In this document: positions 1-48,955 of the stretch, piece after piece
How the letters are laid out: every line of letters starts with the position of its first letter
Numbering within the stretch: position 1 is the stretch's first letter
Assembly (NCBI GenBank): GCA_903789595.1
Contig: CAIFEZ010000014.1
Span: forward strand, 1 to 48,955
DNA: 48,955 nt
From: an uncultured eubacterium 1-6
GTDB lineage: Bacteria > Bacillota > Clostridia > Lachnospirales > Lachnospiraceae
Direction of reading: 5' to 3'
Translations under genes and position numbers: made by a program
The notes under the pieces: model-generated
Database searches by the model: none
Told to the model about the DNA's origin: nothing
What the model saw: only the letters and a program-made list of their open reading frames with translations

Positions 1-25
1 GTCGAGGGTTTGACCTAAAGCATAA

Positions 26-166
26 GTTGGAATACGGATTTCAGGAAAATGGCTTTCGGAGGAAAACTTTGAAGGAAAATTCGATAAGATGATTCTGAAA
101 AAGAATCCTTGGAAGACAGGTTTCAGTGAATATGTTTGTGTGTTCAGTTTTGAAGGTATGTATTGA
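26..166 (+). pseudogene. Possible 3' remnant of a SymE-like small protein
   Basis: An open frame without a start codon ends at a TGA at 164-166. Its beginning reads IRISGKWLSEENF, which resembles the conserved core of SymE-family toxins (LrLsGkWLeeaGF). A stop codon lies directly upstream at 23-25, and the reading frame next to it (3-90) is also open for a short way, so the gene looks frame-broken or truncated by the window edge. A terminator follows at 175-200, consistent with this being the end of a former transcription unit. The match is short and the assignment is tentative. Confidence 0.25.
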
Positions 167-174
167 TCCGTGAA

Positions 175-200
175 AAGTCTGCTTCGACAGGCTTTTTTTT
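175..200 (+). terminator. Rho-independent terminator
   Basis: A short stem AAGTCTG / CAGGCTT (one G-U pair) with a CTTCGA loop runs straight into eight T residues. It closes whatever is transcribed from the left edge and separates it from the XRE gene. Confidence 0.6.
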
Positions 201-294
201 CGTGGACACTGTCAATGCTCTGAGAATGTTACAACCGTCCATAATATAGTTCTGCAATGCTGCGTTCTGACGACAGATGAAGGGGTACAGATGG

Positions 295-636
295 ATGGGA
301 AAAGGAAATAACTTTGAGTTTGAAAATCTCGGGCAGGTGGTGAAGAAGCTGAGGAAGGAGCATGGGCTGACACAGATGGAGGTCGCGAAAACCCTGAATG
401 TGACACCCGGCTATATCAGCAACGTGGAGAACAGCAGGACTGCGATGTCACTTCGGGTACTTTGCTATTACGGAGACTTGACCGGCATCACGCTGGATGA
501 ACTGGTCGGGAGAGCTGTCCCCGAATATCGGAAAACTTCTCTGGATCATAAGATATTGAAGATGGTATCGAAGCTGGACGAGGAAGAAAAGCAGAAGGTT
601 ATCGATACGATCAGCATCTGGACGGATGCTGAATGA
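295..636 (+). CDS. XRE-family helix-turn-helix transcriptional regulator
   Basis: A 113-residue cytoplasmic DNA-binding protein. Residues about 10-65 form a Cro/C1-type helix-turn-helix: LGQVVKKLRKEHGLTQMEVA, then a recognition-helix region TPGYISNVENSRT. The C-terminal part (about 75-113) is charged and helical with no recognised domain. An in-frame ATG lies 18 bases upstream at 277, but GAAGGGG at 279-285 sits nine bases before the ATG at 295, so 295 is preferred. The gene stands alone, between a terminator at 175-200 and another at 776-820. Targets are unknown; nothing next to it looks like a phage or toxin partner. Confidence 0.8.
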   Translation: MGKGNNFEFENLGQVVKKLRKEHGLTQMEVAKTLNVTPGYISNVENSRTAMSLRVLCYYGDLTGITLDELVGRAVPEYRKTSLDHKILKMVSKLDEEEKQKVIDTISIWTDAE

Positions 637-775
637 GGTTCTAATCAATAAGTAGCAGAAACGTGTTAGAAAATACCTGATTTACTTGAACAAGAGTATT
701 GCTTTCCGCATATCTCTTTGTTACTATTATTGGCATAATCGAACAAAAGAAATGAGAAAACTTGTTGGTAGTACA

Positions 776-820
776 AAGAAGTATCTGTCATCTTGAGAGA
801 TGATCAGGTACTTCTTTTTA
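776..820 (+). terminator. Strong rho-independent terminator after the XRE gene
   Basis: A long interrupted stem (AAGAAGTA.CTG.TCATCT with AGATGA.CAG.TACTTCTT, GAG in the loop) is followed by TTTTT. The rest of the 637-924 gap shows no coding potential. A second, weaker hairpin with eight T residues near 853-885 lies in the P-II leader. Confidence 0.75.
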
Positions 821-924
821 TAAGTTACATACAGTTATGGATACAAGGACGTATCGGGAAGAGATTTCCGGTGCGCCTTTTTTTTCAATTTTGAAAGCCT
901 ATTGGCATAGAAGGAGGAAAGACT

Positions 925-1275
925 ATGAAAGAACTGGTTATGATTATCAGACCTGACAGACTTGAGGATGTAAAGGCAATCCTGGATCAGGAAAACTGCG
1001 GAGGCATGACGATTTCGACTGCGATGGGCTGCGGGACACAGAAAGGTGTGTCCGATACAGCAGTAAAGGAACTGAAGGGGCTCAAGACGACAATCAATCT
1101 GCTGCCGAAGATCCGGGTGCAGATTGTGGTGGAGGACAAGAAGGTCGAGCCGATCATTGAGGCAGTCAGGGATAAGCTGGCGACAGACCATGTAGGTGAT
1201 GGAAAAATTTTTATCCGGCCGATTGAGGATGCGATCCGGATTCGTACCGGTGAACGCGGAGATGAGGCCCTCTGA
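925..1275 (+). CDS. P-II family nitrogen regulatory protein
   Basis: A 116-residue trimeric signalling protein of the GlnB/GlnK/NifI superfamily, which senses ATP/ADP and 2-oxoglutarate and controls transporters or enzymes by contact. The start KELVMIIRPDRLEDVKAIL, the GCGTQKG Q-bearing T-loop base, the LLPKIRVQIVVED strand and the C-terminal GKIFIRPIEDAIRIRTGE signature (ATP-binding) are all present. The T-loop (about residues 37-54) has no tyrosine, so the usual Tyr51 uridylylation site is absent. A clear AAGGAGG lies at 911-917. It is unusual that the next genes are potABCD and agmatine deiminase rather than amtB or nif genes; a role in gating polyamine uptake is inferred only from position. 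Confidence 0.9.
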   Translation: MKELVMIIRPDRLEDVKAILDQENCGGMTISTAMGCGTQKGVSDTAVKELKGLKTTINLLPKIRVQIVVEDKKVEPIIEAVRDKLATDHVGDGKIFIRPIEDAIRIRTGERGDEAL

Positions 1276-1363
1276 GTGAATACAGAAAGCCGAAATGCTC
1301 TGCAGGCAGAATGGTACAGACGTACCGGACATACGGATTATTTTTCAAAGAGGTGATACCGGA

Positions 1364-2473
1364 GTGAGCGAATATATTGTTGAACTGGATCATGTAAACA
1401 AAATATACGGCACCAATCATGTCGTGAAGGATATGAATCTCCACGTAAAGGCAGGAGAATTCCTGACACTGCTCGGTTCTTCCGGCTGCGGCAAGACCAC
1501 GACGCTTCGCATGATCGCGGGATTTGAGATTCCGAGCAGCGGAAGCATCCGGGTGGAGGGAGAGAGCATTGAAGCCAAACAGCCCTTTGAACGGGATGTG
1601 AACACGGTATTCCAGACCTACGCCTTATTTCCGCACAAAACGATTTTCGACAACATCGCCTACGGGCTTCGGATGAAAAAGGTGCCAAAGGCGGAAATCC
1701 GCGAGCGGGTGGAGGAAATGCTTTCTATGGTGCAGCTGGAGGGATTTGATGACCGCTTTCCGTCACAGCTTTCCGGAGGTCAGAAACAGAGGGTGGCGAT
1801 TGCCAGGGCGCTGATCAACCGGCCGAAGGTACTCCTTCTGGACGAGCCGCTGGGCGCGCTCGATCTGAAGCTGAGAAAGCAGATGCAGCTCGAGCTGAAG
1901 CGCCTTCAGAAAAAACTGAATATTACGTTTATCTATGTCACACATGATCAGGAGGAGGCACTGACCATGAGTGACCGGATCGCTGTCATGCATGACGGCA
2001 TCATTGATCAGGTTGCAGCTCCTTCTGAAATATATGAGCACCCGGCGACAAAGTTTGTGGCGACCTTTATCGGAGAGACAAATGTTTTTGAAGGATGTAT
2101 CGTCGAAATCGACGGCAGAACCTGTGAGGTTGCCGTGGAGAACGGATTCGTGCAGGCTAACGGAGATGATTTCAGCAATGGCGAATTTGTCACCATTTCG
2201 GTACGCCCGGAGAAAATCAAGTTCTATAAAGATGATATCGGAAGCTTCGGTCTTCAGGGTATCGTTAAGGATTATATCTATGTCGGATCGGTTCTGAAAT
2301 GCAACATCGTGCTTCCGAACGGCAATGAGGTCCGGGCGGAACGGCTTTCCGGCGAAGAGGTTCCGAAGGTCGGAGAAGTCGTGTATGTCACATGGGATGT
2401 CGGTGATGCTGTGCTTCTTCATAACAGAGACAACACGATTTACAATGCGCTGAACAACATGCCGATTGTGTGA
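1364..2473 (+). CDS. potA: Spermidine/putrescine ABC transporter ATPase PotA
   Basis: The ATP-hydrolysing subunit of a polyamine importer, acting on the inner face of the membrane with PotB and PotC. From GTG 1364 it has 369 residues, with Walker A GSSGCGKT at about 38-45, signature LSGGQKQRVAIARAL, Walker B VLLLDEP followed by LGALD, the H-loop VTHDQEEA, and a C-terminal TOBE regulatory domain (about 240-369). The frame is open back to 1295, but that extension is not PotA-like, and AAAGAGG at 1347-1353 fits GTG 1364. It is first of the pot genes, 88 bases after the P-II gene. Its last codons and stop are duplicated downstream at 2518-2544. Confidence 0.95.
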   Translation: MSEYIVELDHVNKIYGTNHVVKDMNLHVKAGEFLTLLGSSGCGKTTTLRMIAGFEIPSSGSIRVEGESIEAKQPFERDVNTVFQTYALFPHKTIFDNIAYGLRMKKVPKAEIRERVEEMLSMVQLEGFDDRFPSQLSGGQKQRVAIARALINRPKVLLLDEPLGALDLKLRKQMQLELKRLQKKLNITFIYVTHDQEEALTMSDRIAVMHDGIIDQVAAPSEIYEHPATKFVATFIGETNVFEGCIVEIDGRTCEVAVENGFVQANGDDFSNGEFVTISVRPEKIKFYKDDIGSFGLQGIVKDYIYVGSVLKCNIVLPNGNEVRAERLSGEEVPKVGEVVYVTWDVGDAVLLHNRDNTIYNALNNMPIV

Positions 2474-2544
2474 GGAGATGGTTTCGTATTCATTGTTGTG
2501 CTGGGGTTGATTTGAAAATGCCGGCTGTGTGAGGAGATGGTTTC
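2459..2544 (+). repeat. Duplicated potA 3' end (stop-codon echo)
   Basis: The 27 bases 2459-2485, which hold the last potA codons, the TGA and a following GAGGAGATGG, recur at 2518-2544 with two differences (period 59). The bases after each copy are also related. The second copy lies in the potA-potB gap and is not coding. Confidence 0.8.
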
Positions 2545-2606
2545 ATGACTGTCGTTGTTATGATATTGAACTTGCAGGATACGCATAGCATGAGGAGGTG
2601 ATCCGT

Positions 2607-3488
2607 GTGGAAGAAAAGAGTAAAAAGTCGATGCGGTTTCGTTCGAGGGTTCTGCCTGCACTGACTACCGTTGCGCCCGTGAGCCTGTGGATGATTCTCT
2701 TTGTGGCGATACCGATGATCTACGTCATTGTCATCAGCTTCTGCAACATTGATGAGAACTACAATGTCGTATTTCAGTTTACGTTCAAGAATTATATCCG
2801 GCTGATTGATCCGGATTACCTGAAGATTTATCTGCAGTCACTGCTGATTGCTTTTCTGTCTACGGTTCTGGCGCTGCTGATCGCGTTCCCATTTGCGTGG
2901 ATCATCGCGAGAACCAAAAGCAGAAGGAAGAACGTCTTCTATATGCTGGTCATCATACCGTTCTGGACGAACTCGCTGATCCGGATCTACGGGTGGAAGA
3001 CATTTCTCGGAAACAGCGGATGGCTGAACAGCTTTCTGCTGAAGATACATCTGATCAGCGAGCCGCTGGATCTCCTTTATCATCCGGCGACGACGATCCT
3101 CGGCATGGTGTACTGTCTGTTTCCGTTCATGGTACTGCCGCTCTACTCCGCGCTGGAAAAGCTGGACGGAAGTCTCCTGGAGGCTTCGGCGGATCTGGGA
3201 GCGAGAAAGGTGCAGACGTTTTTCGAAGTGATTCTCCCGCTGACCTCGAGCGGTATTTTTTCCGGATGCATTATGGTCTTCATACCGGCGCTGGGATATT
3301 TCTACGTATCGGATATTCTCGGCGGAGGCAACACGGATATGATCGGAAACCTGATCGAACGGCAGTTCCAGAGCGGCAACAACTGGCCTCTCGGAGCGGC
3401 GCTCTCCATTATCCTGATTCTGGTAACGCTTCTGCTTGTGCGGATCTATCAGAAGCTCGGAGGCGACATGGAAAGTCTGGGGGTGTGA
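2607..3488 (+). CDS. potB: Polyamine ABC transporter permease PotB
   Basis: A membrane permease of 293 residues. After a basic N-terminus there are about six hydrophobic segments (first at LPALTTVAPVSLWMILFVA), and the EAA loop that docks the ATPase is visible as LEASADLGARKVQTFFEVI at about residues 190-208. The start is GTG 2607, eight bases after AGGAGG at 2593-2598; the earlier in-frame GTG at 2598 overlaps that ribosome site. It pairs with PotC, three bases downstream, to form the channel, with PotA driving it and PotD delivering substrate. Confidence 0.93.
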   Translation: MEEKSKKSMRFRSRVLPALTTVAPVSLWMILFVAIPMIYVIVISFCNIDENYNVVFQFTFKNYIRLIDPDYLKIYLQSLLIAFLSTVLALLIAFPFAWIIARTKSRRKNVFYMLVIIPFWTNSLIRIYGWKTFLGNSGWLNSFLLKIHLISEPLDLLYHPATTILGMVYCLFPFMVLPLYSALEKLDGSLLEASADLGARKVQTFFEVILPLTSSGIFSGCIMVFIPALGYFYVSDILGGGNTDMIGNLIERQFQSGNNWPLGAALSIILILVTLLLVRIYQKLGGDMESLGV

Positions 3489-3491
3489 TTG

Positions 3492-4322
3492 ATGAATACA
3501 GAGAAAAAAACAAAGGAAAAAAAGGGAGACATCACTCCCGGTCAGGGAATCTTTCTCTTCCTGGTCTACGCATTCCTGTTCCTTCCGATTGTGGTGATCG
3601 TGGTCAATTCCTTTAACGCCACCATGACGAAGCCCTATCTGTCCTGGAAGGGATTTTCCTTCTACTGGTACGGAGAACTGCTCCAGAACGCGGCGCTTCT
3701 GAGTTCCTTCGGCAATACGATATTCCTTGCCGTGGTGAGCACGCTGCTCTCTACCGCGATCGGCACGCTCGGTGCGATCGGAATGTACCGCTACAAATTC
3801 CGCGGGAAAAAGCTGATCGATGCGCTTTTGTATATTCCGGTGGTGATTCCGGAGATTGTGCTTGGCATTTCGCTCCTGACGATGTTTGCCGGAACCGGAA
3901 TTCCAAGAGGCATGGGAACGCTGATCCTCGCGCACGTAACCTTTGATGTTCCATTTGTGATCTTCAATGTCAGGTCAAGACTTGCGGGGTATGATATTTC
4001 ACTTGAAGAAGCAAGCATGGACCTCGGGGCGAACCGGATCCGTACGTTCTTCGAGGTGACGTTCCCGGTGCTTGCTCCCGGAATTGCGGGAGGCGCGCTG
4101 CTGGCGTTCACGCTTTCCATCGACGATGTGATCATCAGTTATTTTGTAAACGGAACTACGAAGACATATCCGCTGAAGGTTATGGAGAGCATTAAGAGCG
4201 GCGTCGCGCCGGATGTGAATGCGCTGAGTACACTGATTCTGGTCGGAACAATCGTGCTGGTCGTTCTGACGCAGAGCGGTATCTTCAGTCGGAAAAAGGG
4301 AAAGAAGAGAAGCCCGGCTTGA
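3492..4322 (+). CDS. potC: Polyamine ABC transporter permease PotC
   Basis: The second permease, 276 residues from ATG 3492, which overlaps nothing but follows the potB stop by three bases with GGGGGTG as ribosome site. Six hydrophobic segments can be read, starting at IFLFLVYAFLFLPIVVIVVN, and an EAA loop LEEASMDLGANRIRTFFEV near residues 170-188. It has the usual PotC size. The C-terminus ends in a basic RKKGKKRSPA tail. The final codons and TGA are echoed 36 bases downstream. Confidence 0.93.
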   Translation: MNTEKKTKEKKGDITPGQGIFLFLVYAFLFLPIVVIVVNSFNATMTKPYLSWKGFSFYWYGELLQNAALLSSFGNTIFLAVVSTLLSTAIGTLGAIGMYRYKFRGKKLIDALLYIPVVIPEIVLGISLLTMFAGTGIPRGMGTLILAHVTFDVPFVIFNVRSRLAGYDISLEEASMDLGANRIRTFFEVTFPVLAPGIAGGALLAFTLSIDDVIISYFVNGTTKTYPLKVMESIKSGVAPDVNALSTLILVGTIVLVVLTQSGIFSRKKGKKRSPA

Positions 4323-4430
4323 TGCGGTTTATAGGGGAATAAGAGAAGATCGGCTTGATGCGGTTCATGGGGAATAAGGAAAGACTGGTTTAAAACCGTT
4401 CATACATGGAACAGAAAAGACCTGGTTTAT
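4308..4430 (+). repeat. Tandem echo of the potC 3' end
   Basis: The unit at 4308-4343, containing CGGCT TGA TGCGG with the potC stop, is repeated at 4344-4379 with few changes (period 36, so the second TGA is in frame). A third, decayed copy can be followed at about 4380-4430 through GAAAGACTGGTTT and ACCTGGTTTA. It fills the potC-potD gap up to the potD ribosome site. Confidence 0.75.
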
Positions 4431-4464
4431 ACGGCCCGAGTACGATAAGGAAGGAGAGATCATT

Positions 4465-5547
4465 ATGAAAAAGAACAGAAAGGCTATGCTTGCTTTGGGA
4501 CTTGCTGCCGCGATGGCTGTCGGCATGACGGGATGTGGATTCAGTACTTCCGGAGGAAGTACTTCCAGCGGAAGCGGAGACGATAACACGCTGAATATAT
4601 TCATCTGGACGGAGTATGTTCCGGACAGTGTCATTCAGAATTTTGAGAAGGAAACCGGCATTAAGGTGAATGTGACGACATTTTCTTCCAATGAAGATAT
4701 GCTGGCCAAGGTGAAGGCAGAGGCGGAGGGAACCTACGACATTGTGCAGCCCTCGGATTACATGGTAAAGCAGATGATCTCTCAGAACATGCTGGAGAAG
4801 CTGGACAAGGACAAACTCACAAATCTCAGTAATATCGGCGAGCAGTATCTGAACCCGTCCTATGATCCGGACAACACCTATTCGGTTCCGTATCAGGGCG
4901 GCGTGGCGGCGATCGCCGTGAATACAAAGAAGGTAAAGAAGGAGATCACCAGCTACGATGATCTGTTTGATCCGTCATTAAAGAATTCGCTGGTGGTTCT
5001 GGATGATTACCGGGCAGTGATCGGCATGACCGAGCGCTCGATGGGACTGTCCATGAATGAGACGGACCCGGACAAGCTGAAGCAGGTCGAGGAAAAGCTT
5101 CTCACGCTGAAGGACAACATCAAGGTCTATGACTCAGATTCGCCGAAGTCCTCGCTGATCAGCGGCGACTGCACGGTTGGTTTCTGCTGGAGCGCTGAGA
5201 TCGCGCTTGCCATGGAAGAAAATCCGGACATCAAGATCGTCTTCCCGAAGGAAGGTGCGTATGTATTCATGGACAACTGGGCGATTCCGAAGGGCGCAAA
5301 GCATAAGGATGCGGCAGAGAAGTTTATCAACTACATTCTGGAGCCGGAGACCTCGGAGGCCATTTCCGCAGAATATCCTTATCTGAACCCGAATACGGCA
5401 GCGGTCAAGGAGATGGGGTCGGATTACACTGATAATGAGGCGAAGAACCCGCCGGAGAGCGTGATTTCGGCCGGTGAGTATGTGGATAACCTGGATACCG
5501 ATACGATTGCGACACTGGACAGCATGTGGACGAAGCTGAAGGGATGA
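4465..5547 (+). CDS. potD: Spermidine/putrescine-binding lipoprotein PotD
   Basis: The 360-residue extracellular substrate-binding protein of the pot system. A lipoprotein signal is clear: basic MKKNRK, hydrophobic core, then GMTG|C, with the lipidated cysteine at residue 25. A Ser/Gly linker follows, and the mature part starts NTLNIFIWTEYVPDSVIQNF, the PotD/PotF family opening. SDYMVKQM, the YSVPYQGG region and DNWAIPKGAKH are also typical. GGAAGGAGAG precedes the ATG. Substrate choice between putrescine, spermidine and agmatine cannot be told by eye; the neighbouring agmatine deiminase makes agmatine or putrescine plausible. Confidence 0.95.
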   Translation: MKKNRKAMLALGLAAAMAVGMTGCGFSTSGGSTSSGSGDDNTLNIFIWTEYVPDSVIQNFEKETGIKVNVTTFSSNEDMLAKVKAEAEGTYDIVQPSDYMVKQMISQNMLEKLDKDKLTNLSNIGEQYLNPSYDPDNTYSVPYQGGVAAIAVNTKKVKKEITSYDDLFDPSLKNSLVVLDDYRAVIGMTERSMGLSMNETDPDKLKQVEEKLLTLKDNIKVYDSDSPKSSLISGDCTVGFCWSAEIALAMEENPDIKIVFPKEGAYVFMDNWAIPKGAKHKDAAEKFINYILEPETSEAISAEYPYLNPNTAAVKEMGSDYTDNEAKNPPESVISAGEYVDNLDTDTIATLDSMWTKLKG

Positions 5548-5550
5548 TCT

Positions 5551-6660
5551 ATGATGGGAATAATCAGGAATTCACTTCCGCGGAGAGACGGGTTCCGGAT
5601 GCCGGGAGAGTTTGAGCCGCAGGAAAGAATCTGGATGATCTGGCCGGAAAGGCCGGATAACTGGAGAGAGCATGCGCTTCCGGCACAGAAGGCCTATGTC
5701 GATGTGGCGAAGGCAATTTCGGGATTTGAACCTGTCTGTATGCTCGCTTCTGCGGACCAGATGGGAAAGGCGGAGAATGCATTCGCTGAGATTTCGGGCG
5801 TGGAAGTTCTGGAAATGGCTTCAGACGATGCCTGGATCCGGGATACCGGTCCCTCTTTTCTTGTAAATGACAGGGGAGAGCTGCGCGCCTGTGACTGGAG
5901 ATTCAACGCGTACGGGGGAGATGTGGACGGCCTTTATAAGCCCTGGGATCAGGATGATGCTCTTGCTGGAAAAATTTGTGACATGCTGGGAATCGACCGG
6001 TACCGTTCTGATTTTGTTCTGGAGGGAGGTTCTTTTCATACGGACGGGGACGGAACTATTCTTACGACGGAGATGTGTCTTCTGAGTCAGGGACGAAATC
6101 CGGATCTGACGAAAGAGCAGATCGTGCAGAAACTTTGTGACTACCTCGGAGCGAAGAAGGTGATATGGCTTTCGGACGGGATTGATCCGGAGGAGACAAA
6201 CGGACATGTCGATGATGTCGCCTGCTTTGTCCGACCCGGAGAGGTGGCGTGTATTCGGGAAGAAAATCCGGACAGCCCGTTTTACGAGGCATCGAAGAAA
6301 GCATTCCGGGTTCTGGAGCGGTCTCAGGACGCCCGGGGCAGAAAACTGAAGGTACATCCTGTATGCTGCCCGAAGCATCCGGTCCGGTATCCCGCTGATT
6401 ACGCGGTGGAGAGCAGCGGTCTGGCAATTCCACGTATACCCGGAAGTCTATGCGCTGCCTCGTACCTGAATTTTCTGATCGTGAACGGCGGTGTAATCGT
6501 ACCGCAGTATGACGATCCGAATGACGAGATTGCTCTCCAGCAGATCGCAGCCATGTTTCCGGATCGGAAGACAGTCGGCGTCAGAACCAAGGAGATTGTC
6601 TACGGGGGAGGAAATATTCACTGCATCACACAGCAGCAGCCCCGAATAAATCGCGTGTGA
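5551..6660 (+). CDS. aguA: Agmatine deiminase
   Basis: Converts agmatine to N-carbamoylputrescine and ammonia in the cytoplasm. The protein of 368-369 residues has the family motifs: DDAWIRDTGP, VLEGGSFHTDGDGTILTTE, TNGHVDDVACFVRP, and the C-terminal GGGNIHC with the catalytic cysteine at about residue 357-358, close to Cys357 of characterised bacterial enzymes. ATG codons at 5551 and 5554 are both possible. It follows potD by three bases, so import and first catabolic step are probably co-expressed. The partner genes for putrescine carbamoyltransferase and carbamate kinase are not present in the window. Confidence 0.95.
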   Translation: MMGIIRNSLPRRDGFRMPGEFEPQERIWMIWPERPDNWREHALPAQKAYVDVAKAISGFEPVCMLASADQMGKAENAFAEISGVEVLEMASDDAWIRDTGPSFLVNDRGELRACDWRFNAYGGDVDGLYKPWDQDDALAGKICDMLGIDRYRSDFVLEGGSFHTDGDGTILTTEMCLLSQGRNPDLTKEQIVQKLCDYLGAKKVIWLSDGIDPEETNGHVDDVACFVRPGEVACIREENPDSPFYEASKKAFRVLERSQDARGRKLKVHPVCCPKHPVRYPADYAVESSGLAIPRIPGSLCAASYLNFLIVNGGVIVPQYDDPNDEIALQQIAAMFPDRKTVGVRTKEIVYGGGNIHCITQQQPRINRV

Positions 6661-6703
6661 CAGAAATCGCCCGGACCCTCTTGTCAGGTCCGGGCAATTT
6701 CTG
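6661..6703. terminator. Long symmetrical hairpin between convergent genes
   Basis: CAGAAAT.GCCCGGACC pairs with GGTCCGGGC.ATTTCTG around a nine-base loop. It lies just after the aguA stop and before the end of the convergent DUF362 gene, so it may terminate from both sides, although no long T-run follows. Confidence 0.55.
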
Positions 6704-6769
6704 CTGTTATACTGTCCACGCGGAGCTGTCAGGGCAAAGACTTCAAAGAACCTCATTTCTTCATAACTG

Positions 6770-7897
6770 TCATTTCATGGTAATCAGTTCGTAGGATCTG
6801 CTGCCGAGGCCGATCTTCTCCGCGTGCTCGAGTGTCTCCTTCCAGCGGACGTTCGGGTTGCTGTCCAGGAAGTTGTCGTGGTGGTGGTGCCAGTCGGGCT
6901 GCGCAAGGTTGTCGCCGAGCTGGCTGTTGCGGATCGGTGTGGCGGCAAGGCACGCGTCTGCGCAAGCCTGATCAAGGGCAACCGGATCGAAGGAGGCGAA
7001 CATTCCGATGTTCGGAAGAATCGGCGCGTCGTTCTCCGGGTGGCAGTCGCAGTTCGGGGAGACGTCGGTGATCAGACTGATGTGGAAGGTCGGACGGCCG
7101 TCGCAGACAGCCTGCGAGTATTCGGCGATCTTGCAGCCGAGGATTTCGTTCGCGTCCTCGTTGTTGTTTACGATGGCGTCGAAATTGCAGGCGCCGATGC
7201 AGCGTCCGCAGCCCTTACAGATTTCCTGATGGATGTGGGCCTTGCCGTCCTCATAGGAGATGGCGTCTGAACCGCATTCCTTTGCGCATTGCCTGCAGCC
7301 GCGGCAGTCCTCCTCGATGACATGCGGTTTTCCGGAGTTGTGCTGGTGCATTTTGCCTGCGCGGCTTCCGCACCCCATGCCGAGATTCTTGAGCGCGCCG
7401 CCGAAGCCGGTCGCCTCATGGCCCTTGAAATGTGTCAGACTGATCAGGATGTCGGCGTCCATGATGGCGTGGCCGATGTATGCTTCCTTCAGATATTCTC
7501 CGTTCCGGATTGGTACGATGACCTCATCAGTTCCCTTCAGACCGTCGCCGATAATCACGTGGCATCCGGTGGTCGCCATGCCAAAGCCGTTCTCCTCGGC
7601 GCAGTCGAGATGATCAAGGGCGTTCTTCCGGCTGCCCGGATAGAGCGTATTGCAGTCGGTCAGGAAGGGCTTTCCGCCGAGATCCTTGACCACGTCAGCG
7701 ACTGCCTTCGCGTAGTTCGGCCGCAGATAAGAGATGTTGCCGAGTTCACCGAAATGCATCTTGATTGCGACAAACTTTCCGTCCATGTCGATGTCGCCGA
7801 TTCCGGCCTTGCGAATCAGCTTCGCCAGCTTTCCCGGCAGGCTCGGCCCGTTGGTGCGTGTACGAAAGTCGGTAAAATAGACCTTTGATTTTTCCAT
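6770..7897 (-). CDS. DUF362 protein with two [4Fe-4S] ferredoxin motifs
   Basis: A 375-residue cytoplasmic protein of unknown reaction. Residues 1-190 form a DUF362 domain (MHFGELGNISYLRP, LTDCNTLYPGSRKNA, LTHFKGHEATGFGGALKNLG), followed by two CxxCxxCxxxC clusters at C198/201/204/208 and C227/230/233/237, each fit to bind a [4Fe-4S] cluster. The C-terminal part (240-375) returns to the DUF362 fold. Full-length versions of this protein are common in Clostridia. It is the only gene on the minus strand in this part of the window and is not in an operon. Its upstream region carries a duplicated hairpin (7978-8080). Confidence 0.9.
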   Translation of the reverse strand: MEKSKVYFTDFRTRTNGPSLPGKLAKLIRKAGIGDIDMDGKFVAIKMHFGELGNISYLRPNYAKAVADVVKDLGGKPFLTDCNTLYPGSRKNALDHLDCAEENGFGMATTGCHVIIGDGLKGTDEVIVPIRNGEYLKEAYIGHAIMDADILISLTHFKGHEATGFGGALKNLGMGCGSRAGKMHQHNSGKPHVIEEDCRGCRQCAKECGSDAISYEDGKAHIHQEICKGCGRCIGACNFDAIVNNNEDANEILGCKIAEYSQAVCDGRPTFHISLITDVSPNCDCHPENDAPILPNIGMFASFDPVALDQACADACLAATPIRNSQLGDNLAQPDWHHHHDNFLDSNPNVRWKETLEHAEKIGLGSRSYELITMK

Positions 7898-7977
7898 CAG
7901 ATTCCCTCCGCATACATTTGAATCCGGATCTTTTCCTTAACACAACATCATCTTATCATATCATATCGATTCCTCTG

Positions 7978-8080
7978 CATTGCTTTCCCGCGAACACCAT
8001 CAGGAAAGCGCATCACATCCATCTGGTTGATATTTGTCTTACATTGCTTTCCCGCGAACGCCCGCAGGAAACCATCAGCT
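7978..8080 (-). repeat. Duplicated hairpin upstream of the DUF362 gene
   Basis: About 38 bases at 7978-8015 are repeated at 8042-8080 (period 64). Each copy contains GCTTTCCCGCGAAC followed by CAGGAAA, which can fold on itself (GCTTTCC / GGAAAGC in the first). The copies sit between the divergent DUF362 and PDCC genes, in a gap (7898-8291) that otherwise holds only a possible promoter near 8130-8158. Confidence 0.7.
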
Positions 8081-8129
8081 AACATGAGATAAGGGATAAG
8101 GAAAAAATCCATTTTTTGTTGTTTGTATA

Positions 8130-8158
8130 TTTCATTATAAAAGCTGCTCAGGTATAAT
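8130..8158 (+). promoter_or_regulatory. Possible sigma-A promoter
   Basis: TATAAT at 8153-8158 is a perfect -10 box. Seventeen bases upstream is only a weak -35 (TTTCAT). It would drive the small PDCC gene and perhaps the CNNM gene. Confidence 0.35.
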
Positions 8159-8291
8159 TCAAGATAGCCTGTGCACGGTGAATAGCATGATGCGGCGGTT
8201 CCGGACGGGATCAGCTTGCGAAAAAGCATTTCCGTGCTATGATAGGGATACGGCGGCGTTCCGTACAGAAAAAGGAGATGAAGAGTCATAT

Positions 8292-8447
8292 ATGAATATA
8301 TTTTCCGGAATCAGAGATCGCTGGAAAGCGTGGCTGAAGCGCATGGCGGATTCGAATAAAGAAGCATTTCACGGCGAGGTGCCGGACTGCTGCAAGCTGA
8401 AACAGCAAAATCAGCCGAAAAGCGAAGGCGGAGAAAACTGCCGGTGA
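8292..8447 (+). CDS. Small LDCC-motif-like putative metal-binding protein
   Basis: A 51-residue protein: NIFSGIRDRWKAWLKRMADS, then NKEAFHGEVPDCCKLKQQN and a polar tail ending ENCR. The pattern of a basic WLKRMA helix, an aromatic-glycine turn and a double cysteine matches the small LDCC-motif family seen widely in Lachnospiraceae, here with PDCC in place of LDCC. AAAGGAG at 8271-8277 precedes ATG 8292 with a rather long gap. The frame is open further upstream but that part has no ribosome site and is not family-like. The function of the family is unknown; metal binding is inferred from the cysteines. Confidence 0.65.
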   Translation: MNIFSGIRDRWKAWLKRMADSNKEAFHGEVPDCCKLKQQNQPKSEGGENCR

Positions 8448-8528
8448 TAAATGCCGGGGTGAAACCTCTGACCGAGGTACAGCGCTGTGAACAAGTACAC
8501 TTTTTGAGGGGATGAATGCAGGAATCAT

Positions 8529-9800
8529 ATGGAACGAAATATCGGTACTCTGTTGGTAATCGTAATTTGTGTAATATTGTCGGCGTATTTTTCGGCGACG
8601 GAGACGGCGTTTGCCTCGCTGAATCATATCCGGGTCAAGAATATGGCGGAGAAGGGAGACCGGCGGGCGATCCTCGTGATGAAGCTGCTGGACCGGTATG
8701 ACAGTGTTCTCTCCACAATCCTTGTCGGAAATAACGTGGTGAATATCGGCGCGACTTCTCTTGCAACCGTTTTTTTCGTGAGGATGCTGGGTGAGGATGC
8801 GGGTTCCGGCATTGCGACGCTGGTGACGACACTTGTGCTTCTGATTTTCGGTGAGATCTCTCCGAAGAGCATGGCGTCGGAGTTTCCGGAGCAGGTTGCG
8901 ATGTTTTCTGCGCCGCTTCTTCGCTGTATCATGGTGGTCCTGACACCGGTGAATTTTCTCTTCGGACTGTGGAAGAAGTTTCTGGCGAAGATCATCAAGG
9001 GCGAGGAGGACCGCGCGATTACGGATGAGGAGCTTCTGACGATCGTCGATGAGGCGGAGACCGGCGGCGGGATCGGCGAGGAGGAGAGTGATCTGATCCG
9101 TAATTCGATCGAGTTCCGTGATCAGGAGGCGGTCGATATTCTGACGCCGAGAGTGGACATCGTTGGCGTGGAGTACGGGACATCCAATCAGGAGATCGCG
9201 GATATTTTTGCCCAGACCGGCTATTCAAGGCTGCCGGTTTACCGGGAGGATATGGACCATATCACGGGCATTCTGTATGAAAAGGACTTCTACAACAAGA
9301 TTTTCGGCACGGACCGCACCATCGACGCTATCATCCGTCCGACGGTCTTTATCACAGAGCATAAGAAGATCGACGAGCTCCTGCGTGAGCTCCAGCAGAA
9401 GAAAATTCACCTGGCGGTCGTGGTCGACGAGTACGGCGGTACGGTCGGAATCGTGTCCATGGAGGATATCCTGGAGGAGCTGGTCGGAGAGATCTGGGAC
9501 GAGCACGACGAAATTGTGCAGGAGATTCGCAAGATTACGGACAGCGACTATGTCGTGGAGGGGTCCGCGAACCTCGAAAAGCTCTTCGATGAGATCGGCT
9601 GCGAGCGGGAGCATGATTCCATCACCGTGAGCGGCTGGATTCTGGAGATTGCAGGAAAGGTGCCGTCCCGCGGGGATGTGTATCACTATGAGAACATGAC
9701 CATCCGGATTCTGGAGATGGACGGTCACAGGGTCGGAAAGATCAAGCTCCATGTGGATCGCCCGTCAGCGGAAGAAGAGGACGAGGACGAGAAGTCATAA
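8529..9800 (+). CDS. CNNM/CorC-type hemolysin-family membrane protein
   Basis: 423 residues. The N-terminal DUF21/CNNM transmembrane domain (about 1-135) has three to four hydrophobic segments and the family sequence ATETAFASLNHIRVKNMAEKG with FGEISPKSMASEFPE. A CBS-domain pair follows (about 200-325: LTPRVDIVGVEY to VVDEYGGTVGIVSMEDILEE), then a C-terminal CorC_HlyC domain (about 335-415). Members export or control Mg2+ or Co2+; the old name hemolysin is not supported functionally. The tail is very acidic (SAEEEDEDEKS) and is echoed downstream of the stop. AGGA is the nearest ribosome site, eight bases before the ATG. Confidence 0.9.
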   Translation: MERNIGTLLVIVICVILSAYFSATETAFASLNHIRVKNMAEKGDRRAILVMKLLDRYDSVLSTILVGNNVVNIGATSLATVFFVRMLGEDAGSGIATLVTTLVLLIFGEISPKSMASEFPEQVAMFSAPLLRCIMVVLTPVNFLFGLWKKFLAKIIKGEEDRAITDEELLTIVDEAETGGGIGEEESDLIRNSIEFRDQEAVDILTPRVDIVGVEYGTSNQEIADIFAQTGYSRLPVYREDMDHITGILYEKDFYNKIFGTDRTIDAIIRPTVFITEHKKIDELLRELQQKKIHLAVVVDEYGGTVGIVSMEDILEELVGEIWDEHDEIVQEIRKITDSDYVVEGSANLEKLFDEIGCEREHDSITVSGWILEIAGKVPSRGDVYHYENMTIRILEMDGHRVGKIKLHVDRPSAEEEDEDEKS

Positions 9801-9880
9801 AACCGGCAGCAGCAGAACGGCGGAATTGAGCAGTGGCAGAATGATGCCGGAAATAAGGACGAGAAGTCATAAACGGCAGC
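9785..9880 (+). repeat. Duplicated 3' end of the CNNM gene
   Basis: GGACGAGAAGTCATAA, the last codons and the stop, occurs at 9785-9800 and again at 9857-9872 (period 72, in frame), each followed by an A/C-rich ACCGGCAGC-like stretch. A second short repeat, GATGCCGGAAAT, appears at 9843 and 9899. Confidence 0.8.
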
Positions 9881-9922
9881 TGATGCGGGTGCGGGAAGAT
9901 GCCGGAAATGATGCGGGAGAAA

Positions 9923-9950
9923 AGGCAGGTCGCGGACCTGTCTTTTTTTT
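9923..9950 (+). terminator. Rho-independent terminator after the CNNM gene
   Basis: GGCAGGTC and GACCTGTC form a stem around GCG, followed by eight T residues. Immediately after it, AAAAAGGAAATTCCTTTTT (about 9959-9977) is a second short palindrome. Confidence 0.8.
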
Positions 9951-10055
9951 AAAAATAAAAAAAGGAAATTCCTTTTTGCTGTTGTAAATATATAATAGAC
10001 GCTGTTCACAGCATTTCTGACAGACGGGAAGATTGCCGGATTGGAGGGCAGAACC

Positions 10056-11063
10056 GTGAATATCCGGGAAACGATTGAAGAAAATGAGATGGATGACCTG
10101 AGCCCTTACGCCGCCCACAGCCGGGAGACGCGGGGGCGCGACTGGCCGATCAGCGAGGATACTGTGCGGACGGATTATATGCGCGACCGCGACCGGATTC
10201 TGCACTGCAAGTCCTTCCGGAGACTGAAGGACAAGACGCAGGTGTTTCTGTCGCCGCAGGGAGATCATTACCGGACGAGACTGACGCATACGCTGGAGGT
10301 GTCACAGATTTCCAGAACGGCAGCGAAGGCGCTGCGTCTCAATGAGGATCTCGTGGAGGCGATTGCCCTGGGGCACGATCTGGGGCACACACCTTTCGGG
10401 CATGCCGGGGAGAGGACGCTGAACAGGCTCTGTCCGTCCGGCTTCCGTCACTATGAGCAGAGCCTTCGCGTGGTGGAGAAGCTGGAAAAGGACGGGGAGG
10501 GACTGAACCTCACCTGGGAGGTGCGGGACGGTATTCTGAATCATCAGATGAGTACGACGCCGCACACCCTGGAAGGCAAGATCGTGAGGATCTGCGATAA
10601 GATCGCGTATATCCATCACGATATGGACGACGCGCAGAGAGCAGGAATCATCAGCGAGGACGATATTCCGATCACGCTGCGGATGACGCTCGGCTATACA
10701 TCCCGCGAGAGGCTGAATACGCTGGTGATGGATCTGATCGCCAGCAGCCGGGACCGGGATGATATTCAGCAGTCGGAGCCGATCCGCGAGGCGATGATGA
10801 CCTTCCGCAAGCTGATGTTCGCGGATGTGTACACGAATCCGGTGGCGAAATCCGAGGAAATCAAGGTAGACCGGATGCTCACGGAAATGTACGGATACTA
10901 TGTTCAGCATACGGAGCTTCTAAAGGGAGAGTACCGCAAGATGCTGGAGCAGGGGGAAGCCCCGGAGAGGGTCGTCTGCGATTACATTTCCGGGATGACG
11001 GATCAGTACGCGATTCACAAGTTCCGGGAAATCTACATTCCGAAATCCTGGGATGTTTTATAA
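10056..11063 (+). CDS. dgt: dGTPase-like HD-domain phosphohydrolase
   Basis: A 335-residue cytoplasmic enzyme expected to cleave dGTP (or another dNTP) to the nucleoside and triphosphate. Its HD metal site is complete: TRLTHTLEVSQISR, ALGHDLGHTPFGHAGE, and KIAYIHHDMDDAQ. KSFRRLKDKTQVFLSPQGDH is the usual N-terminal signature of this subfamily. GTG 10056 is chosen because GGAGGG lies eight bases before it; the frame is open to a TTG at 10041. The gene is 81 bases ahead of dnaG, a common arrangement in Clostridia, so it may be transcribed with primase and sigma factor. Confidence 0.92.
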   Translation: MNIRETIEENEMDDLSPYAAHSRETRGRDWPISEDTVRTDYMRDRDRILHCKSFRRLKDKTQVFLSPQGDHYRTRLTHTLEVSQISRTAAKALRLNEDLVEAIALGHDLGHTPFGHAGERTLNRLCPSGFRHYEQSLRVVEKLEKDGEGLNLTWEVRDGILNHQMSTTPHTLEGKIVRICDKIAYIHHDMDDAQRAGIISEDDIPITLRMTLGYTSRERLNTLVMDLIASSRDRDDIQQSEPIREAMMTFRKLMFADVYTNPVAKSEEIKVDRMLTEMYGYYVQHTELLKGEYRKMLEQGEAPERVVCDYISGMTDQYAIHKFREIYIPKSWDVL

Positions 11064-11075
11064 GATGTTTTATTA
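11052..11075 (+). repeat. 12-base tandem echo of the dgt stop
   Basis: GATGTTTTATAA (the last dgt codons and TAA) is followed at once by GATGTTTTATTA. This is the shortest example of the stop-codon echo pattern in the window. Confidence 0.6.
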
Positions 11076-11144
11076 CATGGTGCATCGCAGGACTCATACA
11101 GGAGTAAGCTTTCGGGATACCGATGAATACTGACAGGAGGAAGT

Positions 11145-12935
11145 ATGCGATATACAGATGAGGTCATCGAAGATGTCCGCGAACGGAATGACATCGTGGA
11201 TGTGATCTCTCAATATGTAAAGCTTCAGAAGCGGGGCAGCAATTACTTCGGGCTGTGTCCGTTTCACAATGAAAAATCGCCGTCCTTCTCGGTGAGCCGT
11301 GACAAGCAGATGTACTACTGCTTCGGCTGCGGAAAGGGCGGAAACGTATATACCTTTCTGATGGAGTATGAAAATTTCAGCTTTCAGGAGGCAATCAAGG
11401 CCCTGGCGGACCGGGCGGGCGTAAAGCTTCCGGAGGCGGAGTACTCCAGAGAGGAGCGGGAAGAGCAGGACAAGCGGTCCGGACTTCTGGAAATCAACAA
11501 ACAGGCGGCGCTGTATTTTTACTCCAGACTGCATTCTCCGGCGGGACAGGCCGGTCTTGCGTATCTGCAGGGCCGCGGGCTTACCGAAGAGACCATGCGG
11601 AATTTCGGGCTGGGCTACGCCGACAAATACAGCAGCGATCTCTATAAGTTTCTGAAACAGAAAGGATACAGCGACGGCATTCTCAAGGAATCCGGGCTGT
11701 TTCATGTCGATGAGAAACGGGGATTTTCGGACAAGTTCTGGAACCGGGTCATGTTCCCGATCATGGACGCGAACAGCCGGGTGATCGGCTTCGGTGGCCG
11801 GGTGATGGGAGACGGCAAACCGAAGTATCTGAACTCGCCGGAGACGCTGATCTTCGACAAGAGCCGGAATCTGTACGGACTCAATGTGGCGAGAAGAACG
11901 CGGCGGAAGAATTTTATCATCTGTGAGGGCTACATGGATGTCATTTCCATGCACCAGGCGGGATATACGAACGCGGTCGCCTCGCTCGGAACGGCGTTGA
12001 CCTCGCAGCAGTGCTCGCTGATGAGCCGGTTCACGAAGCAGGTTCTGGTGATCTACGATATGGACGGCGCCGGTGTGAAGGCGGCCCTCCGCGCGATTCC
12101 AATGCTGCGGACGGCGGGGCTCTCCACAAAGGTGGTAAACCTGAGGCCCCACAAGGATCCGGATGAATTTATCAAGGCCGAGGGAGCAGAGGCGTTCGAG
12201 CAGCGGCTGGAGGAAGCGGAGAACAGCTTCCTCTTCATGGTCCGCATGACCGAACAGAATTATGACATGAACGACCCCGGCGAACGGAGCAGATTTTTCC
12301 ACGAGGTGGCGGTCATGCTTCTGGAGATTGAGGATGAGATCGAGAGGAACAGCTATACCGAGGCGATCGCGAGAAAATATCACATCGAGCAGAGCATGCT
12401 GGTGTCTCAGGTCAACCGGGAGGCGCTGAAGGGCGTAGGAAGAACCGAGATCCGGGCGCCGAAGAGCACCGACGTGCGCAGGCAGAAGGCTGCCATGGCA
12501 GCGGCTCCGGCGGATAAGGAACAGAAGCTGATGCTCACCTGGATCGCGGGGCAGCCGGGACTTCTGGAACGGCTGAAGGACTACCTCTCACCGGCGGATT
12601 TCACCAACCCGATGTACAGGGAGGTCGCCGTGATGGTTTGGGAGCAGGCCGCGAAGGGCAGGATCAGCCCGGCTGCGATTATCAATCATTTCGAGGACAG
12701 CGCGCAGCAGACAGAGGCCGCCTCGCTTTTCAATACGGACATCACGCTCGACAGCCCGGCGGACCGGAAGAAGGCGCTCTTCGATGTACTGTGCCGCATG
12801 AAGCGGCAGAGCATAGACAAGAGAGCCGACGAGCTGGACCCGTCGGACATGCAGGGGTTCCTGAAGATCATGGACGAGAGAAAAAAACTCGATCAGCTTC
12901 GGGCGAGAGGACTGCCGGACAATATTTTTTCATAA
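11145..12935 (+). CDS. dnaG: DNA primase
   Basis: Makes RNA primers at the replication fork. The 596-residue protein has a CHC2 zinc finger near residues 40-64 (CPFHNEKSPSFSV to YYCFGCGKGG), the primase core with GLGYADKYSSDLYKFL and FGGRVMGDGKPKYLNSPET, a Toprim domain with ICEGYMDVISMHQAG and IYDMDGAG (about 255-335), and a C-terminal helicase-binding region from about 450. AGGAGG lies just ahead of the ATG. It sits between dgt and rpoD, the classical macromolecular-synthesis arrangement without rpsU. Confidence 0.97.
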   Translation: MRYTDEVIEDVRERNDIVDVISQYVKLQKRGSNYFGLCPFHNEKSPSFSVSRDKQMYYCFGCGKGGNVYTFLMEYENFSFQEAIKALADRAGVKLPEAEYSREEREEQDKRSGLLEINKQAALYFYSRLHSPAGQAGLAYLQGRGLTEETMRNFGLGYADKYSSDLYKFLKQKGYSDGILKESGLFHVDEKRGFSDKFWNRVMFPIMDANSRVIGFGGRVMGDGKPKYLNSPETLIFDKSRNLYGLNVARRTRRKNFIICEGYMDVISMHQAGYTNAVASLGTALTSQQCSLMSRFTKQVLVIYDMDGAGVKAALRAIPMLRTAGLSTKVVNLRPHKDPDEFIKAEGAEAFEQRLEEAENSFLFMVRMTEQNYDMNDPGERSRFFHEVAVMLLEIEDEIERNSYTEAIARKYHIEQSMLVSQVNREALKGVGRTEIRAPKSTDVRRQKAAMAAAPADKEQKLMLTWIAGQPGLLERLKDYLSPADFTNPMYREVAVMVWEQAAKGRISPAAIINHFEDSAQQTEAASLFNTDITLDSPADRKKALFDVLCRMKRQSIDKRADELDPSDMQGFLKIMDERKKLDQLRARGLPDNIFS

Positions 12936-12993
12936 TCCGGTAATCATCATCAACAATCATTCATAGAATGTGAGCAAGAAGAAGGAGAATTTC

Positions 12994-14121
12994 ATGGAAG
13001 CAGATAACAAGAAATTGCTGGAGAAAACCAAAAGCCTCATTGAGGTAGCCAAGAAGAAGAAAAACGCTCTCGAGTACACAGAGATCGTCGAGTATTACAA
13101 GGACATGAACCTCAATGACAAGCAGATCAAGATGGTTGTGGCATATCTGGAGGATCATGACATTGATGTTCTCCGCATTCAGAGCGAGGATGAGGAGCCC
13201 AATGACGACATGCTCCTTCTCAGCGAAGAGGGGGAGGACGAGACCGACGAGACCGATGTCGAGAATATCGACCTGACGGTTCCGGAGGGCGTCAGCATCG
13301 AAGATCCGGTCCGCATGTATCTGAAGGAAATCGGTAAGGTTCCGCTTCTGACCGCAGATGAGGAAATCGAGCTTGCCAAGCGGATGGAGAACGGAGATGA
13401 AAATGCGAAGAAGCGTCTGGCGGAAGCAAACCTTCGTCTGGTAGTTTCCATCGCGAAGCGGTATGTGGGACGGGGCATGCTCTTCCTGGATCTGATTCAG
13501 GAAGGAAACCTCGGACTGATCAAGGCCGTAGAAAAATTTGATTACCGGAAGGGCTACAAATTCTCAACTTACGCGACATGGTGGATCCGCCAGGCCATCA
13601 CGAGAGCGATTGCCGATCAGGCCCGCACCATCCGTATCCCGGTGCATATGGTAGAGACGATCAACAAGCTGATCCGCGTCTCCCGTCAGCTGCTCCAGGA
13701 GCTCGGCCGTGAGCCTACGCCGGAGGAGATTGCGAAGGAAATGAATATGTCGGTGGAACGTGTGCGTGAGATCCTGAAGATTTCCCAGGAGCCGGTGTCT
13801 CTCGAGACCCCCATCGGCGAGGAAGAGGACAGCCATCTGGGCGACTTCATTCAGGACGACAACGTTCCGGTACCGGCGGACGCGGCTGCCTTCACGATGC
13901 TGAAGGAGCAGCTGGAGGAGGTTCTCGGGACGCTGACTGAGAGAGAGCAGAAGGTTCTGCGTCTCCGCTTCGGTCTCGATGACGGAAGAGCCAGAACCCT
14001 TGAGGAGGTCGGAAAGGAATTCAATGTCACCCGTGAGCGTATCCGTCAGATTGAGGCGAAGGCGCTCCGGAAGCTGCGTCATCCGAGCCGCAGCAGAAAG
14101 CTGAAGGACTATCTGGACTGA
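12994..14121 (+). CDS. rpoD: Housekeeping RNA polymerase sigma factor RpoD/SigA
   Basis: The principal sigma-70 factor, 375 residues. Region 1.1 is present (first ~75 residues, acidic linker after it), region 1.2 reads [20 protein letters not shown], region 2 has [20 protein letters not shown] and [20 protein letters not shown], region 3 [18 protein letters not shown], and region 4.2 [23 protein letters not shown] 12994 has AAGGAG six bases ahead; a GTG at 12970 in the same frame is less likely. The end of the gene is followed by a four-copy echo repeat that reaches the trmK start. Confidence 0.97.
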
Positions 14122-14280
14122 TCCGCCGACTTGCGACAGAAGGCGGGAGGGCTTCTCCGGACTGATCTGCCGATCAACGACAGAAGGCAGAAAGACTGGC
14201 CGGACTGATCTGGCAGTCAACAGCGGAAGGCGGAAAGACTGGCCGGACTGATCTGCCGGTCAACAGCAGAAGGCGGGAGG
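14113..14280 (+). repeat. Four-copy tandem repeat from the rpoD stop to trmK
   Basis: Units begin with C(T/C)GGACTGATC at 14113, 14157, 14200 and 14243 (periods 44, 43, 43). The first includes the last rpoD codons and TGA. Units end in GGCGGGAGG or GGC(A/G)(G/A)AAAG; the intact GGCGGGAGG of the last copy is the ribosome site of trmK. The whole intergenic region is made of this repeat. Confidence 0.85.
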
Positions 14281-14286
14281 ATTATC

Positions 14287-15009
14287 TTGACGAATACACC
14301 GATCATCAACAAAATGTCAGAGCGGCTTCTGGCGGTGGCATCTCTGGTGACGCCGGGCAGCAGAACCGCGGATATCGGAACCGACCACGGATATGTGCCG
14401 GTATATCTGGTGGAAAACGGAATTGTGCCGTCCGCCGTCGCGATGGATGTGAGAAAGGGACCGCTCGCCAGAGCAAAGGAGACGGTGGCCGGCGCCGGGC
14501 TCTCGGACCGTATCGGGCTGCGGCTCTCGGACGGCCTGGAAATGCTGCAGCCGGGGGAAGCGGATACGGCCGTGATCGCGGGGATGGGCGGCATGCTGAT
14601 CTGCCGCATCCTGACATCACATCCGGAGACGACAGCGTCCCTGAAAGAGCTCGTGCTGGAACCTCAGTCGGAGACGGATAAGGTCCGCCGGCTGCTGCCG
14701 GAAATCGGATTCGCGATCACGGATGAAAGAATGATCTTCGAGGACGGAAAATACTACCCGGTGATCAAGGCAGAGAAGCAGGCTGCTTCTCCGGCGGCCC
14801 TCAGTGAAATGGAAGTGCACTTCGGCCCGGTTCTGCTTCAGCGCAGAGATCCCATCCTGAGGAAGTATCTCGCGTGGCAGATCCAGGTCAGCGAGCAGAT
14901 CGCGGGACGCCTTGCAGCGGCGGGCAGCGAAAATTCCATGCAGAGACTTCAGGAAGTAAAGGAGGAACTGCGGCTTCTTCTGGCCGCATACAGCAGATAT
15001 GAAATGTGA
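14287..15009 (+). CDS. trmK: tRNA (adenine(22)-N(1))-methyltransferase TrmK
   Basis: A 240-residue SAM-dependent enzyme that methylates N1 of A22 in tRNA. The class I SAM motif is GSRTADIGTDHGYVPVYLVE at about 20-40, followed by VAMDVRKGPLARAKE and AGMGGMLICRIL in the catalytic domain; the C-terminal third is helical, as in TrmK. The start is a TTG at 14287, six bases after GGGAGG. The start depends on this site because no ATG is nearby. It overlaps the next gene by 11 bases, so translation is likely coupled. Confidence 0.9.
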   Translation: MTNTPIINKMSERLLAVASLVTPGSRTADIGTDHGYVPVYLVENGIVPSAVAMDVRKGPLARAKETVAGAGLSDRIGLRLSDGLEMLQPGEADTAVIAGMGGMLICRILTSHPETTASLKELVLEPQSETDKVRRLLPEIGFAITDERMIFEDGKYYPVIKAEKQAASPAALSEMEVHFGPVLLQRRDPILRKYLAWQIQVSEQIAGRLAAAGSENSMQRLQEVKEELRLLLAAYSRYEM

Positions 15010-15817
15010 AGAGATTATTCAGAGACTGGAACAGAGATATCCGTTAACCTGCGCGGAGGAATGGGACAACCCGGGCCTCCAGGTGGGACGCAGGAACCGT
15101 GAGGTCCGGAAGATCTTCGTTGCTCTGGACGCGACGGAGCAGACGATCCGGGAAGCTGTGGAGTGGGGAGCTGACCTGATGATCACGCATCACCCGCTGC
15201 TGTTTCACAGTATCAGCCAGGTCAATGACGACAGCTTTATCGGCAGACGAGTCCTCACTCTGATTGAAAATGACGTGAACTGCTACGCAATGCACACGAA
15301 TTTCGACGTGCTTAAAATGGCAGAGCTCAACGAGAATCAGCTGAAGCTGCAGAATGCGCATGTTCTGGACGTCATCCGCGAGAATGAGGGCGTCGAGGAG
15401 GGCATCGGACGGGTCGGTGATCTGAAAGAGCCGATGACACTGTACGATTTTGCGGTGGCGGCCAGACGCGCCTTCGGCCTTTCCACGGTGCGCTGCTACG
15501 GGCTGAATGAAACAGAAGAGAATGAGGATTCATCCGAAGACGGTGAAGTGATGGTCAGCCGTGTGGCGGTCTGCGGCGGATCCGGAAAGAGCCTGATCGA
15601 CCGGGCAATTGAAGAGGGCGCGCAGGTTCTGGTGACCGGAGACGTAGACTATCACAGCGCGATCGACGCCATGGCGAAGGGACTCTATATCATCGACGCG
15701 GGACACTACGGCACCGAGTACTGCTTCATCGACTACATGGTGAAGAAGCTGACCAAGCTGTTCCCGGAGTGCAAGGTCCGCGGGGCAAAGATCATACAGC
15801 CGTTCACGGTGATCTGA
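14999..15817 (+). CDS. Nif3-like dinuclear metal centre hexameric protein
   Basis: 272 residues of the NIF3/DUF34 family, homohexamers with a two-metal site; proposed GTP cyclohydrolase I type 2-like activity is not established. Metal-ligand motifs are all readable: EWDNPGLQVG, MITHHPLLFHS, AMHTNFDV, TGDVDYHSA and DAGHYGTEY. It overlaps trmK by 11 bases, a pairing conserved in Firmicutes. Its last codons and stop are repeated twice more downstream with a 33-base period. Confidence 0.92.
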   Translation: MKCEEIIQRLEQRYPLTCAEEWDNPGLQVGRRNREVRKIFVALDATEQTIREAVEWGADLMITHHPLLFHSISQVNDDSFIGRRVLTLIENDVNCYAMHTNFDVLKMAELNENQLKLQNAHVLDVIRENEGVEEGIGRVGDLKEPMTLYDFAVAARRAFGLSTVRCYGLNETEENEDSSEDGEVMVSRVAVCGGSGKSLIDRAIEEGAQVLVTGDVDYHSAIDAMAKGLYIIDAGHYGTEYCFIDYMVKKLTKLFPECKVRGAKIIQPFTVI

Positions 15818-15890
15818 GCAAGGATTGTACCTTCGTTTACGGTGATATGAGAAAGAATTATTCCGCCGTTTACAGTGATCTGAGCTAAGA
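15801..15890 (+). repeat. Three-copy in-frame echo of the Nif3-like gene end
   Basis: CGTT(C/T)AC(G/A)GTGAT(C/A)TGAG occurs at 15801, 15834 and 15867, exactly 33 bases apart. The first copy is the coding end with its TGA; because 33 is a multiple of three, each later copy repeats the stop in the same frame. Confidence 0.85.
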
Positions 15891-15918
15891 TAATATTGAC
15901 CGAAAGGGAAGGAAAACA

Positions 15919-15957
15919 GGCGGAAAGCTCTGGAATGTATGACAGAGTGTTTCCGCC
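15919..15957 (+). terminator. Strong hairpin in the nucleoside kinase leader
   Basis: GGCGGAAA pairs with TTTCCGCC, and inside it CTCTG with CAGAG, around a ten-base loop. No T-run follows, so it may be an attenuator or RNA-stability element instead of a terminator. Confidence 0.45.
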
Positions 15958-15958
15958 C

Positions 15959-16053
15959 GTTCCATATATTTGTAACGTTCTATATATATTTGTAACGTTC
16001 CATATATTTTTGTAACGCTCCATATACCTGTAACATTTCATATACTTGTAATA
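15959..16053 (+). repeat. Five tandem copies of an 18-20 base AT-rich unit
   Basis: Units of the form G(T/C)TCCATATATTTGTAAC start at 15959, 15977, 15997, 16017 and 16035. Copy length varies by slippage in the TATATT part. They lie directly after the hairpin and about 110 bases before the kinase start. Confidence 0.8.
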
Positions 16054-16163
16054 TAAAGAAAGCATGCACGGATGCCCGGCAGACCGGAATGAAGCAGCTA
16101 GACTGTCATTGGAAAATCGGATGAATATTGACATATGCAGAAGTTTCGATTGAGGTGAATTTA

Positions 16164-17837
16164 ATGTTGACAACATTTCATATAAAATTTCAAGGGAAAA
16201 AATACGAGATCCCGGAAGGAACCCGTTATATTGATTTCATCAGAGAGCATTGCCTTCCGGACAGAGAGCCGGTTCTGCTGGTTCTGGCAAACGGAAGGCT
16301 ACAGGAGCTGAATCAGCAGGTGAAAGAGGACTGTACGGTTGAGCCGCTGACGATTCGGGACCAGATCGGCATGGCAACCTACCGCAGAAGCCTGAACCTG
16401 CTCTTCAATAAAGCAGTTCTGGATGTGGAGAAGAAGCGGAACCCGGGTAAGGAGATCCGGATCACGCTGAATTTTTCAAACGGAAACGGATATTACTTCA
16501 CCTTCAGCGGAGAGGACCGGCCGGACGAGGAATTCGCCTCCCTGGTGAAGAAGAGAATGCTGGAGCTGGTGGAGGAGGATCTGCCGATTCAGAGGAAGAC
16601 GCTGTCTACCTATGACGCAATCCGTTCCTTCCGGAAGCAGGGCATTGCCTATAAGGAAAGACTTCTGAAATACCGCAGGGTATCTTCGGTAAACCTCTAT
16701 GTGCTCGACGACTATCAGGATTATTTCTACGGCTACATGGTGCCGGGCACCGGATGCCTGAAGCAGTTTGATGTCTCCTGCTATGAGGACGGCCTGGCTC
16801 TGGTCTATCCGAAGCACGACGAGCCGGACCGGGTACGTCCGTATGCGCCGTTCCCGAAGCTTTTCAGGGTACAGTCGCTCTCCGAGGACTGGAACCAGCG
16901 GATGGGCATCCAGTCGGTTGCGGATCTGAACGATTCCATTACCAGAGGGGATATCGAGCACAAGCTTCTGGTGGCGGAGGCGCTTCAGGAGAGCCGGATG
17001 TCGGACATCGCGCAGGACATTCGGAAGCGCGGGAACGTGAAATTTGTCATGATTGCCGGGCCTTCATCCTCGGGCAAGACGACGTTCTCCCGGCGGCTGT
17101 CCATCGAGCTCACCGCTCACGGACTGACGCCGCATCCCATCAGCCTCGACAATTTCTACCGCGACAGACAGTACTGTCCGAAGGACGAGAACGGGGACTA
17201 CGATTTTGAATGTCTGGAAGCCTACGATCTGAAACTGATCCGCGAGGTGCTGAGCGATCTGGTGAACGGGAAGGAAGTGGAGCTTCCGTACTTCAATTTC
17301 CTGACCGGTCAGAGAGAGTATCACGGTCAGAAGCTGCGGATGCAGGATTCGGACATCCTGGTCATAGAGGGAATCCACGGTCTCAATCCGAAGCTGTCGG
17401 AGCATCTTCCGGCGGACTGCGTGTACCGGGTGTACATCAGCGCGCTGACACAGCTGAATATCGACGACCACAATCCGATCTCGACGACAGACGGACGCCT
17501 GCTGCGGCGCATCGTCCGCGATTACCGGACCCGCGGCACCGACGCCCTGGAGACGATCCGGAGATGGCCTTCGGTCAGAAGAGGAGAGGAGAAATATATT
17601 TTTCCGCATCAGGAGAACGCGGATGTCATGTACAATTCTGCACTGATCTATGAGCTTTCCGTTCTGAAGATCTATGCCGAACCGCTGCTGTTCCAGGTGC
17701 CGGAAGATTCTCCGGAATATCTGGAGGCGAAAAGGCTGCTGAAGTTCCTGGACTATTTCCTCGGGACGCCTTCGGAAAGCGTGCCGGTCAACTCTATACT
17801 CAGAGAATTCATAGGAGGGAGCTGCTTCGACGTATGA
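16164..17837 (+). CDS. Uridine-kinase-like nucleoside kinase with TGS-type N-terminus
   Basis: 557 residues from ATG 16164, six bases after GAGGTG; the frame opens slightly upstream at 16128 without a ribosome site. The N-terminal half resembles the TGS and second additional domains of threonyl-tRNA synthetase (KYEIPEGTRYIDFIREH). The C-terminal half is a phosphoribulokinase/uridine kinase domain with P-loop AGPSSSGKTTFSRRLS near residue 300 and NFYRDR substrate-site and DDHNPISTTDGRLLRRIVRD segments. Such fused kinases are characteristic of Clostridia; the substrate is presumed to be a nucleoside. The next gene overlaps its stop (ATGA). Confidence 0.88.
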   Translation: MLTTFHIKFQGKKYEIPEGTRYIDFIREHCLPDREPVLLVLANGRLQELNQQVKEDCTVEPLTIRDQIGMATYRRSLNLLFNKAVLDVEKKRNPGKEIRITLNFSNGNGYYFTFSGEDRPDEEFASLVKKRMLELVEEDLPIQRKTLSTYDAIRSFRKQGIAYKERLLKYRRVSSVNLYVLDDYQDYFYGYMVPGTGCLKQFDVSCYEDGLALVYPKHDEPDRVRPYAPFPKLFRVQSLSEDWNQRMGIQSVADLNDSITRGDIEHKLLVAEALQESRMSDIAQDIRKRGNVKFVMIAGPSSSGKTTFSRRLSIELTAHGLTPHPISLDNFYRDRQYCPKDENGDYDFECLEAYDLKLIREVLSDLVNGKEVELPYFNFLTGQREYHGQKLRMQDSDILVIEGIHGLNPKLSEHLPADCVYRVYISALTQLNIDDHNPISTTDGRLLRRIVRDYRTRGTDALETIRRWPSVRRGEEKYIFPHQENADVMYNSALIYELSVLKIYAEPLLFQVPEDSPEYLEAKRLLKFLDYFLGTPSESVPVNSILREFIGGSCFDV

Positions 17838-18046
17838 AAAAAATAATAAGATTCTCAGGATACCTTTTGATGGCGATCGGCACCATCTGCCTGCTGGAAG
17901 CGGTACTGATCACGGTTGGCGCTGCAATTTGGAGCCTGGATTTGCTGATATACGGAGACCACACATTGACCATTGCACTGATTCTGATCGCAGCGGGTCT
18001 GGATGCGCTGGGATTCATGCTGCGGTGGATCAGCGGGAAGATGTAG
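17834..18046 (+). CDS. Small two-helix membrane protein
   Basis: 70 residues with two hydrophobic stretches (YLLMAIGTICLLEAVLITVG and LTIALILIAAGLDALGFML) joined by a short loop, and a basic end. I do not recognise a family. ATAGGAGGGAGC at 17811-17822 lies inside the end of the kinase gene, and the ATG overlaps the kinase TGA, so it is co-translated with that gene. It is the last gene before the pilus island. Confidence 0.65.
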   Translation: MKKIIRFSGYLLMAIGTICLLEAVLITVGAAIWSLDLLIYGDHTLTIALILIAAGLDALGFMLRWISGKM

Positions 18047-18154
18047 ACAAAGAAAAAACTGAGGTACAAAAACGTTTTCGTTTAAAAATTCACAATATAT
18101 ACGCTAGATAGTATTTACTTCTGCTTTTGTTTATGATATAAAGTATAAAAAGTA

Positions 18155-18227
18155 ATGATTCCTATTATTGTAATTGAACTATAATTTCATATATCAGAGA
18201 TTGCTTTCATATGGTAATAGGAATCAT
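18155..18227. promoter_or_regulatory. 13-bp perfect inverted repeat upstream of the pilus operon
   Basis: ATGATTCCTATTA at 18155-18167 is the exact reverse complement of TAATAGGAATCAT at 18215-18227, with 47 AT-rich bases between, including TATAAT at 18180-18185. It could be the boundary of a small invertible switch, paired operator half-sites, or a long RNA hairpin. The rest of the 318-base gap (18047-18363) is AT-rich non-coding DNA plus the promoter below. Confidence 0.5.
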
Positions 18228-18317
18228 ATCTGACGCGAAGTTTTTGTATTCTGACCTTTACGAAAACTTAGAAACAGATTACTCTACGATCTTGATAAGT
18301 GAGAGACATAAGGAGAT

Positions 18318-18345
18318 TTGACGCCCGCAACTATACTCATACTAA
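18318..18345 (+). promoter_or_regulatory. Candidate pilus operon promoter
   Basis: TTGACG at 18318-18323 and TACTAA at 18340-18345 are separated by 16 bases. The GGGAGG ribosome site follows about eight bases later, so the 5' leader would be very short. Confidence 0.35.
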
Positions 18346-18363
18346 ACATTAGGGAGGTTTCTT

Positions 18364-21300
18364 GTGAAAAAGACGAAAATGTGGAAACGTATCCTCACTG
18401 TTTTGTGTATCGCAGCCATGATGGTGGGTATTGTGAATCCGTCGGCCATCTATGCCGGTGAATCCACACAGGAGACTGCATCCGAACAGACAGACACTGC
18501 TGTATCCGCTCAGACAGAAAACGAAGATACCGGAACGGCGGAGACGACAGTTTCTGGGGAGGCCGGATCTTCTGCCGGATCTGAGAATACGGAAATTACC
18601 GACGGAGCGGTAAGCGGTGCAGAAGTCAATGGAGCTGATGGATCGCCTTCGCAGACTTCTTCCGGAGAGTTGGGGAGCGAGACAGAAGGCGGGTCAGCAT
18701 CAACCGATACCACGGAGAGCACCGGCAATGCCAGGATCATGTCTGTCCAGGCAGCTGCGGATACATCCGGGAATGGGCCGGCAGCGATTTCTGCCTCTTC
18801 TGATTCATCAAATAGCGGTATTGATCTGGAGGCATCTGATGATTACATCGAAGACTATCAGATATCTTATCGTGACGGAAATGACTGGAAGGTTATTACT
18901 GACAGTACCATAGTCCCTGCATATACGACCTTGAGGCTTACGGTGTACTTTGGCGGTATATCCGCAAGTGAGTTGCTCAGTAAGGGAGGCTTGCTGTATC
19001 TGAATGTGCCGGCTCTTCTTCAGAATCCTGCAGTATCGAGCGGGAATGTTACGGACAGCAATGGGAATACGATCGGGACTATTACGGTTTCAGACAACAG
19101 AATCAATCTTCAGGCCAATACAGATTATCTGGAGGCGCAGTTAAAGAAAGAGGAGACTGATTACACGATCGAGAACGGACAGCTGACCTTCACTGCGACG
19201 CCGGATCCCGCAAAGGTTCGGGAGAATTCTGTGCAGACGCTGAAATTCGGCCCGCTGGACATCAAAATTCATTTTGATGCGGATTCCGATGCAAAATCCG
19301 GAAGTCTTTCCCTGGACAAATCTGCGCCTGAATATATTAAGGGATCGGACGGGAACGCATACTTGAAATATTCACTCACGGTCACGACCGGAGAGGCACC
19401 AATGCCTGAGGTGACGGTTACCGATCATTTCACCGCAAATGCGAATGTGGTGGATTCGTATGTCGGTATTTCCTCGTCGGCGCTGACTCTGGCCGATTCA
19501 GAAAATGCAGATAATCCGTATCAGCCTTACGAGGACCGCGGCTCTTCAAGTGACGGAACTGTCGTTCTTTCCGCTGCTTCAACAGGTACAGACCCGGGGA
19601 CAATGCTCTGGACGATCGGGAATATGGATGCATATACAACCAGAACGCTCTATTACTACGTGAAGCTGAAAACGGATTATGTAGGGGCTGTGTCTGCCGG
19701 AGCCGGAGCGATTACCAATACGGCGACTCCGAAATCAAAAATCTACGAACATAATACTGCGTCCTCGACATTCACACCGAAGTCTGCGGCTACGATCTCA
19801 AAGAAAGCCGGAACGGTGACGGAGAATAAGGATAACACCGTAACGATTTCCTACACCATCGCGGTGACAGCGGACGGCAAGAATACCTGGGATTTGAAGA
19901 ACGTGAAAATATCGGATGATTTCGGAGTCACGGACACAAGCATCAGCCGCAGCGAGATATGGGATGCGATCACGCCGACTTCAAAACTCCCGAATCTCGG
20001 CTTCAGTGACTTCAAGATGACTTCGGCTGGCGGGGAAGCAGAAGTAACTTCCGGAACAAGAGGAACATCAAATCCACCTTTTTACTATATAAAGGGTACA
20101 GATGAAAACCCCGGCTTCAATTTTTATCTGGGGGACCTTACACCCGGTGAGACCAGGACAATAACCTATCGAGTTACGATGAAGCCCATATTTTCATCCT
20201 CGGCTGTCAGCATTGGAAACCGGGCGTCGGCATATACAGATGATTCTTCTTCCTTCGGGAACAAGCAGCTGGCTGTTTCATCTGCAAAGAGCACGTTAGA
20301 AAAGCAGCATTGGGACAGAAAAATAGCAGGTTCTGCCACAGATAAGGAAATTGTTCAAAGTCCAGACACTGCCTATACATACAGCGGTGATGCATGGAGC
20401 ACTGCTCCCTCGCCTGCAAAATCGATCACGGTCCCTGCCGGAAGTTTCCAGTATCGGGTAGTTGTCAATGAAAACGGAAAATGGGATGTATCCTCTGCTG
20501 CGTTTAAGGATGCACTTACGGACGGAGGAAAATATCTGCAATATTCCGGCTATCTGGAGGTGAAGTATTATCAGACCGGAATTAATGCCGCCATATCCTC
20601 CGGAACGGACCAGACGGTCGTTCAGACGCTTATGCAGAAGACGGCAGACAAGACGCTTTATTTTAATATTGACGGAATGGACTCCTTTACGCTGATTCCG
20701 CATGTACTGGACAGCACTCTCGGGAGAGGCGCGTATCTTCTCACATACTACGCAAAGCCTCTTTCGGGAAATTTCAGCAGGGAAACAGCGGGGAATTCCT
20801 TCAGTCTGAGCGGGACGATCATCGGAACGGGTAACGGGAGCTTTTCCCTTCCGTCCATGCAGGTAAAGGCAAATGTGACGATCACAGGAAGTGAGGACTA
20901 CAGCGTTAATAAGGCGGGATGGTATTACGATTCCGCAGACACCTCCGACGGATTCAAGAACGGAAAACTTTACTGGGTTATTACAATCAGAGGCACGCAG
21001 ATTCCGGAGGGAATGCAGCTCTATGATGTGCCGCAGAACCAGCCGAACCATACTCTGGATACGTCAATTGCGGGAGTTTACTTCGGGACGCCGGCTTCAG
21101 ACGGAAGTTCATTTACCGATAATTATGCATACTATTCGCAGATCAAGGGGAACAGCGGCTTCACGCAGCTGAGCCCGGGTTCTTACAGCTGGGTTTCCAA
21201 CAGTACTTCCGGAGCCGGAACCCTGACATTTAACAAAAAAGTAGAAATCCCTGACGGCGAGGCTGTGTATATCATTCTGATGACAATGCCAAATTCAACC

Positions 21301-23466
21301 TGGTCAGCGCGGGATATTACAACTTTTTACAATAAGCTGCAGGAGAGGAGCAGTAAGAACAATACCTGGCAGGATGTCAATACGGCGAGTCTGGCCGTGC
21401 TGGGAGTTGGTACAAACTTTAAGGAAGTAGGAGAATACGGAAGCTATGACAGCAGTACCGGAACCTGGACGTATGATGCGAAGAAGTACTCTGCCAACAA
21501 TCCGGCTGCAAAAATTCTGAGGTCTTATAATTACGGGTCCGGGACAGAATACCTGCAGTCCGGCACATATATCGATTACCGGCTTATCGTCAACTATGCC
21601 GGAGATGAGTCCGGTTCTTTCCGGGTGGAAGATGTAGTCCCTGAGGGAATGGAGCCGGTATATGTCCGCTATTTCTGGATTCCGAAGGCTATCCGTACTG
21701 CGGACGCGGCTCCGACTATGCCGGAAATTGAAAACCTTCCGGCTGGAGACTGGACGGATATCGGATTAAAAAACGCTCATCTCGATAATGCGGCAGATAC
21801 AAGCTACAGCGCCTTTGCATATTATGACAAGACTTCGCATCGCATCATTTATGATGTGGGAAATCTGAATAAGGGAAGCAAGGATACACAGGATCTGCAG
21901 GTTCAGATCGTCATGCGGGTAACAGATGCAGACACGCTGATTGGAAAGAGCACCTCTTATACGAATACAATGAATGTGTATCGTACAGACGGCACCCTCG
22001 TGTCCACGAGCAGTACGGATACCAGTATCAAGGTGGACTCAATCAGCAAATCTGCCGGAGCAGTCTCCATGGGATCCGTGCCGTTTACAATTACTGTAAA
22101 TCCAAGAGGAGAGGATCTTCTTCCGGATTCCGACACAGTCACGCTGGTCGATGATCTGAGCGGGACAATGACGGTGGATCCTTCTTCAGTAACGATAACG
22201 GACAGCAGCGGAAACAAGCTACCGTCGGATCAATGGAAAATTAGCATAGCGAAGCGGACGGACAGCAGCAACAAGAAAGTGACGACGATGACACTGGTCA
22301 TTCCCGACAGCGAGAAGCTGACAATCAGTTACAAGGCTTCTATTGATGCCGCTCCCAATACAACTGTCACATACAGTAACACTGCCTATTGGTACGGCTA
22401 CAAGAGCGATTCTTCGAGCAATGTAACGAGTACCGTTTCCTATGGGGCAGATGGAATTTTAGGTATGGGAACAGTGCCGCTGTTCAGCCTGATAAAAGCC
22501 GATAAAAACAATATCACGACAGAGCTTCCGGGCGCAGAATTTGCAATTTATCTGGGAAAATACGATGATACAAAAAATGCATGGGTTCCTGACGGGAATC
22601 CGATTGAGACGCTGAAGACAGGCACCAGCGGATCGCACGCAGGTATCCTTACATTTGGATCAGACCCGAATGTCACGCTTCTGTTCAATACGGTTTACTG
22701 TATTGTCGAGACAAAGGCCCCTGCAGGGTATGTGAAGGATTCCGCTGCGATTCCTGTGGCAATAGCACGTGCTGATTCGGCTGGAAATTATCCAAATCAA
22801 TCTGCAGATTGGCATGTTACACCAGATAAAAATCTAAAGATGCACACTTCTGCTGATCTGGCTGCATGGGCAATCCAGGGTGTTAATATCAGCTACAAAG
22901 GCAGTACATTTACCTACACGGCGTATAATGAAAAGACTTCTCTTAGGATCAATAAATCATTTGCAGATTCTGACGGAAACAGTACAGCCGCCCCGGCGGG
23001 CACATTTTCCTTCGGGCTGTACAGTACAAATGGAAATGCTGTCGGCGATAAGCTGGAAACACTGACGGTCACCTATGACAGCCAGGGAAATGCAACCTAT
23101 AAACTGACTTCCGGGGATCTGACGCAGACGGTATCGTCGCCGGTATTTACGGATCTGAATGTGGGAGACAACTATCAGGTTTATGAGCTGGATGCGAACG
23201 GGGACCCCGTGAAGAATAACCGGATTCTTTATAACAAAGAGGGCAGCGGATATATCGTCACTTACCCGAATGGCAATCAGATCACCGCACCGGACAGCAC
23301 GACATCTGCCGAAATGAATATCAGCAATCAGTCGTTCACGAGCCCGCTCACCGGAATCCGGACAGATCACACCAACCTGTATATCGGAATTGCGGCTGTT
23401 CTGTCGGCTGTTCTTGCTGGATTTGTATTTTTCAGAAAACGGAAAAAGAACAGGAGAGCGCTCTGA
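18364..23466 (+). CDS. Very large LPXTG-like pilus tip adhesin
   Basis: A 1700-residue secreted surface protein, in the position of the Cpa ancillary tip pilin in streptococcal FCT loci. It begins with a signal peptide (basic MKKTKMWKR, cut probably after IYA, residue 31), then a Ser/Thr/Glu/Gly-rich linker to about 155, a series of beta-rich isopeptide-type domains (about 155-1365), and two SpaA/Cna-B-like domains: one with K1378 (SLIKADK), VETKAPAGY and TAYNEK, the other with RINKSF, YELD and ISNQSF, each matching the Lys/Glu/Asn isopeptide triad. The C-terminus has SPLTG (1660-1664), a membrane helix and RKRKKNRR. It begins at GTG after GGGAGG. Composition is visibly more A+T-rich than the flanking housekeeping genes. 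Confidence 0.85.
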   Translation: MKKTKMWKRILTVLCIAAMMVGIVNPSAIYAGESTQETASEQTDTAVSAQTENEDTGTAETTVSGEAGSSAGSENTEITDGAVSGAEVNGADGSPSQTSSGELGSETEGGSASTDTTESTGNARIMSVQAAADTSGNGPAAISASSDSSNSGIDLEASDDYIEDYQISYRDGNDWKVITDSTIVPAYTTLRLTVYFGGISASELLSKGGLLYLNVPALLQNPAVSSGNVTDSNGNTIGTITVSDNRINLQANTDYLEAQLKKEETDYTIENGQLTFTATPDPAKVRENSVQTLKFGPLDIKIHFDADSDAKSGSLSLDKSAPEYIKGSDGNAYLKYSLTVTTGEAPMPEVTVTDHFTANANVVDSYVGISSSALTLADSENADNPYQPYEDRGSSSDGTVVLSAASTGTDPGTMLWTIGNMDAYTTRTLYYYVKLKTDYVGAVSAGAGAITNTATPKSKIYEHNTASSTFTPKSAATISKKAGTVTENKDNTVTISYTIAVTADGKNTWDLKNVKISDDFGVTDTSISRSEIWDAITPTSKLPNLGFSDFKMTSAGGEAEVTSGTRGTSNPPFYYIKGTDENPGFNFYLGDLTPGETRTITYRVTMKPIFSSSAVSIGNRASAYTDDSSSFGNKQLAVSSAKSTLEKQHWDRKIAGSATDKEIVQSPDTAYTYSGDAWSTAPSPAKSITVPAGSFQYRVVVNENGKWDVSSAAFKDALTDGGKYLQYSGYLEVKYYQTGINAAISSGTDQTVVQTLMQKTADKTLYFNIDGMDSFTLIPHVLDSTLGRGAYLLTYYAKPLSGNFSRETAGNSFSLSGTIIGTGNGSFSLPSMQVKANVTITGSEDYSVNKAGWYYDSADTSDGFKNGKLYWVITIRGTQIPEGMQLYDVPQNQPNHTLDTSIAGVYFGTPASDGSSFTDNYAYYSQIKGNSGFTQLSPGSYSWVSNSTSGAGTLTFNKKVEIPDGEAVYIILMTMPNSTWSARDITTFYNKLQERSSKNNTWQDVNTASLAVLGVGTNFKEVGEYGSYDSSTGTWTYDAKKYSANNPAAKILRSYNYGSGTEYLQSGTYIDYRLIVNYAGDESGSFRVEDVVPEGMEPVYVRYFWIPKAIRTADAAPTMPEIENLPAGDWTDIGLKNAHLDNAADTSYSAFAYYDKTSHRIIYDVGNLNKGSKDTQDLQVQIVMRVTDADTLIGKSTSYTNTMNVYRTDGTLVSTSSTDTSIKVDSISKSAGAVSMGSVPFTITVNPRGEDLLPDSDTVTLVDDLSGTMTVDPSSVTITDSSGNKLPSDQWKISIAKRTDSSNKKVTTMTLVIPDSEKLTISYKASIDAAPNTTVTYSNTAYWYGYKSDSSSNVTSTVSYGADGILGMGTVPLFSLIKADKNNITTELPGAEFAIYLGKYDDTKNAWVPDGNPIETLKTGTSGSHAGILTFGSDPNVTLLFNTVYCIVETKAPAGYVKDSAAIPVAIARADSAGNYPNQSADWHVTPDKNLKMHTSADLAAWAIQGVNISYKGSTFTYTAYNEKTSLRINKSFADSDGNSTAAPAGTFSFGLYSTNGNAVGDKLETLTVTYDSQGNATYKLTSGDLTQTVSSPVFTDLNVGDNYQVYELDANGDPVKNNRILYNKEGSGYIVTYPNGNQITAPDSTTSAEMNISNQSFTSPLTGIRTDHTNLYIGIAAVLSAVLAGFVFFRKRKKNRRAL

Positions 23467-24044
23467 TGAAGAAAGTCAGAGAAGAATCCCTTCAACAGGT
23501 AAAGTCTGAAGCGGGGAGCGGTGATTTTGTCAGCGAAGAAAAAAAGAAAAATGAAGAGCCGCTGTGGAAAGGCTATCTGAGGCTTTTATTTCGAACGCTG
23601 GTGTTTATTGTAATTTTGGCATTGATCTTCACGCAGGTGCTGTTCTTGAAAAGAGTGAGCGGGAACGATATGTTCCCCTCTCTCAAGGACGGGGATCTGG
23701 CGCTGGGATTCCGGCTGCAGCGGGAGTACCGTTCTGGGGATGTTGTATTATACGAAGCCGGAGGTACGCTTCATTTCGGACGGATTCTGACTCTCGGCGG
23801 CAATGTGGTAAATATCAGCGGAAACGGAAGCGTACAAATAAACGGAGTCACGGAAAGCGGGGAGATTCTCTTTCCAACGGAAGATCCTGGAACTTTAGAA
23901 TATCCTTACAAGGTTCCGGAAGAGAGTTTATTTATTCTGGGAGATTATCGGACGAAGGCAAACGACAGCAGAAGGTACGGGGCTATTTCCAAAAGCAAGA
24001 TCAAAGGTAAGGTATTAACTATTCTTCGAAGAAGAGGCATATAA
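23466..24044 (+). CDS. sipA: SipA-like pseudo-signal peptidase I (pilus assembly)
   Basis: 192 residues with the signal peptidase I fold: a cytoplasmic charged N-terminus, one membrane helix (LVFIVILALIFTQVLFL), then box B-like SGNDMFPSLKDGD, HFGRILTLGGN and the ILGDYRTKANDSRRYG box E. The catalytic serine of box B is Asp68 and the general-base lysine is Gly105. The same Ser-to-Asp and Lys-to-Gly changes, 37 residues apart, are known from Streptococcus pyogenes SipA, which is needed for FctA pilus polymerisation but lacks peptidase residues. Thus a chaperone-like role is more likely than cleavage. ATG overlaps the adhesin TGA. Confidence 0.85.
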   Translation: MKKVREESLQQVKSEAGSGDFVSEEKKKNEEPLWKGYLRLLFRTLVFIVILALIFTQVLFLKRVSGNDMFPSLKDGDLALGFRLQREYRSGDVVLYEAGGTLHFGRILTLGGNVVNISGNGSVQINGVTESGEILFPTEDPGTLEYPYKVPEESLFILGDYRTKANDSRRYGAISKSKIKGKVLTILRRRGI

Positions 24045-24086
24045 GGAAGGATTCACAAGAAAACAGAAAGGGATAAAGGAAAAAAG

Positions 24087-25283
24087 ATGAAAAACAACAA
24101 GGTTAGACAACTGACGCGTAACATTTTGCTTGGTGCAATCACGATGGCGATGATGCTGACAAGTTCCGCACTCCCTGCATTTGCGGATGATACGGCTAGC
24201 AGTACAACAGGAACAGAGTTTTCCCTGCAAAAGGTATATTCACTGACGATGCCAGATGGTGAGGATGTTAATTCTTTTAATAGTCCGGAAGAGACCTTTA
24301 GCTTTAAATCGGGCGCATATCCGGAGAAGGATACGGTAGAGTCCGGCACAGAAGGAAAGGCATCTCTTGCCGCCATCAGCGACACGAAATGGAATAAAAA
24401 AACAGGAGACGTTCAGGAGCTTGATTCCATATCAGAAACCGATAAAACGGAAATTTTGAGTAATATCCCAAATGTAATTAATGTGAGTTCCATAAGTTTC
24501 GTTGCCGGTGCTGCAACGGCTTCCGGAGCTAAACAGAATATTCAGGTTGTCGTTCCATCCGGTTTTAGCAATCCGGGAATCTATTACTATGATTTTCATG
24601 AGGTAACCGGTACTACCGCTGGCGTAGATTATGATCGTAATACTTATCGGATTCGTGTAACAGTAACCAGGGGAAACAACGGGTATTATCCGACAGATAT
24701 TAAACTGATTAATAAAACGACCAAGCAAAAAGTGGATAATATTGTGAACAGCTATAAAGCAGGTAAATTAACTTTTACGAAAGAGGTAGCAGGAACAATC
24801 GGAGATCCGAATAAAACTTTTAGGGTCAATGTGACTCTTACAGCACCGGATGGCCAAAATATAACTTCCATCATTCATGCAACGGGAACGAATCTTGTAA
24901 ATCAGGACGAGGTTGAAGATATTACTTTTGCTTCAAATCAAAGAAGCATCACAAAAACTTACACAGTAAAGGGCGGTACTTCCATCACACTGAAGAATAT
25001 TCCTAATGGAACGGTTTGCTTTGTCAAGGAAGAAGATTATTCTGCTGACGGATATACGACTTCCTATACCTATGGCGGTGTAACCTATGATCATATTGAT
25101 GAAAAAACCAATACACAGAGAATGAATGGAGCCGGGAATCTTTCTGTTACAATTACAAATACGAAAGATGCAGTAATTGATACTGGTATCTTTACCACCA
25201 ATCTTCCGTATATTCTGATTTTGATAGCAGCGGCTGCCGGTGTGATTGTGTATGCGGTATCCCGCAGAAGACATCACGTATAA
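24087..25283 (+). CDS. fctA: FctA-type major (backbone) pilin
   Basis: 398 residues: signal peptide ending ALPAFA (residue 33), two beta domains and a sorting tail. Domain 1 (about 40-222) carries a Lys in LQKVY (K49), a Glu in DFHEVTG (E172) and Asn in VNSYK (N221). Domain 2 (about 226-360) carries K232 in FTKEVAG, E315/E316 in VKEED and N358 in ITNTK. These fit the intramolecular Lys-Asn isopeptide bonds of Spy0128-type pilins. Sorting region: VIDTG (363-367), membrane helix, RRRHH. It lies between sipA and the sortase as in FCT loci. It is markedly A+T-rich. Confidence 0.88.
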   Translation: MKNNKVRQLTRNILLGAITMAMMLTSSALPAFADDTASSTTGTEFSLQKVYSLTMPDGEDVNSFNSPEETFSFKSGAYPEKDTVESGTEGKASLAAISDTKWNKKTGDVQELDSISETDKTEILSNIPNVINVSSISFVAGAATASGAKQNIQVVVPSGFSNPGIYYYDFHEVTGTTAGVDYDRNTYRIRVTVTRGNNGYYPTDIKLINKTTKQKVDNIVNSYKAGKLTFTKEVAGTIGDPNKTFRVNVTLTAPDGQNITSIIHATGTNLVNQDEVEDITFASNQRSITKTYTVKGGTSITLKNIPNGTVCFVKEEDYSADGYTTSYTYGGVTYDHIDEKTNTQRMNGAGNLSVTITNTKDAVIDTGIFTTNLPYILILIAAAAGVIVYAVSRRRHHV

Positions 25284-25307
25284 GAGGAAAAGAGGGCAGG
25301 TGCAGTT

Positions 25308-26063
25308 GTGGCAGAGAAATTACTGAAATGGCTGAACCGATGCCTGAATGCTGCTGTGATCCTGGCGATTCTGACGGCTATGGTATATAGCCTGTACTCG
25401 ATTTGGGATAACAATAGCATTTATGGAGCTGCGCTGGATATCTCCCGGAGGATACTCCGGGAGAAGCCGGATGATGACACGCCGTCCTTCGACGATCTGC
25501 AGAAGATCAATCCGGATGTCTGTGCATGGGTCACGATGGATGGAACGAAGATTGACGGACCGATCGTGCAGGGCGAAGATAACGAGGAGTATCTCAACAA
25601 GGACGTATATGGAGATTTTTCTCTTGCGGGGACTCTTTTCCTTGACACGCGATGCAGCCGTGAGTTTGGAGATTTTAGTGAGTTGGTATATGGGCATCAT
25701 ATGGAGCAGCATGCGATGTTCGGCGACCTTGACTTATACCTTAAACGTAAATTTTTTAACCAGAATACGACTGGAACCTTAATGATCCCGGGGAGAAATA
25801 TACCTGTGCATGTCCTATCTGTTCAGGTGGTTTCGGACCGTGATACTTGGATTTTTGATCCTGTCGCTGCAGACACAGATCCTTCCGGTTTTTTGGATTA
25901 TATTGAGAAAAATGCAAAATATATTCATTCCAATGTGCTGAAAAGAGTGAGAGCAGATTTGGATCAGTATCATATTCTTGTATTGTCTACCTGTTCCTCT
26001 GCTCAGGAGGATGACAGAACTGTAGTCCTGGCAGTGTATCAGATGCCGGGTGTAAAGGAATGA
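25308..26063 (+). CDS. Class B-type pilus sortase
   Basis: A 251-residue membrane-anchored transpeptidase: N-terminal helix (about 12-31), then a sortase domain with catalytic His130 (VYGHHM), Cys229 (VLSTCSS) and Arg237 (DDRTVV). Class B features include the long helix before the TLxTC motif and the NPDVCAWVTMDGT opening. In FCT loci the class B-like SrtC polymerises FctA, so this enzyme is the expected pilus polymerase here. GTG 25308 follows AGGTG. It is the only sortase in the window; a housekeeping class A enzyme would have to be elsewhere. Confidence 0.92.
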   Translation: MAEKLLKWLNRCLNAAVILAILTAMVYSLYSIWDNNSIYGAALDISRRILREKPDDDTPSFDDLQKINPDVCAWVTMDGTKIDGPIVQGEDNEEYLNKDVYGDFSLAGTLFLDTRCSREFGDFSELVYGHHMEQHAMFGDLDLYLKRKFFNQNTTGTLMIPGRNIPVHVLSVQVVSDRDTWIFDPVAADTDPSGFLDYIEKNAKYIHSNVLKRVRADLDQYHILVLSTCSSAQEDDRTVVLAVYQMPGVKE

Positions 26064-26112
26064 AAGGTGAAGAGAAAGCGGGGCGAATATGCAAAACGAA
26101 AGGATTGGATTT

Positions 26113-26994
26113 ATGAAAATCAGCAAAAAGCGGTTGCTTCAATTGGTGGCTGCTCTGTTCGCGGTGGTTGTTTTTGCTTTCTCTGAAATGAGTATCGCTT
26201 TTGCGGGGACAGGGAGTGCCACGATGACGCTTCCTATCAACCTGCAGTATGGGGCAGGAGGATTGAATCCAAATAAGTCGTATAAGCTCGTACTTCAGGC
26301 TGAAGATTCAAGTGCGCCCATGCCGCAGGATGCCGAGAATGGAGTTTATACTCTATCAATATCAAAGGACATTGGAGCAAATTATTCTATAAAGATTGAC
26401 TATCAGAGTCCGGGCGATTACTGGTATGAGATCAATTTTCAGGATGTCAAAGGGAATACCCTTGCTCATGACTGGCTTCATGTGCAGGTTCTTCAGTCAG
26501 ATAAGGATGGAGATTCGCTGAACGCGAGTGCAACTCTTCGTAAAAATTCAAAAAACAGTGATAAAATAACTCGATTCTCTGCAGAAGATCCGGATCAGCC
26601 CTCAAGTACAAGTAGCCCGACACCGACAACATCGACTACACCGAGTATTACGCCGACAGTGACAACAACACCAGCAACGTCACCGTCAACGACACCAGCA
26701 ACGTCACCGTCAACAACGCCGACTGCGTCAGTTACACCGACGACATCCGTAACGGTTAGTACAACTCCTGCCTCGTCTACAATTCCCACGATATCCGGAG
26801 GCAATCACACAAATTCTGGCGGGAATAATCATTCAGATAATGCGAACTCGAAGTTTTCAACGGGAAAGGTATCTACCGGTGACACATCAAATACCCGGAT
26901 ATGGCAGGCTTGTCTTGGCATTTCTGCTGCTCTGCTCGTGTTCTTTTTGATCACAACCTTACGAAAGAACAGAAAACGCGGGGAGAATGATTGA
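26113..26994 (+). CDS. FctB-like minor pilin (wall-anchor subunit)
   Basis: 293 residues from ATG 26113, nine bases after AAAGGA; an in-frame ATG at 26089 is weaker. A signal peptide ends near SIAFA, one beta domain follows (about 30-150; MTLPINLQYG, GDYWYEINFQDVKG, HDWLHVQVLQ), then a Thr/Pro/Ser stalk (about 160-235) and a sorting signal STGDT with a membrane helix and RKNRKRG. Size, position after the sortase, and the proline-rich stalk match FctB, the subunit that links the pilus to the wall. Sequence identity with FctB was not tested. Confidence 0.75.
   Translation: MKISKKRLLQLVAALFAVVVFAFSEMSIAFAGTGSATMTLPINLQYGAGGLNPNKSYKLVLQAEDSSAPMPQDAENGVYTLSISKDIGANYSIKIDYQSPGDYWYEINFQDVKGNTLAHDWLHVQVLQSDKDGDSLNASATLRKNSKNSDKITRFSAEDPDQPSSTSSPTPTTSTTPSITPTVTTTPATSPSTTPATSPSTTPTASVTPTTSVTVSTTPASSTIPTISGGNHTNSGGNNHSDNANSKFSTGKVSTGDTSNTRIWQACLGISAALLVFFLITTLRKNRKRGEND
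26668..26715 (+). repeat. 24-base exact tandem repeat in the FctB-like stalk
   Basis: Two 24-base copies (26668-26691 and 26692-26715), identical except for the final base, encode TPATSPST twice. The unit is a multiple of three, so copy number could change stalk length without frameshift. Confidence 0.8.
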
Positions 26995-27092
26995 TATCTG
27001 TGAAAAAGCGAGCTCTTGGACGGAGCATCATACAATGACCACTTGAAAAAGTTCTGTACTTTTCCCCGGTTTGTGGTAAGATAATCAGGATT

Positions 27093-27459
27093 GGCTGCAA
27101 GTAGGACATACGGTCGCGGCCGGCAGGCCGAAAGGTGCCGGCTGAGGAAAGTCCGGGCTTCGCAGGGCAGGGTGCCGGATAACGTCCGGCGAGGGTGACC
27201 TCAGGGAAAGTGCAACAGAGATATACCGCCTTCGGCTCCGAAAGGGGCCGGGGGCAAGGGTGAAAAGGCAGTGTAAGAGACTACCGATTCCCTGGCAACA
27301 GGGGATGCCATGTAAACCCCACCTGAAGCAAGACCGAACAGAAGGTAATGTGGCTGCCCGTCACGCCTTCAGGTAGGTCGCTTGAGCCTGCCGGCAACGG
27401 CAGGACACAGATAGATGACCGTACGTGACATAACCCGGCTTATCGTCCTGCTTGCAGTC
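27093..27459 (+). ncRNA. rnpB: RNase P RNA, bacterial type A
   Basis: The RNA subunit of RNase P, which trims tRNA 5' ends. The conserved core is readable: GAGGAAAGTCCGGGC near 27144, AGGGTGAAAAGGCAG with GTAAGAGACTACCG near 27257-27289, and CAGATAGATGACCG then AACCCGGCTTATCG near the 3' end. P1 is formed by GGCTGCAAG (5') and CTTGCAGTC (3'), which fixes the ends. Length of about 367 bases fits. It directly follows the pilus island. The region 27460-27736 after it has no clear gene. Confidence 0.95.
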
Positions 27460-27635
27460 AATTTAGGTTGAGATTTCAGCGGCTTTGTTCCATAATGGAG
27501 ATGATGGTGCGCAAAAAGTGATTCCGCATCCTTTTCAAATCCATGGGAACGGGCCGTTTTTTTACGTGGACAGCGATAAGCGTCTGCCTGCGGCGAGGTT
27601 TGTGTATTCGTGGTTTCTTTCAGAAAGACTTCTTG

Positions 27636-27686
27636 TTCCGAGATATCTGCGGAATGACAAATTCCGGGATATCTGCGGGTGACAAA
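27636..27686 (+). repeat. Two-copy tandem repeat before maf
   Basis: TTCCGAGATATCTGCGGAATGACAAA-like 26-base copy at 27636-27661 is followed by a 25-base relative at 27662-27686. The repeat is in the rnpB-maf gap. Confidence 0.65.
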
Positions 27687-27736
27687 TGCGATATTAAGAG
27701 GTTGGTATTTGGTATATTGAAATGGAGCACAGTGAT

Positions 27737-28432
27737 ATGAAAGAAGAGAGCGTCTCTGCATCGCGGATGATTCCGCCGCGCATCATTCTTGCCTCGGGAT
27801 CTCCGCGGCGCCTGGAACTGATGCATCAGGCGGGCTTCGAGGTGGAAGTGGTTCCCAGCCACGCAGACGAGAATGTCGGCGGCGGTACACCGGAAGAGGT
27901 GGTCCGCTGTCTTTCAAAAAGGAAGGCCGAGGATGTCGTCAGGCTTTTTCTGCAAGAGAAGGCGGAGAATGCCGGCGGCGAAATATTACAGGCAAGAAAA
28001 GAGGAGCAGGAACCAAGAGAAATGCAGGATCCGATCATCGTGCTGGGTGCGGACACGATCGTTGCCCGGGATTCAGACATTCTCGGGAAGCCGTCAAGTC
28101 CGGAGGAGGCAGCGGCGACACTGCGGAGTCTGTCCGGGAGGAGTCATGACGTGTATACGGGAGTGACGCTTGTGATGGCGGAGCGTGGCGTGATACAGAG
28201 AGAGGAAACCTTCTCTGTGCGGACCAGAGTCAATGTCTGCAGTCTCACAGAAGAGGAAATCCGGGACTATGTCGCGACAGGAGATCCGATGGACAAGGCC
28301 GGAAGCTACGGCATCCAGGGGATGTTCGCGCGGTATGTGGAAAAAATCGAAGGAGATTACTATAATGTTGTGGGGCTTCCCATTTCTGCCGTCTATCATA
28401 AGCTCAAAGAATGGAATGCCTGTCTGTCATAG
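27737..28432 (+). CDS. maf: Maf-family nucleotide pyrophosphatase
   Basis: A cytoplasmic enzyme that hydrolyses dTTP/UTP or modified nucleotides to monophosphates. The ILASGSPRRLELM opening, EVVPSHADEN, the catalytic GADTIVARDSDILGKP and SGRSHDVYTGVTL, and DKAGSYGIQG are all canonical. At 231 residues it is longer than the usual 190-200: a charged insert (LQEKAENAGGEILQARKEEQ and on) lies between the first two conserved blocks. ATG 27737 has GGAG nine bases ahead; ATG 27722 is also possible. Its final codons and TAG are repeated three more times downstream. Confidence 0.92.
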   Translation: MKEESVSASRMIPPRIILASGSPRRLELMHQAGFEVEVVPSHADENVGGGTPEEVVRCLSKRKAEDVVRLFLQEKAENAGGEILQARKEEQEPREMQDPIIVLGADTIVARDSDILGKPSSPEEAAATLRSLSGRSHDVYTGVTLVMAERGVIQREETFSVRTRVNVCSLTEEEIRDYVATGDPMDKAGSYGIQGMFARYVEKIEGDYYNVVGLPISAVYHKLKEWNACLS

Positions 28433-28583
28433 CGCAATACGTGAGACATAAAGAATTAGAATGCTTGTCTGTCATAGCGTAATACGTGAGACATAAAGAA
28501 TTAGAATGCTTATCTGTCATAGCGTAATACGTGAGACTCAAAGAATGGAATGCTTGTCTGTCATAGCGTAATATGTGAGATTG
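28406..28583 (+). repeat. Four-copy tandem echo of the maf 3' end
   Basis: Units starting AAAGAATGGAATGC or AAAGAATTAGAATGC occur at 28406, 28450, 28495 and 28540 (periods 44, 45, 45). Each contains TGTCTGTCATAGCG with the maf TAG and ends ATACGTGAGA. The first copy is coding; the last runs into the GGAGGGGG ribosome site of the next gene. Confidence 0.9.
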
Positions 28584-28594
28584 GAGGGGGAAAT

Positions 28595-29284
28595 ATGTTC
28601 AGTAATCTTGGAGAGAAAATCAAAAAAGAGCTGATTGCTGTAAATATCTGGTCACTGATTCTGCTCATCATCGGAATTTTTCTGCTGATCAAGCCGGAGA
28701 GCACGCTGTTTGTGATCTGCAGGCTGCTCGGGGTGGCGATGATCGTGATCGGTGCGCTGCTCATCGCCAGCTTTATTACTATGCGCGGAGACCCGATCGC
28801 GGCGGGAGCACTGGCAGGAGGAATTATTCTCGCGGTATTTGGAATTTTCATCGTCGCGAGACCGGACGTGATTGCGGCCTTCGCCGGAATCCTCTTTGCG
28901 GTGATTCTGATTTCGTATGCCTGCGGTCAGTTTGTTGAGATGAGCACGCTCAGGAGCTTTGACGACAGCAGATGGTATCTGTGTATGATTGGCGGAATCG
29001 TGACGCTGATTCTCGGTGTGGTATTCCTGTTCCATCCGATGCAGCTGACCTCCGTACTGGTTCAGATTGCCGGGGCATCTATGATCTACGCGGCGATCTG
29101 CGGATTCATCTTTCATAAGAGGACTGCGGATTTTGCCTCCGAGATGCATCATGCGGCCGACGAATTCCGCCGTTCGGAGGAGGAATTTGAGGACGCAATG
29201 ACCGGACGTCCGCATTATGACGAAAATGGTCAGGAAATTATCGATGGAACAGCGACAGAAGAAGACGTCGATGATCAGAAGTAA
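28595..29284 (+). CDS. DUF308 (HdeD-like) membrane protein
   Basis: 229 residues from ATG 28595, just after GGAGGGGG. Six hydrophobic helices in three pairs fill residues about 17-185 (SLILLIIGIFLLIKPESTLF, LAGGIILAVFGIFIVARPDV, GGIVTLILGVVFLFHPMQLT), the internal repeat typical of the family. The C-terminal 45 residues are soluble and acidic. HdeD proteins are linked with acid tolerance in enterics, but no function is established here. A terminator follows at once. Confidence 0.85.
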   Translation: MFSNLGEKIKKELIAVNIWSLILLIIGIFLLIKPESTLFVICRLLGVAMIVIGALLIASFITMRGDPIAAGALAGGIILAVFGIFIVARPDVIAAFAGILFAVILISYACGQFVEMSTLRSFDDSRWYLCMIGGIVTLILGVVFLFHPMQLTSVLVQIAGASMIYAAICGFIFHKRTADFASEMHHAADEFRRSEEEFEDAMTGRPHYDENGQEIIDGTATEEDVDDQK

Positions 29285-29290
29285 GAACAA

Positions 29291-29337
29291 CCCGCAGCGT
29301 TTTTCCCTGAAATGTGGAGAAGCGGCTGCGGGTTTTT
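29291..29337 (+). terminator. Terminator after the DUF308 gene
   Basis: CCCGCAGC and GCTGCGGG enclose about 31 bases and are followed by TTTTT. It also separates the unit from the convergent ATPase gene. Confidence 0.8.
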
Positions 29338-29347
29338 GAAATTGTGT

Positions 29348-30535
29348 TTATGTTTCCTGAAGCAGAAAATCAATGGCATTGATCTGTCGGATGCCGTTTT
29401 CTGACATGGGAAAAGTATCCAGAGTAATTACATATTTAGGATAGTTATCCTTAATCTGTCGGAGGGGAGCAAATTCCCGCTCGAATGTGTTTGGGTCCAG
29501 AATACTTGACGCGACCTGATAGTAGATGATTTCATCCCCTTTTCGTGCAACAAAGTCAACCTCAAGTGCGCCCATTTTTCCGATGTGCACCTGGAAATCA
29601 CGCCGGATAAGCTCAAGGTATATGATGTTTTCAAGAATATGGCCGATATCGGAAGTACTTTTGCCGATGGCTGCCGTTCGGAAACCGGGATCCGCCAGAT
29701 AAAACTTTCCCAGAGACTTAAGCCGCTGTTTTCCACGGAGATCGTATCGATTTGCTTCGTAGAGAAGAAGCGCTTCCTTTAATGCACCGATATAATTGTC
29801 AATTGTGGCTGTGGTGGTGCGTCTTCCGCTGCTGGAAAGGGTATTGGCTATTTTATTGGAGGATACGATATTCCCAGTGTTATCTGCAAGAAAACGGATC
29901 AGTCTCGTCAGCAGGTCAACATCTGTGATTTTTTGCCTGGCAACGACATCCTTCAAGATTACGGCATTGTATATGCCATTCATATACTCCATCCATGCAG
30001 TTTCGTCGGAAAGCTGTATGCCGTAGGGAAGCCCACCTTTCCAGAAGTAGGTCCGGAAGGCTGTGCCGGGGTCGCCTCCGACTGCCTGGCAGAATTCGCG
30101 AAAAGAAAAAGGAAGCATGGCAATTTCAACATATCGGCCGGAAAGCAGGGTAGCGAGTTCCCCGGAGAGGAGATAAGCATTCGAGCCGGTCAGGTACAGA
30201 TCCACATTGTCGCGAAGGAACAGACTGTCTACGGCTTTTTGAAAATCGGGAACCAGCTGGACTTCATCGAGCATGATGTAGTTCATTTTGTCCGGCATCA
30301 GCATTTTCACGATGGCATCGTGCAGTCTGTGATATTCCAGCAGAGGTTCAAATTGGAGATCTTCAAAATTGATGGAATGGATACAACGTTCTTCGACACC
30401 AACCGAGAGCAGATACTTCTTGTATAAGGAAAGCATCGTTGATTTTCCGCAACGGCGAACTCCGGTCAGTATTTTAATGATCTTCTTATCCTTGAGTGCA
30501 ATCATGCGGTTTAAGTATTGCTTACGTTCAATCAT
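29348..30535 (-). CDS. AAA_14/DUF4143 ATPase
   Basis: A 395-residue predicted ATPase. The N-terminal AAA_14 domain has P-loop TGVRRCGKSTML at about 24-35 and Walker B YIMLDEVQL, then SGRYVEIAMLPFSFREFCQA. The C-terminal DUF4143 domain holds LADNTGNIVSSNKIANTLSS and the nuclease-like end EVDFVARKGDEIIYYQVASS. These proteins are abundant in anaerobes and of unknown function, often mobile. AGGAGG precedes the ATG on the minus strand. It is a single-gene unit; the 321-base upstream gap is AT-rich. Confidence 0.9.
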   Translation of the reverse strand: MIERKQYLNRMIALKDKKIIKILTGVRRCGKSTMLSLYKKYLLSVGVEERCIHSINFEDLQFEPLLEYHRLHDAIVKMLMPDKMNYIMLDEVQLVPDFQKAVDSLFLRDNVDLYLTGSNAYLLSGELATLLSGRYVEIAMLPFSFREFCQAVGGDPGTAFRTYFWKGGLPYGIQLSDETAWMEYMNGIYNAVILKDVVARQKITDVDLLTRLIRFLADNTGNIVSSNKIANTLSSSGRRTTTATIDNYIGALKEALLLYEANRYDLRGKQRLKSLGKFYLADPGFRTAAIGKSTSDIGHILENIIYLELIRRDFQVHIGKMGALEVDFVARKGDEIIYYQVASSILDPNTFEREFAPLRQIKDNYPKYVITLDTFPMSENGIRQINAIDFLLQET

Positions 30536-30856
30536 TTTTTGAATACCTCCTGTTAGTAGAATAACAAAAGAAACAAATTAATACAAGTTTTTATTATGCA
30601 CAACAAAAACTATAAATATTTCGGGGATTTTTTCTTTTAAATAATAAAAGTTTTAATGACGCAAGCTTTCTCTTAGCAGGATATCAAAATATGTTCTTTA
30701 CAGCGCCTGCACAGAACAACAAATCGAACGATGGAACAGCGACCCGGAACGGCTGCGTTTTTTTGCCTCGTGTCCCTTGATTCTGCATATGCATATGCGG
30801 TAAAATAACTCGAACGTTTGGATCATTTAATCAGCTAACATTTAAGGAGGCTTATA
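30536..30856. other. Divergent intergenic region upstream of pyrB
   Basis: An AT-rich stretch (30541-30660) probably holds the promoter of the minus-strand ATPase gene. GATGGAACAGCGAC at 30731-30744 and GGCTGCGTTTTTTT at 30751-30764 resemble the end of the DUF308 gene (GATGGAACAGCGAC at 29242-29255) and its terminator, so this may be a decayed duplicate of that gene end. No gene was found. Confidence 0.4.
30777..30806 (+). promoter_or_regulatory. Candidate pyrBI promoter
   Basis: TTGATT at 30777-30782 and TAAAAT at 30801-30806 are 18 bases apart. No PyrR-type anti-terminator or pyrimidine attenuator was recognised in the 50-base leader. Confidence 0.45.
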
Positions 30857-31798
30857 ATGCACAGACAGTTGAAGAATCTGAGACATGTCATGTCACCGCT
30901 GGATCTTTCCGTTGAGGAGCTGGATCATATCATGGAGCTCGCGGCGGATATGGAGAAGAATCCCGGAAAATATGCACATGTCTGCGATGGTATGAAGCTG
31001 GCGACTCTTTTCTACGAGCCCAGTACGCGAACAAGACTCAGCTTTGAGACGGCTATGCTGAACATGGGAGGAAATGTCATCGGGTTTCACTCGGGCAATA
31101 CCAGTTCCGCTACCAAGGGAGAGAGTGTGGCAGATACCATCCGCGTTGTAAGCTGTTTTGCAGATATCTGTGCGATGCGTCATCCCAAGGAGGGAGCGCC
31201 GATGGTTGCCGCATCTAAATCCTCGATCCCGGTCATTAATGCGGGCGACGGAGGCCATCAGCATCCGACGCAGACCCTCGCGGATCTCATGACGATCCGT
31301 CAGACGAAGGGAAGACTGAGCAATATGACCGTCGGAATCTGCGGCGATCTGAAATTCGGCCGCACCGTGCATTCCCTGATCAGCGCCCTGGTGCGTTATC
31401 CCGGCATCCGTTTCGTGCTGATCTCGCCGGAGGAGCTGAAGCTTCCTTCTTACGTCAAGGAGGAGCATCTGGATCCGAACCACATTGAATATAAGGAAGT
31501 GATCCGCCTGGAGGATGCACTTCCGGATCTTGACATCCTGTACATGACCAGAGTGCAGAAGGAGCGTTTCTTCAACGAGGACGACTACATCCGCATGAAG
31601 GATTTCTACATTCTGAATGAGGAAAAAATGAAGCTTGCGCCGAAGGATATGTATGTGCTGCATCCGCTTCCTCGCGTCAATGAAATCTCGGTTGATGTGG
31701 ACGATGACCCGAGAGCCGCTTATTTCAAGCAGGTGTACTGGGGCATGTATATGAGAATGGCACTGATGTTCACGCTTCTTGAGCTGGAGGTAAAATAA
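30857..31798 (+). CDS. pyrB: Aspartate carbamoyltransferase catalytic subunit
   Basis: Catalyses carbamoyl phosphate + aspartate to carbamoyl aspartate, the committed step of pyrimidine synthesis. The 313-residue chain has the carbamoyl-phosphate site [26 protein letters not shown], and [10 protein letters not shown] with [18 protein letters not shown] precedes the ATG. It is joined directly to pyrI, so the enzyme should be the allosteric, E. coli-like holoenzyme. Confidence 0.97.
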
Positions 31799-32236
31799 AT
31801 GCTGAATGTAGGTTCTATCGAGCAGGGATTTGTACTGGATCACATCAAGGCCGGCAAGGCGATGACCATCTATCATGATTTAAGGCTGGATCAGCTGGAC
31901 TGCTGCGTCGCGATGATCATGAATGCCAGGAGCAGCAAGATGGGCAGAAAGGACATCATCAAGGTGGAATGTCCGGTGGATCAGCTGGATCTGAACATTG
32001 TCGGATTCATCGACCCGAACATCACCATCAACGTTATTGAGCACGGAGAGATCGTCGAGAAGAAGGCGCTAGGTCTTCCGAAGGAGATCCGCAACGTCAT
32101 CAAATGCAAAAATCCGCGATGCATTACCTCCATCGAGCAGGGCCTGGACCAGGTCTTCATCCTGACCGATCCGGAACACGCGGTGTACCGGTGCAAGTAC
32201 TGCGAAGAGAAGTATCACGGACATCGGAGAGACTAA
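31799..32236 (+). CDS. pyrI: Aspartate carbamoyltransferase regulatory subunit
   Basis: 145 residues that bind the nucleotide effectors (CTP/ATP) and bridge PyrB trimers. The allosteric domain (IEQGFVLDHIKAGKAMTIY) and the C-terminal zinc site, CKNPRC and later CKYCEEK, with four cysteines, are complete. The ATG follows the pyrB stop with no gap. The 184 bases to the next gene contain a CCGCACC.../GGTGCGG hairpin and no gene. Confidence 0.96.
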   Translation: MLNVGSIEQGFVLDHIKAGKAMTIYHDLRLDQLDCCVAMIMNARSSKMGRKDIIKVECPVDQLDLNIVGFIDPNITINVIEHGEIVEKKALGLPKEIRNVIKCKNPRCITSIEQGLDQVFILTDPEHAVYRCKYCEEKYHGHRRD

Positions 32237-32420
32237 GGACTTATACAGAAGGAGATTGTTCCGTCGTGCGCCAGAGCCGGACCGCACACCAGAAGGTGCG
32301 GGGACGAAGAAGGCTTTGCGGCGAAAGCATACGGAAACGCCGCGACAGCCCGCCGGAACCGGACCATGAATGCACACGAAGTGTTGCAAAAGCGGCAGTG
32401 TTTGATATGGGGAGGAAACC

Positions 32421-33749
32421 ATGGACCACATTATTTCAAAATTACTGATATACGGCAGCATTCCGGAGGACTGCATCCTGGCGCAGATGGGCGATATCTG
32501 CAGAAACGCGCGGGAGAAAACACAGTCGAAGGATGTGCTTCGCACGCGCTGCTTCCATGAGGTGAAGAGGATTCTCAATGTCGCGACGGACTACGCCTTC
32601 GACAAGAATCTCTGGCACAATTACCTGACCTTCCGGCTGATCACGGACGAGAATTCCTTCAGTCTGACCTGCGAGAAGGTCGGCGCAAGCGACGGGAGCG
32701 TAAATTATTTCGCGAGAAATGACTTCAAGGCGTACAAGGAGCTCTTCGATTACGATTTCAGCTGGCTGGAAGAGGAGCTTGGCATCGACTGCTTCTCTAG
32801 AATCCTGGACTACAAGGCGATCGTGAAGCCGGAGCTGATGTACAATAAGAACGTCAGCGAGAAGGTCAGAACCCTCAGCGAGAAGCTGGAGCAGGCGAAG
32901 GACGAAAATGAGTTTTTTGACGCGGTGACCGGATTCTACCGGGACTACGGAGTCGGAATGTTCGGACTGAACAAGGCGTTCCGCATTGCTTCCGACGAGA
33001 ACAACGAGGTGACCTTCCATGCCATCAACAACATGGAGAAGGTGATGCTGGACGATCTGATCGGCTACGAGATTCAGAAGAAGAAGCTGGTGGACAATAC
33101 GAAAGCCTTTGTAGAAGGCAGAAAGGCAAACAACTGCCTGCTCTACGGCGATTCCGGAACCGGAAAATCCACCTGCATCAAGGCGATCGTCAATGAGTTC
33201 TATCCGGACGGCCTGCGCATGATCGAGATCTACAAGCACCAGTTCAAGGATCTCTCAAACGTCATCGCGAAGATTAAGAACCGCAACTACAAGTTCATCA
33301 TCTATATGGACGATCTGTCGTTTGAGGAATTTGAGATCGAGTACAAGTTCCTGAAGGCAGTCATCGAGGGCGGCGTGGAGACAAAGCCGGCCAATGTCCT
33401 GATCTACGCGACCTCGAACCGGAGACACCTGATCAAGGAGACCTGGAGCGACCGCGACGACGTTGTCAACGACAATGGCATCCACAAGTCGGACACCATG
33501 GAAGAAAAGCTGTCTCTGGTACACCGCTTTGGTGTCACCATCGGATTCACAAAACCGGGACAGCAGGATTTCTTCAAAATCGTCATTGGCCTGGCCAGAA
33601 GAAACGGCATCAAGCTGTCGGACGAAGAGCTGAAGGCCGGCGCCAACAAGTGGGAGCTCACCCACGGCGGCATCTCCGGAAGAACCGCGCAGCAGTATAT
33701 CAATTATCTGCTGGGAGATCCGGAAATCGAAAAAGAGGCGGAGCAGTAA
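32421..33749 (+). CDS. DUF815-family AAA ATPase
   Basis: 442 residues. An N-terminal helical region (1-220) leads into an AAA+ module: Walker A LLYGDSGTGKSTCIKA near 240, KFIIYMDDLSFEEFE as Walker B, and VLIYATSNRRHLIKETWSD as sensor region, with a C-terminal helical lid. This set defines DUF815, an ATPase of unknown role. GGGGAGG lies ahead of the ATG. It is followed by a hairpin and a dispersed repeat. Confidence 0.9.
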   Translation: MDHIISKLLIYGSIPEDCILAQMGDICRNAREKTQSKDVLRTRCFHEVKRILNVATDYAFDKNLWHNYLTFRLITDENSFSLTCEKVGASDGSVNYFARNDFKAYKELFDYDFSWLEEELGIDCFSRILDYKAIVKPELMYNKNVSEKVRTLSEKLEQAKDENEFFDAVTGFYRDYGVGMFGLNKAFRIASDENNEVTFHAINNMEKVMLDDLIGYEIQKKKLVDNTKAFVEGRKANNCLLYGDSGTGKSTCIKAIVNEFYPDGLRMIEIYKHQFKDLSNVIAKIKNRNYKFIIYMDDLSFEEFEIEYKFLKAVIEGGVETKPANVLIYATSNRRHLIKETWSDRDDVVNDNGIHKSDTMEEKLSLVHRFGVTIGFTKPGQQDFFKIVIGLARRNGIKLSDEELKAGANKWELTHGGISGRTAQQYINYLLGDPEIEKEAEQ

Positions 33750-33759
33750 TATGTTGTAC

Positions 33760-33797
33760 AGGGCAGATCCGGCTGATCGCGTCAGCTGTTCTGCCCT
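33760..33797 (+). terminator. Hairpin after the DUF815 gene
   Basis: AGGGCAG pairs with CTGCCCT, with GCTGA/TCAGC nested inside. TCATTATTT follows, so it may terminate weakly. Confidence 0.5.
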
Positions 33798-33807
33798 TCA
33801 TTATTTA

Positions 33808-33905
33808 CGCGAACAGCGAGCTACAGCCGAATGCAAAGTATTCGTGTGGGGGCGAGCGTCGCGACAGCGGGATAAAACCCGCGAAGCGCGTTTTATCTCG
33901 CTTAT
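33808..33905 (+). repeat. Dispersed ~98-base palindromic element, copy 1
   Basis: From CGCGAACAGCGAGCT through ATTCGTGTG to a terminal GATAAAAC...GTTTTATC hairpin, this stretch is about 85% identical to the reverse complement of 45110-45208. Both copies are intergenic. It behaves like a REP/MITE-type element. Confidence 0.75.
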
Positions 33906-33940
33906 ACCGAATCAGCGGTGCCGAAAGGGAGGATATGATC

Positions 33941-34492
33941 ATGAAACGAAACGCAGCCGGCGCTGCACAAACGGACAGAGAGGAACCGGTATCCGATCCT
34001 GCGAAGTATGACGGAGGATCGGCGGATCAGCATGTGAAGAACCAGGAGAGAAATGAGTTCCTCCGGAAGTGTATGGAGTACAGAAACCGAAACAACCGGT
34101 TTGGAAATCTGGTCGGACTTACGATCACGGATCTGGATACGGGTTATGCAAAGGGAGAGCTTGCGGTAAGAGATGAGCTGACGAATCCGATTCATTCGGT
34201 ACACGGCGGGTGTCTGTACACGCTGGCGGACAGCGTGGGCGGATCCGCCAGTGCGACTTATGGCATGATTACTCCGACCGTGTCCAGTGACATGCATTTT
34301 CTAAGTCCGGCCATGAACTGCGGGAAGGTAATTTGCGAGGCCAGGGAGATCAAGCATGGAAAGAGGCTCTGTGTATACGATATCAGAATTACGGATGAAA
34401 CCGGGAAAATGCTTGCGGTCGGTACCTTCACCTATGCCAGCACAGGACTGAATATCGAAGATCTCATGGCGCAGGAAGAAAAGCAGGCGTAA
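33941..34492 (+). CDS. PaaI-family hotdog thioesterase
   Basis: A 183-residue acyl-CoA thioesterase-like protein. After a polar N-terminus of about 45 residues there is one hotdog fold: GLTITDLDTGYAKGELAV, the catalytic-loop motif NPIHSVHGGCLYTLADSVGG, and SSDMHFLSPAM. The substrate is unknown. ATG 33941 is chosen: AGGGAGG is eight bases ahead, too near for ATG 33935. The gene converges on the HipA-like gene 43 bases downstream. Confidence 0.88.
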   Translation: MKRNAAGAAQTDREEPVSDPAKYDGGSADQHVKNQERNEFLRKCMEYRNRNNRFGNLVGLTITDLDTGYAKGELAVRDELTNPIHSVHGGCLYTLADSVGGSASATYGMITPTVSSDMHFLSPAMNCGKVICEAREIKHGKRLCVYDIRITDETGKMLAVGTFTYASTGLNIEDLMAQEEKQA

Positions 34493-34534
34493 GCCGGAAT
34501 CAAACGCGGCACAGCAATATATCGATAAGGTGGG

Positions 34535-36334
34535 TCATGACGGTATGGATTCGTCACCGATGATGGTGATCTTGTCCCATCCTTCGGACGGATCCGGCGG
34601 ATTTTTATAGAAAACGTCAGTCCGTGCTGCATATTTTGAGTACATAGAGGTATTCCTATTATTATCGGGGTCATTGTATTGTACGATGACCTCTTTTAGT
34701 ATTGATTTTTCAGATGGAAGCATTTGCAAAATCGTTTCCCGTATACGCGCTTCCGGACTTGCAGAGGAGAAAATGATGCTGTCTCCATTGACAGCTGCCT
34801 GACGTATTCTTGCACATATAGCAACAAATACCAGGTCGTCATTATCCGGAAGACCGCTTTTTCTTCGCTCTTCGCGAATCTGATCCGGGGAAATGCAGAC
34901 AATGCGGCGGGCAGGTTTTCCGTCTGTTTGCGGAATACGTTCAGCCGCCACTTTGTAAGGATCGGTGATAATCGCACAATCGATATCCGCTTGTCCCGCC
35001 GGATATAAAAAAGAACTGTCGACGACCTGAAAACCGTCTTTTTGGAATTGCTGCAGTAACTGCGAAGCTTTTTCCTGTTTTCCGGATATGGGAATACCTG
35101 CAAGCATGATAAATTTTTGCGTAATGGCAGACTGCTTCGGGAAGACGATACGTTTTCGTGACTGCTTTTCTTTCTGTTTTTCCTGATAGAGCGAGATTAT
35201 TTTGCCGTGCTGAAATTCATCCAGAAAAGCAACCTTTGTTTCATAATTTTTGCTGATGAAACGTGCTTTTTCTTCAGGAATTCCAGCTTCCGTATAGAAA
35301 TCCAGAACCTGATCAGGAGAAGGAACACGATCAAGACATAAAAGATTTCTTCTGGAGACATTTGCTATCATTCGTTCTTCAGTTTTGCAGAAGCTTGTGA
35401 TCTTCCGTTCCAGGATTTCTGCTCTCGAATAGGGACGCAGACGTTCTTCCGAATAGAACATACTGTTGCCGGAATCAAAAATGGGAGCGGGACCGATCAG
35501 CTGCATGGATTCCGGATCACGCAATACGCCGAAATTAAGCAAATGTTCATCCGTATTGCTGATGAGGAAGTCGGTCATAGTCTGGTAATCCATGAAATCC
35601 TGCATCAGACCGCGATCAATGCCATGGTCGGATGAAAGGTCGATATACGCATGATACAGGTTTTTATCATTTCTTATTTTTGTGCTTTCTACAATTTCAT
35701 ATGCAGGAATGAGTTCTGCTCTCTCAGAGGTAAACGCGGGACATTTGCTGATAAGAATTCCGTCACTCGTACGGGCTGCGGAGTATTCCACAAATGGAAT
35801 AGATGTGTCCTGTGCCTTGTGAATGCGGGAAGCGAATACTTCATTAATGGCCTGCTGACCGAAGTAGTGATAGCTTTCCTTGATCAGAACGGGTATATCA
35901 CCGCCCAGATCCCAGTATTTGTCCATTTTCCCTCCGAGGGAAGCATTCACATCATACGAGGTGGCATTATGGTAGGGAATACGGACTCTGCCGTGTTTAG
36001 CAAAGTTTGTGAACCGGACGTCATTGTAGGAGAGATCTGCGCCCTGTGGACATACCCAGTAAGTATCCGTGATACTGAGCGCAAGGTTTTTCTCAAGATA
36101 TTGTTCCGGGGTCAGTATGCCCGCGTCCCGCATTACCTGCTTCATTAGCGTTCGAGAAGCGGGAACCGCCCGCATGCCCCACCAGGCGGTGAATTTCTGT
36201 GTATCACAATTTCCCCAAAATGGAGCGTATTCGGGGTTGGTCAATTGATAGGCTTCGATTTTGCCGCCGTCTCCAAAGACAACGCTGGCACATGGTATAT
36301 TGCCATGCATTAACGTGTAACTGCGCTGGGACAT
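34535..36334 (-). CDS. HipA-like kinase fused to a PNK/zeta-like P-loop domain
   Basis: 599 residues. Residues about 35-375 look like a HipA-type Ser/Thr kinase: a lysine in VLIKESYH (K152), the catalytic loop SNTDEHLLNFGVLRD (D262, N267) and the metal-binding APIFDSGNSMF (D287). After a basic linker (385-405), residues 407-560 resemble polynucleotide kinase/zeta-type P-loop enzymes: LAGIPISGKQ in place of a GxxxxGK(S/T) Walker A, then ISPDQIREERRKSG, and an R-rich SPEARIRETIL helix. The P-loop threonine/serine is missing, so the second domain may be inactive or a binding module. It overlaps the upstream HTH gene by 25 bases, as toxin genes of the HipBA kind do. Domain assignment is by motif only. 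Confidence 0.6.
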   Translation of the reverse strand: MSQRSYTLMHGNIPCASVVFGDGGKIEAYQLTNPEYAPFWGNCDTQKFTAWWGMRAVPASRTLMKQVMRDAGILTPEQYLEKNLALSITDTYWVCPQGADLSYNDVRFTNFAKHGRVRIPYHNATSYDVNASLGGKMDKYWDLGGDIPVLIKESYHYFGQQAINEVFASRIHKAQDTSIPFVEYSAARTSDGILISKCPAFTSERAELIPAYEIVESTKIRNDKNLYHAYIDLSSDHGIDRGLMQDFMDYQTMTDFLISNTDEHLLNFGVLRDPESMQLIGPAPIFDSGNSMFYSEERLRPYSRAEILERKITSFCKTEERMIANVSRRNLLCLDRVPSPDQVLDFYTEAGIPEEKARFISKNYETKVAFLDEFQHGKIISLYQEKQKEKQSRKRIVFPKQSAITQKFIMLAGIPISGKQEKASQLLQQFQKDGFQVVDSSFLYPAGQADIDCAIITDPYKVAAERIPQTDGKPARRIVCISPDQIREERRKSGLPDNDDLVFVAICARIRQAAVNGDSIIFSSASPEARIRETILQMLPSEKSILKEVIVQYNDPDNNRNTSMYSKYAARTDVFYKNPPDPSEGWDKITIIGDESIPS

Positions 36335-36759
36335 AGTAACGCCTGAGCCTCCTTCCTGTTAAGATAGATATCAATGTAACAAAGCGTGGTCGCGAAATAT
36401 TCTCTGGAAAAGCGGGCCTGCGTCATTTTGTCATCGCGCAGCAGAACAATGTCTTTCCTATTATCCTTGATATGCAGTTCTTCCATTCCGCTTTCATTGT
36501 TCATCACCCATTTGTATGGAATCTTCCGATAAGTGCCATGAACGTTCTGGATATACTGAATGGGATTTGTGATTTCGGAAGCGCTGCAGCGAAAATAAGC
36601 TGCCAGTTTACTCACGGTTTCGTAAGAACATTTGTTGATATCGTTTTTATTATTTGCCAGTTCGTTAATCGTGGTATACGGAACGCCGGTCATCCGACTG
36701 ATCGCGTACATTGACTTTCCGTCGTTTTTCAGTTTATTGATAAATGCAATGTTTTCCAT
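36310..36759 (-). CDS. HTH protein, putative HipB-like antitoxin
   Basis: 149 residues from the ATG at 36759, which has GGAGGCGATATC ahead on the minus strand. Residues 1-65 form a helix-turn-helix (MYAISRMTGVPYTTINELAN, then CSYETVSKLAAYFRCSASEI), the pattern of XRE/HipB regulators. The C-terminal 80 residues (TYRKIPYKWVMNN to the end) are not recognised. It overlaps the HipA-like gene by 25 bases and is probably its partner and repressor. The next 650 bases upstream hold only palindromic repeats. Confidence 0.7.
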   Translation of the reverse strand: MENIAFINKLKNDGKSMYAISRMTGVPYTTINELANNKNDINKCSYETVSKLAAYFRCSASEITNPIQYIQNVHGTYRKIPYKWVMNNESGMEELHIKDNRKDIVLLRDDKMTQARFSREYFATTLCYIDIYLNRKEAQALLCPSAVTR

Positions 36760-36782
36760 GATATCGCCTCCGCATTGCAAAC

Positions 36783-37283
36783 GGATAAATATATTGTGCG
36801 CATCCGCGCTTTATCCTCATACCTGTTGCCTTCGAAATCGCAAAAAGGCTCTTACGCGCGCTTCGCAGAAGGCGAGCCTGTCTGCGTTTTCGAAGAGCTT
36901 TCTTTGTTTACTGTATAAGTCCCCGCGGCACTTCGCTGCTTCGCGGCTTCCGTGCCGCTAACAGGCATTCGCATTCCCGCGGTGTTCCACACCGCTCCAT
37001 GCTCATACCTGTTGTCGTCGCAAAGACATAGCCGGCCTTGCTCGCCCTTCGGGTGTGCAGTCCGTCTCTGTCATGCGACTGGACTTATTTTTTATGTACT
37101 GTATAAGCTGCGGATTGCTTCGTGCTCCGCACTCTCGCAATCCAGCAGGTATGAGCACTTCCGAGCCGTTGGCACGTCTCTTCGTGCTCATATCTGCTGC
37201 CTTCGAAATCGCAAAAAGGCTCTTACGCGCGCTTCGCGTGCGACGAGCCTGTCTGCGTTTTCGAAGAGCTTATACAGTACATT
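36783..37283. repeat. Dense array of palindromic hairpin modules
   Basis: Nearly the whole gap folds into hairpins. GGATAAA/TTTATCC (36783-36816); a TTCGAA...TTCGAA module at 36831-36897 repeated at 37201-37267; GCGGCAC/GTGCCGC at about 36923-36959; GGATTGC/GCAATCC at about 37112-37143; and CAGCAGGTATGAGCAC (37144-37159) pairing with GTGCTCATATCTGCTG (37184-37199), with a diverged equivalent around 36959-37015. ATGTACTGTATAAGCT (37094-37109) is the exact inverse of AGCTTATACAGTACAT (37267-37282), so the last 189 bases look like an element with 16-bp terminal inverted repeats. The remainder up to pheA (37284-37405) holds its promoter region, not resolved. Confidence 0.75.
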
Positions 37284-37405
37284 ATAACGTCGTAGCGCTA
37301 TATGAGCAAGAGCTGCATGTATTTCGACTGGACGGTCTGTATGATGACTGTTATAATTATTCAGTCAGAATATTTTGTCTAAAATCAAACAGGAGAATTT
37401 TCAGG

Positions 37406-38539
37406 ATGTCAGAACTGGATCATTATCGCGAGGAAATCGACAAGACCGACAAGGAGATCGTCCGACTCTTCGAGGAGCGCATGAGACTTGTGGAAGGGGT
37501 TGCGGATTACAAGATCAAGAGCGGGAAGGAGGTTTTTGACGGCAAGAGGGAGCAGGAGAAACTGCAAAATCTGTCCGGCCTGGCGCATTCGGAATTTAAC
37601 AGAAGAGGGGTGCGGGAGCTTTTCGAACAGCTCATGGCGATCAGCCGGAAGCGTCAGTATCAGCTTCTGACCGAGAACGGAATCACTCTTCCGGCAGATT
37701 ACGCGCTGATGGATCACCTGTATTTTCACAATGCCCGGGTCGTCTTCCAGGGTGTGTACGGAGCGTACAGCTTCGAGGCCATGAAGGAATTTTTTGACGA
37801 TACGATCGAGAGCACACATGTGAAGACCTGGAAAGAGGCGATGGAGCTTGTGACAAACGGAGAGGCCGATTTCGCGGTTCTGCCGATCGAGAACTCCACG
37901 GCGGGCAGCGTGTCGGACATCTACGACCTTCTCCTGGAATACAACAACTATATCGTCGGCGAACAGGTGCTGAAAATAGATCATATGCTGATGGGACTTC
38001 CCGGTGCATCAATAGACGATATCGACGTCGTCTATTCCCATCCGCAGGGACTGGCGCAGTGCAGGGAGTTTCTGCAGAGTGAACACCCGGACTGGAAGCA
38101 GCAGAATGTGCTGAACACAGCTATGGCAGCGGAGAAGGTGGCCCGCGAGGGACTGAAGAATCAGGCGGCTATTGCCAGCCGTTCCGCGGCGGAATATTTC
38201 GGGCTCCAGATTCTGAAGGAAGGAGGACTCTCAAAAGAGAAGAACTCCACCCGCTTCATCATCATCTCCCACAGCCGCCGGTTCGTCCGTACTGCCCAGA
38301 AGATGAGCGTGTGCTTCGGCGTACCGCACGCCTGCGGAACCCTTTACAATATGCTGTCCCATTTCATCTACAACGGATTGAATATGTACAAGATCGAATC
38401 CCGGCCGATTCCGGAGAAGCCCTTTGAGTACCGGTTCTTTATCGACTTCGAAGGCAACCTGAGCGATCCCGCCGTGAAGAATGCGCTTCGCGGACTCGAA
38501 GCAGAAGCAGTCGGACTGCGCCTGCTCGGCAACTACTAA
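37406..38539 (+). CDS. pheA: Bifunctional chorismate mutase/prephenate dehydratase
   Basis: Makes prephenate and then phenylpyruvate in phenylalanine synthesis. The 377-residue chain has a chorismate mutase domain (1-~90, LDHYREEIDKTDKEIVRLFE), a prephenate dehydratase domain (~110-295, VVFQGVYGAYSF, LPIENSTAGSVSDIYDLL, NSTRFIII) and a C-terminal ACT domain with YKIESRPIPEKPFEYRFFID, the ESRP feedback motif. ATG 37406 has AGGAG ahead; the open frame upstream runs through the hairpin array and is not protein-like. It is flanked by inversely placed copies of the GGATTGC hairpin element. Confidence 0.95.
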   Translation: MSELDHYREEIDKTDKEIVRLFEERMRLVEGVADYKIKSGKEVFDGKREQEKLQNLSGLAHSEFNRRGVRELFEQLMAISRKRQYQLLTENGITLPADYALMDHLYFHNARVVFQGVYGAYSFEAMKEFFDDTIESTHVKTWKEAMELVTNGEADFAVLPIENSTAGSVSDIYDLLLEYNNYIVGEQVLKIDHMLMGLPGASIDDIDVVYSHPQGLAQCREFLQSEHPDWKQQNVLNTAMAAEKVAREGLKNQAAIASRSAAEYFGLQILKEGGLSKEKNSTRFIIISHSRRFVRTAQKMSVCFGVPHACGTLYNMLSHFIYNGLNMYKIESRPIPEKPFEYRFFIDFEGNLSDPAVKNALRGLEAEAVGLRLLGNY

Positions 38540-38545
38540 TAAATT

Positions 38546-38594
38546 GCAGGATTGCGGGAGTGCGAAGCACGGAGCAATCCGCAGCTTATACAGG
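38546..38594 (-). repeat. Inverted copy of the GGATTGC hairpin element after pheA
   Basis: This 49-base stretch is the near-exact reverse complement of 37099-37146, including the GGATTGC/GCAATCC stem and the CTTATACAG end. A GCTTCGC/GCGAAGC hairpin follows at about 38604-38622. Together the two copies bracket pheA. The shared CTTATACAG(A/G)AGGAGA also occurs after pyrI at 32242. Confidence 0.75.
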
Positions 38595-38736
38595 AGGAGA
38601 CCGGCTTCGCCGCACGCGAAGCATATTCACTGGTAACACAGAATTAACAGGAATTTAGAATACAAAATATGTCTATTCCTGCAGATATTGCCTATACTGT
38701 AACCGGTTTATTCTAGTCATTTGGGGGTCATATAAA

Positions 38737-40284
38737 ATGGCATTTTTAACATTTGGCGCAATCCATATCGGAAGCTATGAGGTCTCTCTGGAGATTTTCG
38801 AGATCTCAAGAAAGAACGGCATTCACTGCATCGATAAGGTCGCGCACAAGATCGAGCTCGGACATGATTCATTTTCCACCGGAAGGATCGGTTTCGAAAT
38901 GGTCGATGAGCTCTGTGATGTCCTGACGGATTTTCGGAAGATCATGGACACCTACAAGGTGGACGGATACAGCGCGATCGCGACCAGCGCGATCCGCGAG
39001 GCAGAGAATGATCTGTTCATTCTGGGCAAGATCCGCCAGACGACGGGACTCAATGTCCGCATCCTCAGCAATTCGGAGCAGCGGTTCCTGAGCTACAAGG
39101 CCATCGCTTCCATCGCGGGATGCTTTGAGGACATGATCCGCGAGGGTACCGCGGTGGTCGATCTGGACGGCGGAAGCATTCAGATCTCGATTTTTGATAA
39201 ATCCGAGCTGATCATCACACAGAATATGAAGATCGGAAACCTTCGCGTCCGGGAAAAACTGCAGAGCGCCATGGGCAAGACCGATAATTACGAGGATCTG
39301 GTCGAGCAGCTCATTCAGCATGATCTCAGTCTGTTCCGCAACATGTATATCCGGGATCTCAAGATTCAAAACATCATTCTGAACGGCGATTTTATTACGG
39401 AGATGATTTTCCAGGATCCGAAGCACAGAGACCGCTCGACACGTATCCTGACGAGGGACAAATTCGAGAAGTGGTACAAGAGGATCGGCGGAAAATCTGT
39501 CGCAGATCTTGCAATAGAGAACAACATCGCGGTGGAATACGCGTCTCTGCTCCGTCCGTCGGCCATCATTTATCATAAGATTGTGACAGATCTGGATCCG
39601 GTGAACATCTGGACGCCGGGCACGCATCTGCAGAGAGGTCTCGCCTATGAGTTTGCCGAGGCGCACGATATCTTCAAGGCTAAGCACGATTTTGAAAACG
39701 ATATCGTGACCTGCGCGAAGAATATCGCCATCCGCTACGCGGTCAGCGCGCCGCACATCAACAACATGGATGTGACAGCGATGAGTCTTTTCGATGCGAC
39801 GCTTCCTCTGACGGGCATGACCGGCCGGGACAGGCTGATGCTCCGGGTCGCTGTCATGCTTCATGATGTCGGAAAGTTCATCGGGTTCAATCAGATCGGA
39901 GAGAACTCCCGGAATATTATTATGAGTAACGAGATCATCGGGCTCTCGCATGCTGAGAGAGAGATCATCGCGCTGGCATCACGATATGTTCAGGAGGATT
40001 TTCCGCAGCACGAGGACATCGTCATGGAATCAAGCCTGGACACGGAGCGGTATCTGAAGGTTGCAGCCTTTGTCGCGATCATCCGTCTGGCGAACGGGCT
40101 TGACCGGAGCCACAGGCAGAAGATTCTGAACATCAGCACAGAGCTGAAGAAGCAGAAGATCATCATCCGCATCGAGGTTCGGGAGAGCTTCGCCCTCGAG
40201 GAGGGCATGCTGCAGCCGGAGATTGACTTCTTCAACGAGGTGTTCGGCGTCCGTCCGGTGATCAAGCTGAAGAGGATTGTGTAA
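38737..40284 (+). CDS. ppx: Ppx/GppA-family exopolyphosphatase-like protein with HD domain
   Basis: 515 residues. The N-terminal ASKHA-fold Ppx/GppA domain (1-~310) has YSAIATSAIREAEND, VVDLDGGSIQISIFD and a LRPSAIIYHKI segment; the C-terminal part (~320-515) is an HD domain with VAVMLHDVGKFIGFN. The family cleaves polyphosphate or pppGpp. The first phosphate motif reads FGAIHIGSYEVS, with His where the family has Asp (consensus AxIDxGSNS), so activity may be altered. It precedes polyphosphate kinase, which supports a polyphosphate role. No clear AGGAGG; GGGGGTC lies nine bases before the ATG. Confidence 0.88.
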   Translation: MAFLTFGAIHIGSYEVSLEIFEISRKNGIHCIDKVAHKIELGHDSFSTGRIGFEMVDELCDVLTDFRKIMDTYKVDGYSAIATSAIREAENDLFILGKIRQTTGLNVRILSNSEQRFLSYKAIASIAGCFEDMIREGTAVVDLDGGSIQISIFDKSELIITQNMKIGNLRVREKLQSAMGKTDNYEDLVEQLIQHDLSLFRNMYIRDLKIQNIILNGDFITEMIFQDPKHRDRSTRILTRDKFEKWYKRIGGKSVADLAIENNIAVEYASLLRPSAIIYHKIVTDLDPVNIWTPGTHLQRGLAYEFAEAHDIFKAKHDFENDIVTCAKNIAIRYAVSAPHINNMDVTAMSLFDATLPLTGMTGRDRLMLRVAVMLHDVGKFIGFNQIGENSRNIIMSNEIIGLSHAEREIIALASRYVQEDFPQHEDIVMESSLDTERYLKVAAFVAIIRLANGLDRSHRQKILNISTELKKQKIIIRIEVRESFALEEGMLQPEIDFFNEVFGVRPVIKLKRIV

Positions 40285-40297
40285 GTGCAATTGATGC

Positions 40298-40417
40298 AAA
40301 GGCTCTGCAGCTATGCTCTGAGGTTATGGAGACATTGAAAGGCTCTGCAGCCATGCTCTGAAGTTATGGAGACATTGAAAGGCTCTGCAGCCATGCTCTG
40401 AAGTTATGGAGACACTG
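40298..40417 (+). repeat. Three 40-base tandem repeats between ppx and ppk
   Basis: Units beginning AAAGGCTCTGCAG start at 40298, 40338 and 40378, exactly 40 bases apart. The last two are identical for 30 bases and more; the first differs at three positions. CTCTGCAG/CTCTGAAG make each unit partly palindromic. The repeat begins 13 bases after the ppx stop. Confidence 0.9.
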
Positions 40418-40516
40418 TCAGGCAAAGCCGCTGCAGTGCAGTCGGAATATATATTGTCCGGAAGCTTTCGGTGAGGAAACGCTCCGGATACATGAAAATG
40501 GGAGATTTTCAAGAAG

Positions 40517-42685
40517 ATGAAAGCTGAGTACGAAGAATACGCAAAACCGGAATATTACTGGAACAGGGAGCTGTCCTGGATCCGCTTTGACGAGCGGATT
40601 CTCCACGAGGCGAAGGACAGCACGATCCCGCTGTTTGAGAGACTGAAGTTTGAGAGCATCACTTCCTCGAACCTGGATGAGTTTTTTATGGTCCGGGTGG
40701 CTTCTCTGAAGGATCAGATGCACAGCCATTACAATAAGCCGGATATCGCGGGCATGACGCCGGGCGAGCAGATCGACGCGATTCTGGATGCCACGCACGC
40801 GATGGTGAAGGATCAGTATGACAATTACAACAGCGAGCTGATTCCGAAGCTGAGAGAGGTGGGCCTTCATGTGTTCAACAGCCATGAGGAGCTTACACCT
40901 GAGCAGGCTTCCTATATCGACGATTATTTTAAAGAAAATGTGTACCCGGTTCTGACGCCGATGGCGATGGATTCCTCCAGGCCCTTCCCGCTGATCCGAA
41001 ACAAAACACTGAATATCGGAGCGCTGATCCGCAAGAAAGGAAGCAGCGACGGCCGGACGCTTTTTGCCACCGTGCAGGTGCCGTCTGTTCTTCCTCGATT
41101 TATTGAGCTTCCGGAGAAAAATGCATCCGAGCGCGCCATCATTCTGATGGATGAGATCATCGAGCGGAACATCTCCTGCCTGTTCCTGGGCTATGAGGTG
41201 GTGTGCGCGCATCCCTACCGGATCATGAGAAACGCGGAGCTCGGCATTGATGAGGACGAGGCGGCCGATCTTCTGGTTGAGATTCAGAAATCGCTTCGGA
41301 AGAGACAGTGGGGTGAGGTCATCCGCCTGGAGGTGGAAGAGGGCATCGAGCCCGAGCTTCTGCAGATCCTGAAGGACGAGTTCCAGGTAAGGGAGCCGGA
41401 CATCTTCTACATTCCGGGACCGATCGATCTGACTTTCCTGATGAAGGTTTACGGCATCGACGGCTTTGATTCGTATAAGGTTCCGAAGTATATTCCCGCC
41501 GAGGTTCCGGCACTGCAGAACGATGACGACATTTTCACAAATATCCGCAGGGGAGATATTTTCCTGCATCATCCGTACATGAGCTTCCAGCCTGTCGTCG
41601 ATTTTGTAAAGCAGGCGGCCTCCGATCCGGATGTGCTTGCCATTAAGCAGACGCTTTACCGTGTCAGCGGCCATTCACCGATCATTGCCGCACTCGCGCA
41701 GGCGGCGGAAAACGGCAAGCAGGTGACGGCGCTGGTTGAGCTGAAGGCCCGCTTCGACGAGGAGAACAACATCGTCTGGGCGCAGAAGCTGGAGAAGGCC
41801 GGATGTCATGTCATCTACGGACTGGTCGGACTGAAGACGCACAGCAAGATCACCCTGGTTGTACGGAGGGAGGAGGACGGTATCCGCAGATACGTTCATC
41901 TCGGAACCGGAAACTACAACGATTCCACCGCAAAGCTGTACACCGACTGCGGCATTCTGACCTGCGACGAGAATATCGGTGAGGATGCAACGGCAGTCTT
42001 CAACATGATTTCCGGATACTCCGAGCCGGACCGTTGGAATGATCTCATCGTGGCGCCGATCTGGATGCGTGACCGTTTCCTGCATCTGATCCGCATGGAG
42101 GAAAAACATGCCCGCGAGGGGCAGCAGGCGAGAATCGTGGCAAAGATGAACTCTCTCTGCGATCCCGAGATCATCGCGGCGCTTTACAAGGCATCCGCGG
42201 CAGGCGTGCGGATCGATCTGATCGTCCGCGGAATCTGCTGCCTGAAGGTCGGTATCCCGGGCATCAGCGAGAACATCACGGTGCGTTCCATCGTCGGTAA
42301 CTTCCTGGAGCACGCCAGAATCTTCTATTTCTATAATAACGGCAGCGAGGACGTATACATGGGAAGTGCGGACTGGATGCCCCGCAACCTTGACAAGCGT
42401 GTCGAGATCGTCTTCCCGCTGCTTCAGCCGGAGACGAAGAAGCAGGCGATGCACATTCTGGAGATTCAGCTTGCGGATACCGTAAAGGCAAGTATCCTTC
42501 AGCCGGACGGAACATACAAGAAGCAGGATCTGAATGGAAAAGAAAGGATCATCGCTCAGGATTATTTCTGCCGCGAGGCCACCGAGATGGCCAAGCAGCA
42601 GAAAAACAGCGGCGACAGCCGCGTCTTCACTCCTGCGGAGCCTGCGGCGCAGCCGGAGGGGAGCGGAGACAGAGCCGGACAGTAA
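40517..42685 (+). CDS. ppk1: Polyphosphate kinase 1
   Basis: Reversibly transfers the terminal phosphate of ATP to polyphosphate. The 722-residue protein has the N domain (YYWNRELSWIRFDERILHEA, SSNLDEFFMVRVA), the head domain, and two phospholipase D-like C domains with the autophosphorylated histidine at about H442 (LKTHSKITLVVRR), HLGTGNYNDSTAKLYTD, and EHARIFYFYNNG. The length is standard. GGGAG lies ahead of the ATG. With the ppx-like gene upstream it forms a polyphosphate metabolism pair. Confidence 0.97.
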   Translation: MKAEYEEYAKPEYYWNRELSWIRFDERILHEAKDSTIPLFERLKFESITSSNLDEFFMVRVASLKDQMHSHYNKPDIAGMTPGEQIDAILDATHAMVKDQYDNYNSELIPKLREVGLHVFNSHEELTPEQASYIDDYFKENVYPVLTPMAMDSSRPFPLIRNKTLNIGALIRKKGSSDGRTLFATVQVPSVLPRFIELPEKNASERAIILMDEIIERNISCLFLGYEVVCAHPYRIMRNAELGIDEDEAADLLVEIQKSLRKRQWGEVIRLEVEEGIEPELLQILKDEFQVREPDIFYIPGPIDLTFLMKVYGIDGFDSYKVPKYIPAEVPALQNDDDIFTNIRRGDIFLHHPYMSFQPVVDFVKQAASDPDVLAIKQTLYRVSGHSPIIAALAQAAENGKQVTALVELKARFDEENNIVWAQKLEKAGCHVIYGLVGLKTHSKITLVVRREEDGIRRYVHLGTGNYNDSTAKLYTDCGILTCDENIGEDATAVFNMISGYSEPDRWNDLIVAPIWMRDRFLHLIRMEEKHAREGQQARIVAKMNSLCDPEIIAALYKASAAGVRIDLIVRGICCLKVGIPGISENITVRSIVGNFLEHARIFYFYNNGSEDVYMGSADWMPRNLDKRVEIVFPLLQPETKKQAMHILEIQLADTVKASILQPDGTYKKQDLNGKERIIAQDYFCREATEMAKQQKNSGDSRVFTPAEPAAQPEGSGDRAGQ

Positions 42686-43121
42686 GAGACTGATGCGGCC
42701 AGGCAGAGAATAATATATTTCACGATGAACGTGAATATCATTCAGCAAGACTTGTCCAGATGCGGAAAATTTTTGGCTTGCAGACAGGTCGGGGAAAATG
42801 TATTCTATTATTGTCGTCAGGGATCATTAAATTTTAAAGAGCGTGGTGGTTCGATCACGACTTTGAAATAGGGATTTATCTATTATCCATAATTCATAAT
42901 CCACAATTCGTTGGCGATGTCGGGAATTTTTTCTCCGGCTTGCTGCATCCCATCAGGAATTCAGCGTTCTACGGAATTTCATTCAGACAGGGAAGAGGAC
43001 GAAACTGCAGCAGATGGGACGATCTCGTCTGCACTAAGATGAAAAACGTTCAACTTGTTGACAAATGAAATTTTACATTGTAGAATACAAAGAGTTTGAA
43101 ATGGCAGAGGGAATGACAGTT
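42686..43121 (+). other. Non-coding leader region upstream of ilvN
   Basis: 436 bases without a convincing gene. A small CGTGGT/ATCACG hairpin lies near 42841-42858, and a run of CCATAATTCATAATCCACAA-like AT-rich repeats near 42895-42911. TTGACAAATG near 43058 might be a -35. A leucine T-box was looked for and not seen. Confidence 0.4.
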
Positions 43122-43622
43122 ATGGAGAAGAGAATTCTATCGATCCTGGTTGACAATACATCAGGAGTTCTTACAAGAATTGCAGGGCTTTTTGCCAGAC
43201 GCGGCTACAACATCGACAGCATCACTGCCGGCGTAACCGCGGATCCGCGATTCACGAGAATTACCATCGTGACCAGCGGAGATGAGCTCGTGCTTGAGCA
43301 GATCAAGAATCAGGTGCAGAAGCAGGTAGATGTCAGAGACATCAAGATCCTGAACGCGGATACAAGTGTGATCCGGGAGCTGGCGCTTCTGAAGCTTCGG
43401 GTCAGCGAGGCCGAGAGAGACAAGGTCCTTGCGGTTGCGAATATTTTCCGTGCGAAGATCGTCGATGTGGGAACGAATTCCATCATCATCGAGCTGACCG
43501 GGTCCCAGAGCAAGCTGGAGGCATTCTTCGAGCTTACGAAGGAATACGAGACGCTTGAACTGGCGCGCACCGGAATCACCGCTCTTTCGAGAGGAATGGA
43601 CGACGTCACATACCTGGATTAA
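43122..43622 (+). CDS. ilvN: Acetolactate synthase small (regulatory) subunit
   Basis: A 166-residue ACT-domain protein that activates acetolactate synthase and makes it valine-sensitive. It reads SILVDNTSGVLTRIAGLFAR, RGYNIDSITAG, then the C-terminal IlvN domain with ARTGITALSRG. ATG 43122 has GCAGAGGG ahead and gives the usual length; the frame is open upstream to 43065. No large subunit (ilvB) lies in this window, so it must be supplied from elsewhere. A block of 36-base repeats separates it from ilvC. Confidence 0.93.
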   Translation: MEKRILSILVDNTSGVLTRIAGLFARRGYNIDSITAGVTADPRFTRITIVTSGDELVLEQIKNQVQKQVDVRDIKILNADTSVIRELALLKLRVSEAERDKVLAVANIFRAKIVDVGTNSIIIELTGSQSKLEAFFELTKEYETLELARTGITALSRGMDDVTYLD

Positions 43623-43655
43623 CCGGCTACGAAGTTTTTACTGCCCGCGGAAATC

Positions 43656-43799
43656 CGTTATCGGATGCTTTACATTCAAATCGAATCATCTTATTATCGG
43701 ACATTTTACATTCGCTACGAATCCATTCGTTATCTGATGTTTTACATTCAAATCGAATCCATTCGTTATCCGATATGGCGTATCCGAATCAATTCGTTA
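43656..43799 (+). repeat. Four 36-base tandem repeats between ilvN and ilvC
   Basis: Units beginning CGTTATC(G/T)GAT start at 43656, 43692, 43728 and 43764, all 36 bases apart, with TTTACATTC and CGAATC inside each; a fifth CGTTA begins at 43794. Copies one and three are most alike, and two and four are more diverged. Confidence 0.85.
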
Positions 43800-43820
43800 G
43801 CTAAAGAGGTTACTCTTTAA

Positions 43821-44897
<1,077 letters not shown>

Positions 44898-44930
44898 TCC
44901 CCATTTCCACATATACAAAAGTATCCATAT

Positions 44931-44964
44931 AAGCCGGGGGCTGAAAATGCCCCTGGCTTGTTTT
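44931..44964 (+). terminator. Terminator after ilvC
   Basis: AAGCC.GGGGC pairs with GCCCC.GGCTT around TGAAAAT and leads into GTTTTCTCT. Confidence 0.8.
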
Positions 44965-44966
44965 CT

Positions 44967-45020
44967 CTCAGGCTGTCGGGATTTCGGAATTGTCTCAGGT
45001 TGCCCGGATTCCGGAATTGT
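44967..45020 (+). repeat. 27-base tandem duplication after the ilvC terminator
   Basis: CTCAGG(C/T)TG(T/C)C(G/C)GGATT and CGGAATTGT form two copies at 44967-44993 and 44994-45020 with four differences. A related CGGATTTCGGAATTCGGAATTGT occurs at about 47265. Confidence 0.75.
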
Positions 45021-45109
45021 TGTAAAATGTACAGGAATGTTTTATGGTAAATATTCAGTACATGATAATTTCAAACGGAAGATGATCGCTTGTGGGCTCT
45101 TTTCCGGCT

Positions 45110-45208
45110 GAAGCGAGATAAAATGCGCTTCGCGAGTTGTTTTATCTCGCTGTCGCGGCACTCGCCGCACACGAATACGTGGCATTCGGCTGCAGCTCTC
45201 TGTTCGCG
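45110..45208 (-). repeat. Dispersed ~98-base palindromic element, copy 2
   Basis: The reverse complement of this stretch matches 33808-33905 along its length. It contains a GCGAGATAAAA...TTTTATCTCGC hairpin at the end nearest ilvC. It lies between ilvC and leuC, upstream of the leuC ribosome site; a GAGAATC/GATTCTC hairpin is at 45270-45286. Confidence 0.75.
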
Positions 45209-45340
45209 CAGATTATGACGCGTTTTATGATGTGTCCTGAGGCCGAAGGCTCATGGATCCTCACATCGAGAGAATCGCGGATTCTCGGGATTGGGGTGCT
45301 GAATAGTTACGTTTCATGTATCAATATGGAGGAAAAACAG

Positions 45341-46606
45341 ATGGGAATGACGATGACACAGAAGATCCTCGCGCACGCCGCCGGGCTGGACCAGGTAACT
45401 GCCGGTCAGCTGATTGAGGCGAAGCTGGATCTCGTACTTGGAAATGATATCACCACGCCGGTAGCCATCGATGTTATGGACGGTTTTAAAAAACAGCAGG
45501 TTTTTGACAAAGACAAGATCGCCCTGGTTATGGACCATTTTATCCCGAACAAGGATATCAAGTCCGCGGAGCACTGCAAGCAGGTGCGTGAATTTTCACA
45601 GAAGTATGACATCACGAATTATTTTGACGTCGGACAGATGGGGATCGAGCACGCGCTTCTTCCGGAAAAGGGACTCGTGGTTGCCGGCGACGTCGTCATC
45701 GGAGCGGATTCCCACACCTGTACCTATGGCGCGCTGGGCGCTTTTTCCACCGGTGTCGGCAGCACGGACATGGCAGCGGGCATGGCGACCGGCAAGGCCT
45801 GGTTCAAGGTGCCTTCTGCCATCAAGGTTGTCCTGACCGGCAAGAAAAATAAATGGATCAGCGGCAAGGATGTGATCCTTCACCTGATCGGAGAGATCGG
45901 CGTAGACGGCGCTCTGTACAAATCTCTTGAATTTACCGGAGACGGCGTCGCGGATCTTTCAATGGACGACCGTCTGACGATCTCGAATATGGCGATCGAG
46001 GCGGGCGGCAAGAATGGAATTTTCCCGGTTGATGAGAAGACCATCGCATACATGAAGGAGCATTCCACAAAGAGCTGGACCGTATATGAGGCGGACCCGG
46101 ACGCGGAGTACGAGAGAACTGTGACGATTGACCTCTCCAGCCTGAAGTCCACCGTTTCCTTCCCGCATCTTCCGGAGAACACGCACACGATTGACGACTG
46201 CGGAGATATCCGGATCGACCAGAGCGTCATCGGCTCCTGCACGAACGGAAGAATTCAGGATCTTCGCGAGGCAGCTGCTGTTCTGAAGGGCCGCAAGGTG
46301 GCAAAGAACATTCGCTGCATTATCATCCCTGCGACACAGGCGATTTATCTGCAGGCGCTGAAGGAAGGCCTGATTGAGACCTTCATCGAGGCGGGCGCCG
46401 TCGTCAGCACACCGACCTGCGGACCCTGCCTTGGCGGATATATGGGAATCCTGGCAGAGGGCGAGAGATGCATCTCCACGACAAACCGCAACTTTGTAGG
46501 ACGGATGGGACATGTGAAGTCTGAGGTTTACCTCGCGAGCCCGGCGGTAGCTGCGGCAAGCGCGGTCACTGGAAAGATCAGCTCTCCGGCAGAGCTCGGT
46601 TTATAA
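45341..46606 (+). CDS. leuC: 3-isopropylmalate dehydratase large subunit
   Basis: With LeuD, isomerises 2- to 3-isopropylmalate in leucine synthesis, using a [4Fe-4S] cluster. The 421-residue chain has aconitase-family motifs [32 protein letters not shown] and [13 protein letters not shown], whose three cysteines hold the cluster. GGAGGA seven bases before ATG 45341 fixes the start; the longer frame upstream runs through the dispersed repeat. The short 421-residue form is the archaeal-type subfamily, where related enzymes act on other substrates such as homoaconitate or dimethylmalate, but the adjacent ilv genes favour leucine. Confidence 0.93.
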
Positions 46607-46618
46607 GGAGGATGCAAG

Positions 46619-47104
46619 ATGCAGGCACAGGGAACAGTATTCAAATATGGTGACAATGTAGATACAGACGTAATCATCCCCGCCAGATATCTGAACTCTT
46701 CAGATCCGGCGGAGCTGGCGACACACTGCATGGAAGATATCGACAAGGAATTCGTTCACAAATTCCAGAAGGGCGACATCATCGTAGCGAATAAAAACTT
46801 CGGCTGCGGCTCCTCCCGTGAGCACGCGCCGCTGGCCATCAAGGCCGCGGGCGCAAGCTGTGTCATCGCCGAGACCTTCGCGCGTATTTTTTACCGCAAC
46901 GCCATCAATATCGGCCTTCCGATCATCGAGTGCCCGGAGGCGGCAAAGGCGATCGAGAACAGTGACAAGGTGAAGGTGGACTTCGACTCCGGAAAAATCT
47001 ACGACCTGACAAAGAACACAGAGTATCAGGGACAGCCGTTCCCGCCGTTCATGCAGAAGATCATCGCTGCCGGCGGGCTGGTGAACTACATCAACGAACA
47101 GTAG
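46619..47104 (+). CDS. leuD: 3-isopropylmalate dehydratase small subunit
   Basis: 161 residues of the aconitase swivelling domain: [39 protein letters not shown] and [15 protein letters not shown]. The short form pairs with the 421-residue LeuC. AAGGAGG ends nine bases before the ATG and just after the leuC stop, so they form one operon. leuA and leuB are not in the window. The end of the gene is repeated 142 bases downstream. Confidence 0.94.
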
Positions 47105-47255
47105 CATTGACAAGTTGCTGTTCACACGATATCTGAAAGGCAGAGATTTCACATCACTGTTGCCATTCGCAAACTTCCAACAGCCGGTAATGCTCAGGAA
47201 AAGGTGCTGTGAAATCGTTGCCTTGTCAGTTGTGTGCGAACAGCAGCATTGACAA
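47095..47255 (+). repeat. Duplicated leuD end enclosing a palindromic segment
   Basis: The 19 bases CGAACAG(T/C)AGCATTGACAA occur at 47095-47113 and 47237-47255 with one difference; the first holds the last leuD codons and TAG. Between them, GCTGTTCACAC/GTGTGCGAACAGC and GATTTCACA/TGTGAAATC form nested stems. It could be an inserted palindromic element with a long target duplication, or an echo repeat like those at other gene ends. Confidence 0.7.
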
Positions 47256-47401
47256 ATGTTGAATTCGGATTTCGGAATTCGGAATTGTAAAAAAATAGAT
47301 TTACATTGCGGGTTCTTTGCGTTATAATGATCAGGTGCTGTGAAGAAGAACATTGTAAAGAATAACATTGTGATGAAGACTTCTGCATAGCATTTGATCA
47401 A

Positions 47402-47476
47402 CGGGGTATGGCTCAGTTTGGCTAGAGCGCACGGCTGGGGGCCGTGAGGTCGCAAGTTCGAATCTTGTTACCCCGA
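47402..47476 (+). tRNA. tRNA-Pro (anticodon GGG)
   Basis: The cloverleaf is complete: acceptor CGGGGTA/TACCCCG with discriminator A, D stem GCTC/GAGC, anticodon stem CACGG/CCGTG, T stem GCAAG/CTTGT with TTCGAAT. The anticodon GGG is at 47437-47439. CCA is not encoded. A terminator follows. Confidence 0.95.
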
Positions 47477-47483
47477 TTATTTG

Positions 47484-47511
47484 AGGATCTCCGTTTGGAG
47501 GTCCTTTTTTT
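47484..47511 (+). terminator. Terminator after tRNA-Pro
   Basis: AGGATCTCC pairs with GGAGGTCCT around GTTT (one G-U pair), followed by T residues. Confidence 0.85.
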
Positions 47512-47626
47512 GTATAAGTTCAGCCGCATGACAGATACGGAGGTACACCTCAGGGTGGGTGCGCAGGGCCGTCAATGGCTTAGCGGCGACAAAACGTATG
47601 AAATTGCATTTTGAGGTGAGCATGAG

Positions 47627-48373
47627 GTGAAGAGAGTGGGAATTCTGCTATATATTCTCGGGGCAGCAGCCGTGGGCTACGGTTTTCTGATCCTTGCCGC
47701 AGCATCGGGGACGAAATTTTTTGCGGTGTGGTTTCTGATCGGTGTATTCTTTTTCTGGACGGGGTTCATGACCTTTGGGAATCACTGGGGTGCCGTTCCG
47801 TCTGCTGTGCGGATTGCGCTGGCGGTTCTGGCCGCGGCGGCCGTTATCATAGTGGCTGGAGGGACGGCATGCGTCATGACTCACTTTCATGACCGGGCGT
47901 CGGACGGGCTCGATGAGATCATCGTCCTCGGCGCACAGGTCAGAGAGACAGGTCCGAGCCGGGTGCTGAAGAGTCGGCTGAATGCCGCCGCATCGTATCT
48001 GAAGGATAATCCCGAGACGATATGCATCGTCAGCGGAGGCCAGGGACCGAATGAACCCTGCACGGAAGCGGAAGCGATGAAAGAATATCTTGTCGAGAAG
48101 GGGATTCGGGAGGACCGGATCCTTATGGAGGACAAATCCACGACGACCGTGGAAAATCTGGAATTCAGCAGCCGCTTCCTGAACCGCGAGGAGGATTCCG
48201 TTGGAATTGTGACGAACAATTTCCACATGTTCCGAAGCCTGAAGCTCGCAAAGAAAAATGACTATCGCAAATGCCAGGGAATAGCGGCAGGCTCTACGCC
48301 ACTGTACCTGCCGAATAATATTCTGAGAGAGTGTCTCGGGATTGCGAAAGAAGTCGTGAGCGGGAATTTCTGA
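47627..48373 (+). CDS. YdcF/DUF218 membrane-anchored protein
   Basis: 248 residues starting at GTG 47627 with GAGGTGAG ahead. Three hydrophobic helices (about 4-25, 30-50, 60-85) are followed by a DUF218 domain: DEIIVLGAQV, VSGGQGPNEPCTEAEAMKEYL, DKSTTTVENLEFS and GIVTNNFHMFRSLKLAKK. Related proteins (ElyC, SanA) affect envelope or undecaprenyl-linked metabolism; the reaction is unknown. Its end is followed by short GAATTTCTGA repeats and then by the hairpin array. Confidence 0.88.
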   Translation: MKRVGILLYILGAAAVGYGFLILAAASGTKFFAVWFLIGVFFFWTGFMTFGNHWGAVPSAVRIALAVLAAAAVIIVAGGTACVMTHFHDRASDGLDEIIVLGAQVRETGPSRVLKSRLNAAASYLKDNPETICIVSGGQGPNEPCTEAEAMKEYLVEKGIREDRILMEDKSTTTVENLEFSSRFLNREEDSVGIVTNNFHMFRSLKLAKKNDYRKCQGIAAGSTPLYLPNNILRECLGIAKEVVSGNF

Positions 48374-48441
48374 ATTTTTGAATTTATGGCGTTTGAATTT
48401 CTGAATTTCTGATGCCTGAATTTCTGAATTTCCAAATTTCA
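48361..48441 (+). repeat. Short GAATTTCTGA repeats at the YdcF gene end
   Basis: GAATTTCTGA includes the stop codon at 48364-48373 and recurs around 48398 and 48419, with weaker GAATTTTTGA and GAATTTATGG versions between. This is another case of gene-end sequence repeated past the stop. Confidence 0.6.
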
Positions 48442-48470
48442 GATCGGTGCATTTTCAATTTCATAATCGT

Positions 48471-48955
48471 GATGGTAAAGCGCCGCCCGGGGTTATCATC
48501 AAATCCAGACAAATTTCAATGCGATGGTAAAAGTCTTCCGGGGTTACCATCGAATCCAGCCAAATTCAACTGCGATGGTAAATTACTTCCGGAGTTACCA
48601 TCGAGTTCCAACAAAATCAATTACGATGGTAAATCACTTCCGGCAATACCATCGAATCAGCAGAATCAAAATTCTGATGGTAAAGCAAGCTGGCGATTAC
48701 CATCAGCACATCACAATCATTTCCGCGATGGTAAAGCACCACCCGGGGCTGCCATCAAATCCAGACAAATCCAACTGCGATGGTAAATCACTTCCGGGAA
48801 TACCATCGTATCAGCAGAATCAAAATTTTGATGGTAAAGCAAGCTGGCGATTGCCATCATCACATCACAATTACTTACGCGATGGTAAAGCACTACCCGT
48901 GGCTGCCATCAAATCCAGACAAATCCAACTGCGATGGTAAATCACTTCCGGGAAT
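48471..48955. repeat. Array of 51/52-base hairpin units, running off the window
   Basis: Ten units begin with GATGGTAA at 48471, 48523, 48574, 48625, 48676, 48727, 48779, 48830, 48881 and 48933. Each has a 29-30 base hairpin (GATGGTAA, 13-14 base loop, TTACCATC or a wobble-paired variant such as TTATCATC or CTGCCATC) and a 22-base linker. Units 4-6, 7-9 and 10 onward show the same order of three unit types, a higher-order repeat of 154 bases. Most units are 51 bases, so they stay open in one frame, but the 52-base units break it. The array continues beyond the end. Confidence 0.9.

Follow-up and report, generated by a model that had tools for sequence, protein, structure and literature searches.

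The DNA analysed here, a stretch of 48,955 nucleotides referred to below as the window, belongs to a Lachnospiraceae relative of [Eubacterium] cellulosolvens. The original prediction placed tandem repeats at twelve gene ends within it: potA, potC, the CNNM gene, dgt, rpoD, the Nif3-like gene, maf, ppx, ilvN, ilvC, leuD and ydcF. We scored as an echo any direct repeat containing the stop codon that reached a score of at least 14 in an ungapped test, omitting genes that lay less than 320 bp from either end of a stretch; in a false-positive control with swapped downstream sequence 1/516 passed. Genes were called with a hexamer-based caller written for this analysis rather than a published annotator, so the positions of gene starts are approximations. 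Two trainings of the caller, for instance, put the gap that follows potA at 133 and 217 bp. The following features were located:

2459..2606, + strand: potA/potB junction; potA stop 2473, echo distance 59
4297..4385, + strand: array at the potC 3' end, period 36, 2.5 copies, 83% matches; stop 4322, distance 36
9785..9875, + strand: CNNM gene end (GGACGAGAAGTCATAAA) with one further copy 72 bp on; stop 9800
14110..14290, + strand: rpoD/trmK-like junction, rpoD end recurring every ~43 bp; stop 14121, best match at 130
15787..15884, + strand: Nif3-like gene end, three copies, period 33; stop 15817, best match at 66
15958..16051, + strand: second, unlike array in the same intergenic region as the Nif3-like end array, period 20
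28406..28580, + strand: array at the maf gene end, ~45-bp units, 3.9 copies; stop 28432, best match at 134
40298..40414, + strand: array after ppx, 13 bp past the stop at 40284; period 40, 2.9 copies, 97% matches
43658..43774, + strand: array after ilvN, 35 bp past the stop at 43622; period 36
44966..45020, + strand: array after ilvC, 68 bp past the stop at 44897; period 27, two copies
47095..47260, + strand: leuD end (AACAG.AGCATTGACAA) with one further copy 142 bp on; stop 47104
48364..48440, + strand: DUF218/YdcF gene end, GAATTTCT-rich array with periods 8 and 23 overlapping the stop at 48373; echo distance 31

Of the 34 stop codons that could be tested in the window, eight recur further downstream along with flanking bases, namely those of potA, potC, CNNM, rpoD, Nif3, maf, leuD and ydcF. 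The potC array begins 26 bp inside the gene, counted from the gene end, and the maf array extends to 14 bp short of the next called gene. At the potA/potB junction a segment with the stop and the Shine-Dalgarno sequence occurs three times, as two near-identical copies 59 bp apart and a third, recognized by eye, before potB; the tandem-repeat scan returned no row for this junction. At rpoD a TRF array (14157-14276) is accompanied by a degenerate first copy covering the stop. The next gene, called trmK-like here, had no NCBIfam match. After ppx, ilvN and ilvC arrays are present downstream without the stop, beginning 13–68 bp past it, and ilvC shows an additional weak 11-bp duplication spanning the stop (score 37). 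No repeat was found at the end of the dGTPase gene dgt (10056-11063): its echo score was 7, below the threshold of 14, and the scan gave no tandem-repeat row between 9791 and 13237. The ORF at 11145-12935 encodes DnaG primase. Copies within the listed window arrays match at 74–97%. What had been observed was thus partly confirmed, with eight of the twelve named ends echoed and three more followed by an array, while the interpretation attached to it is partly supported and mostly fails.

We compared the window with the rest of its genome in a sample of 846 kb out of 3,664 kb, consisting of the window and 40 stretches picked by position, 82% of which is coding. After removal of arrays shorter than 25 bp, 91 of 150 arrays were intergenic, corresponding to 6.0 per 10 kb of non-coding and 0.85 per 10 kb of coding DNA. 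The density claimed as unusual for the window was borne out: where gaps were at least 120 bp, 8/21 window stops were echoed against 16/299 elsewhere (P=3e-5), a figure to be read knowing that the window had been chosen for the repeat feature.

A central question was whether stop codons differ from other positions. Using gaps of at least 120 bp and one random point per intergenic region (an earlier version of this control took many nearby points per region), echoes were found at 24/320 stops and at 31/295 random intergenic points (P=0.2). They were rarer at starts (4/361) and coding points (7/531). With swapped partners the echoes numbered 0 at stops, 0 at intergenic points, 1 at starts and 2 at coding points. 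Divergent intergenic regions, which contain no stop, carried 6.5 arrays per 10 kb, co-directional regions 5.8 and convergent regions 7.7. Arrays overlapped stops about as often as expected (16 observed, 14.0 expected) and starts far less often (2 observed, 15.5 expected). The data support a recurrent duplication process, but give no support for tying it to gene 3' ends. On the scale of distance the proposed enrichment at stops did appear: 35 arrays lay within 30 bp of a stop, 21.5 being expected from random intergenic placement (1.6-fold, P=0.001). This excess survived nulls that avoid start regions: 30 arrays against 18.2 expected (P=0.001), and 24 against 15.3 (P=0.01) when the avoided zone was 60 bp. 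Outside the window the counts were 30 found and 18.4 expected, inside it 5 and 2.9 (P=0.13).

A mechanism that directs duplications to gene 3' ends, such as template switching provoked at sites of transcriptional or translational termination or by collision of replication with a stalled RNA polymerase, would account for this proximal excess, which persists with start regions excluded, and for the high echo rate of the window. We nevertheless consider it unlikely, since echoes are no rarer at random intergenic points than at stops, divergent regions without a gene end have a similar array density and stop-overlapping arrays stay at expectation.

It had also been suggested that the echoes are selected for as back-up stop codons, for gene spacing or for RNA structure at the 3' end. 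Copies do contain the stop or its remnant, and some precede terminator-like hairpins as judged by eye, as in CNNM, where such a hairpin lies 3' of the repeated end. In addition, the length of the M. tuberculosis rnc-fpg1 repeat is reported to go with expression of the downstream gene (PMC2734929). Back-up stops were rejected on the periods, which had been described as often divisible by 3: only 6/26 stop-echo distances are (3/8 in the window), and intergenic periods distribute over the three remainders as 37/29/25 among 91 arrays (P=0.29), showing no significant bias towards multiples of 3. Among coding arrays 53/59 periods are divisible by 3. RNA structure was likewise rejected, as the folding of 82 non-palindromic intergenic arrays (mean z -1.15) did not surpass that of 164 intergenic pieces free of arrays (mean z -1.00; P=0.32). 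Together with the finding that the repeat scan did not detect the window's arrays in the corresponding gaps of sister species, this makes selection of the echoes quite improbable.

Related species were compared with one genome each; several are fragmented assemblies from which repeats may be lost. Across a four-species clade we counted 137 intergenic arrays in 205 kb of non-coding DNA (6.7 per 10 kb), whereas six further sampled members of the genus had 9 in a total of 57 kb, a density about fourfold lower (1.6 per 10 kb, P=3e-7). In the compared gaps, where the scan showed none of the window's arrays in the sisters, it found others, e.g. after Nif3, potC, ppx and ilvN. The rpoD repeat is represented by two decayed copies in two sisters as seen by eye. 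The distance from rpoD to the next gene is 165 bp here and 78–80 bp in two of the sister species; another sister has -8, and the outgroups have -21/-22 by alignment. In the outgroup species the genes abut or overlap. The potA/potB gap is 133 bp here and 75 and 13 bp in relatives, the 13 bp belonging to a single tight junction in G011. High density also occurs outside the clade, in G023, a member of another genus (5 arrays in 5 kb), and in G004 (2 in 3.3 kb), which is a point against confinement to the clade.

The comparison also bears on the idea that the strain's mismatch repair has been lost and that this causes the repeats. In the window's genome a frameshift near residue 469, which could be a sequencing error, interrupts mutS. 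In the sisters G003 and G011 mutS reads through as a long open frame (929 and 892 codons, respectively), yet their array densities are 10.0 and 5.9 per 10 kb against 6.0 in the window's genome. The MutL C-terminal domain was found in 12/12 genomes searched, and many copies are decayed, so the arrays probably predate a strain-specific loss. With the frame long and open in two high-density sisters, loss of mutS was rejected as the cause and is very improbable.

A mobile or dispersed repeat family inserting near gene ends is scarcely credible and was rejected, since, although two dispersed families exist (periods of 57–185 bp at four sampled loci; GATGGTAA palindrome arrays), 84/91 intergenic arrays in the genome sample have no BLAST match to any other array and echo units are built from the local gene's own end. 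The original view that units are mostly locus-specific therefore holds, with the reservation that BLAST grouping is insensitive: four of the 84 unmatched arrays bear the GATGGTA palindrome motif of one family, which occurs in seven arrays, and the largest BLAST cluster comprises four.

The gene-end repeats are probably explained by tandem duplications that arise genome-wide and are kept where they do no harm. Small duplications, with intergenic periods mostly of 12–170 bp (median 29 bp, 5–95% range 12–168 bp), would originate throughout the genome and then be filtered by selection. In coding DNA chiefly those keeping the frame would remain, and those spanning start codons would be lost. Duplications in intergenic DNA or over a stop would persist, the latter because the first copy still terminates the upstream protein correctly. 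In tight operons the harmless duplication would be the one over the junction of stop, ribosome-binding site and start: the first copy would serve the upstream gene and the last copy the downstream gene, while middle copies decay. Repeated rounds would lengthen intergenic regions and leave gene-end echoes as relics. This reading takes its footing from what is directly seen, namely the distributions, the differing arrays in sisters and, at rpoD/trmK-like and potA/potB, widened gaps holding several decaying junction copies where relatives keep the junctions tight. That gene ends exceed starts and coding DNA in echoes is in keeping with harmful duplications being removed by selection, and purifying selection would be the source of the survival differences among positions. 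The molecular event may be replication slippage or template switching, and the array density of the clade would reflect a raised rate.

Several observations count against such a filter. To accommodate the 1.6-fold excess near stops, a mild 3'-end preference, the model has to assume that constraint is lowest in the DNA next to stops. The raised stop-echo rate of the window is another, as is the over-dispersion of array density among stretches (chi2 99.3, 40 df, P=6e-7). Echoes favour the + strand, with 23/356 anchors compared to 3/160 on the - strand (P=0.03). In the six other genus members the echo rate is somewhat higher at stops (6/142) than at intergenic points (2/120; P=0.3). Arrays within 30 bp of starts and of stops number 5 vs 1 of 8 in G014 and 5 vs 3 of 9 in G011, speaking against strong start avoidance in those sisters.

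A variant in which the four-species clade has a raised rate of small duplications acting preferentially just past stops and at operon junctions is improbable. Such duplications would part abutting or overlapping genes and lengthen intergenic DNA like a ratchet, the gene-end copies forming a fossil record of older termini.

If duplications are filtered after arising genome-wide, selection alone could make random tandem duplications appear targeted to stops, since a junction-spanning duplication is harmless to both proteins. The clade, whose relatives retain tight or overlapping junctions, could serve to measure the growth of intergenic DNA. Literature searches on repeats in [Eubacterium] cellulosolvens, and on duplications in connection with stop codons and gene overlaps, gave nothing related or relevant as judged by title.

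The arrays look like an unusually dense example of MIRU/VNTR-like bacterial minisatellites, which are already known, rather than the product of a stop-codon mechanism. As in minisatellites, units of about 10–100 bp lie head to tail and, relative to the space available, mostly outside genes. Between species, the arrays at the compared gaps differ. MIRUs share one sequence, whereas here most loci have a unit of their own. According to PMC2734929, MIRUs lie at 41 places, and in M. tuberculosis the rnc-fpg1 repeats run from 40 bp past the rnc stop up to the start of fpg1. This gap measures 279–358 bp inside the M. tuberculosis complex and 1–54 bp in species outside (PMC2734929); its units of tens of bp and its widening resemble the potA/potB and rpoD gaps here. 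The tandem repeats of Borg elements, as described in PMC9879509, are likewise fast-evolving, independently arising and located in and between genes, with coding units divisible by 3 and intergenic ones mostly not. They are perfect and A-enriched, in contrast to the 74–97% matches and the mean of 44% GC in intergenic units found here. The TAACTGA repeats of marine Beggiatoaceae (PMC4679880) are also intergenic direct repeats, some over the stop of the upstream gene; they consist of one fixed 7-bp sequence located mostly before starts, whereas the repeats of the window's genome vary in sequence and avoid starts.

A tandem-repeat scan of the window gave 39 rows, some overlapping, and 8 of its 34 testable stop codons (those with a following gap of at least 20 bp) were echoed downstream together with flanking bases at a score of at least 14. 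Across the 846-kb sample of the window's genome 26 of 516 stops were echoed, versus 1 of 516 when another gene's downstream DNA served as the swapped partner; stop echoes are therefore not a product of chance. Genes were named from NCBIfam and Pfam matches, which also identify the ORF at 11145 as DnaG. The original prediction listed twelve genes with repeated ends: eight echo their stop, dgt was not borne out, and three were loosely assigned, with the array lying past the stop and not over it. The window ranks sixth in array density among the 41 stretches of the genome, yet contributes 8 of the 24 sample echoes with a gap of at least 120 bp; it had been selected for this feature. With strand taken from the contigs as deposited, stop echoes were more frequent for plus-strand genes (23 of 356) than for minus-strand genes (3 of 160; P=0.03).

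Echo rates were compared at gaps of at least 120 bp, using one random point per region as the intergenic control. Stops were echoed in 24 of 320 cases (7.5%) and intergenic points in 31 of 295 (10.5%; P=0.2), starts in only 4 of 361 (1.1%; P=2e-5 against stops) and coding points in 7 of 531 (1.3%). Swapped controls gave no echoes for stops and intergenic points, one for starts and two for coding points. Co-directional regions carried 5.8 arrays per 10 kb (61 in 105.7 kb), convergent regions 7.7 (8 in 10.5 kb) and divergent regions, which are without any stop, 6.5 (18 in 27.7 kb). Since echo rates and region densities are alike, stops are no special target in these two tests, and the predicted enrichment at stops is seen only as a mild excess just past them. 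When the 91 intergenic arrays were compared with random intergenic placement, 35 lay within 30 bp of a stop (21.5 expected, P=0.001) and 49 within 100 bp (34.9 expected, P=0.003); 16 overlapped a stop (14.0 expected) and 2 a start (15.5 expected). The 30-bp excess was retained under a null without start regions (30 vs 18.2, P=0.001) and after removal of the window (30 vs 18.4, P=0.001; window alone 5 vs 2.9, P=0.13). Starts are avoided by arrays, and the mild excess just downstream of stops persists. Part of it may arise from the scan trimming decayed first copies, as at rpoD, where the scanned array starts 35 bp past the stop, yet a degenerate copy spans that stop.

Arrays lying mostly within genes had a period divisible by 3 in 53 of 59 cases, whereas for intergenic arrays this was 37 of 91, no different from one third and at odds with the preference for such periods described originally. 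This split is expected under frame selection. After a duplication over a stop the first copy would stay the true gene end, and such duplications should therefore persist like intergenic ones; a duplication over a start would leave the gene preceded by an extra start region.

RpoD identity is highest between the window's genome and three sister species (G003, G011 and G014, 96–98%), the next genomes reaching 90%. Per 10 kb of non-coding DNA, the three sisters pooled contain 8.5 intergenic arrays (46 in 54 kb) and the window's genome 6.0 (91 in 151 kb), compared with 1.6 for six further members of the genus (9 arrays in 57 kb), 2.9 for six genomes of the family (12 arrays in 42 kb) and 2.2 for four of the order (6 arrays in 28 kb). 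Single genomes scatter, with 5 arrays in 5 kb in a member of another genus (G023) and 2 in 3.3 kb in one of the same genus (G004). Density is over-dispersed within the window's genome, the extremes among its stretches being 0 and 25.7 arrays per 10 kb; two stretches with 0–1 arrays and more than 10 kb each called non-coding may be gene-calling failures. In the sisters, stops (6 of 145) and intergenic points (5 of 119) were echoed at similar rates, all six stop cases coming from G003, and in G011 and G014 arrays lie closer to starts than to stops.

In the window's genome mutS is broken by a frameshift near residue 469 (L142:3386, a stretch of contig C11), either a true loss or a sequencing error, and each half gives a match of about 82% to the protein of a relative. 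Loss of mutS was rejected as the cause of the arrays because two high-density sisters keep long open mutS frames. Selection for RNA structure, also proposed originally, found no indication when the arrays were folded. Given open mutS in dense sisters and no folding signal, we therefore adopted ordinary slippage or template-switch duplication, viewed through selection, as the process; the molecular step is inferred, and the level of duplication would be raised in this clade.

Single junctions suggest how gaps may have grown. Alignments put the distance between rpoD and its downstream neighbour at -22 in [E.] cellulosolvens and -21 in the outgroup G012; a closer relative has -8, the genes abutting or overlapping in all three. 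The two nearest relatives have a gap of 78–80 bp in which two decayed copies were seen by eye, and the window has one of 165 bp with about five copies. The potA–potB distance is 13 bp in G011, where the ribosome-binding sequence sits directly on the stop; it is 75 bp in G003 and 133 bp in the window, whose gap holds the stop/ribosome-binding segment in three copies. In the Nif3, potC, ppx and ilvN gaps of the sisters the scan found other arrays or none in place of those of the window; G003 again has period 33 after Nif3, in different sequence 92–220 bp beyond the stop. By eye, and in this one case, the third Nif3 copy of the window (ATTATTCCGCCGTTTAC) resembles a relative's coding end more closely than the window's own functional end does, as if this copy predated subsequent changes to the gene. 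The Nif3 protein is 93% identical to that of an uncultured Lachnospiraceae genome, 91 and 83% to those of two Eubacterium sp. metagenome genomes, and 66% to that of [Eubacterium] cellulosolvens LD2006, these being the nearest named relatives by this protein.

The closest described case found is the rnc–fpg1 region of the M. tuberculosis complex, where arrays run from one gene's stop to the next gene's start and the gap is much shorter in other mycobacteria (PMC2734929). Borg tandem repeats have the same divide between genic and intergenic periods, and arrays starting within an ORF end (PMC9879509); in some cases TAACTGA repeats overlap an upstream stop (PMC4679880). Minisatellites are a minor class among E. 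coli variable segments (PMC2884548). Titles and abstract openings among the matches listed contained no report of gene-end echoes in this group.

The window covers positions 1–48955 of a contig that measures 97 kb, in a draft genome of 3.66 Mb, and other repeats and RNAs were located in this genome (L numbers denote sampled stretches):

Window ~48470-48955, extending to contig position ~50 kb, with more units at 55.0-55.3 kb (L062): palindrome array
L056:6434-7030: palindrome array
L052:13067-13353: palindrome array
L060:19571-19836: palindrome array
Window 36916-37273, minus strand: Clostridiales-1 RNA (Rfam RF01699), two adjacent copies
L052:4607, L059:17204, L067:16307 and L081:16291: dispersed repeat family

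The palindrome arrays repeat GATGGTAA-N13/14-TTACCATC at a spacing of 51–52 bp (about five helical turns) with locus-specific centres, the largest having 26 units under a relaxed pattern. They look like putative binding-site or hairpin arrays; eight neighbouring proteins had no Pfam family in common. The window's genome contains 30 perfect copies, against 1 in G003, 2 in G011 and 0 in nine other searched genomes. Loci of the dispersed family show, by eye, words resembling window 36820–37040, a possible link to the Clostridiales-1 RNA. RNase P RNA, class A, lies on the plus strand at 27098–27458 of the window, some 180 bp ahead of an array with two 26-bp copies (27636–27687). Window 18364–23466 encodes a 1700-aa protein, perhaps a large surface protein, whose sole domain match is SpaA-like prealbumin (E=2e-10).
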